A stretch of 64,000 nt of DNA, from contig VLTN01000039.1 of assembly GCA_008330645.1 (NCBI GenBank), positions 62,001-126,000 of the forward strand, in the 5' to 3' direction. Below the pieces are notes generated by a model. The model did not search any database. It saw only the letters and a list, made by a program, of their open reading frames with translations, and was not told where the DNA came from. A program made the translations under genes and the position numbers. Shown here piece by piece: positions 1-64,000 of the stretch; the stretch's first letter is position 1, and each line of letters starts with the position of its first letter. Origin of the DNA: Cafeteria roenbergensis (Eukaryota; Sar; Bigyra; Bicosoecida; Cafeteriaceae).

Positions 1-312
1 GACCCAGAGACTCGGCACGGCGACCTCCTTGGCGAGGCACACGACCTCTGCCCGCATCATGGTGTTGGCCAGCACGAGACCGCACTCGCGGATGACGTCT
101 CGCATCTTGGCCTCGTAGCCGGCCACCTCGGTGGGGAGGTGGATCACGTCGCAGCCGAGGGCCTCGAAGTCCTCGCGCATGGGGCCGTCCTTGGGAGTGA
201 TGATGAGCACTCTTTGGTCCTCGGCGAGCCGGGTAGCCAGAAAGAGGACGCAGTTGTTCGCGCCGTTGCGCTCCAGGGAATGCGAGCACAGAGCGACCGG
301 CTTGCGCGCCAT
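1..312 (-). CDS. Glycosyltransferase family 4-like protein, N-terminal part (cut by window edge)
   Basis: The minus strand reads from an ATG at 312 to the left edge without a stop (104 codons). The product begins MARKPVALCSHSLERNGANN and continues through VLIITPKDGPMREDFEALG and ends at VAVPSLWV. A SHSLxxxGANNxxLxLA start, followed by a stretch on controlling what is done to the other and a final VPxLWV, is typical of the N-terminal Rossmann half of GT-B glycosyltransferases (family 4 type), which transfer sugars from activated donors. The donor-binding C-terminal half lies outside the window, so substrate and location cannot be told. The ATG has a good context (CACCAATGG), but an upstream exon cannot be excluded. 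GC-rich third codon positions fit a real gene. It is divergent from the kinesin gene across an unusually wide gap. Confidence 0.6.
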   Translation of the reverse strand, partial: MARKPVALCSHSLERNGANNCVLFLATRLAEDQRVLIITPKDGPMREDFEALGCDVIHLPTEVAGYEAKMRDVIRECGLVLANTMMRAEVVCLAKEVAVPSLWV

Positions 313-2058
313 TGGTGGCAGGCCGGCGGGGTTTCCGCTGGTGTCGGGCGAGGGGATAGCCTCGGGGTCGAGCGTAGCCAGGCTCCAGTCGGAGCCGGTA
401 CGAGTTGGCGCGAGGCTGCCGCCGGAGCCCTTGGTGGGGGGGATGGGCCGCCTGCGGTGGGGTCACGCGGGGCACGGGGGGCGGGCGCAGTGGGCGGCGA
501 AGGCGCGATGCCGCAAGGCAGGATCGGGGGAATGTCGTGCAAAACAGAGGCCCACGGCAGTGATTCCGTGGGTCACACGGGCCATCGCGCGGGGCTGCAA
601 GAGCCCCCGGAATCGGCCCCGGGCCGGCGGCTCGCACTTTGGGCTCGCCGGGAAGGGCTTGGCGGGGGGCGAGGCGCGATCAGGGTGTGCAAGCGACGGC
701 TGGTCGCGGGAGGAACAGTGACATTCCACGCGCCAGGTTGACGATCGCACGCGCTGACATCGCAATCAGCAGGTGTGACCCGTCGCGAGAACAGCCGGTG
801 CGGCCGCGGCCCCTGCCCCAACCTGGCCCGGGTTGACCACCTGCGGCCGGCAACCAGCGAGCCTGGCATGTCGTCCCGCAGGAGGGCAGGGCGGGTGAGG
901 CCCTGCTGGCGGGGCAGTGCGGGGGGCGGATCGAGGACCCAAGCGGCGGCTGACTGACCCAGCCAGCGCATTTGTGTTCCGAACGCGTGGCAGGCTTGGC
1001 GAATCGCTTGCACGCGGCCCCGGCCGCGGTGGGGCGCGCAACACGCGTGGCCCCGGTACCGGCAACCTTGCCGCGGAACGCCGCGGCCGTGCACGCCGGT
1101 GTGGTGCAGCGGCCGGGCTGCGAGGGGCGGGCGGCGGACGGAGGCTGGCTCACTTGGAAGCAGCAAGAACGGGGGCGGCCGTTGACGCCATGGAAGGCCT
1201 AGTGCTGGGTCGGAGGGGACGGGTTCCGCGGGGGGGGAAAGGGGCGTGTGCTGACGAAGTTCTCGCCTCGACGCTCGCAATGTGTGCCGAACACGCGTCA
1301 GGCGAGGCCGGGCATTTCGCAGAAATATTGTGCGGCTCTGCATGCCCGCCGGAACTGCAATCGCCGAGTCCATGCAAGGGCGATGGGCAGGCAGCGCAGG
1401 CCATGTGCAGCTGCCCACGGAAAGGGCCCGCCCCGCATGCCTACGCTTGCGTACAAGCTTGGCGCGCCGGCAACGATGGGTTCCAGCTCGAAAATGGCGC
1501 AGGCGCGCGCGCTCGTGCGAGCTCCGCGAACGTGCACTGCGTCAGGGTCCCAAGGGTGACTAGAAGCGCTGCCGGCCTGGTGCGGCCGCGGCTGCTCTGT
1601 GCTGCATCGTTTGCTGCGCCGAATGGCTGTTGCGAGCCGCGCAGCAGCCCGCTCTGCCGGCGTGCGGCCGCGGCAACGCTCGGCTGAGGCGGCGACGACA
1701 AACGAGAGGCGGGCTGGCCCCGCCACGAATGGGCAGGTGCTATCGCCCCAACCCTCTTAGCCACGCGAGCACCCAAGTGGGAGGCGCGTGGGGCGCGCCT
1801 GCGCGCGGCAGCGGCCCGATGCTGAAGGCGCTCGACGCGCCGATCTGCGCATGCTGGGAGCGCAAGGCACGTGCAGCCGCCGACAGCTGCGCCCCCCGGG
1901 GTGCCCAAGGTGGGGCCGGGGCGACTTGGAGCGCGGTGGGAGCCTGGCTCGCGGCAGGTCGGCGGCCTGCTCGTGCATCGGCTGGGCGGCAGAGCCGCAA
2001 GCAACGGCAGGGAGGGCGTGCGGGCGGCTGGCTGGAGGCCGACCACCTGCCACCAGAC
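313..2058. promoter_or_regulatory. 1.75 kb divergent intergenic region, no supported gene
   Basis: This is the largest gap in the window, between the glycosyltransferase start (-) and the kinesin start (+). Open frames exist on both strands, as expected at this base composition, but none shows a recognisable motif, a domain-like pattern or the splice signals seen elsewhere. It contains three ACGCGT hexamers near 983, 1041 and 1292. It must hold both promoters and could hide a non-coding RNA, a 5' UTR intron or an unrecognised exon. Confidence 0.4.
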
Positions 2059-5000
2059 ATGGCAGCCAGCGCCGCTGCGCGCCGAACCCCGGTCGCCAGG
2101 ATCGACGGGGCGCGCCGCATTCTCGACAGCTACGTGGACGATGAGGCCATCTCCAGTCTGAGCACGGCGGACTTCGTCAACCAGCTGAAGGACGGGCGCT
2201 ACTTGCTGCTGTGCGCGCGCGCGATCGCCACGAGCCGGGGGGCCAAGCTTTCGATGGACCTTGTCAACCCCGGAGGAATGGGGGCGCACCACCGAAACCT
2301 GGAGATGTGAGGCGGGCCCACCGTTTGCGCAGGCTGGGGCGTCGGGGAGGGGGTTGGGAGAGCCAACGGGGGTGGGGGAGGGCTCGAATGCGAGGGACCG
2401 ACTCAGCCCGCGCGCCCGCGGTTCCTGCGCCCGAGCGCGAGGCGCCCTTCTCGGGGGCTGACCCCAATGTCGATCGGGCGGATGGCAGCGAGTGCGGGCT
2501 GGCGCGGGGCCGGCTGTTCGGGGGTTGCGGGCTGCAACGGCCGTAGGCACACTTGGCGCCCGTTTCCCGCGGGTTGGGCACTTGTCAGACCCGCCGCGCC
2601 CGCACAGGCGCCACGCCAGCTGCGCCTCCCGCCGCCCCGACCCCGCGAAAACGCACCTCCGCAGCTATGCGGACATCTGCGTCGAGCACCTGAACTTGCC
2701 GGATAGCGCCGTCATCAACTACACGGACATGGAGAGCATGACCAAGGTTGCTGCCGGCCTCACTGCGCTGCGCGACGCCGTGCCCGACGTCAAGGAAGAG
2801 AGCAGCAGCGGCCTGTTCCCTGCTCCCCACAGCCCAGTTTCGATCCCGTCGCGCATGCGCCGCGCCGTGTCCGAGTCCGAGGGCCCGCCGCGTGTGAGCT
2901 CCCCGCTGCGCGCGTCAGGCTGGGCGTCCAGCCCCGCCAAGATTGTCGGAGCCGTCTCCGCGAGCGTTGCCAACATGGTGAGCCCCCCCCCCCCATGCTG
3001 CATAGTTTGCTGGCCCGGGCACGTGTGTGGCATTGCCGGAGCGGGAATCGGCGGGGCTTGCGGTCGGACTGCCGCCAGACTTGGCGGGGCCGGGCTGGTG
3101 CGCGGCAGAATGCACCGCTGCGGTCACCGGCATGCTGCGCCTCTTTTGCTGGGAGCCGTTCCGCCCCTGTCGCAGCTCAAGTCGCCGCGTAGCAGCAGCC
3201 TGCAGGAGCAGGCCTCGCTGCGGGCCCGTCTGACAAGCTCCGAGAATCGGATCGCGAGCCTGATGGAGCGCAGCGAGCGCCTGCGCAATGCAAGCACCGA
3301 GTCCGAGGCGCAGGTGCGCACGCTGATGCAGGAGAAGGAGACCCTCGAGGCCACGGTGGCGACGATGCAGGCCTCCATGCAGCAGCTGCGGGCGGAGACC
3401 GCGAGCGCGCGGGCCGACGCGTCGTCCCACCACGAAGAGCTGGCCAGGATGGAGGCGCGCACGGCGGAGGTGCAGCGCAAGGTCGACGAGCTCCAGGAGC
3501 GCATCGACGAGGCAGAGGACGAGGCGATGAAGTCCCGCGTCGAGGCGGCCAAGCAGGAGAAGCTCGCCTCCCAGGCGCGCGCAGACGCGGACGCCGAGGC
3601 CGCGCGCCGCGAGGAGCTGGAGCGCGAGGTGGCCTCCCGCACCGCTCAGATGCAGATCCTGGAGGAGACGCTCCAGTCGCAGGCCGAGCAGCAAAAGCTG
3701 GCCCAGGACGCTGCGGCGACGTCGCTCGCAGAGGTAACGGCCCGTGCCCGGACGCGCTCGGACCGAGCCAAGGCACTGGTTCGCCAGTGCGGCTCCGCCC
3801 ACTCGGCCATCAGGACGGCGGCAGAGGGCATGAAGTCTCTCTCCGCCGAGGTGCGGGCGCAGGTCGGCGCCGCCTCGGCCGACCTCACGCGCATGGGCAA
3901 GCAGCTGGTGGAGGCGGCCTCCCGCCTGCAGACCGGCGCCGCGGAGGCCAACCGGCGCTACATGCGCGAGACCAAGGAGCGCCGTCGGGCCTTCAACCTC
4001 CTCCAGGAAGTGCGCGGGAACATCCGCGTATTCGCTCGCGTCAGGCCCGTGCTGCCCAAGGAGGCGAAGCGAGGTCTGGAGCCCGTCGTGGAGGCGTCGA
4101 GCGATTTTGAGCTCGCCGTGGGTGGCGGCGACGACAGCGCTGCCGGCACAGACCGGGGACCGCGGTCGTTCGCCTTCGACCGGGTGTTCGGCGCCGAGTC
4201 GACCCAGACGGGCGTGTACGAGGAGATCGCCCCCGTGGTCATGTCGGCCATGGACGGCTTCCACGTCTGCATCTTCGCGTACGGCCAGACTGGCTCGGGC
4301 AAGACCCACACCATGCAGGGCTGCGACGGCCACCGGGGCGTCTACCACCGCGCCCTGGCCCAGATCTTCGAGGAGGCGGCCTCCAGGCGCGACAGCTCCG
4401 ACTACGCCATCAGCGTGAGCATGGTGGAGATCTACAACGAGACGGTCCGTGATCTCCTGGCCGGCGCAGAGTCCGCCTCCTCGTCCTCCTCGGCGGCTGC
4501 GGCGGCGGCCAGCAACACGCTGGACATCAAGCAGGGGGAGTCGGGCGTCTACATGCCCGGCGTGACCGTTGAGCCAGTGAGCGACGCCGGAGCCATCCGC
4601 TCGCTCATGGCCCGCGGCGAGAAGAGTCGCTCGGTGGGCCGCACCGACGCCAACGAGCACTCCTCCCGGTCCCACAGCCTCCTCCTAATCGACGTCATGG
4701 GCACCTCGAGGGTCAACGGGGCCCGCACCTGCGGCCGCCTGGTCCTCGTCGACCTCGCCGGCTCCGAGCGCGTCAGCAAGAGCGGCGCCCAGGGCCAGCG
4801 CATGAAGGAGGCGCAGGCCATCAACAAGAGCCTCTCTGCCCTCGGTGACGTCATCGGGGCGCTCACTCACAAGTCGGCCCACGTGCCGTACCGCAACTCC
4901 AAGCTGACGTACCTGCTGCAGGACAGCCTGGGCGGCGACAACAAGGCCCTGATGATCGTGCAAGTCTCCCCCGTGGCGGAGAGCCGGTCCGAGACCGTTT

Positions 5001-7522
5001 GCTCTCTGAACTTTGCGGCACGCGTGCGCAAGGTGGAGCGCGGAGCGGCCAAGGCGCACAGCGACAGCGGCGAGCTCAACAAGCTCAAGGCCGCTCTCAA
5101 GGAGGCCAGGGACCAGGCGCGGGGACTCCAGGGGGCGCTGGAGGGCGCGAAGCGCGACCTCAAGGAGCTCAAGCAGCGCAGCAGCAAGGCGGAGGAGAAG
5201 GCCAAGGCGGTGGAGGCCACGGCGGACAGGGCGGATGCTGCCAAGGCGGCCGTGCTCAAGTCGCAGCGCGACGCGAAGAAGGAGGCGGAGTCGCTCAAGG
5301 TGCAGCTGTTCGAGGCCAAGAAGGCCGCCGCTGCCGAGAAGGCCAGGGCGGACAAGGCGGCGGCAGAGCTGGCAAAGGCGAGGGAGGAGGTGAAGGCGGC
5401 ATCCAAGGAGGCCAAGTCCCGCGTTAGCACCGCCGCGCGGCGCGCCAAGGAGCAGGCGGAGGCAGGCGCGTCCGCAGCCGTCTCGCGGGCAGTGACCAAG
5501 GAGAAGGCTTCGCGCGCCAAGGCCATCGCCGACGCCGCTCGGGAGGCCAAGGCCAAGGCGAGGGCGGAGGCCACGGCAGCGCTGGAGGCCAAGGTGAAGG
5601 CAGCCGAGGACGCGCTCCAGAAGGAGCGCAGCAGGCGCAGGGCCCTCGAGGCGCGGGTGCGGAGGGGCTCCGCCACCTCCGAGTCCGTGGGATCGCGGGA
5701 CGGCAGCCACGCAGGGTCTGCGCGCTCCGGCTCGCGGGGGTCCGATGCCGGCTCGCACGCGCCCGTCCCCGCAGCGGCCCCTGCCCCAGGGGCTCAGGTG
5801 CCAGGGGCCCGAGCTCGCGGCCACGCCGCCACCCCAGCCCGCAGGCGCTCTGCCAGCGTGACGGGATCAGCCGCGCGCAGCGTGGCGTCGTCCGCCGGGC
5901 GCGGCGTCGGGCACGGCGGCACCACTGCTCTGCTCGGCAGTGCCCGCCGTGGCTCTGCCGCCAAGGGGGGCTCGCGGAAGCGAAGCGCCTCGGGCGACGC
6001 CGACAAGGACGGGGACGAGGATGACGCGGACCTCGGCCAGATGAGCGACGCGGAGTCGGACAGCAGCGATGTGGTCAGCTTCAACGTGGGGCCCGCTGCC
6101 CGCAAGCGCAGCGTGACCCGGCGTCACTCCGAGGCCTCTCACGCGTCGGCGGGAGCGGCAAGCGATGCGCCCGCGGGAGGCGCCGCTGCGGAGGAGCCAG
6201 CCCCGTCGGCGGAGGGCGAGCCCGAGTGGCCTGAGTCCCCAGTCGCGGCCGCAGGCACGCCTGAGGAGGACAGCAGCGCGCTGGAGGAGGCGGAGGCGGC
6301 GGCGGCAGCAGTGCCCGCGTTCGCCCTCAACGACACCTTTGAGCTTCGCAAGACTCGAGGGCCCAAGAGGCGCCGTGACGACGCCAGCGATGCCGGCGAC
6401 GAGGACGACGAGGACGACGAGGACGAGGACGTGATCGACGGCTTCGCGCTGTCGGACGCAATCCTGCAGGGCCTTGAGGACGAGGAGGCGGAGGAGGACG
6501 CCGAGGCTGACGCGGAGCAGGGCGAGGGTGACGTCGACAGCCCGCTCGCAGGCGCCGCGCCAGCTGCGGCCGCGGCCTCAGGCGTGTCCACTCCTTGTGC
6601 CGCGAAGCGCCCAGCCAAGCGGACGCGTCTTGGAACTCCGGCCGCGCGCCCCGGCGCCGCGTCCGCCTCCACGGCAAAGGGCGTGGCTGCCGCGCTTGCA
6701 TCTGAGGCAGCCGCCGCCGCCGCCGCCGCCGCTGCCATTGAAGACAGCGACGGCGAGGAGGAAGAGGACGAGTTCCGGGCCGCTTCCGAGGTCTTTGGCG
6801 GCTCTGCCGCCGGCGCGGGCGCGCCTGCGACCGCCACGCCCGCCGGAGCCGGCGACGCCGACTCCACCAGGCTGCGCTTCGCGCCCCAGGAGGAGCTCAA
6901 CGTGGGCACTCCCGAGCAGCTCTCCCAGGCTCCGCAGTACGCGGCCCGTCACGCGCTCGGCAAGAGCCCCGCCGTGCGCGGCATCCTCAAGACCAAGAGC
7001 GGGCGCCGCACTGACCCGCCGGGCGCAAAGCGCCCTCGCCGCGCGATTACGGAGCTCTCCGCGTCTGCGTCTGCGTCCGCGCCTGCGCCTGCGGCCGCGG
7101 CCGCGACGTCTGCGCAGGCCGACCCCATGCGTGCCCCAGCGCGCCGCCCGCGGTCCACAGCGGCCGCGCCGGCCCCGGCTGCCGCGCCGGCCCCCGCCGC
7201 CGGGCCGGCCAGCCACTCCAAGCCCGACGCGGGGTTCGGCAGCAAGTCCACCCCCGCCCTGCTGGGCTCCATCCTGCGGTCGAGCTCCCGGGCATCGGTC
7301 ATTCTCGGACAGAGCTCGCGGTCCAATGCGCAGAGAACCCTTGGTGCGTCGCGCAAGCGTCTCATGTCGGGGTCAGCATCAGGGCCAGGGGCGGGGTCGG
7401 CTGCGGGCCGGACAGCGTCGACGGACGCTGTCTCGGGCCGCGGCTCCAGGCTGGGCCGGACCGGTGGCTCCAGGGCGACGCGCGTTGCGCCCTCCGAAGG
7501 CAGCCGTGGGCGGTGGAAGTGA
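2059..7522 (+). CDS. Kinesin-14 family motor with N-terminal calponin-homology domain
   Basis: Exons 2059-2306, 2665-2977 and 3176-7522 give 1635 residues. Both introns are GTGAG...GCAG type. The second is 198 nt and open, so a naive reading runs through it. Residues 15-115 resemble a CH domain (KDGRYLLLCARAI, then VNPGG, then YADICVEHLNLP), whose halves are joined only after intron 1 is removed. A coiled coil follows (about 190-460). The motor spans about 468-806: GNIRVFARVRP, P-loop GQTGSGKT near 557, switch I NEHSSRSHS, switch II LVDLAGSER. The neck just before the motor (RAFNLLQEVRGNIRVFARVRP region) is kinesin-14-like, which implies minus-end movement on microtubules. A second Lys/Ala-rich coiled coil (to about 1010) and a 600-residue Ser/Ala/acidic tail with probable nuclear-type basic patches follow. 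CH plus kinesin-14 recalls plant KCH kinesins, which link actin and microtubules; function here is inferred. Confidence 0.9.
2978..3175 (+). other. Intron 2 of the kinesin gene, in-frame and stop-free
   Basis: The intron begins GTGAGC followed by 12 C and ends TGTCGCAG. Its length (198 nt) is a multiple of three and it has no stop in the host frame, so retention would add 66 residues between the CH domain and the coiled coil. The spliced reading joins ...VANM to LKSPRSSS in phase 0. Confidence 0.75.
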
Positions 7523-7940
7523 GCGCGCCTCGCGCGCCTTCCGCCGGCGACGTCTGGCGTGCGTGTGTTATGGTGACTGATTGGTAAGGTGCGTGGTTCG
7601 TTCCGTGAAATGTGTCGGAGCGGCTCGCTGCGAGCGTGTGCCCGGACGGAGGAGCAGCGCGGGGAGGAGGGCAAGCGAGGAGTTTCACGCCCATGAACGC
7701 ATCGCAAAACCATGCGCGTGCGTTCGGCTGCTTGGACGAGCAAGGCGGTCCACTGGGTGAGCCGGCCTGCGGGCGGGTTTTGGCGCGACTTGTTGAAAGG
7801 TTGCAGGGGGTGAGGAGCACATACGCCACGCAAACGCGCGATACGCAGCGCCATCGACGAAACAAAATCAGGCCCACGAGCAGCGCGCGCGTGTGGAGGA
7901 GCCGTGGCGAGGCAAACAATGGGGACGAGGGAAGCGACCT
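7523..7940. other. Tail-to-tail gap between kinesin and PH/filamin genes
   Basis: Convergent 3' flanks of 418 bp, less GC-rich than the coding DNA. I see no gene, repeat or clear polyadenylation motif. Confidence 0.5.
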
Positions 7941-8434
7941 TCACTCGTCGTCCGCGGTGCGAGCCTTGCCCCTGCGCTTGCGCGAGGCGGCCTTGATCTC
8001 GTCCAGCTTGTCCTGGGAGCCCAGCGTCCACACGACCAGCACCACCTCGAGCTTCTTGACCATGGTGGGGTACATGTCCGCGTACATGTCGCGGCCCAGG
8101 GCCACGAGGGCCAGGCGGCCGATGGCCTCGACGAACGCGGCGAAGCCCAGTCGAATCTTCTCGCCCTCGGGCACGTCGTCGAGGCCGTGCGCCGCGGCGG
8201 CGGCTGCAAAGACGGCGCGCACCTCCTTGGACGTGGTGAAGGTGGCCACGACGTCGTAGTCCTTGAGGAGGCGGACGAACTGGCCGGCGGAGATGCGGTC
8301 CGCGCCCTTGGAGTAGTGGTGCAGGAGCGCGGCCAGCGGGTCCCTGTACTGCTCGATCAGCGCCAGGGCTTCGGGCGTGAAGAGGTCCGTCGGGGCGTCG
8401 GCGGCGGCTGCCGCGGCCGCGCTGTCCATGGAGG

Positions 8435-8465
<31 letters not shown>

Positions 8466-11219
8466 GGCGCTTGCACCGGCGTCGGGCGCGCGGCTGGGGG
8501 AGTGGTGCGCATCGTCGGCGCCTTCGTCGTCCTCACCACCCGCGTCACCAGGGCCGGCAGCGCCGGTGTAGGTGCTGGCCATCATGGCAGCGGTGTCGAG
8601 CGAGCGCGCTGGGCCGCTGGCGAGCGATGCGGGCCCGCCACCGGGCACAAGCGGCCTGCCGGCGGCCGTGCTGGCGTCCCCGCCGGTGGGCAGGACGAGC
8701 GAGCCGTCCTCCCGGACGCCCCCCTCGGCAGCCACGCGCGCCTGCTCCAGCAGGGAGGCGTCGATCGACGGCGCGGCGGTGTGGGCGCGCTCGCCGGCCG
8801 GTGCGGCTTGCCGCCCGTGCGCTCCAGCGGCCTGCGGCGACGCCCCGGCCGATGCCGCGGTGGCCGCCCGGTCGCCGGCGGCAAGCGCGTCCTCCTCCGC
8901 CCGCAGCGCCGCCTCGCGCTTGTCCAGCGCCCGCTGCCTGGCCTCGAGCTCGTGGGCGAACGACTCCAGCCGGTTCGACTGCTCCGTCAGCTGCGATGCG
9001 ATGTGCTGGGCCTCGGCGTTGCTGCCGTCTGCGCGAGCGCTGGCCTCCTCAGCGGCGGCGGCCCGCCGCTCTGCCGCCTCGGCGCGCGCCGTGGCCTCCG
9101 CCGCCTTCTCCTCCGCAGCCTTGGCGCGGTCCTGTGCCGCGGCCAGGGCATCCTCGGCAGCGTAGCGGGCGGACACGGCCTCTGCAGCCTCCGCGCGGGC
9201 GGACTCAGTCTCTGCCTCGGCGTCAGCGAGCCGGGTGCGGAGCGCAGCCAGCATGGCGTCTGCCCGCTGGGGGGTGGGGGGCGGGCGGGAGGAGGCCGAG
9301 GAGGCAGCGCCGCCGCCGCCGCCGCCACCGCCAGAGGGGGCGTCTGCGTCGGCGGCGGGGGGGTGCGGGGGCGGAGGGCGGGGGTTCCCAGCGGCGGCGG
9401 GGGGCGGCGGCGGCGGAGCGGCGGCGCTCCCAGCGGACGAGGCCTGCGCGGGGGCCGGAGCGGCGCCCGAGGGGGGAGGGCCGATGGGGAGGCGCGAGCC
9501 CTGGGCGCGGGCGGGGGTGGAGGGGGCCGCGCCGCTGCGCGCGGCGTGGGCGGCTGTGGCTGAGAGGATGGCCGGGGCAATGGCCGCGAGCTGGGAGGCG
9601 GAGAGGGCAGAGTTGGTGCCGGCGTCGAAGATGGTCGGGGTCAGCGGCATGTTCTTGAGGGGGCGGCCGTAGGGGTGGGCGGGGTCCACGGTGAGCCGGT
9701 CGTAGCGAGGGTCGAGCAGCGCGATGTGGACCTCCAGCTGAGGGGGCCTGCGCCCGCCGCTGGTGATGGCGTCGTGGGCGAGGTCCACCTCGTACTGGAC
9801 GGCGTAGGTGCCGTCTCCGTTGTCCACCACCTCGAGGAGCCTGGCGGGGCCCTCGAAGTCCACGGCCCACTTGTCTCCCCCCTCCGCGCGCTGCTCCTTG
9901 AACTGGTCGCGCGCGATGATGACGATGGTGTTCACGTCGCCCACGCGGGCGGTGTGCATGCCGTCGCCCTCCAGCAGGCACATGCCGGGCGCCGTGGGGG
10001 CGGGGTCGACCTCGATCTCGAAGGGGCTGCCGTTGATCGGGCAGCCATCCACCATGATGCTGAGCTCGTACTGGCCCGTCTGCGGCGGCGTGTAGTAGCA
10101 CACGGCGCGCCCGTCGCCCGCGTCCTCCAGGACGAGGTCCAGCTCGAGGCTGGAGCTGGCCAGCGTGGCGGAGAGCAGCCTGGCCTGGAAGAGGTCCTCG
10201 GACGGCTGCCCCGCCTCGTCCTGCAGCTCAACGGTGAAGTCGGTCTGCTCGCCCCGCGTGCCGTGGGTGATGCCGGCGCCGTACGCCACGTGGCGGGTGG
10301 CGAAGTCCTCCCTCGCGGCCCGCTCGGCCTCGCGCTGCTCCGCCTCGGCCGCCGCCGCGGCCTCGTCCTGCTCCTCCTCGTGATAGCCAGCGTCCGCCAT
10401 CATGCCAGCCATGGCTGCTCCTCCCTCCATCTCAGCCCGGTGGACCTGGTCGTTGTGGTTGATCACCTCTTGCTCGAGCCGCGCCACCGCCTGGATCGTG
10501 GCGAGCCAGAGGTCGCGCTCCATCTCCGTGTCGCACGAGATCAGGTGCTCCTCGCCGCCCTGCATAACGAGCTTGAAGGTGAACGCCACGCCCGCGCCCT
10601 TGTGGGATTCCCTGTCGGGCTCAGCCTGCGTTCCGGCGCCGAGCTGGATTGTGAGGATGGGGGAGGAGGAGTCCTCGCTCTCGAACAGCATCAGCTCGCC
10701 GTGGGGGGACACGTGGGCCACCCGCTCGGGCCAGTACTTGCGCACCCCAATGAACCCCGCTCGGCGGCCCGTCTTGATGCGCATCACGCCCTCCTTGATG
10801 GGCAGCGTGCTGGGATCGATCTCGAAGACGCGGTAGCTGCCTCGCGATCTGGCCATGCCCTCGGCACGTCCGACGGGAACCATCGTCCCGTCGTCTTGCG
10901 CCCTGAAAACGGGGCGGCCCAGGGCGCTGTCAATGCGCTGGGCAGTGCTTCCCACGTGCTGGTCCATCTCGTCCATCAGGTGGCGAATCTTCGTGAGCTC
11001 CCTCGACTTGGCCTCATCCAGCGGGTGGCCCGCAACGTCCATCATTGGAGGGGCAAAGCCATACCCGTCGTCATGGGCCTCGTCGTGGTACTCCCCCATG
11101 CCCATGCCGGCCGCGGGGCCGTAGCGGCCCGGCGTGCCGTAGGCCGCGCCGCCGCCGTGGTACGGCGACCCCGTTCCGAAGGCCGCACTCGAGGGCGTGC
11201 CTGGATAGAAGCTTGCCAT
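7941..11219 (-). CDS. PH-domain, filamin-repeat and coiled-coil protein
   Basis: A single exon of 1092 residues, starting at the ATG at 11219 (MASFYPGTPSS), chosen because the upstream in-frame stretch is promoter-like. A Gly/Tyr-rich head is followed by a PH-like domain at about 139-250 (KEGVMRIKTGRR ... ERDLWLATIQAVARLEQE, with the C-terminal Trp helix). Two filamin-type Ig repeats follow, at about 309-403 (YYTPPQTGQYELSIMVDG, then NGSPFEIEV) and 404-520 (NGDGTYAVQYEV). Next come a Pro/Gly/Ala-rich linker and an Ala/Glu coiled coil at about 660-790. The last 150 residues form an EF-hand-like helical unit (IEQYRDPLAALLHHYSKG ... RISAGQFVRLLKDYDVV) of a kind found in flagellar and cytoskeletal proteins of protists. 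A membrane-to-cytoskeleton linker is likely by inference. It is head-to-head with SPCS2. Confidence 0.8.
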
Positions 11220-11603
11220 TGTTGTTTTCCGGCCTGTCAAGCCTGTGCCTGGGCGGACCTTGCCTGGCGGGGTCGCAGGTTGCGCGACTCGAGCCGAGCG
11301 TGCGGTTGCGACAATGCTGCGCGCCTGCGGGCACCCGTCGCGCGAGGACTGGAAAGCGAGCGGTCGCCTGGACGACAGCTGCTGGCTGGGGTCTGCGGCT
11401 GTGTGTCGGCGGGCGAGAGCGCGCCGAGGTGGGCTGCTGCGGGGGCGTGGTTGTGCAAGGCAGGGCCAGGACCTTGCGCGCCAAAATGTCATCCGACGAC
11501 GGCAGAGCAACGCGGGCCGAGCCCGCAACTCTGCACGTGGCAGAGGCGGGCTCCCGCGCCGGCCGGCGACCCCCACAGGCGCCGCGCCGAGGGGGTTCGC
11601 GTG
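11220..11603. promoter_or_regulatory. Divergent promoter region, PH/filamin and SPCS2 genes
   Basis: 384 bp separates two start codons on opposite strands, so it must contain both promoters and 5' UTRs. It is GC-rich with no TATA-like box. It includes one copy of the GGCAGAGC word discussed in the findings. Confidence 0.5.
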
Positions 11604-12756
11604 ATGACCCTGCTGGACTCGGCCAAGACGCTCCTTTTCGGGGCGGAGCCGAGCGCCGAGGCTGCCGACCCGCGCCTGGAGGGCGTGGAAATCCCGAGCA
11701 TCGACCCGTACGACCACGCCGCCGTCAAGCGGACGCTGGATGACGGCATCGTACATGTGAGGCTTCGGGCAGCGAGGTTGGACGGGTGCCTCGCTGGAGG
11801 GATCGGTGGGGCCAGGCTGAGCGTCCCCAGCTGAAGACGCTGCTCAGTCCGCCGAGCTGTGCGCGAGCCTCGCAGATTCTGACCGAGGAGTTGGGAATGA
11901 AGGAAGATCTCACGGTCAGCAACACGCACCTTGGCATCATGGCCGCCGCGGTGGCCATCGGGCTGCTCGGGCAGTTCTGGCCCTGGGGCACGGACGAGGG
12001 CTGGCTCGGCGTGGCCATTTGCGTCGTGCTCTACTTTGGGCTGTCGCACGCCTTGACGCTGTACCAGTCGCTGGTGGAGGGAGACTGCATCTTCACGTCG
12101 ATCCCGGTGAGGCTGCGAGCGAGCGTATCGTGGCCAACTGCTGGCCGCGAGCATGGCCGAGCGAGCAGCCCTGAGCGGGCGCCGCCGCGCCCTCAGCCCG
12201 CCAGCCAGCCAGCCACGCAGCTCCGTGTCATGCCCCCCCCCCCCCCCCCCCCCCCACCCGAGCCCTTGGTCGCCCCGCCCCGCTGTTGAGCTTCGTTGCA
12301 CAGGACAAGGCCGCGGGGGAGCTGACGCTGCGAGTGCGCACTGGCATGGCCAAGCACGAGAGTCGCTTCGTGATGCTTCTCGAGAAGCCGGGGCTGCCCC
12401 GCGCGCAGCAGCCAGCGGCGCCAAAGTCCGTCGTGGCCGCCCTTGTGCAGCCTCTGTTCGGGGAGGTCGGCCTCGCTTCCATTGCGGCCTCCGGCACGGC
12501 CCCGCCCGCCTGCGCAGGCGGCGCCACAAACTTCGTCATGGCCCAGCACGACTACGGACGGTACTTCACCAAGGAGGGATACCTCGTGCGGTCCCTGCTG
12601 CGGGCCGACCTCGTGAAGCTTCTGGACAAGGCGGCGTGGCTCCCGGCGGAGATGAGGGCTCGGCAGCAGCAGGCCGCCCGTCACATCCAGCGCTTCTTCG
12701 TCAAGGCCAAGGCGCAGGGCAGGCTCGACGCCGACGTCCCGCAGGCCGACCAGTGA
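11604..12756 (+). CDS. SPCS2: Signal peptidase complex subunit 2
   Basis: Exons 11604-11756, 11876-12106 and 12304-12756 give 278 residues, slightly longer than animal SPCS2 (about 226). All junctions are phase 0. Exon 2 carries the family core: SNTHLGIMAAAVAIGLLGQF, the WPWG turn, then a second hydrophobic span with YFGLSHALTLYQ, i.e. two closely spaced membrane helices at about 63-115 with both ends cytosolic. SPCS2 is the non-catalytic ER membrane subunit that couples signal peptidase to the Sec61 translocon; signal peptidase removes signal peptides from secretory proteins. The C-terminal part (LRVRTGMAKHESRFVMLLE ... HDYGRYFTKEGYL) matches the cytosolic domain, which in this family ends in a basic tail. 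Intron 2 contains a 23-base C run and ends CACAG, the only acceptor in the window without GCAG. Confidence 0.9.
12233..12255 (+). repeat. C23 homopolymer in SPCS2 intron 2
   Basis: 23 consecutive C on the sense strand, ending 48 nt before the acceptor AG. It is the longest homopolymer in the window. Confidence 0.95.
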
Positions 12757-13117
12757 CCGCCGTCGCGGGGAGAATGGGGGTGTGTATGTGTGTGGAGAGG
12801 GTTGGGGTGGAAGGGGGAGGTGGGGAGCTGGTTGCGGCAGCCAATCACGCCAGTGCATCGCGGCGCGTGAGACTCCTTTGCCGGCGCCGCTAAAGCCAGT
12901 ACGCCCGGCCCCGAGCAGCAGCGTGCCTGCGTGTGTGCGAGAGAGCATGTGTTGCTGTGGCTGTGTTCGCGTGCCTGACACGTCGGAGCGCGAGGCATGC
13001 CACGCGCAGCCCCCAAGCCACAGGCTGATTCGTCTTTTTGTCAGGCGGTGGCAAACTCGGCTTGCAGACACCCATCACGCACGAATCGCAGGTGGCGCAC
13101 CGGCCGTCGCGCTGCTC
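12757..13117. other. Tail-to-tail gap between SPCS2 and the RBR ligase
   Basis: 361 bp of convergent 3' flank with GT-rich stretches (GTGTGTATGTGTGTGG at 12779), which is a plausible downstream polyadenylation element for SPCS2. No gene seen. Confidence 0.45.
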
Positions 13118-15571
13118 TCACGAGTCTGCCTCCTTGCCCTCCCCGGCATCCTCCAGGGCAGCGGCCGCCGCGATGACCAGAGGGTACTGCTTCAACAGCT
13201 CTGCCATGAGGTCCCTGAACACGTGCAGCATGCTGAGGGTGGCGTGTGCAGCTGGCTCAACGCCCCGCAAGTAGGCGGTCCATTCTGCCTCCCCCCTGCC
13301 AGGCAGCTCCGCGGCCGCCGTGGCCGCCGCCAGCGCCGGCGCCTCCACCGCCTTGTGGAGGAGGTCCACGAGGCGCTCGAGCTCGCGCCTGCGAAACAGG
13401 ACCTCTGGGACGAAGCGCTCAAAGGCCGGCTGAGAGTCGTGGTTGAAGCACCACACGTAGCATGCCTTGAGCGCCCGGTGGCTGGAGATGAGCGTGCGCA
13501 CCGCTGCGCGGGCCATAGCGGCCTCCCCTGGCAGTGCGGTGCCGCACGCCAGCAGCGTTGCAACTGCCGATGCAACGGCGGGGCGGTCGTCGCGGAGAGT
13601 GAGTTTCTGCGCGTGCGCATGGAACCGGTACTTGCTGACGTAGGGAATGAGCCTTGCGAGCTTCGCCTTGGTCTCCAGCGCCTTGCGCTCCTCCTCCTCC
13701 ACGCTGGGCGGCTTGGTCATCTTGCAGTTGTACCACTCTGTGCCGTGGGGGGCCCAGGGACCCATGCAGATCTGCGGCGGAAGCGCCACAGCAGAGGCGG
13801 CGAGAGGTGGGGGGTGACGACGCCTCGCGGCCAGGGACGGCCAGGGGGCAGCGTGGGCGGCGGGGGTGGTGGGCGAGGGAGGGCTAGTGGTGCGCGCGGG
13901 CGGGCGAGCGAGCGACTCACCCAGCAGAATTCATGGCCGCAGCCGGCGCCGCTGCCCTTGCCGCAAGTCATGTGCAGGCACCCTGCGACAGGTCCGCAGA
14001 CGCGGGGGGTGGGAGCAGGAGCGGGAGTCGGGCAGGCGGAGGCAGGCACGCCATTGGGGGACAGCGAGGGGGACTGGCGCGCGCGAGGCATCGCCGCAGG
14101 TCTGGCCAACTTCTGCGAAAGGCATTGTGCTGGCCTCGGGGGGGGGGGGGGGCGGAGGCATCCCCGCCACCCACGCCCAGGCCGGCGAGCCATGCGGCGC
14201 CCTCCGGGCTCACCGTCGTTCTTCTCAATCGGCCGCTTGCAGGACGGGCAGGGCTTGGCGTTGGCGAGGATCCACTGCATATCCACGGCGTCCTCGTCGG
14301 CATGCAGCGCCCACTTGCCAGACTCGGCGCAGGTCGAGGGCCCGTGCCACTCCCTGGCACAGGAGAAGCACCAGTGGTGGCCGCACTCGCACGCGATCTC
14401 GCGAACCGTCTGCTTGTGGTACGTGGCGGTGCGGCTGCAGCCGGGGGCCGGGCAGCTGCGCACCGACTGCCAGGTGTCCTGGAGGTGCTGCGTGGCGCGC
14501 TCCGAGACCATGGCGGCCTGCTCCGCCGTGCAGTACGTGCTCCACATCCGCCACCTGATCCGCTCCGGGCACGCGGGGCAGCGTGCGTTCACGACCTCGC
14601 CGGGTCCCAGTGCGAGCGTGGCCGCCAGGTGGGAGCGCCAGCACGCGGCGCACAGCCAGTCGCCGCAAGGAAGGGCGTCCGCCTCCTTGTAGGGCACGCA
14701 GTCGAAGCAGGCCGGGCAGTCGAACTCGTCCGTGTCCGCGGCGCCGTCGGGAGGAGAGGGCCGCCTCAGCCCCGAGCCGTGCTGCCGCGAGTACTCGTCG
14801 TCCTCCAGGGTCAGCCCCCCCCGCTTGAGGCAGCCTGCCTCGTCCACGGCCAGCTCCCTTGCGAGCGCCTCGGCGTCGTAGCCGAAGCTCGGCAGCAGCA
14901 GGCGGCAGTCCTCCGCGGGAAGCAGGGTTGCGTCCTCAACCTCCTTGGCAAGCTGCGGGAGCCGACGAGCAGCTCGGGAGCAGAGGCGAGGCGGAAGGGC
15001 GGGAGCAGGGTGTGGGAGGGCGGGGGGCTCAAGACAGCAGTGGGGCTGACTGGGGGCGCGCCGTGGCGCCCGCGGAGGTGTGCGGGAGCGCGGGGGGCTC
15101 GGAGCGGGCGCGCACTTGCGCCCGCTGCGGCGGGCGCTCGCCTCACCTCATCCAGCTTGGAGCCGACAGCGTCGTCGTCGTCAATGGTGTATGACGCAGC
15201 CGCAGCAAGAGTGGGGACCCCGGGAGCCGAGGGCGACGGCCCGATAGCCCGGGGCGCCGCAAGGTCGTGGTCGGCGCTGGCTGCGAACGGGCGCACCACG
15301 TGGGGAAAAGGACGCGGGGGTGGCGCCCCGCCTCAGCCAGGCTCGCCCGGCGCAGCGCACGCCCAAAGGCGCCTTGGGCTGGGAGGCACAGGCCGTCGCC
15401 GGCCGCCGCGGCTCCGGGAAATCCACGGCTCGGCATCGGAAAACGCGGTCGGTGCCAGGCCTCACCGCCGTCGTTGGCCTCGCCCCACTCGTCTTCCTCG
15501 AACTGCATGCTCCCGAGACTGCCCAGGTCGTCGTCCAAGGCAGCCACTGGGTCGCTCAGCGTGGCAGCCAT
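13118..15571 (-). CDS. ARI: Ariadne-type RBR E3 ubiquitin ligase
   Basis: Five exons on the minus strand: 15571-15466, 15280-15147, 14952-14214, 13982-13921 and 13771-13118, encoding 564 residues (human ARIH1 has 557). Splicing joins an acidic N-terminus (FEEDEWGEA, YTIDDDD) to RING1 (CPACFDCVPYKEADALPCGD), IBR (SCPAPGC ... ACECGHHWCFSC) and RING2 ([21 protein letters not shown]). The catalytic Cys that receives ubiquitin from the E2 is predicted at residue 328, in DGCLHMTC, one codon after a splice junction. After GHEFCW the Ariadne signature HGTEWYNC and the helical Ariadne domain follow, which in this family autoinhibits the ligase until it binds a neddylated cullin-RING ligase. All four junctions restore frame, and the domain order is complete. 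The start has a good context and a family-like acidic N-terminus. It is head-to-head with the phosphatase gene. Confidence 0.92.
14138..14152 (-). repeat. C15 homopolymer in RBR ligase intron 3
   Basis: 15 consecutive G on the plus strand, therefore C15 in the transcript, about 155 nt before the acceptor of exon 4. Confidence 0.95.
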
Positions 15572-16049
15572 GCCGGCCGCTCTCTCGGCAGTGGGCCGCC
15601 CGAGCAGTCGAGCTCCCAGAACCGTCCGGCAGAGCGCGCCGCAGTTGCGGTCGGCTCCGAGCCGGCCGTGCTGTCGCGGCGGCAGGCGCGCGCGCGGAAG
15701 CTGCGCCGCAGCGGGCGCGAGGGTGCGCGAGCTGGCCCCGAATCCCAGCGAGGCGCAACGCAGGGCGACGCCAGGCCAAGAACACGGCGGGCCGGTCCCG
15801 GCTCGGCGCAGGCCAGCGGTGCGCGCGGTCCAGGCGATGCAATGGTCGTCAGCTCTGCGACCTGGGAGGCCCGCGTGGCCACTCCACCGGCTGCGCGCCT
15901 TGCAGGGCGCGCGGCGCCTGCCGCCGCTCTCTGCGGCTCGGGGGAGGGGCTTGCTCGCCCCAAGGTCCCGCCAGGGCACGCCGGGGCAGGGGCGCGGGGC
16001 CGCCGTGCGCAGCTGTGACTGCCGAGGACCTGCAAGTTGCAACTCCGGC
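15572..16049. promoter_or_regulatory. Divergent promoter region, RBR ligase and dual-specificity phosphatase
   Basis: 478 bp between two opposed start codons. No TATA box. A short symmetric element, GCAAGTTGCAA, lies at 16032 just upstream of the phosphatase ATG. Open frames crossing this region show no domain. Confidence 0.45.
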
Positions 16050-17255
16050 ATGGCCGCCAGCTCAGCGTACCGCGCCCGTCCCCCTGCAACCCGCACGAGC
16101 TCCAGGCAGATCGCGTGGGGGACAAAGTCTCCCGCGCCTGCTTCGGAGCGGGTTTTGGGCGGCGGCGCGTCCGCGAGTGGGGACCCGAAATCGCTGCCTT
16201 TGACTGGCCAGTCGCTGACGAGCTCGGGCCGCTCCTCGGCGCGCACGCCGCGCCGCGTGGCGCCCACCTTGGGAACGAGCTCTCCCGGCCTGTTGATCGA
16301 CACGACGCCCTTCATTCTCCGCACCGCCTCCAGCCGCCGGGGAATCGTCAAGGCCGGAGCCCGGCCGCAAGGCGCCGCGGAAGCATCGACCCGCTCCATG
16401 CCCAAGGGGTCGGCAAAGGCACAGCCGGGCGCCAGCCTGTGGCAGGCCCGCCGCGACGCCGCAGTGCGCGTGCGTGCCGCCGTCCACGAGCGCGCGCAGG
16501 CTGACCGGTCGGCGACAGACGAGGCTCGCATTCGCGGCGCAAAGCTTGCCCGTCTCCTCCGGACTGTGCCGAGCGTTCGCCCCGAGCCACCTCTCCCGCC
16601 CGCCGTTCAGTTCGGGTGGCCGTTTCGCTGCGACTCGGGCTTCGAGTCCCCCTCCCAAGTGCACCGCAACATATTTTTAGGCGATATGGACGACGCGCGG
16701 GCTGCGGGGTCGCTTCACGCCCTGGGCATCACCCACGTGCTCAACATGGCCCGGACGGTGCGCTGCTACCACCCGGACGAGTTTATGTACACGCACATCG
16801 AAATTGACGACTCTCCGAGACAGGACATCCGCCCGCACTTTGCCGAAGCCTTCGCGGCCATCGACGAGGCGGCGAGATCGGACAGGGGCATCCTTGTCCA
16901 CTGCGTGGCCGGCATCAGCCGGAGCGTCACAGCGGTCGTTGCGTGGCTCGTGGAGCGCGAGGGGTCGACGCTGGCCTGCGCTTTGGCGCGGGTTCGCAGG
17001 CTCCGGCCAATCATTGACCCTAACCCCGGCTTCCGTCTCGCGCTTGCAGAGCACGAGATCGCCGTGCGTGGCAGCTCCTCGGTGGCTGACGGGACTGACG
17101 ACTTTTGGGACTTCTCGCCCTGGAACGAATTGCGGGTGCGGGCGAAGCGCGACCCGCCTCCGCCGCCGCTGCCGTGCCCAGCGGCCTGCGCGCGCAAGAG
17201 CCTCGTTTGCCTTGCCGGTTGCACTTGCATTGAGGTGTTCCCAAGCTGCGACTGA
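16050..17255 (+). CDS. Dual-specificity protein phosphatase (DUSP)
   Basis: A single exon of 401 residues from the ATG at 16050 (MAASSAYRARPP, with ATGGCC context). The N-terminal 180 residues are Ser/Ala/Arg-rich and look disordered. The catalytic domain occupies about 190-340: VHRNIFLGDMDDARA opens it, ITHVLNMARTV follows, the general-acid loop is EIDDSPRQDI, and the P-loop is HCVAGISRS with the nucleophilic Cys at residue 285. This is the complete Cx5R active site of small DUSPs that dephosphorylate phospho-Tyr and phospho-Thr/Ser, as in MAP kinase phosphatases. After it, NPGFRLALAEHE matches the usual FxxQL helix position. The last 50 residues are Pro- and Cys-rich and not conserved. No rhodanese/CH2 docking domain is visible, so the substrate is unknown. 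Confidence 0.88.
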   Translation: MAASSAYRARPPATRTSSRQIAWGTKSPAPASERVLGGGASASGDPKSLPLTGQSLTSSGRSSARTPRRVAPTLGTSSPGLLIDTTPFILRTASSRRGIVKAGARPQGAAEASTRSMPKGSAKAQPGASLWQARRDAAVRVRAAVHERAQADRSATDEARIRGAKLARLLRTVPSVRPEPPLPPAVQFGWPFRCDSGFESPSQVHRNIFLGDMDDARAAGSLHALGITHVLNMARTVRCYHPDEFMYTHIEIDDSPRQDIRPHFAEAFAAIDEAARSDRGILVHCVAGISRSVTAVVAWLVEREGSTLACALARVRRLRPIIDPNPGFRLALAEHEIAVRGSSSVADGTDDFWDFSPWNELRVRAKRDPPPPPLPCPAACARKSLVCLAGCTCIEVFPSCD

Positions 17256-17761
17256 GTCATCAGTTTGTTTTTTCGGGGGGGGGGGGCGCCCTCCTCCCCT
17301 GAGACTGTGCGTCGTAGTGGATTGCACAGCACGCCTGGGGCACTGCCTGCGGGGCTGCCCCTTCAGCTGCTTTTTGGTAGTCAGCGGCGCGCTCACGCCG
17401 CCTGGGGAGCTTGCCAGGCCGCGACTTGTGTCATAGAGGGACTGGCATTTCCGATTCGGTCGCCATTCGGCAGCCCGCTTCAAGGCCACTTGTTTTTTGC
17501 AAATTCTCGGGGCGATGTGGTCCTTGCTTGTTCAGATTTTATTCTCGCGCGACGGCCTTGTTGTGTGTTGCGCCCAGGACGGTTCCTTTCATGAATGCAG
17601 CGCAGTGAAGCGGTGGACGCGTGCGGGGGACACACTGCCGCACAGCCCCGACGCAGCGGGAGAGCGACCGCTCGGCTCGAGTGGTGTTTCATCAGTTGTC
17701 GAGCCAACGATGCACCCGATCAAAACGAACGACCCTTCACGCAAAAAGAGGCGCGTGTCAC
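17256..17761. other. Tail-to-tail gap after the DUSP gene
   Basis: 506 bp of convergent 3' flank with clearly more A/T than the surrounding genes, including TTTGTTTTTTC followed by 12 G at 17275-17286. No gene seen. Confidence 0.5.
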
Positions 17762-19933
17762 TCACTCGAGGCTGGAATCCGGAGCCTCCTGGTCCTCCTC
17801 GAGGACTTCCGCGTCAGGCTCAAGCGCCGGGCTTTCGCCAGCTTCGGCAGCCTCGCCTGCTGCTTGGGCGGCTTCCTCGGGCACGGGCACACCGCCTGCG
17901 GCGATGGCGGCAGCGCGAACGCGGGCCAGCGAGCCGCCTTCCGCACGCAGCTCATCCAGCTGCGACTCCACCGCCTGCTCGATGGAGCCGCTCTGCTCGC
18001 GCTGCGTGACGCCGTCGACCGCGTCGAATGCCTCCTCTTCTGCCGTGGGGACGCCGTCGCCCAGGTGCTTGGACGACACCGGCCTCGAAAAAGTCACGTT
18101 CCACTTGTCAAAGGTCGCTTGGAAGTCCTCGCGCAGCGTCTCAAGCAGCGAGACGAAGCGCTTCTCCGCCTCCACCAGGCGGGTGTATGCCTCGATCTGC
18201 TTCTTGGTTCCCGAGCCGGACTGGTGGCGCTCCAGCGCGCGCTCCGCGAGCACCACCCTGCGCTCCGCCTCCCGCATGCGGACCATCGCGGCCACGACGG
18301 ACGAGTGAACCCGGCGCATTGCCCCCACGCGGGCTACGCGGGACGAGTTGACGGCCGCCTGGCAAGCCGAGTCCATCGCCGAGCGGTTCGCCGCGAGGCC
18401 CACCGCCAGGGCGTGCGCCTTGGACGCATTGGCGGCAGACTCCTCGGCGGCGACGAGCATGGATGCGGCCTGGGCGGCGTCCTCGGAGGCGAGCGCAGCG
18501 GAGGACTGGGACCGCGCGGCGGCCAGCAGCTGGCGTCTCGCCTTCTCGGCCTCGGCGATGCGGGGCCCAACGGCCCTGGCACGGGCACAGAGCCTGATTG
18601 CGCGGTCGTCAGCCCGGTCCACCTCCGCCCCCCACTCGGCGGTGATGTTGGCCACGGCCGCTTGAAGGCCGGCCTCCGCACGATCAAAGTCGTCAGACAC
18701 TTGCACGGCCAGGGACTGAATGGCCGCGACGGGGGGACCGCGGGCCTCCGCCTCGGCCTCGGCCTCGGCCTCGGCTTTGGCCGCCTCGGCGTCGGCGCCG
18801 GCGTCGGCGTCGGCGTCTGCCTCGTCCTTGGCCACGCCGTTGCCAGAGCCCGCAGCGTCGCCTCCGGCAGCCGACGACTCGCCGTCGCCCTTGGAGGCGT
18901 CGCCCTCGCCATCGGCGCCTCCGGCGGCGCCGTCGCCCCCAGCCTCGGGGTCAGTCTTGTCGCCGTCCGTGCCAGCGGAACCTGCGTCGTCGGCGCTGCC
19001 AGCAGCCTCGCCGTCGGTGGCCGAGTCGTCCCCGGTCGCGGCGGCGTCGGCGCTGCCGGCGCCGGCCCCAGCACCGGCCGCGGCGGCCTGGCCGGCGGTG
19101 CCTGCTCCGGCTCCTGCGGTGCCGCCCGCTGCCGCCGCGCCGGCTCTCTCCGCGATGGACGGCGCCCTGCCCTCGCGCTTGTCCTCGTCGAGCTTGGCCG
19201 CCCTGTCCACCGCTCCCATGCCCGCGCCGGATACGAGAGCTGCGGCCGTCGCGCCGGCGCCCCCGCTGCTTCCAGTGTTGCCGGCGAGGGCGACCACGTC
19301 GCTGCTCGCGCTGGTGGTAGCCGCGGCGGACGCCAGGTCTGCAGCCTCTTCGGGGGTTGCGGCGCACACCTTGGCGTCGCCCTCCCCCGCGCAGGCCGGG
19401 TGCTCCTCGTCCGGCTCGGCTGCCGCGCCCTCGGGCAGCTCGGGCATGCTCAGGCCGCTGCCTCCGGCTGCATCGGCGCCACTCGCCGCGCCCTCCGTCG
19501 CAGCATCCGCCCCTGCGGCATCGTCGGCCTTGGCGGCCTCCGCGTCGGCGGGCTTGTCGTCAGCCTTGGCGGCGTCGTCCTCGGGCGCCGCGTCTGGCGA
19601 GTCTTCGTTGGCGGCTTCCGCCTCGGGCCCGGCCTCGGGCTTCTTCTCTTCTTCCTCCAGGGGCTCGGGGAGCGAGAAGGACGGGAAGCTGAACTTGAAT
19701 CCGCCCAGCAGCGCGGCGAGCAGGCGGGCGCCGGCATCGAGCAGAGCGCCGTTCGCCCGGCGGAATCGAGGCTGCCCGGTGGCCGGGCTGAGAGCCTGCT
19801 GGCCACGCTCATCCGCGCCGCCGGCGCTGTGCGCCCCGGAGCGAACCCGCGGGTGCACGGCGCCGCCGAGCATCACAAGGCCGGCGGCAACCAGCACTGC
19901 CAGGAGCACCTGGCGGGGGCGGCGAGCGCCCAT
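17762..19933 (-). CDS. Acidic, Ala-rich protein with N-terminal signal anchor; unrecognised
   Basis: A single exon of 723 residues from the ATG at 19933. The N-terminus MGARRPRQVLLAVLVAAGLV has basic residues followed by a hydrophobic run (about 8-26), which fits a signal anchor or uncleaved signal peptide, so the bulk is predicted to be lumenal or extracellular. Residues 80-430 are an Asp/Glu/Ala/Gly-rich low-complexity tract (SLPEPLEEEEKKPEAGPEAE, repeated ADADAD and AEAEAEAE blocks). From about 435 to 650 comes a helical region with Trp, regular Leu and Arg (VQVSDDFDRAEAGLQAAVAN; HSSVVAAMVRMREAERRVVL), likely coiled coil. The C-terminus is acidic again. I recognise no family. An acidic, possibly Ca2+-buffering lumenal protein is only one idea. 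Upstream in-frame sequence exists but lacks coding character. Confidence 0.65.
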   Translation of the reverse strand: MGARRPRQVLLAVLVAAGLVMLGGAVHPRVRSGAHSAGGADERGQQALSPATGQPRFRRANGALLDAGARLLAALLGGFKFSFPSFSLPEPLEEEEKKPEAGPEAEAANEDSPDAAPEDDAAKADDKPADAEAAKADDAAGADAATEGAASGADAAGGSGLSMPELPEGAAAEPDEEHPACAGEGDAKVCAATPEEAADLASAAATTSASSDVVALAGNTGSSGGAGATAAALVSGAGMGAVDRAAKLDEDKREGRAPSIAERAGAAAAGGTAGAGAGTAGQAAAAGAGAGAGSADAAATGDDSATDGEAAGSADDAGSAGTDGDKTDPEAGGDGAAGGADGEGDASKGDGESSAAGGDAAGSGNGVAKDEADADADAGADAEAAKAEAEAEAEAEARGPPVAAIQSLAVQVSDDFDRAEAGLQAAVANITAEWGAEVDRADDRAIRLCARARAVGPRIAEAEKARRQLLAAARSQSSAALASEDAAQAASMLVAAEESAANASKAHALAVGLAANRSAMDSACQAAVNSSRVARVGAMRRVHSSVVAAMVRMREAERRVVLAERALERHQSGSGTKKQIEAYTRLVEAEKRFVSLLETLREDFQATFDKWNVTFSRPVSSKHLGDGVPTAEEEAFDAVDGVTQREQSGSIEQAVESQLDELRAEGGSLARVRAAAIAAGGVPVPEEAAQAAGEAAEAGESPALEPDAEVLEEDQEAPDSSLE

Positions 19934-20340
19934 CGGGGCGAGCGGCAGCCTGGCGCTGACAGAAGGCACGCGCAAGGGAGGTTGCGCAATGCAGGGAAGT
20001 TCCCAGGCAGCCCCTGCTTCGCTGCCTCCTCGTGGTGGCCGGCAAGGACCGGGTCCGGCAGCCTGCGGCAAGCGGCTCGCCGGCCTTGCGATCGACGACG
20101 CAACCTCGGCAGAGCCGAGCCCAGGCGACCAGCGCGGCGATTGCGAAAGCGCGGCGATAGCGAAGATACATCTACCATTCGGTTCGCTTCTGGGCCCACG
20201 GATACACAAAGCTCTCTCGCACAAGCTGCACGCAACGGGAAAGTTCGGCACGCAGAGGGGGACGGGGGGCGGGGAAGGGCGGGCAAGCGGCAGAAGCACG
20301 CGCCCAGCGCCATCGCCGCGGAAAGGCGTCTCCGGGGGGG
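19934..20340. promoter_or_regulatory. Gap between two tandem minus-strand genes
   Basis: 407 bp holding the 3' flank of the SF-assemblin-like gene and the promoter of the acidic protein gene. Open in the frame of the latter but without recognisable coding pattern. An A/T-richer patch lies at 20160-20250. Confidence 0.4.
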
Positions 20341-21546
20341 CTACGCGCTGGGCTCGCGGGCGGCCTCCTCGCGGCCATCATCCCCGGGCTCGTCCTCGTC
20401 GCTGTCCTCTGCCCCAAAGTTCTCCAAGACGGACCGCTGAACCGTTTCCATGCTGCTTGCCATGCGGTCGAGGGAGCGCTCGTCTCCGGCCACGCGTGCG
20501 TCACGAACCCCCTCCAGCTGCCCGTCCAGCTCCCCCAGGACAGTTGCAAGCCAAACCTGCAGCTCCTCTTCGGAGCGCGCCTCCCCGGCTAGCGCCTCTG
20601 CCATCGCCTCTGCAAGCCGCGAGAACTGCAAGAACCGGTCCTGCGCCTCCTCGCTGTGCCGCAGCCGCGTTTCGCTGTCCCACGACTCAAAGCGCCCCAC
20701 GATCCGAGCTTCCCTGGCCCGGACCTTGGTGCGGTCGATCTCAAAGCCCTGCCGCTCAGCCAGCATGCGACGCACAAGCGGGCCCGACAGCGCCTCCTCC
20801 CGAGAGGGCACCTCCTCGCCGTACACGCGCTGCTCCAACGCCGCCAGGCGGTCGGCATCCGCGTTGATTGGGGCAACCCCCTCGGCAGCCAGCGTGTCGT
20901 GCGTGGAACCGATCGCGAGCGACAGCGCCTCGTCAACGCGACCCAGCTCCTCCGCGATGCCTGCCCTCACGGCCTCCAGCTGGAGGTCCCGCTGCTCCCT
21001 CTCGCTCTCCCGGGCCGTTTCCACGGCGCCAAGACGCACCTGCAACGCGCGCACGCGCTCGTCGAACTCCTTGTTCTTCGTGACCGTCTGGATGCGCAGC
21101 TCCTGCATCGAGCCCACCATCCCGCGCTCTGTTTGGTGGGCCGCCACGTCGCGCTTGCTCTCGTGCTCCTCGGCGGGCGGAGGGTGGCGCTGCAGCGTCC
21201 AAAACCGACAGCATGGAGGTGGGGAGGGGGCAGGGGGGAGAGAGGGGGAGGCAGCGAGACGGAGTTGAGTGCTTGCAGCCAACGGGTGTCCCGCAAGCAC
21301 TGCGACGGCCGCCACTCGCTCCCCGCGCCCAGAGCGCCCGGCACCACACACAGTTGGAGGCTACGACGGTTCTGGCGCGTCACCTCTCCCCTCCCTTGCC
21401 ACGGTGTCGCGGCGTGCAGACTCCCAAACTGATCGGCCTGCACCGACGGCCGCGCGCCCGGCGCCGCTGGAGCTCACAGCCACCGTCATGCGTGCCCCCG
21501 GCGCCGCCACGGCCTCCTCAATGCCAACGTCATGGGACCCCTCCAT
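20341..21546 (-). CDS. Coiled-coil protein resembling SF-assemblin/beta-giardin
   Basis: Two exons, 21546-21478 and 21189-20341, give 305 residues and stop at TAG. Exon 1 encodes MEGSHDVGIEEAVAAPGARM and three more residues before a GTGAGC donor; the acceptor is GCTGCAG. The product is almost wholly helical from residue 40 on, with heptads rich in Glu, Arg and Leu (KEFDERVRALQVRLGAVETA; LEQRVYGEEVPSREEAL; RDARVAGDERSLDRMASSME). Length near 300, no long breaks, and an acidic end after a final E-R-D-rich heptad block resemble SF-assemblins, which form striated fibres at flagellar basal bodies. The resemblance is by pattern only; another rod-like basal-body protein is possible. The start in exon 1 is less certain than exon 2, where MVGSMQELRIQ offers an alternative. 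It is head-to-head with the next gene. Confidence 0.6.
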
Positions 21547-21756
21547 GGCCTCCGGGACTCTCCCCTCGGGCCGCGCGGCGTGCCGTTGCCGTCGGGGGAG
21601 CTCCGCCGGCTCTGCAACTGCCCCGTGCGGCGACGGGAGGCTGCGGCTGCCCTGCACACAAGCGAGCCGTCGCGCCACTGCCTGGACCGCACCTCCTTGC
21701 AGGTCGGGGCTGCCGGGATCGCTTCACGCACAGGCGCCCAGGCGTGTGCTTTTGGC
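21547..21756. promoter_or_regulatory. Short divergent promoter region
   Basis: Only 210 bp separates the predicted starts of the SF-assemblin-like gene (-) and the small unknown gene (+), the tightest divergent pair in the window. If either start lies further out, the pair would overlap at the 5' end. Confidence 0.4.
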
Positions 21757-22410
21757 ATGTCAATCGCCGAGCCAGACTTTGCGGGCCTCATCGCCAGGCT
21801 CGACGCGCTGCCAGCGGAGCACGGCGCGGACGCCATTCTCCCGTGTGTGAGGCACCAGCAGCTCTGCGCCTGCTCGCCCCACTGGAGGCCCGCGCGGGCG
21901 ACTGCGCGCCATCGCGGCGGACGCTCGTCGAAGCTGGGCGCCTCATGCCGATGATTTGCCGCCCTGCATGCCTCCCAGCGCCGTCCGCAGTTTTTTGCCA
22001 ACGCGGTGCAGGCCCCGAAGCTCGCCGCGAGCAGGCGGTCCGCGGCGGCCAGCGCTGGCTCGGAGGCAGAGAGCGCGTTCGCCGGCGGCGGGGAGCTCGG
22101 CGCCTCCCTGAAAACGCGATCGGTCATGGTCGAGCGCGCGCGAGCCCGCAGGCGTGCCAAGGCCTCCGACGCTGAGCGAGTCCCCGCAGACAGTGCCTCC
22201 TCGGCGCCGGCAGCGCCCGCGGCGTCGCTCGCCGGCGCCTTGCGGTCCCACCTTGCGCCGGCCATCGGGCCGCGGCCTGCGCTTGCAATGTGCGCCGCCA
22301 CGATGGCCGAAGTGGACGCACTCGCAAAGTCCCTGGGACCGGAGGACGCGGAGGCGCTGCTGGCGGCCATCGACGCCCGGCTGGCAGCCATTGAGGAGGC
22401 TGCCGCGTGA
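21757..22410 (+). CDS. Small protein of unknown function
   Basis: Two exons, 21757-21846 and 21991-22410, give 169 residues. The intron (144 nt, GTGAGG...CCGCAG, phase 0) contains an in-frame stop, which supports its being spliced. The product starts MSIAEPDFAGLIARLDALPA and after the junction reads FFANAVQAPKLAASRRSA. A helix rich in Arg and Ala follows (VMVERARARRRAKASDAERV), and the C-terminus is a short amphipathic coiled coil (EVDALAKSLGPEDAEALLAA). There is no membrane segment, signal or known motif. The codon pattern (strong G/C at third positions) and the splice signals argue for a real gene. The frame stays open upstream of this ATG to 21481, so the start could be earlier. Confidence 0.5.
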
Positions 22411-23090
22411 CCACCTGCCCCCGCCCGGCGGTCGCCCAAAGTTTCGCCCGGCAGGGCTGCTCGGCCGCGCCGCCCCTGCCAGCGGGGCCCTCTTGCGTTC
22501 CATGTGTAGTTTCGTGCGTGTGTGTGCCGCGCCTATGTCAGAGACCTTCAACTCCGCCGAGTGGCGGCGCGAACCGAGCAGGTCCCGGCGCACGCCTCGC
22601 CCACGCCCTCACCCCACCCCCCGCCTCTAGCCAACAGCGGCAACAGGGCATGCTGGAGCGCGCCTGCCCCTCCGCAACGGCTTGCGCACGCACACCGCGA
22701 GATTGGGTTCAGAATCCGTGACGTTCTGGATCGAGCGCTGCCGGCCGCAGCGCCGAGCCACAGCAAACCTGCCTCTTCGGCCAGCGGGTCGCGCAGACAC
22801 CGCAACGGGGAGGCAGGGCCCGGCCAGGGGCGGCGCTGGAGGCGCAACTTGGCGGCTGGCAGCAGTGCAAGTGGCGGAGGCGGCCGGCGGGGGCGTCGGC
22901 GAGCGGCGGCGCGCGACTCGCGGTGTCCGGTCATCGGCGGGGTTGCAGAGCAGGGCGACCGGTCGCCCGCGTGCGTCACGCTCGCCCCAGCACCCACGCC
23001 CAACCGGCGCAGAGGGGCCCCGGCAACCGGAGCCTCGAGCGTTGCGTCTGCGAAGCACTAGGGGCCAGCCGGCCGACCCTGTCGTGAAGC
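22411..23090. other. Gap between two tandem plus-strand genes
   Basis: 680 bp holding the 3' flank of the small gene and the promoter of the IQ-motif gene. Open frames present but without recognisable domain, so no gene is called. Confidence 0.45.
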
Positions 23091-26000
23091 ATGTCAGGCG
23101 CCAGACCGCTCACGCTCAAGGAGCGAATGGCGCAATTCCAGAAGTCCGCCGCCGGAAGCGCTGCCAAGCCCGCGGCGCCGGCTGTGGGCCGCCCCGTCCG
23201 GCCGATGGCGGCGAGGGAGTCCCCTGCCGCTGCGTCCCCCGGTCCGGTCTCCGGCGCGGCGACGGGGTCCCCTTCGGCTGCCCAGCCTCGGATCCGCAGG
23301 GCCACCCTGGCTGAGCGGCCCGCCGCCCGCGCTGCGCCGGCAGCGGCCGTGGCTCCGCGCCGCAACTCCGAGTCGGAAGGAGACCCCACCCCGCAGCCAG
23401 GGGCGCCACGCTCCGCGCGCGGGAGCGAGGCTGGGCCGCCAAAAACGGCAGTGACCCCAGCTGCAACCCCTCGGCGGCCCCCTGCGCCGGCGCAGCCCCA
23501 CGCCGCCCCCGAGGCAGCTGGCACCCCGCGCCGGGGTGTCCTGGCGGCGTCCGCAGCCAAGCGAGCGGCGGAGGCGTCGAGCGCTGCTGGGGTGGCGGCA
23601 GCGCCGCGCACCCCTGTCCCGCCCGCCGACCGGCAGCGCGCCCAGGCCCCCCGCACTCCGGCCGCGGCCCCGACGCCGTCCCCCGCCCCCGCGGCGGGCA
23701 GTGGCGCCGAAGGCCCCGAGTCTCTGGACACGGCCGCGCTTGCGCGCGCTGGCGGCTTCCGCACCGTCAAGGACGTGATCAAGCACATCGAATCCATCGG
23801 CCAGCAGCGCATGGGCCGCCTCAACGAGAGCGCCAGCGCCGTGCAGGGCGCAGGCAAGCGGGGGGTGTTCCGCATCAAGATGTCGGCCCGCACGCTCGCC
23901 GACGCCTTCGTCGAGGGCCTAGGGGACATCGCGACGGCCACCGCCACGGAGCTCGCGGGGGCGTTCGGGCGATGCGAGCGGGCGGTTTCGCGTGTGCCCG
24001 AGGGCCAGCTGGGCGCGGAGACGTTTCTCTCGCACGCCCGCGAGGCGCTGCTGGCGCTGCAGGAGGAGGAGGCGAAGCGCGCGCTTGTGAAGCGGGGGCG
24101 GCTGGCGGCGGCGCGGCGCTCTGCCGGGGGCGCCAGAGGCCACGCCGCTGCTGGGGCGGACCATGCGGCGGCGGTGGCGGCGGAGGAGGGGGGGCAGGGG
24201 GAGGCGTCGGAGGCGGAGGCGGAGGCGGAGCCCGAGCTCGGCTCGCTCGAGGCTGCGCTGTCGCTGGCGGCGCTGCGGCGGGACAGACGGGCGGCGGCCA
24301 TGGATGCCGCCAGCTCTGCCATCGCCAGGAGCTACCGCTCTGCGCAGCAGCGCGCTGAGCTGGCGGCGGAGACGCTGGCGCCGGTGGTGGCTGAGGCTGT
24401 TGCCGCCGTGGAGGGCGCGACTGCGACCGAGCTGGGAGGCTTGATGGTACGCGTTCGCACAGCTCTGCTGCTGGTGCGGGCCGGCTCTGCCGCCGCCCGG
24501 CGCCGCATGCTCACGAGGGTGGGCTCGTCGCTGCTGCCTGCGGGATCCAAGTTCGAGGAGGCGCTGCGGGAGCACGAGGGTGCCTGCTCTCGCTGGCGAA
24601 AGCAGCGGCGGGACGCGCGACGCAAGGCCGCTGCTGCGGCGAGGGCCAAGGCAGACGCGGACGCCGCCGCGGCGGGTGGCAGCGCGAGTGGCGCGGACGA
24701 CCCGACGCCGGGGCAGCCGGCCGGTGGTGCTGGTTCTGGCGCAGCTGCTGGCGGCGGCGGCGGCAGTAGCCGAGCCCAGAGCAGGGAGGGCGATGCCAAG
24801 GAGGATGCCGACGAGGAGGAGGAGGAGCAGGAGGAGGAGAATGTCTTGCTAGGCTCCACCGGCAGCGGGGGCAGTGTGGCCGTTGACGAGGCGGGGCAGC
24901 CCAAGCCAGCGCCGCAGCCGACAGACCCTGCCCTCGTCCCCCGAAAGGGCCGTCGGCGCGGCGCGAAGGGCTCCGCGGACAGGGTGGAGGCGTGGTTCGG
25001 TGCCCAGGTCGACGTCGACATCTCGCTCGGCGGCGGCGGCCACGCGCCCTCCGACCCGGCCGGCGGTGGCACCGACGGCGGAGAAGCGTCTGCCGAGGCC
25101 GCCGCCGCCGGCAGAGCCCACGCCGTGGAGGCGCGGGCCAAGGAGGTTGCTGCCGCGGGGGGTGTCTTCCCCAGCCTCTTCGCCGTGGCGCGGCTCGCGA
25201 GGGCAGCGGCGCGCGTCCGCGCCGCTCAGCTCTCGGCCAGCCAGAGCTCTGTGCGAGCCCTCTTTTCGCGGTTTCGCGGGAGAATGTCGGCGCAAGCCGA
25301 CGTGCTCGGGGAGCAGGCCGCGCATGCGACGGAGTCAATCGCGACGGTGCAAGACGCGGAGCTCGCCGACACGCTCGAGGTGGTGCGAACTTGCGTGGCG
25401 CTGCTAGGGAGCTTCCGGCTCAGCCAAGCTGGCTTCGTCAGCCGGGCCAACGCCGTGCTCGGGGTGGACGCGGACCGGGCGGAGGGCCAGGACCCGTTCG
25501 GCCCCGCGGGCGAGGCGCGGTTTCGCATCAAGTACCCGCCGGAGATCGTCACGCTGGCGGAGCGCCGTGCCGGCGCGCGGATGGGGTACCTGGAGGAGCG
25601 GCAGCGGGTGCTGGCCGGGTGCTGGCGCGGCTACACGAGCAGGCTGGGCCGGCGAGCCGCGCAGTGCGGGCACGCCGCGGCGGGCCTTGTGCTGGATCGC
25701 GTGTGCTCCGCTGGCGACAGGTCCGCGGAGGAGGAGGTGGACAGCGTCCTGCGCCTCCTGCTCCTCACGCCCCGGACGCCTGCCAGCATGAGGGGCATGT
25801 CCGGGCCGGCGGCGGCGCGCCTCACCGCGCCTCGAAAGCCGAGTCTGCGCGTGGCAGCCATGCCGCCGGCGGGTCCGATCCCGGCACAGGTGGCTGAGCG
25901 CCTCAGCGCCGACTCGGCAGCGCTGCCCGCGCCCTTTGCGCGGGAGTGGGTTCTCCGGTGCGAGGCTGCGCTCGCCTCGGCTGAGGCAGAGGCGGCCGCG

Positions 26001-26801
26001 GCGCGGGAGCGTGTCGCAAGCATTCGCCGCGCACACAGGCGGCGCTTCGCAGGGAAGCGGCCCGGCGAGGCCGACGCTGCGGCTGCTGCAGAGGAGGGCG
26101 ATGATGGTGATGATGATGATGAGGAGGAGGAGGAGGGCGCGGGAGGCTCAGGCGCGCTGACCCGCGCGGCGAGCGTCTCTGTGTCGGCGGACGCCGTGGT
26201 GGCTGCGGCGCGCGCCGCGCTGGCTGGCCTGGGTTCCGATGTGCTGGCGGCAGCTCACGCGGCCGACAAGGAGAGCGACGAGGCTGCGGAGGCCGCCGCC
26301 GAGGCTGCCGCCGCTGCGGGGGTCGCCTCCGACGGCGAGGCGGAGGCCTCTGGGAGCCCGTCTGAGGAGGCCGTGGCCGCTGCCGCGGCTGCCTCCAAGC
26401 GGGCCCGGGAGGCGGCTTGGCGCGCAAGCGCGGCGTGGGTGGCGGTGGGGCTCTGCCCGGCCGACGTCCTGTCGGCGGCGAGGGCGGCGCTTGAGGCCCG
26501 GCTGGCCCACCTCGGGGCAACGGCGGTCGTGGTCCAGCGCTGGGTGCGTCGCTGGCGGCAGCAGCGGTCCACGGCCTCCGAGGCGATGGCTGAGCTTGTG
26601 GCCGCGACCATCTCAGAGTTCCAGCGAGCGCTGGACCGGGAGCTCGAGATCCTGTCAGCGCGCGCAAAGAAAGCGGTGGCCCGCGTGGAGAAGCACAAGG
26701 GTGAGCGGTGGTTCTTGGACGCGCTCAATGGGCGGCTCAAGGACATGAATGGCGACGGCGTGGCCGAAGCCGTCGCGGCCTCGGCCGCAGGGCCGGAGTG
26801 A
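23091..26801 (+). CDS. Large Ala/Arg/Glu-rich protein with C-terminal IQ motif; unrecognised family
   Basis: A single exon of 1236 residues (MSGARPLTLKERMAQFQKSA). The KERMAQFQ start is a short helix seen at the N-terminus of various cytoskeletal proteins of protists. A Pro/Ala-rich stretch leads to a folded-looking region at 220-350 (VKDVIKHIESIGQQRMGRLN; RIKMSARTLADAFVEGLGD). Several helical blocks of about 100 residues follow, separated by Gly/Glu-rich linkers; three of them share the pattern of a run of Ala/Arg helix, VxxAxxxATAxELxGLxxR. This suggests a spectrin-like or otherwise repeated helical unit. Near residue 1143 lies an IQ motif, VVVQRWVRRWRQQR, which should bind calmodulin or a centrin. 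The C-terminus is a coiled coil ending GERWFLDALNGRLKDMNGDG. A cytoskeletal scaffold is the best inference. Confidence 0.7.
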   Translation: MSGARPLTLKERMAQFQKSAAGSAAKPAAPAVGRPVRPMAARESPAAASPGPVSGAATGSPSAAQPRIRRATLAERPAARAAPAAAVAPRRNSESEGDPTPQPGAPRSARGSEAGPPKTAVTPAATPRRPPAPAQPHAAPEAAGTPRRGVLAASAAKRAAEASSAAGVAAAPRTPVPPADRQRAQAPRTPAAAPTPSPAPAAGSGAEGPESLDTAALARAGGFRTVKDVIKHIESIGQQRMGRLNESASAVQGAGKRGVFRIKMSARTLADAFVEGLGDIATATATELAGAFGRCERAVSRVPEGQLGAETFLSHAREALLALQEEEAKRALVKRGRLAAARRSAGGARGHAAAGADHAAAVAAEEGGQGEASEAEAEAEPELGSLEAALSLAALRRDRRAAAMDAASSAIARSYRSAQQRAELAAETLAPVVAEAVAAVEGATATELGGLMVRVRTALLLVRAGSAAARRRMLTRVGSSLLPAGSKFEEALREHEGACSRWRKQRRDARRKAAAAARAKADADAAAAGGSASGADDPTPGQPAGGAGSGAAAGGGGGSSRAQSREGDAKEDADEEEEEQEEENVLLGSTGSGGSVAVDEAGQPKPAPQPTDPALVPRKGRRRGAKGSADRVEAWFGAQVDVDISLGGGGHAPSDPAGGGTDGGEASAEAAAAGRAHAVEARAKEVAAAGGVFPSLFAVARLARAAARVRAAQLSASQSSVRALFSRFRGRMSAQADVLGEQAAHATESIATVQDAELADTLEVVRTCVALLGSFRLSQAGFVSRANAVLGVDADRAEGQDPFGPAGEARFRIKYPPEIVTLAERRAGARMGYLEERQRVLAGCWRGYTSRLGRRAAQCGHAAAGLVLDRVCSAGDRSAEEEVDSVLRLLLLTPRTPASMRGMSGPAAARLTAPRKPSLRVAAMPPAGPIPAQVAERLSADSAALPAPFAREWVLRCEAALASAEAEAAAARERVASIRRAHRRRFAGKRPGEADAAAAAEEGDDGDDDDEEEEEGAGGSGALTRAASVSVSADAVVAAARAALAGLGSDVLAAAHAADKESDEAAEAAAEAAAAAGVASDGEAEASGSPSEEAVAAAAAASKRAREAAWRASAAWVAVGLCPADVLSAARAALEARLAHLGATAVVVQRWVRRWRQQRSTASEAMAELVAATISEFQRALDRELEILSARAKKAVARVEKHKGERWFLDALNGRLKDMNGDGVAEAVAASAAGPE

Positions 26802-27452
26802 GCCAGAGGCCGAAGTCTTGGGCAGGCAGGGCCCGGCTGCCGTGCGCAGCGCATGCCAGCTGGGTTTCTCATTGGCAACAAAATGGGCGCGCGTCTGCCC
26901 GAATTGAGGGGTGATTTGACTCCGTTCGTGGATTTCGGCGTCCAGTATCTGCAGAGGGTATTTGCGAAGCGCAGCTCTCCCAAATCTCTCCCGCGAGTCT
27001 GCTAGCGCCCCGTGGCCACAGCGGCAGCCACGCGCCCTTCACTCGCTGGGCCTTGCGCCGCCCCGCGAGCGCGCAACGAACAAGCAAGTCCCCCCAGCCC
27101 ACCACCACAAGTGCCCGACATGCGCGGCCAGCCTCGCTCTGTTCTTCGGTTGTGCGTGCTAGCCGCATGCGCTGCGCGGACGGCCCATGCGATCGGACAC
27201 GCAGCCGCGAGCAGCCACGGCGCCACAATCAGACACACAAAGACACATAAAACGAATCCGTGCGCAGGCACACCCGGTGCCGTCGCCGCCGCGCTGCCGT
27301 GCGGCAGCGGCACCACAATGGAGGGCTCGCCGAGGAAGCGGGCCAAGGGGGGAGGGGACCGAGGAAGGCCAGGTCGCCATGAGCGGCTCGCGGAAGAGAG
27401 GGCAGAGGCGGCGGCGTCGTTCGAGCGCGCCTGGGCTTGAAGCAACGGCCAA
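26802..27452. other. Tail-to-tail gap between IQ-motif and CNOT10 genes
   Basis: 651 bp of convergent 3' flank, with A/T-richer patches near 26890-26960 and 27220-27260 (ACACACAAAGACACATAAAA). No gene seen. Confidence 0.5.
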
Positions 27453-30400
27453 TCAGCGCTGGCGCGCCGCGGCCTGCTGCGGGTGTTGGTGCTGGCGAGT
27501 GCCGCCTGCCGCCGCTGCAGTGACGGTGACGGGGGCGATGCCTCGGGCAAGGAGGTCCCGCGTGTCTGCCGCGAAGCCTAGCTGGGTGACGAAGGAGGAC
27601 ACGGCGCGCGCCTCCATGGCGAGGGGGTTTACGGTCAGAACCTCGCGGACGGCCGAGGCGGCCTCCGCGCTGCGGCCGCTGAGGGTGTTTGCGATGGCGA
27701 GGTTGACGAGGATGGCTGGGCGGCCCTCCGCGCGCGGAGAGGTGTGGGTGCCCACGCCCTCCGGCGCCTCGGTCACGGCGAGGATGTCCGCCGCCTCCTT
27801 GGGCCTGCCCAGGCGGCAGAGCGCCTCGGAGGCGTAGAGGCGGCTCATGTACCACCAGTGGAAGAGGCCGGGCGAGCGGCTGCCGGTGGGCTCGGGCCTG
27901 GTCTCGGTGGCTACCTGGTTCGTGAAGCGCAGGGCCGCGACCGGGTCCTCCAGGCACAGGCAGACGTAGGCCAGCTTGGTGAGGGCGGCCGCCCGGGTGT
28001 TGCGCCAACCCGAGGAGGCGGCCTTGACGCTGTTGCTGGCTGCCCGGGCGGCGGCCTGCGCGGCTGGGGTGCTCGCCTCGCCCTCGGCCACCTCGCCGAC
28101 GGTGCCGACGATGGGAGGGGGCATGATCGCGACGGCTGTCGAGGCCGGCAGCAGGCAGAGCGCGTTCTCGAGACAGGCCCGCGCGTACTGCAGCGATGGG
28201 GCGTCCGGCTCCACCGGGCTGGCCTGCACTCCCGGGGTGGCGGCCTGAACCGCGGCTGTCGCGGCCGGGTCCTTCGTCTCGGCGCCGTGGCCCGCCTGCG
28301 CGATGGAGCGCATGGCCAGCTGGTCTCGCATGGCCGGCTCAGGGCACGTCCTCGGCTCCGAGGTCAGAAGCATGCGCTGGGCAGAGCCCTCCCCAAACAC
28401 CGCGCGGACCACACCGGCGCCGGCCCAGCACATGTCGCGGTCCCGCCCGATGGAGTCGCCGGCGGCGCCGCGGCTCGAGGCAGCCGCGGCAGAGCCCCCG
28501 GCAGGGCCGGAGCGCACGGCCTCCACGGCAGCCACTGCGTCCGGGCCGAGCATGCTGGAGGCGCCCTCGAGGTGTGCGGCCGGCTGGATGGTGGCGGCAG
28601 AGCCGGGGGGCACGGTCCAGACGTCGCCGATTCGACCCGGGACCGCGCCCGCCGCGGTGCTGGCGCGGCACTGCTCGTGGTACATGATGCAGGCCTCAGC
28701 CAGGCGGACCCAGAGGCGGGGGCGCTGACGGAAGAGCATGACGGCGCGGCGCAGGTGGGAGAAGGCTTCCAGGGGGCGGCGCCGCAGGAGCGCGACGATG
28801 CCGGCGTTGAGCAGGAGTTCCCGGCGCGGGGGCGGCAGCCGGGGGCGGAGGCCGTGGCCGAAGCGCGCGTTGCCGGGGGCGCCGGGGCTGATTGCCGCGA
28901 GGGTCGCGTCGTCAGCCGCAGAGGCGCCGGCTGCACCAGAGCTGGCTCTCTTGAGGGCGTCGGCCGCCGCGACGCTGGACGAGATGGCGCCAGCTGCCTC
29001 GGCCTCTGCGTCGCCGCAGGCCGCCAGGGCGCGGTAGAGGAGCGCTGCGGCAAGGTGGAGGCGGCCGGCGCGGGCGTGAACGACGGCGAGGTTGCCGAGG
29101 TGCACCGGCCTGCTCAGGGTCAGCGGCGGCACCGGCCAGGCCGCGGACGACAGAGGGCCCGCCGGCGAGGCGCCGCCTGCACGGGAGCTGGCCGCCGCCG
29201 CTGCCCCGGTCGGGCTGCGCTCTGCCGCCATGCTCTCGGACACGCTGTAGCCCTCGTCGAGCAGAGCCACCGCGTCATCCGTGCGGCCGCTGATGACTGC
29301 GAGGCGCGCCCGACACACGAGCATGGCCAGGCGCTGCGGGAGAGGGAGGCAGTCGGTGCCGCCGCCGCCGGGGGAGCCGTCCTCGACGTCGCCCTGTACC
29401 CTGGGCAGCACCATGGGGCAGGCGTCCAGTCCGTCGATGGCCAGCGCGCCGTCAGCGAGGGCGGCCCCAGCCTCGAGGACCTGCTCTCTCCAAGAAGCCA
29501 CCGACGCCCGCAGCTCCTCGGCCGCCGTGGTCGTGTCGTTGGCGGCCAGGGCGAAGCGCGCCTTGAACAGGTGCAGGGTGAAGTGGAACGCGCCGCAGAG
29601 CGCCGACGCCAGCCGGCGAGGGTCCGCCGACGTCACCACCTCTGCGCTGGAGAGCACCCCCGGGTTGATGGGGATGGGGCGCGACGCGTCTGCCGCCTTG
29701 GCCGCTGCATCCGACGCGGCGGCCGCGGCGGCGGCGGCGTCAGCGGCCGCGGGCTTGGCAGCCGCGTAGCGCGCTCTCGCTGCCTCAATGATGGCGATGA
29801 GTGAAGAGCGGTTGTTGAACGCCAGCTTGCCCTGCAGGTGCCGGAAGATACGGTTCGCGGAGGAGACGACTGCGCGCGTGACGCTGTCCCCGGCCGCTGC
29901 TCCCTTGTACGTGTGGATGTACACCTCGAGAAGGAGCGTGGTGAGCCGAAGGGCCACGCCGTCGTCCGTCTTGTCGATGGAGGAGAACATGCCCTCCAGG
30001 AGCTGGCCCGCGTGGGCAAATCGCTCCTGGCCGAAGAGGAGCGTCGCCTGGTTCAGCAGGAGCACGAGGCGCTCGTGGGTGGCAACAGCCACGCCCGTGG
30101 CGGAACTGGACTCGCCCGAGCTGCGCGGGCGACGCAAGCACGACACAGGCAAGAGGGCCGCGGGCAACGAGTGAAACACAAGCAGCAGCCACGCAGTCGC
30201 GCTCAAGGGGCCCGCCCGTGCGGGGCAGCGGCCCGGGCAAGGCGGGATGCGCCGGCAACTTGCGCCCGGAACAGGCAGGCTTGGCTTGCGGCGAACCGGC
30301 CCGCGCGCCAGCCAGCCCTCGCCGGCTCACCTCAGGTAGCGGTCGAGCGTGCTGATCTCGCGAAGCAGCTGGTTCGCGCTGGTGCAGCCGCCAAGCGCGA

Positions 30401-30925
30401 ATGTGGTCAGCGCAATGTTGTGCAGGACGCGAAAGTCGGCGGGCTTTTGGTGGTCTCCGCCAGTCTGCAAGGCCAGGGACACGCGAGGGCCGGGCGGCAC
30501 TGGCGAGACGCTCCCGGCGAGCAAGCTAAGTCGCCCCCCAGCAGGGGGCTGCGGCCCTGGCCAGCCGCAGCCAGCGCCGGGGAGGGAGGGCGGCGGCGAG
30601 CGAGGGCGATTTCGCTGGGAGGCATTGCTTGCTCGAGGGGCGCGGGTCCAAGCGCGAGTGGCAGCGCGCTCACCGACTCCAGTCGCAGCCGCTGAAGGGA
30701 CGAAAGGCATGCCTTGAACTCTCCATTGCTGCATCGGCGCGCAGGCGGGGCAGCGCAGCTCGGAAGGGGCGGGCGGAGGTGAAAGGGGCAAGCCCTCGGC
30801 AAACACACTCGGCCGTCGGCAGCGACGCATCCGCCCACAGCAGCGCAGGCTGCGCCCAGAGACGGGCCGGCTCACGTAAACCGAGCGTGGGCCAGCTCAG
30901 CATCGTCCTGAGCACCGGCGCTCAT
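27453..30925 (-). CDS. CNOT10: CCR4-NOT complex subunit 10
   Basis: Four exons: 30925-30876, 30728-30674, 30464-30331 and 30120-27453, encoding 968 residues (human CNOT10 has 744). The first three small exons join to give MSAGAQDDAELAHARFTNGE, then FKACLSSLQRLRLES, then HNIALTTFALGG, which align with the N-terminal TPR start of CNOT10. Phases 2, 0 and 2 all match. Exon 4 contains LLNQATLLFGQERFAHAGQL, the central TPR LGNLAVVHARAGRLHLAAAL, the RLWVRLAEACIMYHEQ element and ARACLENALCLLP, all characteristic of the family in the same order. CNOT10 with CNOT11 forms a peripheral module of the CCR4-NOT deadenylase, which shortens poly(A) tails in the cytoplasm. Ala/Ser-rich loops account for the extra length. 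It lies only 116 bp downstream of the BEACH gene on the same strand. Confidence 0.88.
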
Positions 30926-31041
30926 CACGCGCGCAGCAGTTTGGACGGACTCGTGCGCGCAGTGTGCAGGCCGGCTGAGGCCGAGAGATATTGTGGGTGG
31001 AGCAAACATCGCTTGCGGGAATCCAAACTTGTGGCCGGGGT
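30926..31041. promoter_or_regulatory. Short gap between the BEACH-WD40 and CNOT10 genes
   Basis: 116 bp between the stop of the BEACH gene and the CNOT10 start on the same strand. It must carry the 3' end of one transcript and at least part of the promoter of the next, or the CNOT10 promoter extends into the last BEACH exon. Confidence 0.4.
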
Positions 31042-34000
31042 TCACTGCTGCGGCGACGCGGACCACGCCGCCAGAACCCCGCACCGAGTGCCGCACACAA
31101 CCGACGAGCCATCGTTGAGCACCACGAGCGCCGTGATCACGCCGTGCTGATCAGGCCCGAGCCCCTTGAGCATCCACGGGGCGCGCTCCAGCACCGGCGG
31201 CGAGAGCGCCGGCGCCTGGGCGGCCCGCTTTGGCGACCCGACGGCTCGTCTCGCAGACATTGCCATCGCCCCGTCCCCCTGGTCGTCCCCACCGTCGCTC
31301 TCCTCGCCTTCCAAGAGGTCGTCGAGAACGGCATCCAGGTCCTCGCTGCTGGCGCCGTCGCTCTCGTCGTCGGCTGCACCAGTCGCCGCAGCGTCAGCAG
31401 CAGCGGCAGACGCAGCGGCGGCATCGCCACCACGCCCGCGCATGCCTGCGGACCGCCTGCGCCCACTCATGCCGTCGCCGTCCTCGCTCCTGGCCGCGGC
31501 TCGCCCCCGCGTCATCGACGTCCTCGGGCCGCTCCCGCCGGGGCCGCTGCCTCCCGGCGTTGACCAGCCCTGCTCTGCGCTGCTCATGGGGACGGCGGCA
31601 GGCTTCGAGCCCGGCGGGAACGCAGTGTCTCGCCGCACTTCCAGCGCACCCGCTGCCAGCACAGGGAGCCCTGACGACGCTGCCGTGGCCCCGGAGTCGC
31701 CGACGGAGCTTGTGCGGCGGCGCGCAGTCTCCAGCTCTGCCGCAGCGACGTCCCACACGCGCAGAGCCCCGTGCGATCCCGCCGTGACCGCCCAGCGACT
31801 CCCCCCCGCAAAGGCTGCTGCGTGGAGCACCTCCCCCGCCGCAACCGCGGCCAGCAGGTCGCCTGCCCCGTTCGCGACGACGACCCTGCCGCTGGCCAGT
31901 GCGACCACCACGCGCTCTGCCGCGCGCTGCGAGACCGACGCCTTGGCTGGCAGCGAGGCCGCTGCCCCGCTCGCAGGCGCCCACGCCAGCCCTGCCACCC
32001 CAGCCGTGAACCGGGGCCCCCCTCCCAGCGGCTCGCCAGCCGGGCACTTGAGCATGTCGTTCACCACCGCGGGCCGGGAGCCCGCCGGCCCGTCGCCCAA
32101 CGCGTACCACACCAGCACGCCCTCGGCGTCGCCGCTGATCATCGCGCCTCCTCCCGGCCGCAGCGCCACGGCCGTCGCAGGGGCCCGGTGCTCCCGAAAC
32201 ACGGCGGCTTCCGACTCGCCCCGGGCCATGCGGATGGCGTCCTCCGCGGCGGCGTGCGCCGCTTGACCGGCCCGCGGCCCCCAGCACACTCTGACTGTGC
32301 GGTCTGCTGACGCCGACGCCAGAACGGCAGAGCCCTCGGCGGAGCCCGCCCCGCACGCGAGCGAGAGCACAGCCGCCCCGTGAACGCGCTTCCCGCGCCC
32401 CACAATCGAGCCCGTGCGCGTGTCCACTGCGGCCAGCCCGCCCTCGGCGTCCGCCGCAAAGCAGCACCCGCCGTACGCAGGCAGAGCAGCCAAGCACGTT
32501 GGGAGCGCGCCGAACAGGCGCCGAGACAGCACCCGGGGCCGCAGTCCAGTCCCGCCGTCGCACCCGGGAGTGAGGGGCGGCGGGCCCGAACCGCCCGACG
32601 CAGCAGTGGCCCCGGCATCAGCCGTGACCCCCGCGCCATCCACTGACCCGTCCCCGCCGCTGTCCCCGTCGCCGCCGTCGTCAAGCTGGTCTCCCCCTTG
32701 GGACTTGGCCTCGTCGTCGCAGCTGCCGCCGCCGCCGGCGCAGGCGGCAGCGTCCTCCTCGGCGGCGGCGCTTTCGCCATCCCCTCCTGCTGCTGCCGTT
32801 GAAGACCGGCCCACGGGCAGAGCGCAGAGCGTGCGGTCGGAGGAGAGCGTCCACACTGTGTCTGCCGAGGGGCTGGCCGCCGCTGCGGTCACCTTGTCCG
32901 AGTGGGCAAGCACAAAGTCGCCGGACGGAAATTCGCCCGCGGTGTCCGGGCCCGCCACCGGGAGGCGGCGCGCTGACGGCGGCGACAAGAGCGGGGACCT
33001 TCCACCGCCGCTCGCGCTCATCGGGGTGCCGGGGGCTCCGGGCCCGGCAGCGCGGCCCAGGGCGCTTGCTGGGCGCTCGAGCTGCAGGGGGCGCCACCTC
33101 AGGGCGGGGCAGGTGGCCGGTGTTGGGGGCTCAGCGGCCTCCTGTTCCACGCTAGCCCAGGGCGACGAGGGACCGGACTCGGCGCCGGGGAACGGCGACG
33201 AGGAGCCCGATCCGCCGCCGGCAGCGACGCCGCCGGTCGCGATGCGAGCCAGGCCCGCGCGCCCTCCTGCAGCCGTGCCGCTGAGGCCGGCCAGGGGAGC
33301 AGCGCTGGTCGCCGCAGCCGCGGCGCCGAGCCCGGGCGCCCCGCCGTCCCCCACTTCGGCCTCGCGGTGAGACTCGTCAATGAGCGCCATGGGGCTGCGC
33401 GGCAGCTTGGGCCCAGTGCGAGTCGGGTGCGGCCGCTGGAAGAGCTGGCGAGGGGTCTGCCCGAACTCGGCGATCTGCGCGCGCAAGCTGCGGAGGCGCT
33501 GCTGGTCGGTGATGGCGTCCATGTCCACAGTGCCCTCATACGTGAGGGGGTAAAAGAGGTTGTCGGCACTGCGGTCGGTCGGTCGGTCGAGGCAACGGGC
33601 GGGGGGTGGGTGTGGAGGTGGGGGGGGGGGACGAGGCAATGGGCGGTCGAGGCAATGTTTGCTGAACCCCTGGCCACCGCTGCGTGTCCGGTCTTCGCCC
33701 CGCGACAGCAAACCGCGGGCCAGGCCAGCGAGGGCCGGCCGGCCTGCTCGCGCTGGGCGGGAGGGCGGGCGTGCGAGCGGACGACACAGACGGCAGTCGC
33801 TCACGCTTCGGCCGCAGGGCCTCGCTGCTTGCAGCCGAAGACGAGGTCAATCCACGCGTGGATGTGCTGCGACACGTGGTCGCTCTCGAGGGCCTCGCGC
33901 ATCCGTCGCACGAAGTCCCGAGGGCTGCGGCACCAGGGGGGCAGCTCGACGTCCCCCACGCTCTCGCCTGCCTGAAGCAAGCCCAGGTCCAATCCCCGAG

Positions 34001-36166
34001 AGTTGCGGAGGAATCTGCCGTCGCCGCTGTAGAACTCCGGAGTTAGCTCCTTGAAGTCTGCGCTGTGGTTGAGGACGCCCTCCCAGGTGGCAGCAACGGA
34101 CAAGAACATGCGATCCGCGTTGTCGAACTTGCCAGACTGCAGCCGGATGTGGCCCTCGGGCAGCTCGCGGACCTGCGGGGCACGCAGGGAAAGCAGCCCC
34201 ACAGGCGTGGGTGTTGGGGGGGGGGGGGAAGCGGGAGGGGGGGGTTAGGGTTGTTGTGTGGCCTCTGCAGGCGGCGCGCAGCAGCCGGGCTGGGGGAGAT
34301 GCGGCGCACGCGCGCGAGGCTCAAACAGCAAGAACAGTCGAGGATTCGGCCGTCTGCCCCAGGGGCCGCGGGCCCGACCAAGCCACCGCCTCACCCTGAA
34401 GTAGAGAACGTACCCAGGCGTTGAGTAGTGCGTCCCGTAGAGGAAGGGCGCCTCCTCGCCCTCGCCGGGTGGCATGTGCTTCACGCGCTCGCGAAGTGAC
34501 GCGATGCGGGACGGGGAGAGGGCCCCGATGGGCTTGGACAGGTCCCTGAACGCGGCCGGGGCCTTCAGGTCCAGCTTTTCGGACGCGTAGTCGGCCAAGA
34601 CCCACGGAAACACAGGATACTGCCCCAGATCGAGGCGCGACCTTCCGGCTGCCGCGTTGAGAAAGGTCAGGTACTCGTGCGTGGAGATGCCCCCCTCTTG
34701 CCACTGGCGGCAGCGCGACACCACGGTCCGGGCCAGCGCCTCGTCGAGCCACCCCACCTGCCTGAGCGCCTGGGAGAGCAGCTGGCTCGGCACGTCGGCA
34801 AGCGAGGCGGCAGCGGCCGAGGCGGACTCTGCCGCTGATGCGCCCGCCGCAGCCCCTGCCGCGGCTGCTGCTTCTCCGGCCGCGGCGGCCGCGGCTCCCG
34901 TGGCGGCGTCGTGCGGCGCGCGCCTGCCAGCGCGAAACAGCAGGCTCTCTCCCATGAGCACGCCGTCGGGGACCCGCTGCGCGATCTCGGCAACGAGCTG
35001 CTCCCGCTCGCCGACGCTGCCGGCCTCCAGCAGCACGGCCACGGCAGACTGGCCGGACCCCGACACCAGCTCGAGCCCCGTCTCCCGCATGAAGCGGCGG
35101 CGGCGCCACACGCGGGTGAGGCGGCTGTAGGGGAAGGACGGCGGCGGGGCGGCGCCGGAGGGGTTGTCGACGCCGGACGGCTGGAGGTAGATGGCTGCGT
35201 CGCTGAGCATGAGGCGGCAGCGCCGCACGCTCGTGCCCTCCACCACCAGCACGAGCATCGGCTCAGTGAGCACCAGGCGCTCCGAGAAGCCGGAGAGCAG
35301 GGAGCGATCGAACTCGCCCCTCCAGCGCTCGGCCACAAGGGCCTGCGTGGCGGTGGCCACGGCATCGGGCGCAGCAGGGGAGCCGTCCGCCGCGTGCGCG
35401 GCGGAGAAGAGGCGCGCGAGGAGTGCGAGGGGCTCAGTCGCGCTGGCATGCGCAAGGCGCACCACAGCCGCGGTGCGGCCTCGGAGCGGCGCGGCAGGGG
35501 GCCACCACTGCTTGCTGGCGTCCAGGCCGGCGGACCGCAGCCACCCAGCGGCCATGCCCGTCTCGCGAAGCTCCTGCAACTTGGCTTTGACGGCCTTGCG
35601 GATGTCGCCCGACCCCCTGGCCACGCCCGCCGTTCCGGCTGCGCCGGGGGCGTCCACAATGACGTCGCGGTACGGACTGGGCCGTCCGTGAGCCATCATG
35701 TGCGTTACCATGGCGGCCTGCAGCACCAGCGCGCTCGCCCGGCCACCGGCCTCCGCGTGGTCCACCACCTCTCCGGCGTCCGTCAGTGCGGCCACTGGCC
35801 GCCTCATGTGCACGAAGGCCACCTTGAGGACGGGGTCTGCTAGCCGCTCGGGCTCAAAGAAGACCCCCGCAGTGGTCAGGTGCAGCTTGCCCGAGTTCCC
35901 GGAGCTGCGTGGGTGGCGAGCCGCGAACCAGTGTCCCTCGCGCGAGGCGTGAGCCGCGGGCCCTTTTCTGAGGCACAGCCGCGTGCAAGCGCCCGCGCCG
36001 CGCCGTGGGCCACGCGCGCAGCCGGATCTCACCCCGACTTGAGGCCGTCCGGCACCGACTTGCCGGGGACGGTCTGCCATTCCGCCTGCAGCTCGCCGAG
36101 GTGGTGCTCGCCCTCGTCAAGCAAGTCCAGGGAGAACCGGGACGCCTTGCCCCCGCCAGAGTACAT
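31042..36166 (-). CDS. NSMAF: NSMAF/FAN-like GRAM/PH-BEACH-WD40 protein
   Basis: Four exons: 36166-36033, 35904-34395, 34172-33805 and 33568-31042, encoding 1512 residues (human NSMAF 917). Exon 1 (SRFSLDLLDEGEHHLGELQA) and exon 2 (SGKLHLTTAGVFFEPERL) match the N-terminal GRAM-like part of NSMAF. The BEACH domain runs from about 455 (EYLTFLNAAAGRSRLDLGQY, PVFPWVLADY) across exons 2-4 (YGTHYSTPGYVLYFR; TWEGVLNHSADFKELTPEFY; SHIHAWIDLVFG-type block; FYPLTYEGTVDMDAI) and ends with FGQTPRQLFQRPHPTR. The C-terminal 600 residues form WD40 repeats, diluted by Gly/Ala/Asp-rich loops. NSMAF couples TNF receptor to neutral sphingomyelinase in animals; in protists BEACH proteins of this class act in vesicle traffic. 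All exon phases are consistent. The start is the first Met of the conserved block. Confidence 0.88.
33620..33630 (-). repeat. C11 homopolymer in BEACH gene intron 3
   Basis: 11 G on the plus strand, C in the transcript, 51 nt before the acceptor of exon 4. Confidence 0.9.
34216..34228 (-). repeat. C13 homopolymer in BEACH gene intron 2
   Basis: 13 G on the plus strand, C in the transcript, 43 nt before the acceptor of exon 3, followed by a second run of 8 at 34237-34244. Confidence 0.9.
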
Positions 36167-36546
36167 TCCTGAACCAGCGCGTCGCGGGCGCGGCCGCCCC
36201 TTCCTCCTGCTGGGCGGCAGCCAGCGGCCGAGCGGCGGGTCCGTCAGTGGAACCTGCAGTTCGGGCTCGCGACGGAATGCTTGTCCGGAGGAAAACATGT
36301 GGGCGAGTGCTGCGAACGAGAAGGGCTCGCAGCTTGCGCTTTCCCAGCCCCTTGAAGAAAAAGAAGAAAAAAAAGCTTCTGGGGCGGGTGTGCGTGTGTG
36401 AGGGGCAGGCCACACAGACGCCTGCGGTATTGGAAAGGCGCGCACGCGCGTGTGCACGCACGAGGCTTGAGGCACGTGCGAAGCAACAGCAGAGGGCAGC
36501 CGCCCACGCAGTCTACGCACGGGATCCATGCAGCAGGGCGAGGAGG
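36167..36546. promoter_or_regulatory. Gap between tandem lipin and BEACH genes
   Basis: 380 bp on the same-strand path from the lipin stop to the BEACH start. A purine tract on the plus strand at 36353-36378 (GAAAAAGAAGAAAAAAAAGC) reads as a pyrimidine tract in the lipin transcript direction and is the longest A/T-rich block in the window. No gene seen. Confidence 0.45.
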
Positions 36547-39500
36547 TCACGAGCGCTTCGGGGCACCGCCTGTGGCGACCCCCGCTGCAGCACTGCCGGC
36601 CGGCTTTCCCGAGCTCGGCTTGCCGCTGCGCGTGGCGGGCTGCCTCGTGCCGTTGGTGGGCACCACATCCACAATGACCCTGCGGCGACTGTCGCTGCGC
36701 CAATAGCTCGCCTCCGAGAACTGCGGCTCGGTGAACTCGGGCTCGCCGAAGCGCCGGAGGGAGGGCACTGAGGCCGAGGGGGCAGCGAGCTGCTCGCTCG
36801 TGGCGCCGCTGCCTTCTGATGTGACCGACTTGGCTGCGCCCGGCACCGCGGTGAGGGGAGGAGCCCCGAGTCGCGAAGGCGATGCCAACGGGAGCATGCC
36901 CGGGGAGGCGGACGGCTGGAACAGCGGGCTTGCCATCGTGCGCCCCCCTCCGGCGGTGGACGGCTTGGACTGGAAGGGCGGGAACATGGTGTCCACGATC
37001 TCGTTAAGCTTGGAGTAGGTGTGGAACTCCACCTTGCCCATGCGGAGGATGTCCCCCTTGGGGTTGATGATGTAGATGCGGTTGTCGGGCACGCCCACAG
37101 CCTCGTAGCTGATGCGATCCGTGTCGCGGTTGCCGAACCCGCAGAAGAAGGGGTTGACGTGGGCCGGGAAGAGGCGCCGGATGTCGCTCAGGGCCTGCTT
37201 CTTGAACTCCTCGGGCTTGCGCATGATCACCTCGCGGGTGAAGGCGTCGAAGAGCCGATCCGGGGAGGTGATCACGGGGCCGGGGGGGAGCTTCGAAGCC
37301 GCGCCCGCGGCGGCAGCAGCGTGCGCGTCGCTCTGGGCGATGCCGTCGAGGTAGGCTCGCGTTGAGCCGGCCTGGCCGATGGCGCGGCTGGTGAGGTACA
37401 CCAGCTTGTAGCCGTTGCGCTCGATGTTGGCGTAGAAGCTCGCCACGCCCTCCTGCGTCCAGTCCGCTCCGACCCAGTACATGAGGTGTCCCATCGCATC
37501 GGACTTGGTGATCGTGCCGTCGACGTCGCTGATGACGATCTTGTCGCTGGGGCGCCAGAGGAACAGCTTGCACTCGACGAAGGCGCCCGTGGAGTCGACG
37601 CGAAACCGCAGCACGTTGAGGCCCTCCCGCAGGCCCATGAGCTCGAGCTCCTCGCTGGAGGGGCGGAGCATGTGCTCTTCGATGTGACGCCGCGGCAGAT
37701 CCGAGGCGGCCGAGGCTGCGCGAGCGGCCGCGGTGGCAGCAGAAGCGGCGGCGGCGGCCTCGCCAGCGGCACCGCGCGCCCCGCCGTCCAAGCTGCTGCC
37801 CCTGGGCCGGCCCTCGCCCAAGCGGCCCAGGCCCGCTCCCCGGTCAAGCGACCCATCAAACCCAGCGGCCGCGGCCCGGTCCACGGATCCAGGACCGCCG
37901 GAGCCCGCCGAGGACGCGTCCCCGGTCACGCTGTGGGCGGGCGCGGCGCGGCGCTCGGGCGACTGTGGCAGGGAGACGGAGCCCCGGGTGAAGAGCGGGA
38001 GCGCCCCGTCGGCCGACAGCGCGGGGCTCAGGGACGGCCCGGCACGAGAGATGCCTCTTGGGGAGGGCGGCTCCACAGAGGCGCTGTCGCCAGCCGCTGC
38101 AGCGCTGCCCGCCGCCGGCTGCGGCTGCACATCGGGCTCTGCCGGCGCGCTGGAGCCACGAATGGCCCCGAACAGCGAGCCAAGGAAGGACGAGGAGGAG
38201 GCGGCGGAGGGCGGCGCCGCCGCTGCCCCAGCGGCCGTGGTGGCGGGGGCCGGAGACGTCTGCGCGCCGGACGCCAGCGCTGCGCCGGGCAAGGCGAAGG
38301 CGGCGCTGTCCCGCTCGGCAGAGCTCGGATGGCTGGCAGCGGGGAAGGTCCACGGAGAGGTGCCAACGAGAGTGGGGGAGAGCAGGCTGGCAGCGGGGTC
38401 CGCGGCCGCGCCGTCGGCAAGCGTTGTGCGCGGCGCGGCCGACGCCGCCGCCGCCATGGACGCCTGCATAATGTATGGCGAGGCCGAAGCCCATCCGGTG
38501 AGGAGCGCGCAGGCGACAGAGTTGCCGGGAGCGTCGGCGGCGTCCGCCCTGTCGATGCGCATGGCGATGAAGAACCGCAGGCTCGGGTTGGCCAGCTGCG
38601 GGGCGATGGCCGCCATGTCAGGCGTGCGGCCGTCGCCGGTGGGAACGATGTGCCGCGGCGCGGCGCGCCAGTCAGCGCCGCACAGCGTGGCCCAGATGCG
38701 GTCCACCACCACCGTGAAGCCCGGCGCCGGCTGGCACAGGAGGGCCGTCGGGGCAAGCGCGGGCCACGCGGCCTGCAGCGAGGCCGCCGTCTTGAAGGCC
38801 GCCAGCAGCCGCACGGGGGAGACGCGCACGTGGGGGGGCTCGGCCGGCCCAGAGGTCACCCCCGGCACCGCTGCCAGCTGCAGCACTGCGACGCCGTTGG
38901 GGTCGTCCAGCGAGGGGGGCGGCAGAGCCGCGGGGGCGCGAGGGAGAGCGGCAGCGCGGTGCCTACGGTCCGCAGAGCCGTCCAGGAAGGCTGCCGAGGG
39001 GGCGCTGGCAAGGATGTCCAGGCCGAGCAGCGCGCCGCGCGAGCCCGCGGCGGACGCGTCAGCGTAGAGGCCCGTTCGCTGGACGCGCAGCGCCGCTCCG
39101 GCGGCCGCAGCGAGCTCTGCCGCGGCAGAGGAGCTCGTGGTGGCGTCGGACAGCGCGGAGAAGGAGGCGTGCGAGGCGGAGGCGAGGCTGCCTGCCTGGA
39201 GGGGCCCGCTGGACGTGGACCCCGTCTGGGCCTCGTGGGCCGGGCGCACCGCGACGCTCACCCCGGCTGGGGTGCTGCCGCCCACGGCCACGGCGCCTCG
39301 GAGCAGCCCGCCCCGGGCGACAAGGTGGCGCGACGGGGGCTTGGCAGCCGTGCTGCCGCTGCCTAGGGACGAAGCGGCGAGTGACGACGCAGCGCGCGCC
39401 GCGCCGGGGGCGGCATCGCCAGCGCCCGCTGCCGCTACGCCCGACGGATTTGGCAGCGGCCGCTCCGATGCGACGCTGCCAAGGCCTGCGAGGAAGGCGA

Positions 39501-42046
39501 AGAGGACGTCGATGCTCCCCGCCTCCGCGTCCTGCAGCTCTGCCGCAAGGCTCTGCGCCGGGAGCGAGGGGCTGGCGCTCGGGGCGGAGGCCCGTTGCGC
39601 GGTGCCTGCCTCTCCCGCATCCGCTGCCGCGGTCGCGTTCACCGCCGCGCCGGACTGGCCGCCGCTGCGGCCGGCATCGGCCCCAGGCAAGCGAGTCTCG
39701 CGCCGGAGCCGGGAGCCCGCAAGCACGGCGCCGCCCTGGCTGGGGCGGGCAAGCGCCGTTTCGCGGCGGAGCCCGACGTCCCGCCGGCTGGGCGAGGCGT
39801 GGAAGCTGCCCCCCCTCCTGCGAAGCGCCGCCGCGGCCGCGGCCTCGTCCAAATCGTCCATCACGATGTCCACCACCGCGCCAACATCGATGTCGTCCTC
39901 GGTGCTGCACTCGCCGGTGCTCCCGCGGCGCGTCTGGCCGTCGCTGCGGCGGCTGCTGCGGGGAGGGGTGGCGGCCACCTCAGCGTACGAGGGCCGGCGC
40001 CGCCCGCCCGCGAGCGCCCCCCCAGCGCCCCGTGCACCGGAGCTGGCGCTCGAAGCGGCCTCAGAGCCGGCGCCGCTCCCATCCCGCTGCTGGGGCGACG
40101 CGGGCGGCAGAGCCGTCTGGCCGGTCTGGCGGGAGGGCGCGTCTGCGGATCCGCGCCGAGGCGAGCCGTGGTGGCGGGCTGGGCCGTCCGCAGCCGCTGG
40201 CGGCGCGTGGCTGGCAGCGCCTGCGTCGGCGTCTCCATGCGCCGCGCCCCCCTTGGCTCCTCCTGCTCCCGCCGCGGCTGCCGAGGAGGCAGCGGCTGCG
40301 CCGGCCTCTTGCTTGCGCTGCTTGGTCCAGCGCCGGGCGGACTTGTCGCGGGCCGCCTGGGCGCGGCGGTGCTGCCGCTTGTGGCGGCGCTGCGCTTTCC
40401 TCACCCGCGGGACGACGTCGTCGTCGGAGACGGCGCCAGATCCCTGAGCAATGATGCCAGCGAGACGGCGGTGGCGGGCCTGCTGTCGCAGCAGGAGCAA
40501 GTGGCGCGGCGTGAGAAGCTCGATGCTGTCGGCGTCCACCTCGGAAGCAGCAGCAGCGGCGGCGGCGGCATCGCCGCCGCCGTCTTCGTCGTCGCTGGCG
40601 TCGGCGGCGTCCGGGGGGGGGCGGCGGATGCCGAGGCCGGCGGTGGCCGCTCCGGCGGCAGCAAAGGCAGCTGCGGCTGCGGCGCTCTCGGGCCCGGCGC
40701 CGCCGGCGTTCCCAGAGTGCTGATCGTCGCTGTGGTCACCGCTGCCGCGGCCTGCCGCTCTCCGGTGCCGCCGACGACGGTGGCGCCGTCGGCGGATCTT
40801 CGCCTCCTCGTCGATCACCGAGAGACGCTGCACGGCGCGCGTGAGCGACGCGCGGTCGACGTGGCTCGACAGGGGGGCGTGCCTGGCACCGCTCGCTGCG
40901 GCCACCGCGGCGTCGGCCCGCTCCGCCGGCCACTCGCGCGGAGCCAGGCTGGCCTCTCGGGCGGGCCCGTTCCTCCCGGCCTCCCGGGCGCGCGGCATCA
41001 CGCCCCAGCCCCACTTCCACTCCGGGCTGCCCTTGTCGACGCCCGCGGCGTCGCTGTCGGCCGAGTGGGAGTCGCCAGCGTCCGCCCGGCCCGCGGCGTC
41101 GCCCGTGGCGGAGCTGCCCGAGTCCGCGGCAGCTGCGGCAATCTCTCTGTCAATCGCCGAGGCAGCGGCGTGGTTGTCGCCCTCGGCGCTGAGCTGGTCC
41201 CGCCTGCGCGGGGAGCCTCCAGGAAACAGGTCGGCGCGCACGGAATCCCCGGCAGTGTCCCCCAGAGTCGCCGAGCGAGCGTGCGCCATCGCGCCGCCGT
41301 CGGGGAGCAGGTCGGGGGCGGTCATCACGCTGCCTCCGTCGGCGGAAGCGACCGATGATGCGTCGTCGCCGCTGTGCTGGCGCGCGGCGCTGGGGAGGGA
41401 GCTTGTGTCGCCAAGCAAGGAACCCTCGCCGTCGGCGTACTCCTTGTACACGTTCCGGACGAACCGCGCCTCTCCCGCGGGACCAAGCTGCGCGGGAAGC
41501 AAGCACACTGGAGATCACGCAGGCGGCGCCCTTGCGCTGGCCTCGGCAGGGGCTGGGGCCGGCGCTGGCGCTGCCGCGCGATGAGTTGATGCCGGCCAAA
41601 AAAAACCTTCTGCGAGCGGACGCACCTTGATGACGACGTGCACGCGCTTCCCGTTCACGGACATGGTCACGGCCTCGCCGTTTGCGTGGTAGGCGTCATT
41701 CCGTCCGAACCTGATGTGGAAGGGCGTGCACTCGATGTGGCCGTCGTCGTGCTGGACTGCGACAATGTCGAGCGCCCCTGTCAGCGTGGCCTGCGCGGGC
41801 CAGGAACGCGCTCGCGCGAGCGAGGGGGAAGCACATGGGAGCCGCAGTCCGCCGCACGCACGCAGCGCTTGCCCGCGGGCGCGCCTGCCGCCGCTCCCTG
41901 TCGGCGGGGCCAGCGCAAGCCGCGCTTTCGGCGGCGGGAGCTAAGGCTCTCCAGCCGGCGGCGACATTCCGCCGTCTCACCGGGTTCACCGAAGAGTCCC
42001 AGGTGCGCGCGATGAGGCCGCCGATGACCCGAATGGTGGCGTACAT
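36547..42046 (-). CDS. PAH1: Lipin-type phosphatidate phosphatase
   Basis: Three exons: 42046-41981, 41790-41626 and 41487-36547, encoding 1723 residues, about twice the usual size. Exons 1-2 and the start of exon 3 form the N-LIP domain: MYATIRVIGGLIARTWDSSV, then LTGALDIVAVQHDDG, then ECTPFHIRFGR, then GPAGEARFV. The C-LIP domain lies at about 1360-1600: SSEELELMGLREGLNVLRF, the HAD catalytic motif DVDGTITKSD near residue 1400, YLTSRAIGQAGSTRAYL, and GFGNRDTDRISYEAVGV. Lipins are Mg2+-dependent enzymes that convert phosphatidate to diacylglycerol at the ER, for triacylglycerol and phospholipid synthesis. Both catalytic Asp residues of DxDxT are present. Between the two domains lies a 1200-residue Ser/Ala-rich, probably disordered and phosphorylatable linker. 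The intron 2 donor is GTGCGT, the only non-GTGAG donor found. It is head-to-head with VIP1. Confidence 0.93.
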
Positions 42047-42328
42047 GGCGCCGGGACGCCCTCACGCCGTGGGAAGCGGGCCTCGAGCCCTCCACGCCGG
42101 CGCGAGCGCGAGCGGAGCAGTGGCCGTCGCACCGCCAACTCAGGGCAACTCTCCGGGCAAACTCTCTCTACCCTCAACCAAGCCGGCATGTTTGTGGCTG
42201 CAAGCATGGCGCACAGAAGCGGCTCAACCAGCAAGGTGGCCACTCGCCCCCAAAGGGCTTGAGCGCGGCCGGACCGCGCGCATCTGCGCCGCACGAGACT
42301 GTCGCACCTGTCGATTCGGGTTGGGGAG
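42047..42328. promoter_or_regulatory. Divergent promoter region, lipin and VIP1
   Basis: 282 bp between the lipin ATG (-) and the VIP1 ATG (+). No TATA box. A loose repeat of CAACTC, CAACTCTC and AAACTCTC occurs at 42136-42170. Shared control of the two genes is possible but not shown by the sequence. Confidence 0.5.
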
Positions 42329-45300
42329 ATGGACCCCCCCGCCGACGCCAAGGGCGCTTCTGGTGCATTCCGAACGCCGCCGCCATCGCCGCTGCCGCGG
42401 CTGCCCGCCTCCGCTGGCCGCGTGTCCGGGCTCGACGCGGTGGCCGCCGCGGCCAAGGGGAGCGGCCCGTTCACCATTCGGGCCTCCAGCGCGGAGAGCA
42501 TGGCCGGCTCCCTGATGGAGTCCGTGGGGTCTCCGTCCGCGGCCGCGGCAGCGCAGGCCGCGCGACCCCCGGCCGCCGCGTCCACCCCGCGCCCGCGATC
42601 GTCGTCGGTGGACAAGCGGGGCCGCAACCCTGGGCACACGGCCGAGGACGGCGTGTTCCACCGCATTCGCGTGGGAATTTGCGCCATGGACAAGAAGGCG
42701 CGGTCCAAGCCCATGACCCAGATTCTCTCTCGCGTCCCCTCGTCCGAGTTCGAGATCATCGTGTTCGGCAACGACCGCCTGCTCAAGGAGGAGCCCGAGG
42801 CGTGGCCCGTGGTGGACTGCTTCATCGCCTTCTTCTCAAAGGGCTTCCCCATCCAAAAGGCAGAGCGGTACGTGCAGCTCCGCAGGCCCTTTTGCGTGAA
42901 CGACCTCTCGATGGAGTATATCCTGCGCGACAGGCGGCTCTTCTACAAGCACCTGGCCTCCTGCGGCGTGCCCGTGCCTCCCCACCTGGTCGTCAGCCGG
43001 GGCGGCAGCAGGAGGCAGCGCATCGTCGAGCACGAAGACTCGCTCGAGGTGGACGGGGACATCATCTACAAGCCCTTCGTGGAGAAGCCCGCCGACGCCG
43101 AGGACCACAACATCATGGTATACTTCCCGCGGCGCATGGGGGGCGGCTGCAAGCACCTGTTCCGCAAGGTAGGCAACAAGTCCAGCCAGTTCTACAGAGA
43201 CGTCAACCGCATCCGGGCGGAGGGGTCCTACATCTACGAGCAGTTCCTGCAGACCTCTGGCACCGACATCAAGGTGTACGCCGTGGGGCCCGACTACGCC
43301 CACGCCGAGGCCAGGAAGTCGCCCGTCGTCGACGGCATCGTGCAGCGCGACGGGGAGGGCAAGGAGCTCCGCTTCCCCATCATGCTCACCCCCTACGAGA
43401 AGGAGGTTGCGCGCCGCGTGGTGCAGGCCTTCCGCATGAACGTCTGCGGCCTCGACCTGCTCCGCACCCACAACAAGACGTACGTGTGCGACGTCAACGG
43501 CTGGTCCTTCGTCAAGAAGAGCACCAAGTACTACGACGACGTGGCGGAGCTCCTCACGTTCATGATGCTCAGGGCCAAGGCCCCGCACCGCCTGCGGGCG
43601 CGGGACCTGGCCGCGTTCTCGCCGCCCGCCGGCCTGCCCACGCGAATGCTCTCCGCCGTCGGCCCTCCGGCCCCCGGCCCCAGGCCGCGCCACCGTCCCC
43701 CCGCGGGGCCGCCGGCACGCCACGGCCAGGCCGGCAAGCCATCAGACTCCTCGGCCCCCGACGCAGCCGAGGCCGCCGGCCCGGGCGCCGCCGGCTCCGG
43801 CGCGCGTCGCCAGGCCAGCGGCGGCTCGGCCTCGTCGACCAAGCGGCACGAGGAGCTCCGCTGCGTTCTGGCCGTGATCCGTCACGGGGACCGCACGCCG
43901 AAGCAGAAGATGAAGATGAAGGTGTCCGACCCGCGGCTGCTCGCCCTGCACCGCAGGCACTCGCGCGGGCCACGTCAGGAGGCCAAGCTCAAGTCCGCGC
44001 AGCAGCTGCAGGTGGTGCTGGAGACTGTGCGGAAGATTATGGAGGAGGAGGCGGCGGAGGGGTCGAGCGACTCGGAGGGCGAAACCGAGCAACGGAGCAA
44101 GCTCATGCAGCTCCGCGCCATCCTGGAGCGGGGCGGGCGGTTTCACGGGATCAACCGCAAGGTCCAGCTCAAGCCGACCAAGTGGAGGCCGGCGGAGCGG
44201 CCTGCCACGCCCGAGGCGGGGTGCGGCGACGCGGGGCTGGGTGGGAACCACCAGTGCCAGGCGGGGGGGGACGACGACTGCGACGATGAGGCGGAGCGCG
44301 ACGGCGCGGGGGCGGAGGCCGCCCGCGAGGGGGGCAGCGACGGCGCGGCGCGCGACGCAGACTCCCGAGGACAAGGCGGCGGGCGCCGGGGCAGCAAGGC
44401 GGGCAGCGGCCACGGCGCCAAGGACGACTGCGACTCGTTCGAGGCCGTGGTGCGTGAGAGCGCGGTCGGGCCGTCGGTGGCGCTGCAGACCGCGGCAGCG
44501 GCCAGGCAGCGGCTGGGAGGGCATGCCTGCGGGGATTCCTGGGGCGGCGCGGAGGGCGACGCGTGGGTGCCGCCGCAGCCCGGGGTGGACTCTCCAATGG
44601 GAAACGACGGGGCCAAAGCGGGGGCCGGGCGCCGCCGGCCGCGGAGCGCCACGGACGAGGTCGCTGCTGTGGACGACGACGTGGAGCCCTGCCCTGCTGA
44701 GATGGAGGACGATGGCGCTGACGGAGGGGACGACGACGGTGATAACATGACGGCTGTCACTGCGGCCGATCCGGACGACGACGACGACGACGAAGCCGCC
44801 GCTGACGCCAAGGCCACCGGCGACAACGCCAGCGTTGCCGCGAGCGGGAGCAGGGTTCACGACGGCGAGTCCGCGGCGGCGCCGACGCCCTCGCGGCGCA
44901 ACCGCTCCCCGCACGCGGCTAGCTCCACCGGCGGGCTCTCCGCCAAGAGCCCCGGACGCGCGGGCGGGTCGCGGCGGGTGATCGGCCACCCCCCCTGGGA
45001 GGGCGAGGACGCCGACCGGGCCCACTGCGACGACGACGAGTCCCCCTGGGACGAGGAGGTGCTGGAGGCGCAGCTGGTGCTGAAGTGGGGGGGCGTGCTC
45101 ACCGAAGCAGGTCGCAGGCAGGCCGAGGAGCTTGGGCGCCGCTTCCGCAGCCACCTCTTCCCCGGCGAGTCGACGGGGCTGCTGCGGCTGCACGCCACGT
45201 ACCGGCACGACCTCAAGATCTACAGCAGCGACGAGGGCCGCGTGCAGATGACGGCGGCCGCCTTCACCCGCTCGTTCCTGGCGCTGGACGGCGAGCTGAC

Positions 45301-45437
45301 ACCAATCCTTGCGGCTCTGGTGCGGAACGCCAACACGCAGGCGCTGCTCGATGACAGCGGAGGCGCTCGGCCGGCCATGGACCACATGAAGGAGCTGCTG
45401 CGGGAGGGCCTCCTCGCAGAGACGGAGACGGAAGAGA

Positions 45438-45468
<31 letters not shown>

Positions 45469-48400
45469 TGGCGTCGACGACGATACGGAGGAAGAGGAGC
45501 TTGAGGAGGAGGAGCACGAGGGCGATGGAGCGGGGCCGCGCGCCGCCGCCGGGCTCAGCGGCAAAGGGGGCCGCTCTGCCTCCGCTCGCCGTGCCGGCGC
45601 AGAGGCCGTGCAAGGGGAGGATACGACCGCGGCACTCGGCATGATGGCGGCAAGCCAGTCGCTGAAGCGGGACCACACTGACCAGGACGCCACCCTCCCC
45701 GCGATCAGCGTCGGCATCGAGGGGCTGGCCGCGATCCCGGCCAGCGAACCCACCAGTGGCGCCGCCACGCCCGCCAGCGCCAGCGCCAGCGACGGCCACC
45801 GCGGCAGCTCGCACATCAGCTCGGCACCCCGCTCAGCGCCCCCCAGCCCCAGCGTCTACGCCAGCGCCACGACAGCCCCTGGGAGCGACGGAAGCCAGGG
45901 TCGTCCCCGCTCGCCGACCTCCCCGACCTCGCCCATGGGCGACGGCGACGACGATGGCGCCGTGGAAGCTGACGGAGTTCCCAGCGCCAGCGCCAGCGCA
46001 GGCGCCGGAGCCAGCATGGGTACGGGAGGCGGCCTTGGCACTGGTGCCGACGCCGCGGCTGGCCAAGCAGCCAACGCGGCCTCTGCCGTCCCCGCCGCCA
46101 CCATCACCACCGCCGCCGCCGCTGGGGGCGGCGTTGCCACGATGTTGCCCCCCGCTGGAGCCGTGGCTCAGATTGCGGCGCTCAACCCATCCCCTGCCCT
46201 GCGCGCCCTCCGCGAGGCCGAGAAGCCGTCCCCGGCCGCCACCGCCGTGTCCGCGTCCTCGTCCAACGCCCCGCTGCGCTCAGAGGCCCTGGTGCCACTC
46301 TCCCTGCCCCAGCCATTCCTCTGCGGGGACGACCACGCCCGCGCCGTTCAGGCCATTTCGCAGACGCTCGTGGACGCCGTGGCTCCGGAGGCGGCCAGCT
46401 CGCACGTCACAGCCCTCACGGCCATGGGGAAGCACCCCCGCCGCCGCCTGGCCCAGCTGCTGGCGGCTATGAGCTCCCTGGTCGAGCACCTGGAGGGCAA
46501 GCTGGCAGGGGCCCGCGCCGCGCTCAGGCGGGCGGAGGAGTCGGAGCGGGCGGTGGTCGCGGCGGCGCAAGCGGAGGCCGCGGAGCTGGCGGCGGCCGCC
46601 GCAGCTGCTGCAGCCGCAGGCGCGGCCACCGCCGAGCACGATCTCAGCAGCCTCGGCAAGGACGCAAGCGGGGAGGGCGGGGAGGCCCAGGCATCGGCCC
46701 TCGCGGACGCTGCCGCCGCTGCAGCGGTCGCAGCAGTCTCGGCCGCAAGCGCGGCGAGCCGCCAGCTCGGCAGTGTGCCCATCCCAGACGAAGCCGGGGA
46801 CGAGGCAATCGGGTCCCCGCCCGGCGCGGACATCGAGGACCCGAGCACGCCCGTTGCGCGGAGGCGGGAGCTTGCGGAGGCCGACGCCCGCGCCGCCAAG
46901 GCCGCCGCCGCGGCAGACGCTGCAGCCACCGCGCCCCTGCTAGGCCACAAAAAGGAGCCGAGCTCCGATGACAGCGTGAACCAAGACGACGACGGCGAAG
47001 ACGACGCAGCCTCCAAGGATGCTGCGCGGGACCGGGGCGACAAGCCGGACAAGCAGAAGCAGCACAAGAAGCACAAGAAGAACAAGAAAGCGAAGCACCG
47101 CCAGTCCGACTCCTCGGAGGGGGGCGCCAAGGTTCCGCCGGCCGTCGCGGCGGCCACCCGGCACAGGACCCAGGCAAACAACGCCGTCGCGCAACTGCTC
47201 CTCACCGCGGAGCGCTGGCGCAAGCTCGTCAAGGACGTGTACTCTGCCAAGAAGGATCGCTTCGACCTGAGCAAGCTGCCCGACATCTACGACTGCGTCA
47301 AGCACGACATCCTCCACTCCCCCCACATCCGAGCGGCGCCCACCGCCATCGTTCGGCGCGTCTACAACACCAGCCGCGCCTTCGCGGACATTGTCATCCC
47401 GCAGGAGTATGGCGTTACGTCGGCGGACAAGTTCGCCATCGGCTCCAACATCGCCCACCACCTGCTGCGAAAGATATTCTTCGACCTCACAGCCGTGCAC
47501 TCCACGATGCCGCCCTCCTCACTGCTCTCGAGCCTGCCTGCGGCCGCTGCGGAGGCTGCGGCGGCGGCGCAGCACCGCGCCCCCGCGCTGCCCCCGCCTG
47601 CCAACGCTGCCGGCCCCTTCTCAAGCCAGCAGCAGGCCCTGCCGTCCTCGCGTCCGCTGGTGGCCGCCCGCGGCGTCTCGTCCGCCTCCATCGGCGAGCC
47701 CCGAGTCTGGATCGAAACGACCGCTGGCCTGCCGGCCACCGCCTCCTCAGGCGGCCAGGCCGCGGCTCCGGCGCGCTCAACCAGCGTGGCCTCGTGCGAC
47801 GCTGCCGTCGCCGCCGCTGTCGCCCCCAGTCCGACCGGCCCTGCAACGACGGCTCTGCCGGCTGGCCTTGGCGCCTTGTCTGGGCTCAGGCAGCCCTCCT
47901 TGGCGGTGGGGTCGCTCGCCACGGGCGGTTTCACGCCCCAGGCGCTGCTCGGCCCAGCAGCTGCTGTCATGGGCCAGGCCGGCGCTGGCGGCTTCCCGGC
48001 AGCGAGCGACGCCGGCGCCACGGCGCCTGGCTCCCTGGAGGACGACCGCGGATCCGTGCGGCCCAGCATGCCGTCGGTGTCCGGTTTGGCCACCCCTGTC
48101 GGCGTTTCTTCGTCGCCCGGCACTCCTATTGCGGTTGTGAGCGGAAGGGGCGGCCGCCCCGACCCGAGCGCAGGCAGCGCTGCCCGTGCAGCCACCGCAG
48201 CACCCGAGGCGGTTTCGCAAGCGGCTGCTCCTTCCGCCGGCGCCGCGACCGCGCCCGACGCGGCGGGCCCGACGGCCACGGCAGCCGCGCCGGGCGGCTC
48301 CATCTCGCGGCAGGACGCGACGTCCGTGTCGCCGTCGCTCGCAGGAGCGTCGGCCACGGCCGCCCGCGCGTCCCGCCTGTCCAGCGCCCCAGCTCCTGCA

Positions 48401-51400
48401 TCCGGCGGGTCGACGGACCGCGACCCGCCCAGCCACCCGCACCGCACCGCGCCCGCCCCGCCTCCCGCCGTGCCTCGCGCCACCGGCGCCGGTGCCGGTG
48501 CCGGCGGCAGCCCTCCCCGCACGAGCCAGCCTTCCGGTGACCCGCCCGCCCTGGCCCAGCGCCGCATCCTCCTGGACCCGGCGCAGGGCCGCCGCCCGCC
48601 CTCTGGAGCAGCGGCGTTCAGCAGCGCCAGGAGCGATGCCGCCGGCATCGTGTCTCGCGGCACGCTGCCCCGCGCCGCAATGCCCACCACGCAGGCGTCT
48701 GGCGGCCTCCTCAACGCCCCCCGCCCCTTCTCCCCGGGCGCCCCTGGCTCTGTCGGCTGGGCCGACTCGCCGTTCGGCCCGCCCCCGCCTCCCCCCCACC
48801 TCGCCCCGCACCAGCGGTCCCACGGCCCGCTCGGCCCCTCCCCCCCCGGCCACTCTCAGCTGCCAGGCGACGTCTATCCCGGTCGCGTCGGCGCTGCCCC
48901 TGTGCACCAGCCGGCAGTGCTCTCGCATGCCCGAGGAGACCCCTTTTCGCACGGAGGGCCCTCTGGCGCCGCTGCCCCTACTGGGGAGGGGACTCATCCG
49001 CGCCCCGTGGCGGACGGCACGCAGCCCTCCCAGGCGCTGCCCGGTGTCGCGCCAGCATCAGGCGCCGGCCTCCAGCAAGGCAGCGGCGCAGGCTTCGCAG
49101 GAGCGAGCGCAGAAGCCGCCCAGGCGGAGGCAGCGGCAGCAGTGGCCGCCCACCCAGGCGCCGCCGGGCAGCACGCGGTTGCGCGTGCCCCAGCCCCTCT
49201 CCGCGTGCGGCCCCGCTCTCGCAGCTGCACCGGCCTCGTGGAAGGCATCGGGGTGGCTCTCGGCGGCAAGGTCAACTTCGTCGATCGGCGGGCCATCTTC
49301 TTCCCAACGGCAGAGATGAAGCTGCTGCAGGACGCGACCGCCGGCCACGCCGCCGGCCAGGGCAACAATCCCCCCTTTGCGCGCTCGAAGCAGGCCTCGA
49401 TCCGAGCCTTCGGCGGGAAGCCCGGAGGCTTGCCCACGACTCACAAGCCGCACTTGCTGCCGGTGCACCCCGGCGCGGGAGGCGCCCCGGTCATCGCGGT
49501 CCAGCGCAACGCCAGCACGACGCTGCAGCGCGTTTGGACCGACCAGGCGGCAGCTGGGCCTGCAGCCCACACGGGCGGCTTCCAGGCCATCGCTGCCCGC
49601 CCAGGGGACCCCCTGCGACACGTGGATCCGGCCGCCCACGTCGACGCCAGCGCCCGGGACGGCGCTGCAAGCCCGCCCCAGTCCGCCCTCTCCGGCGTCC
49701 TGGGCTCTCAGGACGGGCTCCTGTCCCACGGCAAGGGCTCGCACGACGCGGCCATCCCTGGATTCGCAAGCTACGCCCCCGAGGACGCTGCTGCGGCAAC
49801 GGCAACGTCGGTGCCTGCTGGGGGACCGGGCGCTGGGCTCGGCGCCGTGCGGTTCGTCCAGGCGTCGCCATCAGCCCCTTCCCACGGTGCCGGCAGCTTC
49901 GCGCCGCACGCGGTGCCTCACTCCAGCGAGCAAGCCTCTGCGGCGGGATCGCCCCAGTCGGCGGCGAACCCGGAGGCGGCGGCGGCCCTGGGTGCCTCGC
50001 ACTCGTACAGCGTGCCGTTTGGCCTCTGCGGGGCAGGCATCGGCGCGGTGCAACCGCCTGACACGAGCGGCGCGACCGCTGCCCCGGTGGGCAGCTACGA
50101 CACCGCCGTGGCCTCCTTCAACCAGCAGGGCTCGACGGCCGCGGCGGCGCTGGGGACAGCGGCCGGAGACCAGGCGAGGGCGTGGGCTCCGCTTTCGATG
50201 CTGGGAGCCGATCGGCGCGGTTTCGCGTCCCCGGCTCACGACTACGACCACCAGGGCGAGCACGGCCTGCTGGGCGCTGGCGCGGGAGGCGGGCAGGGCC
50301 ACCCGTCGACGAGCATGGGGCTGGACCTGACCGTGGGCGAGCTCGACGCCATGGGCATGCCTGCGCACACGGCGACGTCCATGCTGGGGTCCTCCCGGCG
50401 CGACCGGTACCGGCACGGAGAAGAGACGGGGCCGTTCCTGGTGGGCCGGCCGGAGACGGCTGCCAGGTTTGAGAAGCACCTCGCGCTGCGGTCGGACGAG
50501 GGCGAAGCGGAGGAGGAGGAGCACGAGGAGGCCGCCGCGGCTGCCAGGGAAGGCGCGGGGTCGACTGCCGGGGAAGAGGGAGGCCCCGACGCTGCCAGCC
50601 TGCGGCAGCTCGCTGTAGGCAGCGGCGGCAGCGTGGCGGGGGGCGGACAGGCTGGCCACGACGGCCGCCCCACCACGCCCTCTCGCACAGGGAGCATGCT
50701 CTCCCTCGTGGCTGCCCCTGCGGAGTCTCCGGGGCGGGAGTCTGCCCTCCGCGCCGGGGCGACAAGCCCGGACGCGGACCTCGCCGGGGTCAGCCACCCG
50801 TCGGCCGGCGCCGAAGCTGCTGCCGGCGAGGGGGACGCCCACGGCGTCCTCCGCAGCCGCACCCTTTCTGAGGACGCCGAGGTCTCGTCGCAGCTTCGCG
50901 GCTCCGTGGTGGGGGGCTCCGAGGCAATCCGCCGCTCCAGCATCACCAGCAGGAGCAACGTCGCTGGTTCCGGCTCGCGTCTGCCCTCCGGCAGCGGCAC
51001 CAGCGGCAGGCGCCGCCGAGGCGGCAGAGGGCTGCACGACATCGCCCGCGACTTCAGCGAGACCGTCCACAAGCTGGACTCCCGGTCCATGTCGGGGGCC
51101 GGCTACGTGTCCGTTAAGACGCCCCAGCGCCACGTGCGCACGCGCCTCTACTTCACCTCCGAGAGCCACGTGCACGCCCTGGTCAACGTCCTCCGGTGCG
51201 CCGCGGAGGCGGAGGGCGTGGAGGACGTGCTCACCCCGGAGGGCCGCCTGCTGCTCGGCGCCACGCCGGAGCTAGACTACTGCACCCACATCGTGTTCCG
51301 GCTGTATGAGCGCCTCGACGTGGCCCCCGACTCCCCCGGGAGGCACCGCGCGGAGATTCTGTTCTCGCCAGGGGCCTGCATGGACCCCCTGGAGCGCACC

Positions 51401-51913
51401 GCCAGGCCCCCCATCAGCCTCGGGGCGCAGGGCTCTGCCCAGACGAGGCCCCGCAAGGGGTCCGTGGTGAAGCGCACCCGCGGACGCCGCGCCCGCCTGC
51501 CGCTCGCAGAGGGCGCGGAGGACGTACCCATCACAGACGGGCCCCGCACCGCCGATGACGTGGTCAAGGCCACGCAGGCAGCGCTGCTCGGCCAGCAGCA
51601 GGGCAAGACCTCTGCCGCAGCGACCGCCACGCTCGGCGGGGAGGTGTCCACGCCCCCGTCGAGGCCCCGCGCAGTCGGTGGAGCCCGGCGGCGTGAGGCC
51701 GACGGGCCCATGCGCTACCTCTCGCCGCTGCCCATGGTGGCGCTCGGCAACAAGGTGAGTCTCGAGCAGCTGGAGCAGCTACTCTCCGGCGCAATCACCC
51801 AGTGCGGGGGCTCGCCCGGAGCCGACGAGCACCGCAAGGTGCGGCAAAAGACACCCCTCGACATGGCCAACGCCACGAATCTCATTGCAGCAGCCAGCGG
51901 GGCGCTTGCATGA
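42329..51913 (+). CDS. VIP1: PPIP5K/VIP1 bifunctional inositol pyrophosphate kinase-phosphatase
   Basis: A single exon of 3194 residues, over twice the length of human PPIP5K1 (about 1430). The ATP-grasp kinase domain is at about 109-430: RIRVGICAMDKKARSKPM, FEIIVFGNDRLL, GDIIYKPFVEKPADAEDHNI, GTDIKVYAVGPDYAHAEARK and YVCDVNGWSFVKKSTKYYDD. It phosphorylates InsP6 and 5-InsP7. The histidine acid phosphatase-like domain starts at about 508 (LRCVLAVIRHGDRTPKQKMK, with RHGxRxP at 518-524). It is then interrupted by an acidic insertion (about 570-900), resumes at LKWGGVLTEAGRRQAEELGR and YSSDEGRVQMTAAAFTRSF, continues at about 1627 (AERWRKLVKDVYSAKKDRFD), and after a 1200-residue low-complexity insertion closes at about 2940 with RLYFTSESHVHALVNVLR. 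The domain blocks are intact and in order. No introns are needed. Inositol pyrophosphates signal phosphate and energy status. Confidence 0.93.
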
Positions 51914-52215
51914 CGGCCGCTCAAGTTGTGCGGAGTACGCGTTTGTTGGGCGCCCCCGCGCCAGCTCCCAAAACGCGGCGCACTCAGCACGCTGGCTGCT
52001 GGAAAGCCCGCTCCGTGTTGGGCCACACGCCAATGTGCCCCCTCCCCACCCATCCCCGCGCGCACCCACACACACACGCATTCCACACCAGCACATGCCC
52101 CCAGCACTGCACGCACACTGGAGTTCAACCTGACAGAGCTGGTGTCCCAGCGCCCCGCTGCGAGCCACGCCCTCGCTGCCCGCTGCGGAGGCAGTCGCAC
52201 CCGCGGACGCCCGCC
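51914..52215. promoter_or_regulatory. Gap between VIP1 and VPS26C
   Basis: 302 bp between two plus-strand genes, holding the VIP1 3' flank and the VPS26C promoter. It includes a CA-rich stretch (CACACACACACG at 52069). No gene seen. Confidence 0.45.
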
Positions 52216-53915
52216 ATGGACCTATCGGTCAAGCTGAGCCGGGTGGACCACACTTTCAGCGCCGGTGTGAGTCACGGTGTCCCAACGGGGCGCCTCCCGC
52301 CTCGCGCTCCAAGTGCCGATCCGCAAGCGAGCGCGCCGCTCCCCGCGCACACCTCCGCTCGCAGGAAAAATGCGCGGGCCGGATCATCGTGAAAACCAGG
52401 TCGCGGCTGGCGCACTCGGGGCTGATGCGTGAGCTTGCCGCTGGCACTAGTGGCCCCTTCATTCAGGAGCGCGGCTGCTCAGAACGTTGCCGTGCAGCCG
52501 CCCCCCCCCCCCCGCTTGGGCTTGATTAAGCGGCTGCGACGGACATTGTGTGCACCCTCGCAGTTGTGGCGCACGGAGAGGTCCAGCCCCAGCTCTCGGC
52601 GAGGAACGCGGGGATCTTTGGAGCCTCGCAGCTGAACCCGACCCCAATTCTGCACGTGAGTCGCCAGCCCGGAGGCAGCAACTCCAGGAGCTGGGGGCAC
52701 TCGTGCGAAGGGGGCGCCACGCGCCTCCCCATGCCTGCGCGCGCGATTTCAAACCCTGCTGCGTCCCCCGCGCGCCCCCTGTTCGTGTGTTCGGCGCTGC
52801 AGACTGAGCTGCCAATTCTGGACGCCGACGTGTTCGAGCCGGGCGAGTACGAGCTGCCGTTCGAGTTCCCGATCGAGCCCATTCCAGGCGAGACGCTGGC
52901 GGAGACCTACCACGGCGTGTACGTCAACGTGCAGTACACAGTCAGCGTGGAGCTCAAGCGCAGCGGGATGTTTGTGCGCAGCCTGGCTGCGCAGTGCCCT
53001 CTCGTCGTGCACACGCCGGTGAGCCCTGGCGCGAGCGCCCGGCCGGTTGGGTGGCACGCTGCCTCTGTGCGGCGGCAGCGGCTCCTGCTGTTGCCGCTCC
53101 TGCTGCTCGGCATCGTCGAGATCCCCCCGTCAACCCTCTCGATCCGGGGCGACAAGTGGTTCGGCAACGCCTTGCAGAATTCCGCCGCCTCCGCCCCCCT
53201 GAGCAGCGCCCCCGCCCGAACTTGGCCCGATTCTCGGCATACCCCGTTGCCTCCGTCGCAGACTGAGGCCAAGCCTGACCCCGAACCCAACGACTTCGAA
53301 ATCCTTCCGGAGTCTCTCAAGAACGTCCGGGCCGAGCGCCTCTCCGCCATTCCGCCCTTCCGCGTGACTGGCCGATTGGAGCAGACAAACGCGTCTCTCA
53401 CAACGCCCTTCGTCGGACACGTGAGGCCGCAGGCGCTTGCACGCCCTGGAGCTCTCCTCAGGAGCCGGTTTCGGGCCGGCCAGAGTGTGCAAAACTGCTC
53501 GAACTGCCTCGCCCCCAAGCGATCTCGATCGCCCCGTGGCCCCCGCGCCTCGACTTCCCGACTTCCCCCCTGCCGCCCCCGCCGCCTCGTCCTGGCTTGC
53601 ACGCCGCAGATCACTGTTGAGGAGTCGACGGAGCGCATCCGGTCGCTGGAGCTGCAGCTTGTGCGCGTGGAGACGGTTCGTAACGAGGGCCGTGAGGCGC
53701 GCGAACGGACGGAGATCCAGAACCTCCAGGTCGGCGAGGGCGACGTCGCCAGGGGCATGCCTGTCCCGCTGTACGCGGTGCTGCCCCGGCTCTTCACTGC
53801 GCCCACCGTGCACCGCTCGCTGTTCAGCATCGAGTTTGAGGTCAACGTCATCGTGCGGTTCGAGCGCCACTACTTGAGCACGCTGAACATCCCCATCACC
53901 CTCTACCGGGGCTGA
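52216..53915 (+). CDS. VPS26C: VPS26C (DSCR3) retriever complex subunit
   Basis: Six exons: 52216-52266, 52365-52428, 52564-52655, 52803-53018, 53262-53420 and 53610-53915, encoding 295 residues (human VPS26C 297). The most intron-rich gene here. The spliced protein reads MDLSVKLSRVDHTFSAG, then RIIVKTRSRLAHSG, then GEVQPQLSARNAGIFGA, then YELPFEFPIEP, YHGVYVNVQYTVSVELKRSG, then ERIRSLELQLVRVETV and TEIQNLQVGEGDVARGMPVP, ending NIPITLYRG. These follow the arrestin-fold family block by block. VPS26C is a subunit of Retriever (with VPS35L and VPS29), part of the Commander assembly that recycles membrane cargo from endosomes. All junction phases are consistent (0,1,0,0,0). Intron 2 contains 13 consecutive C. 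No unusual residues seen. Confidence 0.93.
52501..52513 (+). repeat. C13 homopolymer in VPS26C intron 2
   Basis: 13 consecutive C on the sense strand, ending 50 nt before the acceptor AG. Confidence 0.95.
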
Positions 53916-54131
53916 GGCGGCGGTAGCCCGTGTGCCCGTGCGATGCGTAGCGCCTGCTTGCATGTGGGGCTTGTGTTCGTGTGCGTGTAAGCGACCACGA
54001 CGGCTGGCCGGAGCGCTGTGTTCCTTGCACGGCCGCCCGCGCTCCCAGGCCCACTCACCCGCCAAGGCACAGACGCAACCAACCCTCAAGCTATAGTCGG
54101 ACCCGGCCCAAGGGCTGCCCCGGCAGCGCCA

Positions 54132-57100
54132 TCACGTGGGCTTGGCGGGGCGGTGCTGCATCGACGCCGCCACCAGGGCGGGCAGGTTGCGGGCCCTGGC
54201 TTGTTCGACCGCCAGCGGGTCTGCTCGGTGCAACAGGCAGAGCGCTGCCACCAGGCGAGGCGCCCGCAGCTGGTGCAGCGCCTTGGACGTGAACAGGCCG
54301 TCGATCCTGCCGAGGTCGACGGCGGACCGAAGATCGCCCTCCGCGCCCTCGGCATCGCCCTTCCGACCCCCGCGCTCACCGCTGCCGTCCTCCTCCGCCT
54401 CGTCGCCGTCCTCCTCCTCGTCCGTCTCGTCGCCCTCCCCGGCCTCGGCCGCGCCGCCAGCGACGCCGCTCGGGAGCCGCTCAGGCTTGGCCACCTTGCA
54501 AATGGCCAGTTTCGCGCGCCCGTCGACCACCATCAGCAGCGCGTCAGTCGGGCTCGCAAGCGCTCCGATCAGCACCTGCCGCGCGGGCCGCGCCAGCCGC
54601 TCAAGCATCCCGTCGGGCAGAGCCGGAAGCGCTGACGCCAGGGAGGCCACCAGCGCCTCGAGGTCCGCCGCGACCGCCGGCGCGTCCTCCGGCGCCGCCC
54701 TCCGCGCGCTGCCCCCGTGGAGGAGGCAGCGAGTCCAAGCCTCCAGCACGCACTCCGCCGTGCGCGTGGAGAACACGGCCCTGCTCGGACCCGGCAGAGC
54801 CCCCTGCAGAGCCGCTAGAAGCTCCTCCAGCGCCGGGAGGTGCGGGGCGAGCCTGTGGTCCGGGTCCGCGGGGGTGGGGTTGTACAGCGTGTCGAAGAGC
54901 AAGCCGCGCAGCGACACGAACGCAAGCTGGGCGGCGGCGCAGGAGGCCACGGCATCGATGGCGCGGGCAATTCTCCGCCGGCACGCGGGCAGCGCGTCCT
55001 CCGCTGATCCTTCCGTCGGCCCTGCCGGCGATCCTTCCGACGGAGCGCTGCTGCTGGCAGTGCCCGGGGCAGACCGAACCGCGGCAGCCACCTCGTCCGC
55101 CGCCCCCAGCAAGGCCAGGAGATCGGCAAGTCGGGCCGCGAAGAGGCCGAAGGCCGGGGCAACCGAAGCCGCCGACGGGACCGCGGCGCCTGCGACGTCG
55201 GCGCCGGCCGCCGCCGCAGACCCCTGAGCCTGGGCGCTGCGGCCGGACGGGGAGGCCGGCACTGCGCCGCCGGCGTCCGCGCCGCGAGGCATTCCCCCGG
55301 ACGCAGGCCTGTCAGTCGCCTGCTGGTCCGCCGGCCCCTGCGACTGCGGCACGCGCAGCGATGTGATCAGCGATCCTGCCCACCCGGCGATGCCCCTCGC
55401 GGCGCTCGACACTGCAGAGCCGCCCTGCAGACTCGGCGTCGGCAGAGCCGGGGCGAGCTTGGCCAGGAACGCCGGAGCCATTCCCTGGGTGAGGGTCTTC
55501 ACTGCGTCGCCCAGGATCGCGGCAGAGCCTTGGCAGAGCTGAGGTGCGAGCGCGGCGGGCACCGCGCCCGCGCCCCCTCCCCGCGCCGCAGCCATGCAAT
55601 CGCGCACGGCTCGGACAGTGGCGGCACAGCCCTCGCTCGCTGGGTGCGGGTCGCCCTGCGAGCGCAGCGCCGCGCCCGCCCGAGCGGCCGACGACGAAGT
55701 GGCCGGCGTCCGTCTGGCCGCCTGGGCCTCCTGCATCCGCGCCCACACGGCCGCTTGCCGAAGGCAGGCGCCCGCGGACGACGTGGCCGACGCCGCCGTC
55801 ATCCTCCGCAGAGCGGTCACAGCCGGAGCAACGCTGGCCAGGGCAACGCAGGGCAGGCAGAGCCGGCGCTCGGCAGCTTCCTGTGCGGAGCTGTCCCGCT
55901 CGGCGCCGGCAGAGCGCCTCGCCACTGCTGCGAGCGCCTCGTCCGCGCGCTCCGCCAGCGCCAGGGCCGCGACCGCGCTGCTAAGCCGCTCTGCCGACGC
56001 CGTCCCGCGCTCCTCGGCGGTTTCACCAGCACCCCCGCCATCCCCTGGGGCTGGCGATGGCGCAGCAGCGCCGTCCTCCGCCCCCTCGCCGTCGGCAGGG
56101 CCGCTTGACAAGTCAGACCCTTCCACCTCCCGCGCGAGTGCCCCCTCTGCGCCTGCTGCCTGCAGGGCTCGAGCGGCAGCGGTCGCTAGCCACCAGCGGG
56201 CTGACCGGCCGACTGCCGGCGCGCTGTCGCCCTCGGGGCTGCTACTGGCCGCCGATTCCGCGGCCTCGCCTCCATCAGCAGCGGAACCGTGGGCGGGGTT
56301 CGTTGCGGAATCGCCGTCAGGACGACTCAGCGGGCTCGTCACCGCAATGTCCCCGACGATGCGGTCGATGGCGTCAGCTGACAACGTGATGCGCCGCAGC
56401 GCGGGGTCCAGCCATCCCTGGCTCTGCCAGCCCGACCCCACAGCGGCGGCTCTGCCCGCCGAGGTTGCGACTGCCGCAGCCAAGATGTGTGCCACCCGCG
56501 CAGAGCCCTGGCCGCCGGGTGCCAGCGCGTCCAGCGCCGCTCTGATTGCCTCAGAACAGCCGTCCCTGTCCTCCGTGCCGGCCGGAGACACGCAGGCTGC
56601 GGCCGCCTCGGCGGCGAGAGCGTCCGACGCGAACGCGGCCGCTTCCGCCGCGAAACCGCCCCGCGAGGCAAGCGCCTGAACGAGCCCCACGGCGAGGCGC
56701 GCGGCGCCCGCTTGCACCCAGTCGCGGGCCGCGCGCACGCTAGGCGGCGCAGCGGCAGCAGCAGGCGCAACGCAGACCGAAGCAGCGGCGGCAGCTGCAG
56801 CAGCAGCAGCAGCAGCATCGGACCCTGCATCGCCCCCAGGCCCGCCGGCGCCATCGCGCGCCCCGCCCCGCGTGGAGGCGGCTTCGTCGCCCTCGCCGGC
56901 CCCCTGCGCCCGGGACCCACCTGCCTTGGCCGCCTCCGCCTCCGCCGCCGCCGCCTCCGCCCTCCGCCTGGCAGAGCCGCCCTTCTCGTCGCGCTTCTTC
57001 AGGGTGGCGCCGAATCTGCGCCCGATCGCGATGGCGCTGAAGTCCTCAGACGCCGCGGCCTGCTCGACACGATCCGCGGGGGACGCACCTCCGCGGTCGA

Positions 57101-60084
57101 CCGATAGCCTGGAAGGATCGCGGACCCTTCCAGAAGCCACAACAGCCCGACGCAGCGCGGCTGACACGCCGTCACCAGCATCGCCGCCGCCGCCGCCGCC
57201 GCTGGCTTCCGTATGTGTCGCCGCCGCCGCCGCCCCCGCTGCTGCTGCTGCTGCTGCGCCGCGAATCGCCACGGCGGCCTGGGTGAGCGCCAGCGCGGCC
57301 GCCCACACGGCGTCGCCCCCGCGCCCGCCGCCCCCGCGCTCCGCGCTCTCCAGCAGCCCCTCGTCCGGGCGGAGCGCACCAGACGGCTCCGCCGCCGCGC
57401 CGGCCCGCACCCACTTCGCCAGCTCGTCAGAAGGGCCGTCCGCGTCGCCGCTGTTCGCAGCGCGCACTGCCGCCACAATGCGGTCGGCGGCCACTGGGTG
57501 CAGCGGCAGGCTCGCCATCACGGCCTCTGCAGCCGGCTCGCCTGCCGTCACGGCCGCCGTGCCGAACGTGACCGCGCCTTGCAGCAGCGCCCGGCTTCGA
57601 CCAACGGCTCCCAGAGGAAGCGCCCCGAGGGCTCTGCCTTGCACGCAGCACAGCGCCACGAAGTCATCGCACCACTTGATGCTCCACTGACCGGCAGAGC
57701 TGTCCACGTCCTTCGAGCCGCCGACGTCCGGAGAGCCGGTGACGCTGACCACCTCAAGCCCCGCCGCCTCCACCACCGTCGCAGCCAGGTCGGCCGCCAG
57801 CGCCGACGGAAGCCTGGGCAGGGCGGCTCCGCCTGCCGCCGCCTGCATCGCCCGCAGCGCCTCCGCCGCCGCTGCCTGGGCCTCCTCCACGGCCTCGTCC
57901 AGCGCCCGAGTCGCGTCTCTCGGCGCACCAGGGCCAGCCCCTGCCCCGGCGGCCGAGTCCTTGCTCGCGTCGCCTTCCCCAGCTGATCCGGCAGAGCCGG
58001 CAGAGCCCTTCTTCGGCGCGCCGCCGCGCCGTTCCCCTGCTGTCGCAGCCTCGTCCTGCTGCGTCTGCTGCGCCGCCCTCAGCTTGTCCGCTGCCCGGAT
58101 GACGTCATTCAGCGCCTCCTCGGCAGCGGAGGCTGCCACCTTTGCAGCGGAAGCCGCTGCCACGGCGGTTTCGCCTCTGCTTGCCCACGCGTCCGACTCC
58201 TCCGCCACGATGCCGGCAATAGCAGCCTGCAGCACCAGCGCCTGCCTCCGCACCCACGACGACCGGACCTCCACTGAGGCGGCGGAGTTGGCTCCCAGGA
58301 GCGCCGCGCGCATCGCTGCGCCGTCCTGCGCGGCCTGCTCCACCGGCTGGCCCTTGAGCGACACAGCATCGCTCACCGCAGCCGTCAGCGTTTCTCGGAG
58401 CACGACCTGCGTCTGCTTGCTCAGGCCCAGAACAGGTGCGGCTCTGCCCAGGAGAGCCATGTCCGGCTCTGCCAAACGACCGTCGCGGCCCAGCAGCCCA
58501 AGCACGAGCGACTCGAAGGCAGCGGTGCGGAGGGCACGCGTGCGGGCGCCGGCCGCGGCTTTGCCGGCCGCGCTCGATGCGGTGGGCGCCGGGGTGGGGC
58601 CTGCGGGCGATGCTGCCAACGCAGCTGCGCCGGGCGCCGCCGAGGCCGCAGCTGCGGCAGGGGCGGTGTTTTCGGCGTCGCTCTGCCGCCCCGGCTCTTG
58701 GCGGCGAAGCAGCGTGCCTACCAGGGCAGTGCAGGCCCTGTCGGTGCCAGTCAGCTCCCGCTGCTTGCTCCGCTGGCCGCGGGTGGCGGCTGGCTCTGCC
58801 AGGGATGGTTGCGCCCGCAGGTCGGGCTGGGTGAAGGCTTGCGACTCCCCGTAAGCTGCTGGCTGGTCGTCCCCAGCCGCCCAGGTGGCCGCGGCGCGGG
58901 CGTTTCGAGCCATTCGCTCTGCCCGGGAGAGCTCTGCCGCCCTGCCGTGGGGCGGCCCGTCCGCTGCCGGGTCGGGCTGAGGGTGGCCGGGCTCGGCGTC
59001 GTCGTCGGCGCGCTCGTGAAACTGCCTGGAGATGAGGCGTCGGGCGAGAAGCCACCGGAGCGCCGTTACGAGGAAGTGCTCTGCCGCTGAGGCAGGGTTG
59101 AAGGCCCGTGCCGACGCCACCGCCTCCTCGGCGGTGCGAGTGGCCTCCCTCGCAGCCGTCGCCTGCCAGTGCGCCGCTGAGTGCAGCGAGACGGACACGT
59201 CTGTGAGGCGCGCCGAGTCGATTCCCGCCCAGCCCTCGGCTGTCAGCTGCTCGTCGGCCTCCACGGCGGCTAGCACGCGTCGCTGGTTGTCAACCACCGA
59301 TCGCATTTTGCGCTCTGCGGCGTCGGCGAGGCGGCGCGCGGCGGCCACGCGGTCCGCTGCCCGGCGGCGCTCCCGCTCGGCGGCGGGGGCGAGACGGGCC
59401 AGCTGGGCTTCGGCGGCGTCGACGTCGGCGGCGGCGCGGGCGTGCTCCGCCTGGGCGTCGACGAGGAGCGCCTCCACGCGGCGCCGGTCCTGGGACGCCC
59501 GGGCGTCGCGCCGCTGCGGGGGCGCGGAGCACGGCACGGCAGAGCACGGCAGGCTCAGTGGGGTGGGGCGGGGTGAGGTGGGGCGGGGGGGGGGGGGGCA
59601 GTCGGGGGCGAACGGGCGCCGGCCGTGCCTGCTCGCCCGGGGCAGGTCAGGCGAAAGGGAACGACGGCAAGGGGCAAGGTGGGGTGTGGCAACGAACGGT
59701 TCTCACCTCCAGGTCGGCGCGCTTCGTGCGAATGCCTTCCGTCACCGCTGCCACTCGCTTCAGCACGTCGTCCCTCAGAAACTGCGCGTAGTCCTCACGC
59801 ACGCTGGCCTCGGCGCGACAGCCGTCAGCAAACGAGGAGAGAGCCGCTGCGGCTTCAGTGTCCGCCGTGGGGTCGCCTGCGCGCATCAGGTGGGCTTGCG
59901 CAGCCTGCGCCTTGTCGTCGCTGTCCGCCAGCCTGCGCAGCTCCTTTGCAAAAGCGGCCTCCGCCGCCGCCCTGGCCGTCAGCAAGCGGTCCATTCTCTC
60001 CAGGGTGTCCTGCCCGGCCGAGGCGCGCGCGGCCAGCAGGCCCTGGCGGTTGGTGAGCCGGGGGTCTCGCTTGCCTGTCGCCAT
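54132..60084 (-). CDS. Very large F-BAR-domain protein
   Basis: Two exons, 60084-59707 and 59513-54132, give 1919 residues. Exon 1 (MATGKRDPRLTNRQGLLAAR, then DRLLTARAAAEAAFAKELRR and ASVREDYAQFLRDDVLKRVA) has the FCH/F-BAR start: a helix with AxxEAxFAKELRRLA and then a coiled coil that continues in exon 2 (SQDRRRVEALLVDAQAEHAR). F-BAR domains dimerise and bend membranes during endocytosis and cytokinesis. The next 1600 residues are Ala/Gly/Ser-rich with helical islands (RWLLARRLISRQFHERADDD; FVSLRGLLFDTLYNP) and no domain I can name, and no SH3 or RhoGAP is visible. The C-terminus has an acidic Glu/Asp tract and ends LVAASMQHRPAKPT. The 5.4 kb exon 2 is exceptionally rich in the GGCAGAGCC word. 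It could be two merged functions, but there is no break in frame. Confidence 0.75.
59585..59598 (-). repeat. C14 homopolymer in the F-BAR gene intron
   Basis: 14 G on the plus strand, C in the transcript, 71 nt before the acceptor of exon 2. Confidence 0.95.
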
Positions 60085-60359
60085 TGCTTCCGCGGTTGCC
60101 CCGAGGGTCTCCGGGCTCTAGCCAATGGAACTGGCACAGAGCGGCTGGCAGCGGAGCCTTCGCTCGCCCTCTGTGCTGTGCTGCTCCTGGGGGCGCCCTG
60201 CCGCGCACCTGCAGGGCGCGGGAGCTTGCCGCCCGCCGCCTTGCAGAGGCTCGCAAATATGTTGCAGTGGCGGTCAAAGACCTTGGCTGCCGAGAACGCC
60301 GGCCGGCGCCCCCAACACTCCACTCTCAGGGCTGGCCGGCCCAAGAGGACGAAGCAGCG
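60085..60359. promoter_or_regulatory. Divergent promoter region, F-BAR and VPS24 genes
   Basis: 275 bp between two opposed starts. It contains a CCAAT box at 60122 (plus orientation) and an A/T patch CAAATATG at 60257. No TATA box at a usual distance. Confidence 0.5.
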
Positions 60360-61385
60360 ATGTTCGGGTTCGGGCGATCCGCCGAACCGCCCAAGTCCGA
60401 CAAGGACCGAGTGAGCGGCTCGCGGAGAGGCGTCCAGACTGACCTGTTTGCTCTCGTGCGCTGTCCCAGCGCAGCCAGTGCTGGCTCGCGACGCCGCATG
60501 GAGCCCCGCCCCTGCCCCGTCTGTGCAGGTTAAGGAAATCAGGAAGCAGCTGCGCCAGAGCAAGCGCCAGCTGGACAGCGACATTCGCGGTGAGAGCGTC
60601 TCGGAACGCGCCGAGAACTGCCTCCCCTCCGGCTCCGCGCTGCCGCGTCTGCCAGGCGATCCGCCCCCCCCCCGATGGCTCCGGAGCCCTCCGCCTCCCC
60701 GGCCCGCCTCCCTCGCGCAGCGATCCAGCGGCAGGAGGCGGCGACGGCCAGGGACGTGAAGAAGCTGGCCAAGGCCGGCAACGTTGCGGAGGCGCGCACG
60801 CTGGCCAAGGCCATCGTGCAGGCCCGCACGCAGGTGACCCGCATCTCGGTGCAGAAGGCCCGCATCGCGGACGTGGACATGCAGATCGCCAACATGGCCT
60901 CCATGGCCCGCGTGTCGGGCGCGTTCGAGAAGAGCACGCAGGTGATGAAGAGCATGAACAAGCTGGTCAAGGCGCCCGAGCTCGCTGGAGCCATGCGCGA
61001 GATGCAGGCCGAGATGGCCAAGATGGGCATCGTGGAGGAGATCATGGAGGAGACCTTCGACGAGATGGACGACGACAGCGTGGAGGAGGCCGCGGAGGAG
61101 GAGGTCGAGAAGATCATGTTCGACCTTACCAAAGATATCCGGGGGGTCCACATCCCCTCATCCCACGTGGCAGCAAAGGAGGCCGCGCCGGCAGCAGCTG
61201 CTCCGCGAGGCCGCGTTGCTGTAGGCGCGGGGGGGGTGACGCCTGCGGCCGCCAGCGGCCATGCTGCCGGCGGCGGCTCCGGCTCCGGGTCCGGGCCAGG
61301 CGGTGCTGGGGCCTCCGCCGGTCCCCCGCCCGGGGCGTCCGTGGCCGACGACCTCATGGCCCGCCTGGCTGCGCTGGACGGCTGA
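60360..61385 (+). CDS. VPS24: ESCRT-III subunit VPS24/CHMP3
   Basis: Three exons, 60360-60410, 60529-60589 and 60721-61385, encode 258 residues (human CHMP3 222). The spliced N-terminus MFGFGRSAEPPKSDKDR joins KEIRKQLRQSKRQLDSDIR and then IQRQEAATARDVKKLAKAGN, the basic helix 1-2 hairpin that binds membrane and filament partners. Helix 2-3 (AGNVAEARTLAKAIVQARTQ; KARIADVDMQIANMASMARV) and STQVMKSMNKLVKAPELAGA follow the CHMP3 pattern. The acidic helix MEETFDEMDDDSVEEAAEEE and then a Gly/Ala/Ser linker lead to a C-terminal MIM1-type motif, DDLMARLAALDG (pattern DxxLxxRLxxL), which binds the MIT domain of VPS4. ESCRT-III filaments cut membranes in multivesicular bodies, cytokinesis and repair. 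VPS2/CHMP2 is a less likely assignment. Confidence 0.88.
60664..60673 (+). repeat. C10 homopolymer in VPS24 intron 2
   Basis: 10 consecutive C on the sense strand, ending 47 nt before the acceptor AG. Confidence 0.9.
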
Positions 61386-61915
61386 CGTCTCCCGTGTGCG
61401 AGCCCTGCATCAGTCTATGCGTGCTTGATCGAGCGAGTGAGCGAGTGAGTGAGTGTGGCGCCTGCTTTGCGTCAAGCTCGCCATCGCTCAAGGCTCGCCC
61501 CACGCGCCTCGAAGTCGCTGCTGCTTCTGCCGCTTGCGCCGCTGCTGCTTGTGCTTCTGCTGCTTCTGCTGCTGCTGCTGGTGATATCGTTGCTGCTGCT
61601 GCTGCTGCTTGTGCTGACGACGCCTCGATTGCTGCTGCTGGTGAGATCGTTGCTGCTGCTGCTGCTGCTTGTGCTGACGACGCCTCGATTGCTGCTGCTG
61701 GTGATATCGTTGCTGCTGCTGCTGCTGCTGCTTGTGCTGACGACGCCTCGATTGCTGCTGCTGGTGATATCGTTGCTGCTGCTGCTGCTTGTGCTGACGA
61801 CGCCTCGATTGCTGCTGGTGGCACTGGCGCCAGTTCTGCTCGCCGGTGCGCATCTTGGGACGACCGCAGCGGCAGCATCGCGCGCGAGTCACTCGGGCGT
61901 CACGCTCCCGTCAGC
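61386..61915. other. Tail-to-tail gap between VPS24 and NPL4, carrying a minisatellite
   Basis: 530 bp between the two stop codons. Starts with a GAGTGAGC/GAGTGAGT-rich stretch (61430-61455) and then holds CTG-rich tandem repeats at 61571-61810 (listed separately). Open frames cross it on both strands because of the repeat; none is supported as a gene. Confidence 0.6.
61571..61810. repeat. CTG-rich minisatellite, four units of about 60 bp
   Basis: Four tandem copies at 61571-61630 (60 bp), 61631-61690 (60), 61691-61753 (63) and 61754-61810 (57), then a short partial copy. Each unit has a CTG-rich arm with GGTGATATCGTT, a run of six or seven CTG units, then TGTGCTGACGACGCC and TCGATT. Copy 2 has GAGATC where the others have GATATC. 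Copy lengths differ by whole CTG triplets. Confidence 0.95.
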
Positions 61916-63995
61916 TTAATCGGTCGCGACAGCGCGAATGAGCTCCTTGTGGCCCTCGTCAAGCGGCGCACGCGGGTCCAGCACGGCGTCCGCCACGGTG
62001 TCCATCATTCCCTGCAGGAAGGGCTGCTCGGCCAGGAAGAGGAGCAGCTCGAAGTCCCTCAGCGCCTCCTCCATGCCGTGGGGCGCGCTGTAGGCGGCGA
62101 GGTGCCTCGACAGGTCCCCGCCCCCCGGCGCCGGCTCTCCCGCCTCTGCCCTCCGCGACGCTCTCGGGAAGGCAGAGTGCAGGAAGTACGTGCTCTGCCC
62201 GATGGGGACGTGGGCCAGGACGAAGGAGACGTCGATGGCCGCGGCGGGCTTAGCCTCGACAATGCAGTGGAACGGGGCGTTGACGATGAGGGAGTGGGCA
62301 GCGTCCATGGCAGGGCCGGACGGCGCCTCCGCGCCCGCAGCTGCCCCGGCAGCGGCTGAGGCTGCGTCACTGGGGGCCCCGGCGCCAGAGGCGGCGCCGC
62401 CCCCGCCCGCAGCAGCCGCTGCTCCCGCGCCGTCGTCGCCGTCCTCCTCCTCCTCCTCCTCCTCCTCCTCCTTCCTCCCGGTGCCCCCCTCAGCGGCTGC
62501 CGCAGCAGCGCCGGTGCCGGGCGCTGCGGCAGAGCTCACTTTCCCCGACATGCTCCTTCCAACCCTGCCGGATATGCTCCTGCCAACCCCAGTGCCGGCG
62601 GGGGCAGCTGCTGCTGCTGCTGGCTCGGGCGGCGATGCCTCGGCGTCCGCAGCGCCCGCCGGCGCGGCCGGCAGCTCCTGCCCCGGCTTGGCTGCCGACA
62701 CGGCGCCCTTGTCCACCATCACGCAGCCCTGGTCCGAGACCTGGAAGGCTTCCGTGGAGACTTCGCCCGTCTCCGTCGCGGTGACCTTGACCGTCACGAA
62801 GGGCGACCCCGGCCCCGCCTCCGCCTGCGCGCGGGCAGCCATGACCACCTCCGGCGCGATCACGGTGAAGGCCCGGTCGGGGTCGTGGCGGGGCGGGTGG
62901 CAGTACAGCATGCCCACTCGCTCCATGCCCAGCAGCTGCGCCAGCGCGGAGACGGTCTCTGCGCGCGGGTCTTCAAGCAGTCTGCGCGGGCCAGAGGGGG
63001 GCTCGGGGCGGAGGGGGGGGGGAAGGGTCGCGCGGGGCGGGGCCGCGGCTCGGGCCTGGAGGCGAGCGCAGGAGGAGGAGGCGAGCGCAGGAGGAGGAGG
63101 CGCTCGCAGGAGGAGGAGGCGCTCGCAGCGGGCACAGGCGCCGATTGCCGCAGTTGCGGCGGCGGCCCGGCGGCGGCGGCCCTGCGGCGGCGGCCCTGCG
63201 GCGGCGGCCCTGCGGCGGCGGCCCTGCGGCGCCACGTCGCTCTTGCCCACGCTGCAATCCGCGGCAGATACCCGCATCGCCTCAAAGACGCCATCACCCT
63301 CCACGCCCAGCCTCCGCGGCATTTGCGAACAGCCAGCCGCGACGCCCGGATCAAGCTCACTCGCACGCATCCACAGAGGCCACTTGCGGGGGCTCGTACG
63401 CGGCCACGGCCACAGCCTCGCCCTCCTCCGTGAAGAAGCCGAGGAGCCACGCGACCCGCGTGGTCTGGAAGGCCTTGCCCTGGACGTAGCGCACAAAGGA
63501 CAGCATCATTTCCGTGTCCACGGAGACCTTCTTGCAGTGGGCTTCTGCCTGCTGCTTCACGGTAAACTCGTGGGCGCGAGTCAGGTCCATGAACTCGTTC
63601 CAGTTCCACGTGCGTTTGATGTCCCGCATCGCCTGCATCCCGGGCCGGAACGCGGCCTTGCCTGTGTCCGCCGCCTTGGAGCCCACAATCTCACCGCCGG
63701 CGATCACCACGCCGGCGCCCGGCGCTGCGGGTGCAGGTGCTGCGGCCTTGGCGGCCGTGCCGTCGTACCTGATGAACAGAATATCGCCGCGCCCGATCCC
63801 CAGGTCGCCGAGCACATCGCCGTCGGCAAGAGCGTCTCCCTTGGCATCCAGTGAGAGTGTCTGGGTGTCGGCTTCCACGCCCTTGAGGTCCTGCACCAGC
63901 GTCTTGACCTCGGCGATGGTCGTGGCCTCGCTCACCCCAGGCACCCGCCACATGCCGTCCTTGCCGCGCACGCGGATCAGGAAGGTGGCCGCCAT
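61916..63995 (-). CDS. NPL4: NPL4, cofactor of the CDC48/p97 ATPase
   Basis: Two exons, 63995-63361 and 62981-61916, encode 566 residues and stop at TAA. Residues 1-80 form the ubiquitin-like (UBX-like) domain that binds p97: MAATFLIRVRGKDGMWRVPG ... LGIGRGDILFIRYDG. A linker leads to the MPN-like NPL4 core: SFVRYVQGKAFQTTRVAWLL, VAAYEPPQ, then after splicing LLEDPRAETVSALAQLLGME, RVGMLYCHP, SPFVTVKVTATETGEVSTEA and FQVSDQGCVMVDKGAV. After a long Ala/Glu-rich insertion the C-terminal domain closes with FELLLFLAEQPFLQGMMDTV. With UFD1, NPL4 recruits ubiquitinated substrates to CDC48, for example in ER-associated degradation. The Cys-rich zinc finger seen in the animal and yeast proteins is absent, as in plant NPL4. 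Intron phase 2 restores frame. Confidence 0.9.
63013..63022 (-). repeat. C10 homopolymer in the NPL4 intron
   Basis: 10 G on the plus strand, C in the transcript, 31 nt before the acceptor of exon 2. Confidence 0.9.
63061..63129. repeat. 19-bp tandem repeat in the NPL4 intron
   Basis: About 3.5 copies of a 19-bp unit containing GGAGGAGGAGGCG followed by AGCGCA or CTCGCA; the GGAGGAGGAGGCG cores start near 63071, 63090 and 63109. Confidence 0.85.
63167..63233. repeat. 14-bp tandem repeat in the NPL4 intron
   Basis: Four to five copies of CCTGCGGCGGCGGC in tandem, the first copy variant (CCGG start) and the last cut short. Confidence 0.9.
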
Positions 63996-64000
63996 CGCAG

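What the first reader, a model, noticed from the sequence alone, without database searches (positions are those of the whole stretch)
2983..63022. Poly-C runs in introns, always on the sense strand and usually 30-70 nt before the acceptor
Nine introns carry a run of 10-23 C in the transcript orientation: kinesin 2983-2994, SPCS2 12233-12255, RBR 14138-14152, BEACH 33620-33630 and 34216-34228, VPS26C 52501-52513, F-BAR 59585-59598, VPS24 60664-60673, NPL4 63013-63022. Four genes are plus, and the other four, with five introns, are minus strand, and in all nine the C is in the sense strand. Seven lie 31-71 nt upstream of the AG. No coding exon has a run of 10. This looks like a functional, displaced pyrimidine tract of pure C, perhaps read by a poly-C-binding splicing factor or forming an i-motif, instead of a U-rich tract next to the AG.
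Basis: seen in the sequence. Interest (0 to 1): 0.72.

Follow-up and report, generated by a model that had tools for sequence, protein, structure and literature searches.

The report
Sense-strand C runs in introns
In a very GC-rich eukaryote, long runs of C sit in introns on the RNA-like strand, more often toward the intron's end; this looks like a C-flavoured version of the usual pyrimidine-rich splice signal that has been stretched by copying slips, rather than a new splicing device.

Summary
The nine C runs exist and all nine lie sense-strand in introns. A tenth run (G12, 17275-17286), between convergent genes, was not listed. A strand-symmetric gene finder trained here, with C/G runs masked, placed 25 further runs of >=10 outside the window: 14 intron sense-C, 2 intron sense-G, 9 intergenic, 0 exon. 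The bias is real, but 'always' is too strong. Genome-wide, GTGAG lies 96-126 nt upstream of 165 C runs and 104 G runs, but 34-64 nt upstream of 96 and 106; far background is 70 and 62. The 31-71 nt band does not replicate outside the window (2 of 14, 3.2 expected); acceptor-half placement does (10 of 14). Short C runs share the strand bias and the acceptor skew, and the last ~65 nt of introns are C-rich, G-poor and only slightly T-enriched. Best reading: a C-biased polypyrimidine region whose C tracts grow by slippage where no reading frame forbids it. A dedicated poly-C splicing factor is possible (two triple-KH loci) but untested.

The parts
2978..3175 (+). kinesin intron; C12 at 2983-2994 directly after GTGAG, 181 nt before acceptor
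12107..12303 (+). SPCS2 (SPC25) intron; C23 at 12233-12255, 48 nt before acceptor
13983..14213 (-). RBR intron, boundary corrected by hand from the reading frame GCLHMTCGKG; run 14138-14152 (C15 in sense), 155 nt before acceptor
33569..33804 (-). BEACH-gene intron; run 33620-33630 (C11 in sense), 51 nt before acceptor
34173..34394 (-). BEACH-gene intron; run 34216-34228 (C13 in sense), 43 nt before acceptor; a second C8 at 34237-34244
52429..52563 (+). VPS26C intron, boundaries corrected by hand (gene finder missed short exons); C13 at 52501-52513, 50 nt before acceptor
59514..59706 (-). F-BAR-like gene intron; run 59585-59598 (C14 in sense), 71 nt before acceptor
   Evidence: FCH below cut-off
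60590..60720 (+). VPS24 (Snf7) intron; C10 at 60664-60673, 47 nt before acceptor
62959..63135 (-). NPL4 intron; run 63013-63022 (C10 in sense), 54 nt before the modelled acceptor or 31 before an upstream CGCAG; boundaries uncertain (the joined frame has one stop)
17275..17286 (.). tenth run, G12 on plus, intergenic between convergent genes (19 nt after the + gene, 475 nt from the - gene)

Best explanation
The runs are homopolymer microsatellites seeded in a C-biased polypyrimidine region. In this ~72% GC genome the 3' part of introns is rich in C, poor in G and only slightly enriched in T (shown). Short sense-strand C tracts are therefore commoner than G tracts and skewed toward the acceptor (shown). 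Once a tract reaches about 9 bases, replication slippage lengthens it to 10-30 (inferred from the long tail of run lengths). Frame constraint keeps such runs out of exons (near-absence shown, cause inferred). The strand bias thus comes from ordinary selection for pyrimidines before the acceptor (inferred). Length and purity are tolerated rather than required (inferred; 16 of 183 introns carry one).
For: Sense-C against sense-G in introns: 688:445 at length 3, 251:138 at 4, 103:39 at 5, 47:10 at 6, 7:3 at 7, 8:1 at 8, 2:2 at 9, 16:1 at >=10. C runs of 4-5 (n=245) and 6-9 (n=44) in introns of 80-400 nt are skewed to the acceptor (KS p 4e-6 and 3e-5); long runs do not differ in position from 4-5 nt runs (p 0.68). 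G runs of 4-7 lie toward the donor on average (0.45, 0.40, 0.32 of intron length), though none of these is significant. In 111 well-supported introns, -65 to -6 is about C 43, T 18, G 28 percent, against about C 39, T 15, G 34 at -150 to -71. G runs of 5-6 in introns are about as scarce relative to iid (0.51, 0.39) as runs in exons and intergenic DNA (0.35-0.79), while intron C runs of 5-6 are near expectation (0.86, 1.05), so the bias is C gain rather than mere G purge. Run counts fall 207, 47, 29, 7 at lengths 6-9, then flatten: 3, 3, 4, 3, 1, 3 at 10-15 and single runs at 18, 20, 23. Genome-wide, C exceeds G 96-126 nt after GTGAG (165:104) but not at 34-64 nt (96:106).
Against: Length-7 C runs in introns are below iid expectation (7 against 16.8), so the rise with length is not smooth. 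Sense-C runs >=10 in introns (16 in 41.3 kb) exceed the intergenic rate per orientation (3 in 46.9 kb-orientations; p 0.001), which seeds may not fully explain. Outside the window the acceptor skew of long runs is modest (KS p 0.04, n=14); in the 264 kb with corrected introns it is p 0.07, and long against 6-9 nt runs gives p 0.09. No strain or relative was available, so slippage rests on the length spectrum only.
Confidence: 0.62

Rival explanations
1. The C run is a functional cis-element bound by a PCBP/hnRNP K-like KH protein that helps recruit U2 snRNP at weak, U-poor acceptors, as alphaCP does at C-rich polypyrimidine tracts in mammals.
For: Sense and acceptor-half bias. No T5 in the last 60 nt of any of 183 predicted introns. 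Two loci with three KH_1 matches in one open frame, C67:40881-41693 and C9:407879-408649 (the third C9 match is partial). Mammalian precedent PMC4797308 (passages, including part of the abstract).
Against: Only 16 of 183 introns carry a run. Spacing is loose (2-181 nt) and the 31-71 band fails outside the window. One run abuts the donor (kinesin). KH genes are no specific evidence.
Confidence: 0.2
2. The bias arises from avoidance of G runs in the transcript (G-quadruplex or R-loop), leaving C runs by default.
For: Sense-G runs of >=10 are rare in introns (1 of 17 in the 264 kb; 2 of 16 outside the window).
Against: Intron G runs of 5-7 are about as scarce relative to iid (0.51, 0.39, 0.34) as runs in exons (0.23-0.48) and intergenic DNA (0.39-0.79), while C runs of 5-6 are raised. 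Genome-wide, G runs exceed far background after GTGAG both at 34-64 nt (106 against 62) and at 96-126 nt (104 against 62), although CTCAC enrichment may inflate this.
Confidence: 0.12
3. The runs are parts of a repeat family (introner-like element) inserted in one orientation.
For: All nine intron runs of the window are sense-C.
Against: All-against-all blastn of 183 introns (plus strand, dust on, E <= 1e-3) gave only two short matches, 17 and 24 nt.
Confidence: 0.03

Closest known systems
C-rich polypyrimidine tracts read by alphaCP/PCBP (mammals; PMC4797308)
   Same: C-rich tract on the sense strand upstream of the acceptor
   Different: here pure C of 10-30, in under a tenth of predicted introns, loosely spaced; no protein binding shown
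Strand-asymmetric polypyrimidine tract of ordinary introns (PMC10946897, passages seen)
   Same: 3' intron end shows pyrimidine excess and strand asymmetry, attributed there to splicing-coupled selection
   Different: C carries most of the excess in this ~72% GC genome
Mononucleotide microsatellites (own knowledge)
   Same: excess of long runs with a long length tail; essentially absent from exons
   Different: poly-C, with transcription-strand bias

Membership tests
polypyrimidine tract of spliceosomal introns | pyrimidine excess on the sense strand upstream of the acceptor AG | tested here: met
polypyrimidine tract of spliceosomal introns | U-rich, close to the AG (U2AF65 type) | tested here: not met
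   T about 18% at -65 to -6 in 111 introns; no T5 in the last 60 nt of 183 introns
polypyrimidine tract of spliceosomal introns | needed for splicing | not testable with these tools
   no RNA data
PCBP-dependent C-rich tract | C-rich motif upstream of the exon | tested here: met
PCBP-dependent C-rich tract | bound and enhanced by a triple-KH poly-C-binding protein | not testable with these tools
   triple-KH loci exist; binding unknown
mononucleotide microsatellite | excess of long runs over Markov expectation with a heavy length tail | tested here: met
   20 seen, 0.75 to 3.5 expected in 264 kb
mononucleotide microsatellite | length polymorphism between strains | not testable with these tools
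   no second strain held
introner element | sequence similarity among introns | tested here: not met
   183 introns of the 264-kb sample only

The most novel reading that the evidence does not exclude
In this lineage poly-C has replaced poly-U as a working splice-enhancer tract, placed before a CGCAG-type acceptor and read by a dedicated triple-KH protein, so that C-run length tunes intron retention.
Probability: 0.12. Interest if true: 0.75.

Novelty: new variant of a known kind. Interest (0 to 1): 0.36.

Why it matters
It shows how the polypyrimidine signal behaves at ~72% GC: C carries most of the pyrimidine excess, T tracts of five are missing near the acceptor, and the acceptor itself is extended (CGCAG). 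If C-run length affects splicing, these slippage-prone tracts would be fast-evolving switches of intron retention.

Tried and rejected
Repeat-family (introner) origin: rejected by all-against-all blastn of 183 introns. Pure G-avoidance: not favoured by short-run counts. A sharp 31-71 nt spacing: not reproduced outside the window. YGCAG as a strand oracle proved too common (about 5 per kb in exons on either strand, hence about 16% per 31 nt by my arithmetic); GTGAG was better (57% of predicted donors, 0.4 per kb in sense exon). GTGAG counts upstream of G runs may overstate sense-G introns, because CTCAC is itself more frequent at intron 3' ends (1.17 per kb, 8 hits, against 0.54 mid-intron). 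One intron sense-G call (C3:29223) is doubtful: raw coding scores favour the other strand; the other (L022) was not re-examined. One intron sense-C call (L052, a 43-nt intron) is doubtful, and two of the nine outside intergenic runs (L051, L053) lie in loci with one tiny gene call or none. No clear branch-point motif was found. Rfam at gathering thresholds: no match in the window. Ten paper searches, of which I saw titles and abstract starts, listed no paper that I recognised as describing long sense-strand poly-C in introns; searches returned none. The organism was not identified; GC and genome size are near those of the haptophyte Diacronema lutheri (73.25% GC, 43.5 Mb; passages of PMC8379373), but no test was made.

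Full report
OBSERVATION. The window is G000:C39:62001-126000 of a 36.3 Mb, 167-contig genome, ~72.5% GC. The nine runs are real. To place them I wrote a strand-symmetric HMM gene finder with C/G runs >=8 masked, seeded it with three Pfam-supported frames, and self-trained it on the window plus four 50-kb stretches chosen by place beforehand (C1-C4:100001-150000), 264 kb in all. It converged on donors mostly GTGAG (57%) and acceptors with C 74, G 88, C 92 percent before the AG; it genes, 183 introns and about 75% coding sequence. It has no RNA support and misses short exons: two of the nine window introns (RBR, VPS26C) were corrected by hand, and NPL4 boundaries stay uncertain. All nine runs fall in introns as sense-C. 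Of 20 runs >=10 in the 264 kb, 16 are intron sense-C, 1 intron sense-G, 3 intergenic and 0 exonic. Classes were identical on the reverse complement (20 of 20 at each of three penalty settings); the settings gave intron C:G of 16:2, 16:1 and 15:1, the last with one run called exonic. Raw coding scores without splice sites gave 17 sense-C and 3 sense-G, the three being the intergenic runs. The p-value for 16:1 includes the window that suggested the idea, so the outside data carry the weight.

OUTSIDE THE WINDOW. In one search, 25 runs outside the window were classified: 10 in the four stretches and 15 in eleven C1 loci that were fetched because they hold a run of >=14 (not every listed C1 run was fetched). 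Result: 14 intron sense-C, 2 intron sense-G, 9 intergenic, 0 exonic (two-sided p for 14:2 is 0.004). Distances to the acceptor are 2, 11, 18, 22, 23, 30, 39, 68, 82, 83, 85, 91, 112 and 112. Ten of 14 lie in the 3' half (KS against uniform p 0.04), but only 2 of 14 are at 31-71, where 3.2 are expected if uniform. The distance of 2 (L052, a 43-nt intron) is doubtful. In the 264 kb with the two hand-corrected introns, 9 of 16 are at 31-71 against 3.9 expected (p 0.006), but seven of those nine come from the window itself. In that call the VPS26C intron was taken one base too long (distance 51 instead of 50).

WHOLE GENOME. There are 1963 runs >=10. GTGAG lies 96-126 nt upstream of 165 C runs and 104 G runs; at 34-64 nt, 96 and 106; at 406-436 nt, 70 and 62, which I take as background. 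C exceeds G in the acceptor-ward bin (165 against 104, p 0.0002) and not near the donor (p 0.53); position by orientation p 0.004. G runs also exceed their background in both bins (p 0.001 and 0.0009), so sense-G introns may exist in number, unless CTCAC enrichment explains it. The tool's own control, the pattern read backwards, gave 57 and 67 at 96-126 nt, 63 and 65 at 34-64 nt, and 55 and 49 far away (same calls). YGCAG 41-71 nt downstream follows 404 C runs and 356 G runs (p 0.09), against 321 at 206-236 nt from C runs (p 0.002); backwards controls 153, 175 and 197. These are pattern counts without annotation. The bias is therefore real but not universal, and weaker than the 264-kb sample suggests.

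WHAT IT IS. Introns as a whole are asymmetric: sense-C against sense-G is 1.5 at length 3, 4.7 at 6 and 16:1 at >=10, with 7:3 at 7, 8:1 at 8 and 2:2 at 9. Short C runs share the acceptor skew, and the last ~65 nt are C-rich, G-poor and slightly T-enriched (111 introns). This is a polypyrimidine region in which C carries most of the excess. The length spectrum has a long flat tail from about 10, as expected of slippage. I conclude that seeds come from the C-rich tract, length from slippage, and near-absence in exons from frame constraint; only the first is shown directly. Intergenic runs >=8 in the sample are mostly in convergent gaps, 7 of 8.

KNOWN RELATIVES. Mammalian alphaCP/PCBP enhances splicing through C-rich polypyrimidine tracts (PMC4797308, passages), so a working poly-C tract has precedent. 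The genome has two triple-KH loci and a many-KH open frame at C5:78930-83228 (that they are PCBP-like and vigilin-like is my reading). Strand asymmetry of the tract under splicing selection is described in PMC10946897 (passages). In the passages I saw, neither describes long pure C runs. No expression, strain or relative data were available.

Noticed in passing
   Followed up: partly
264-kb sample, intergenic gaps: Seven of 8 intergenic C/G runs >=8 lie in convergent (3'-3') gaps, although these are 9.1 of 23.2 kb.
   Followed up: partly
G000:C6:582507-584455 (-): A GTGAG...G-run pattern recurs four times with a period near 630 bases, suggesting a tandem repeat.
   Followed up: no
G000:C67:40881-41693 and C9:407879-408649: Two open frames with three KH_1 matches each (one of the C9 matches partial), candidate poly-C-binding proteins.
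   Followed up: no
L055:596-625: A C30 run in a divergent intergenic gap, the longest among the runs classified here.
   Followed up: no
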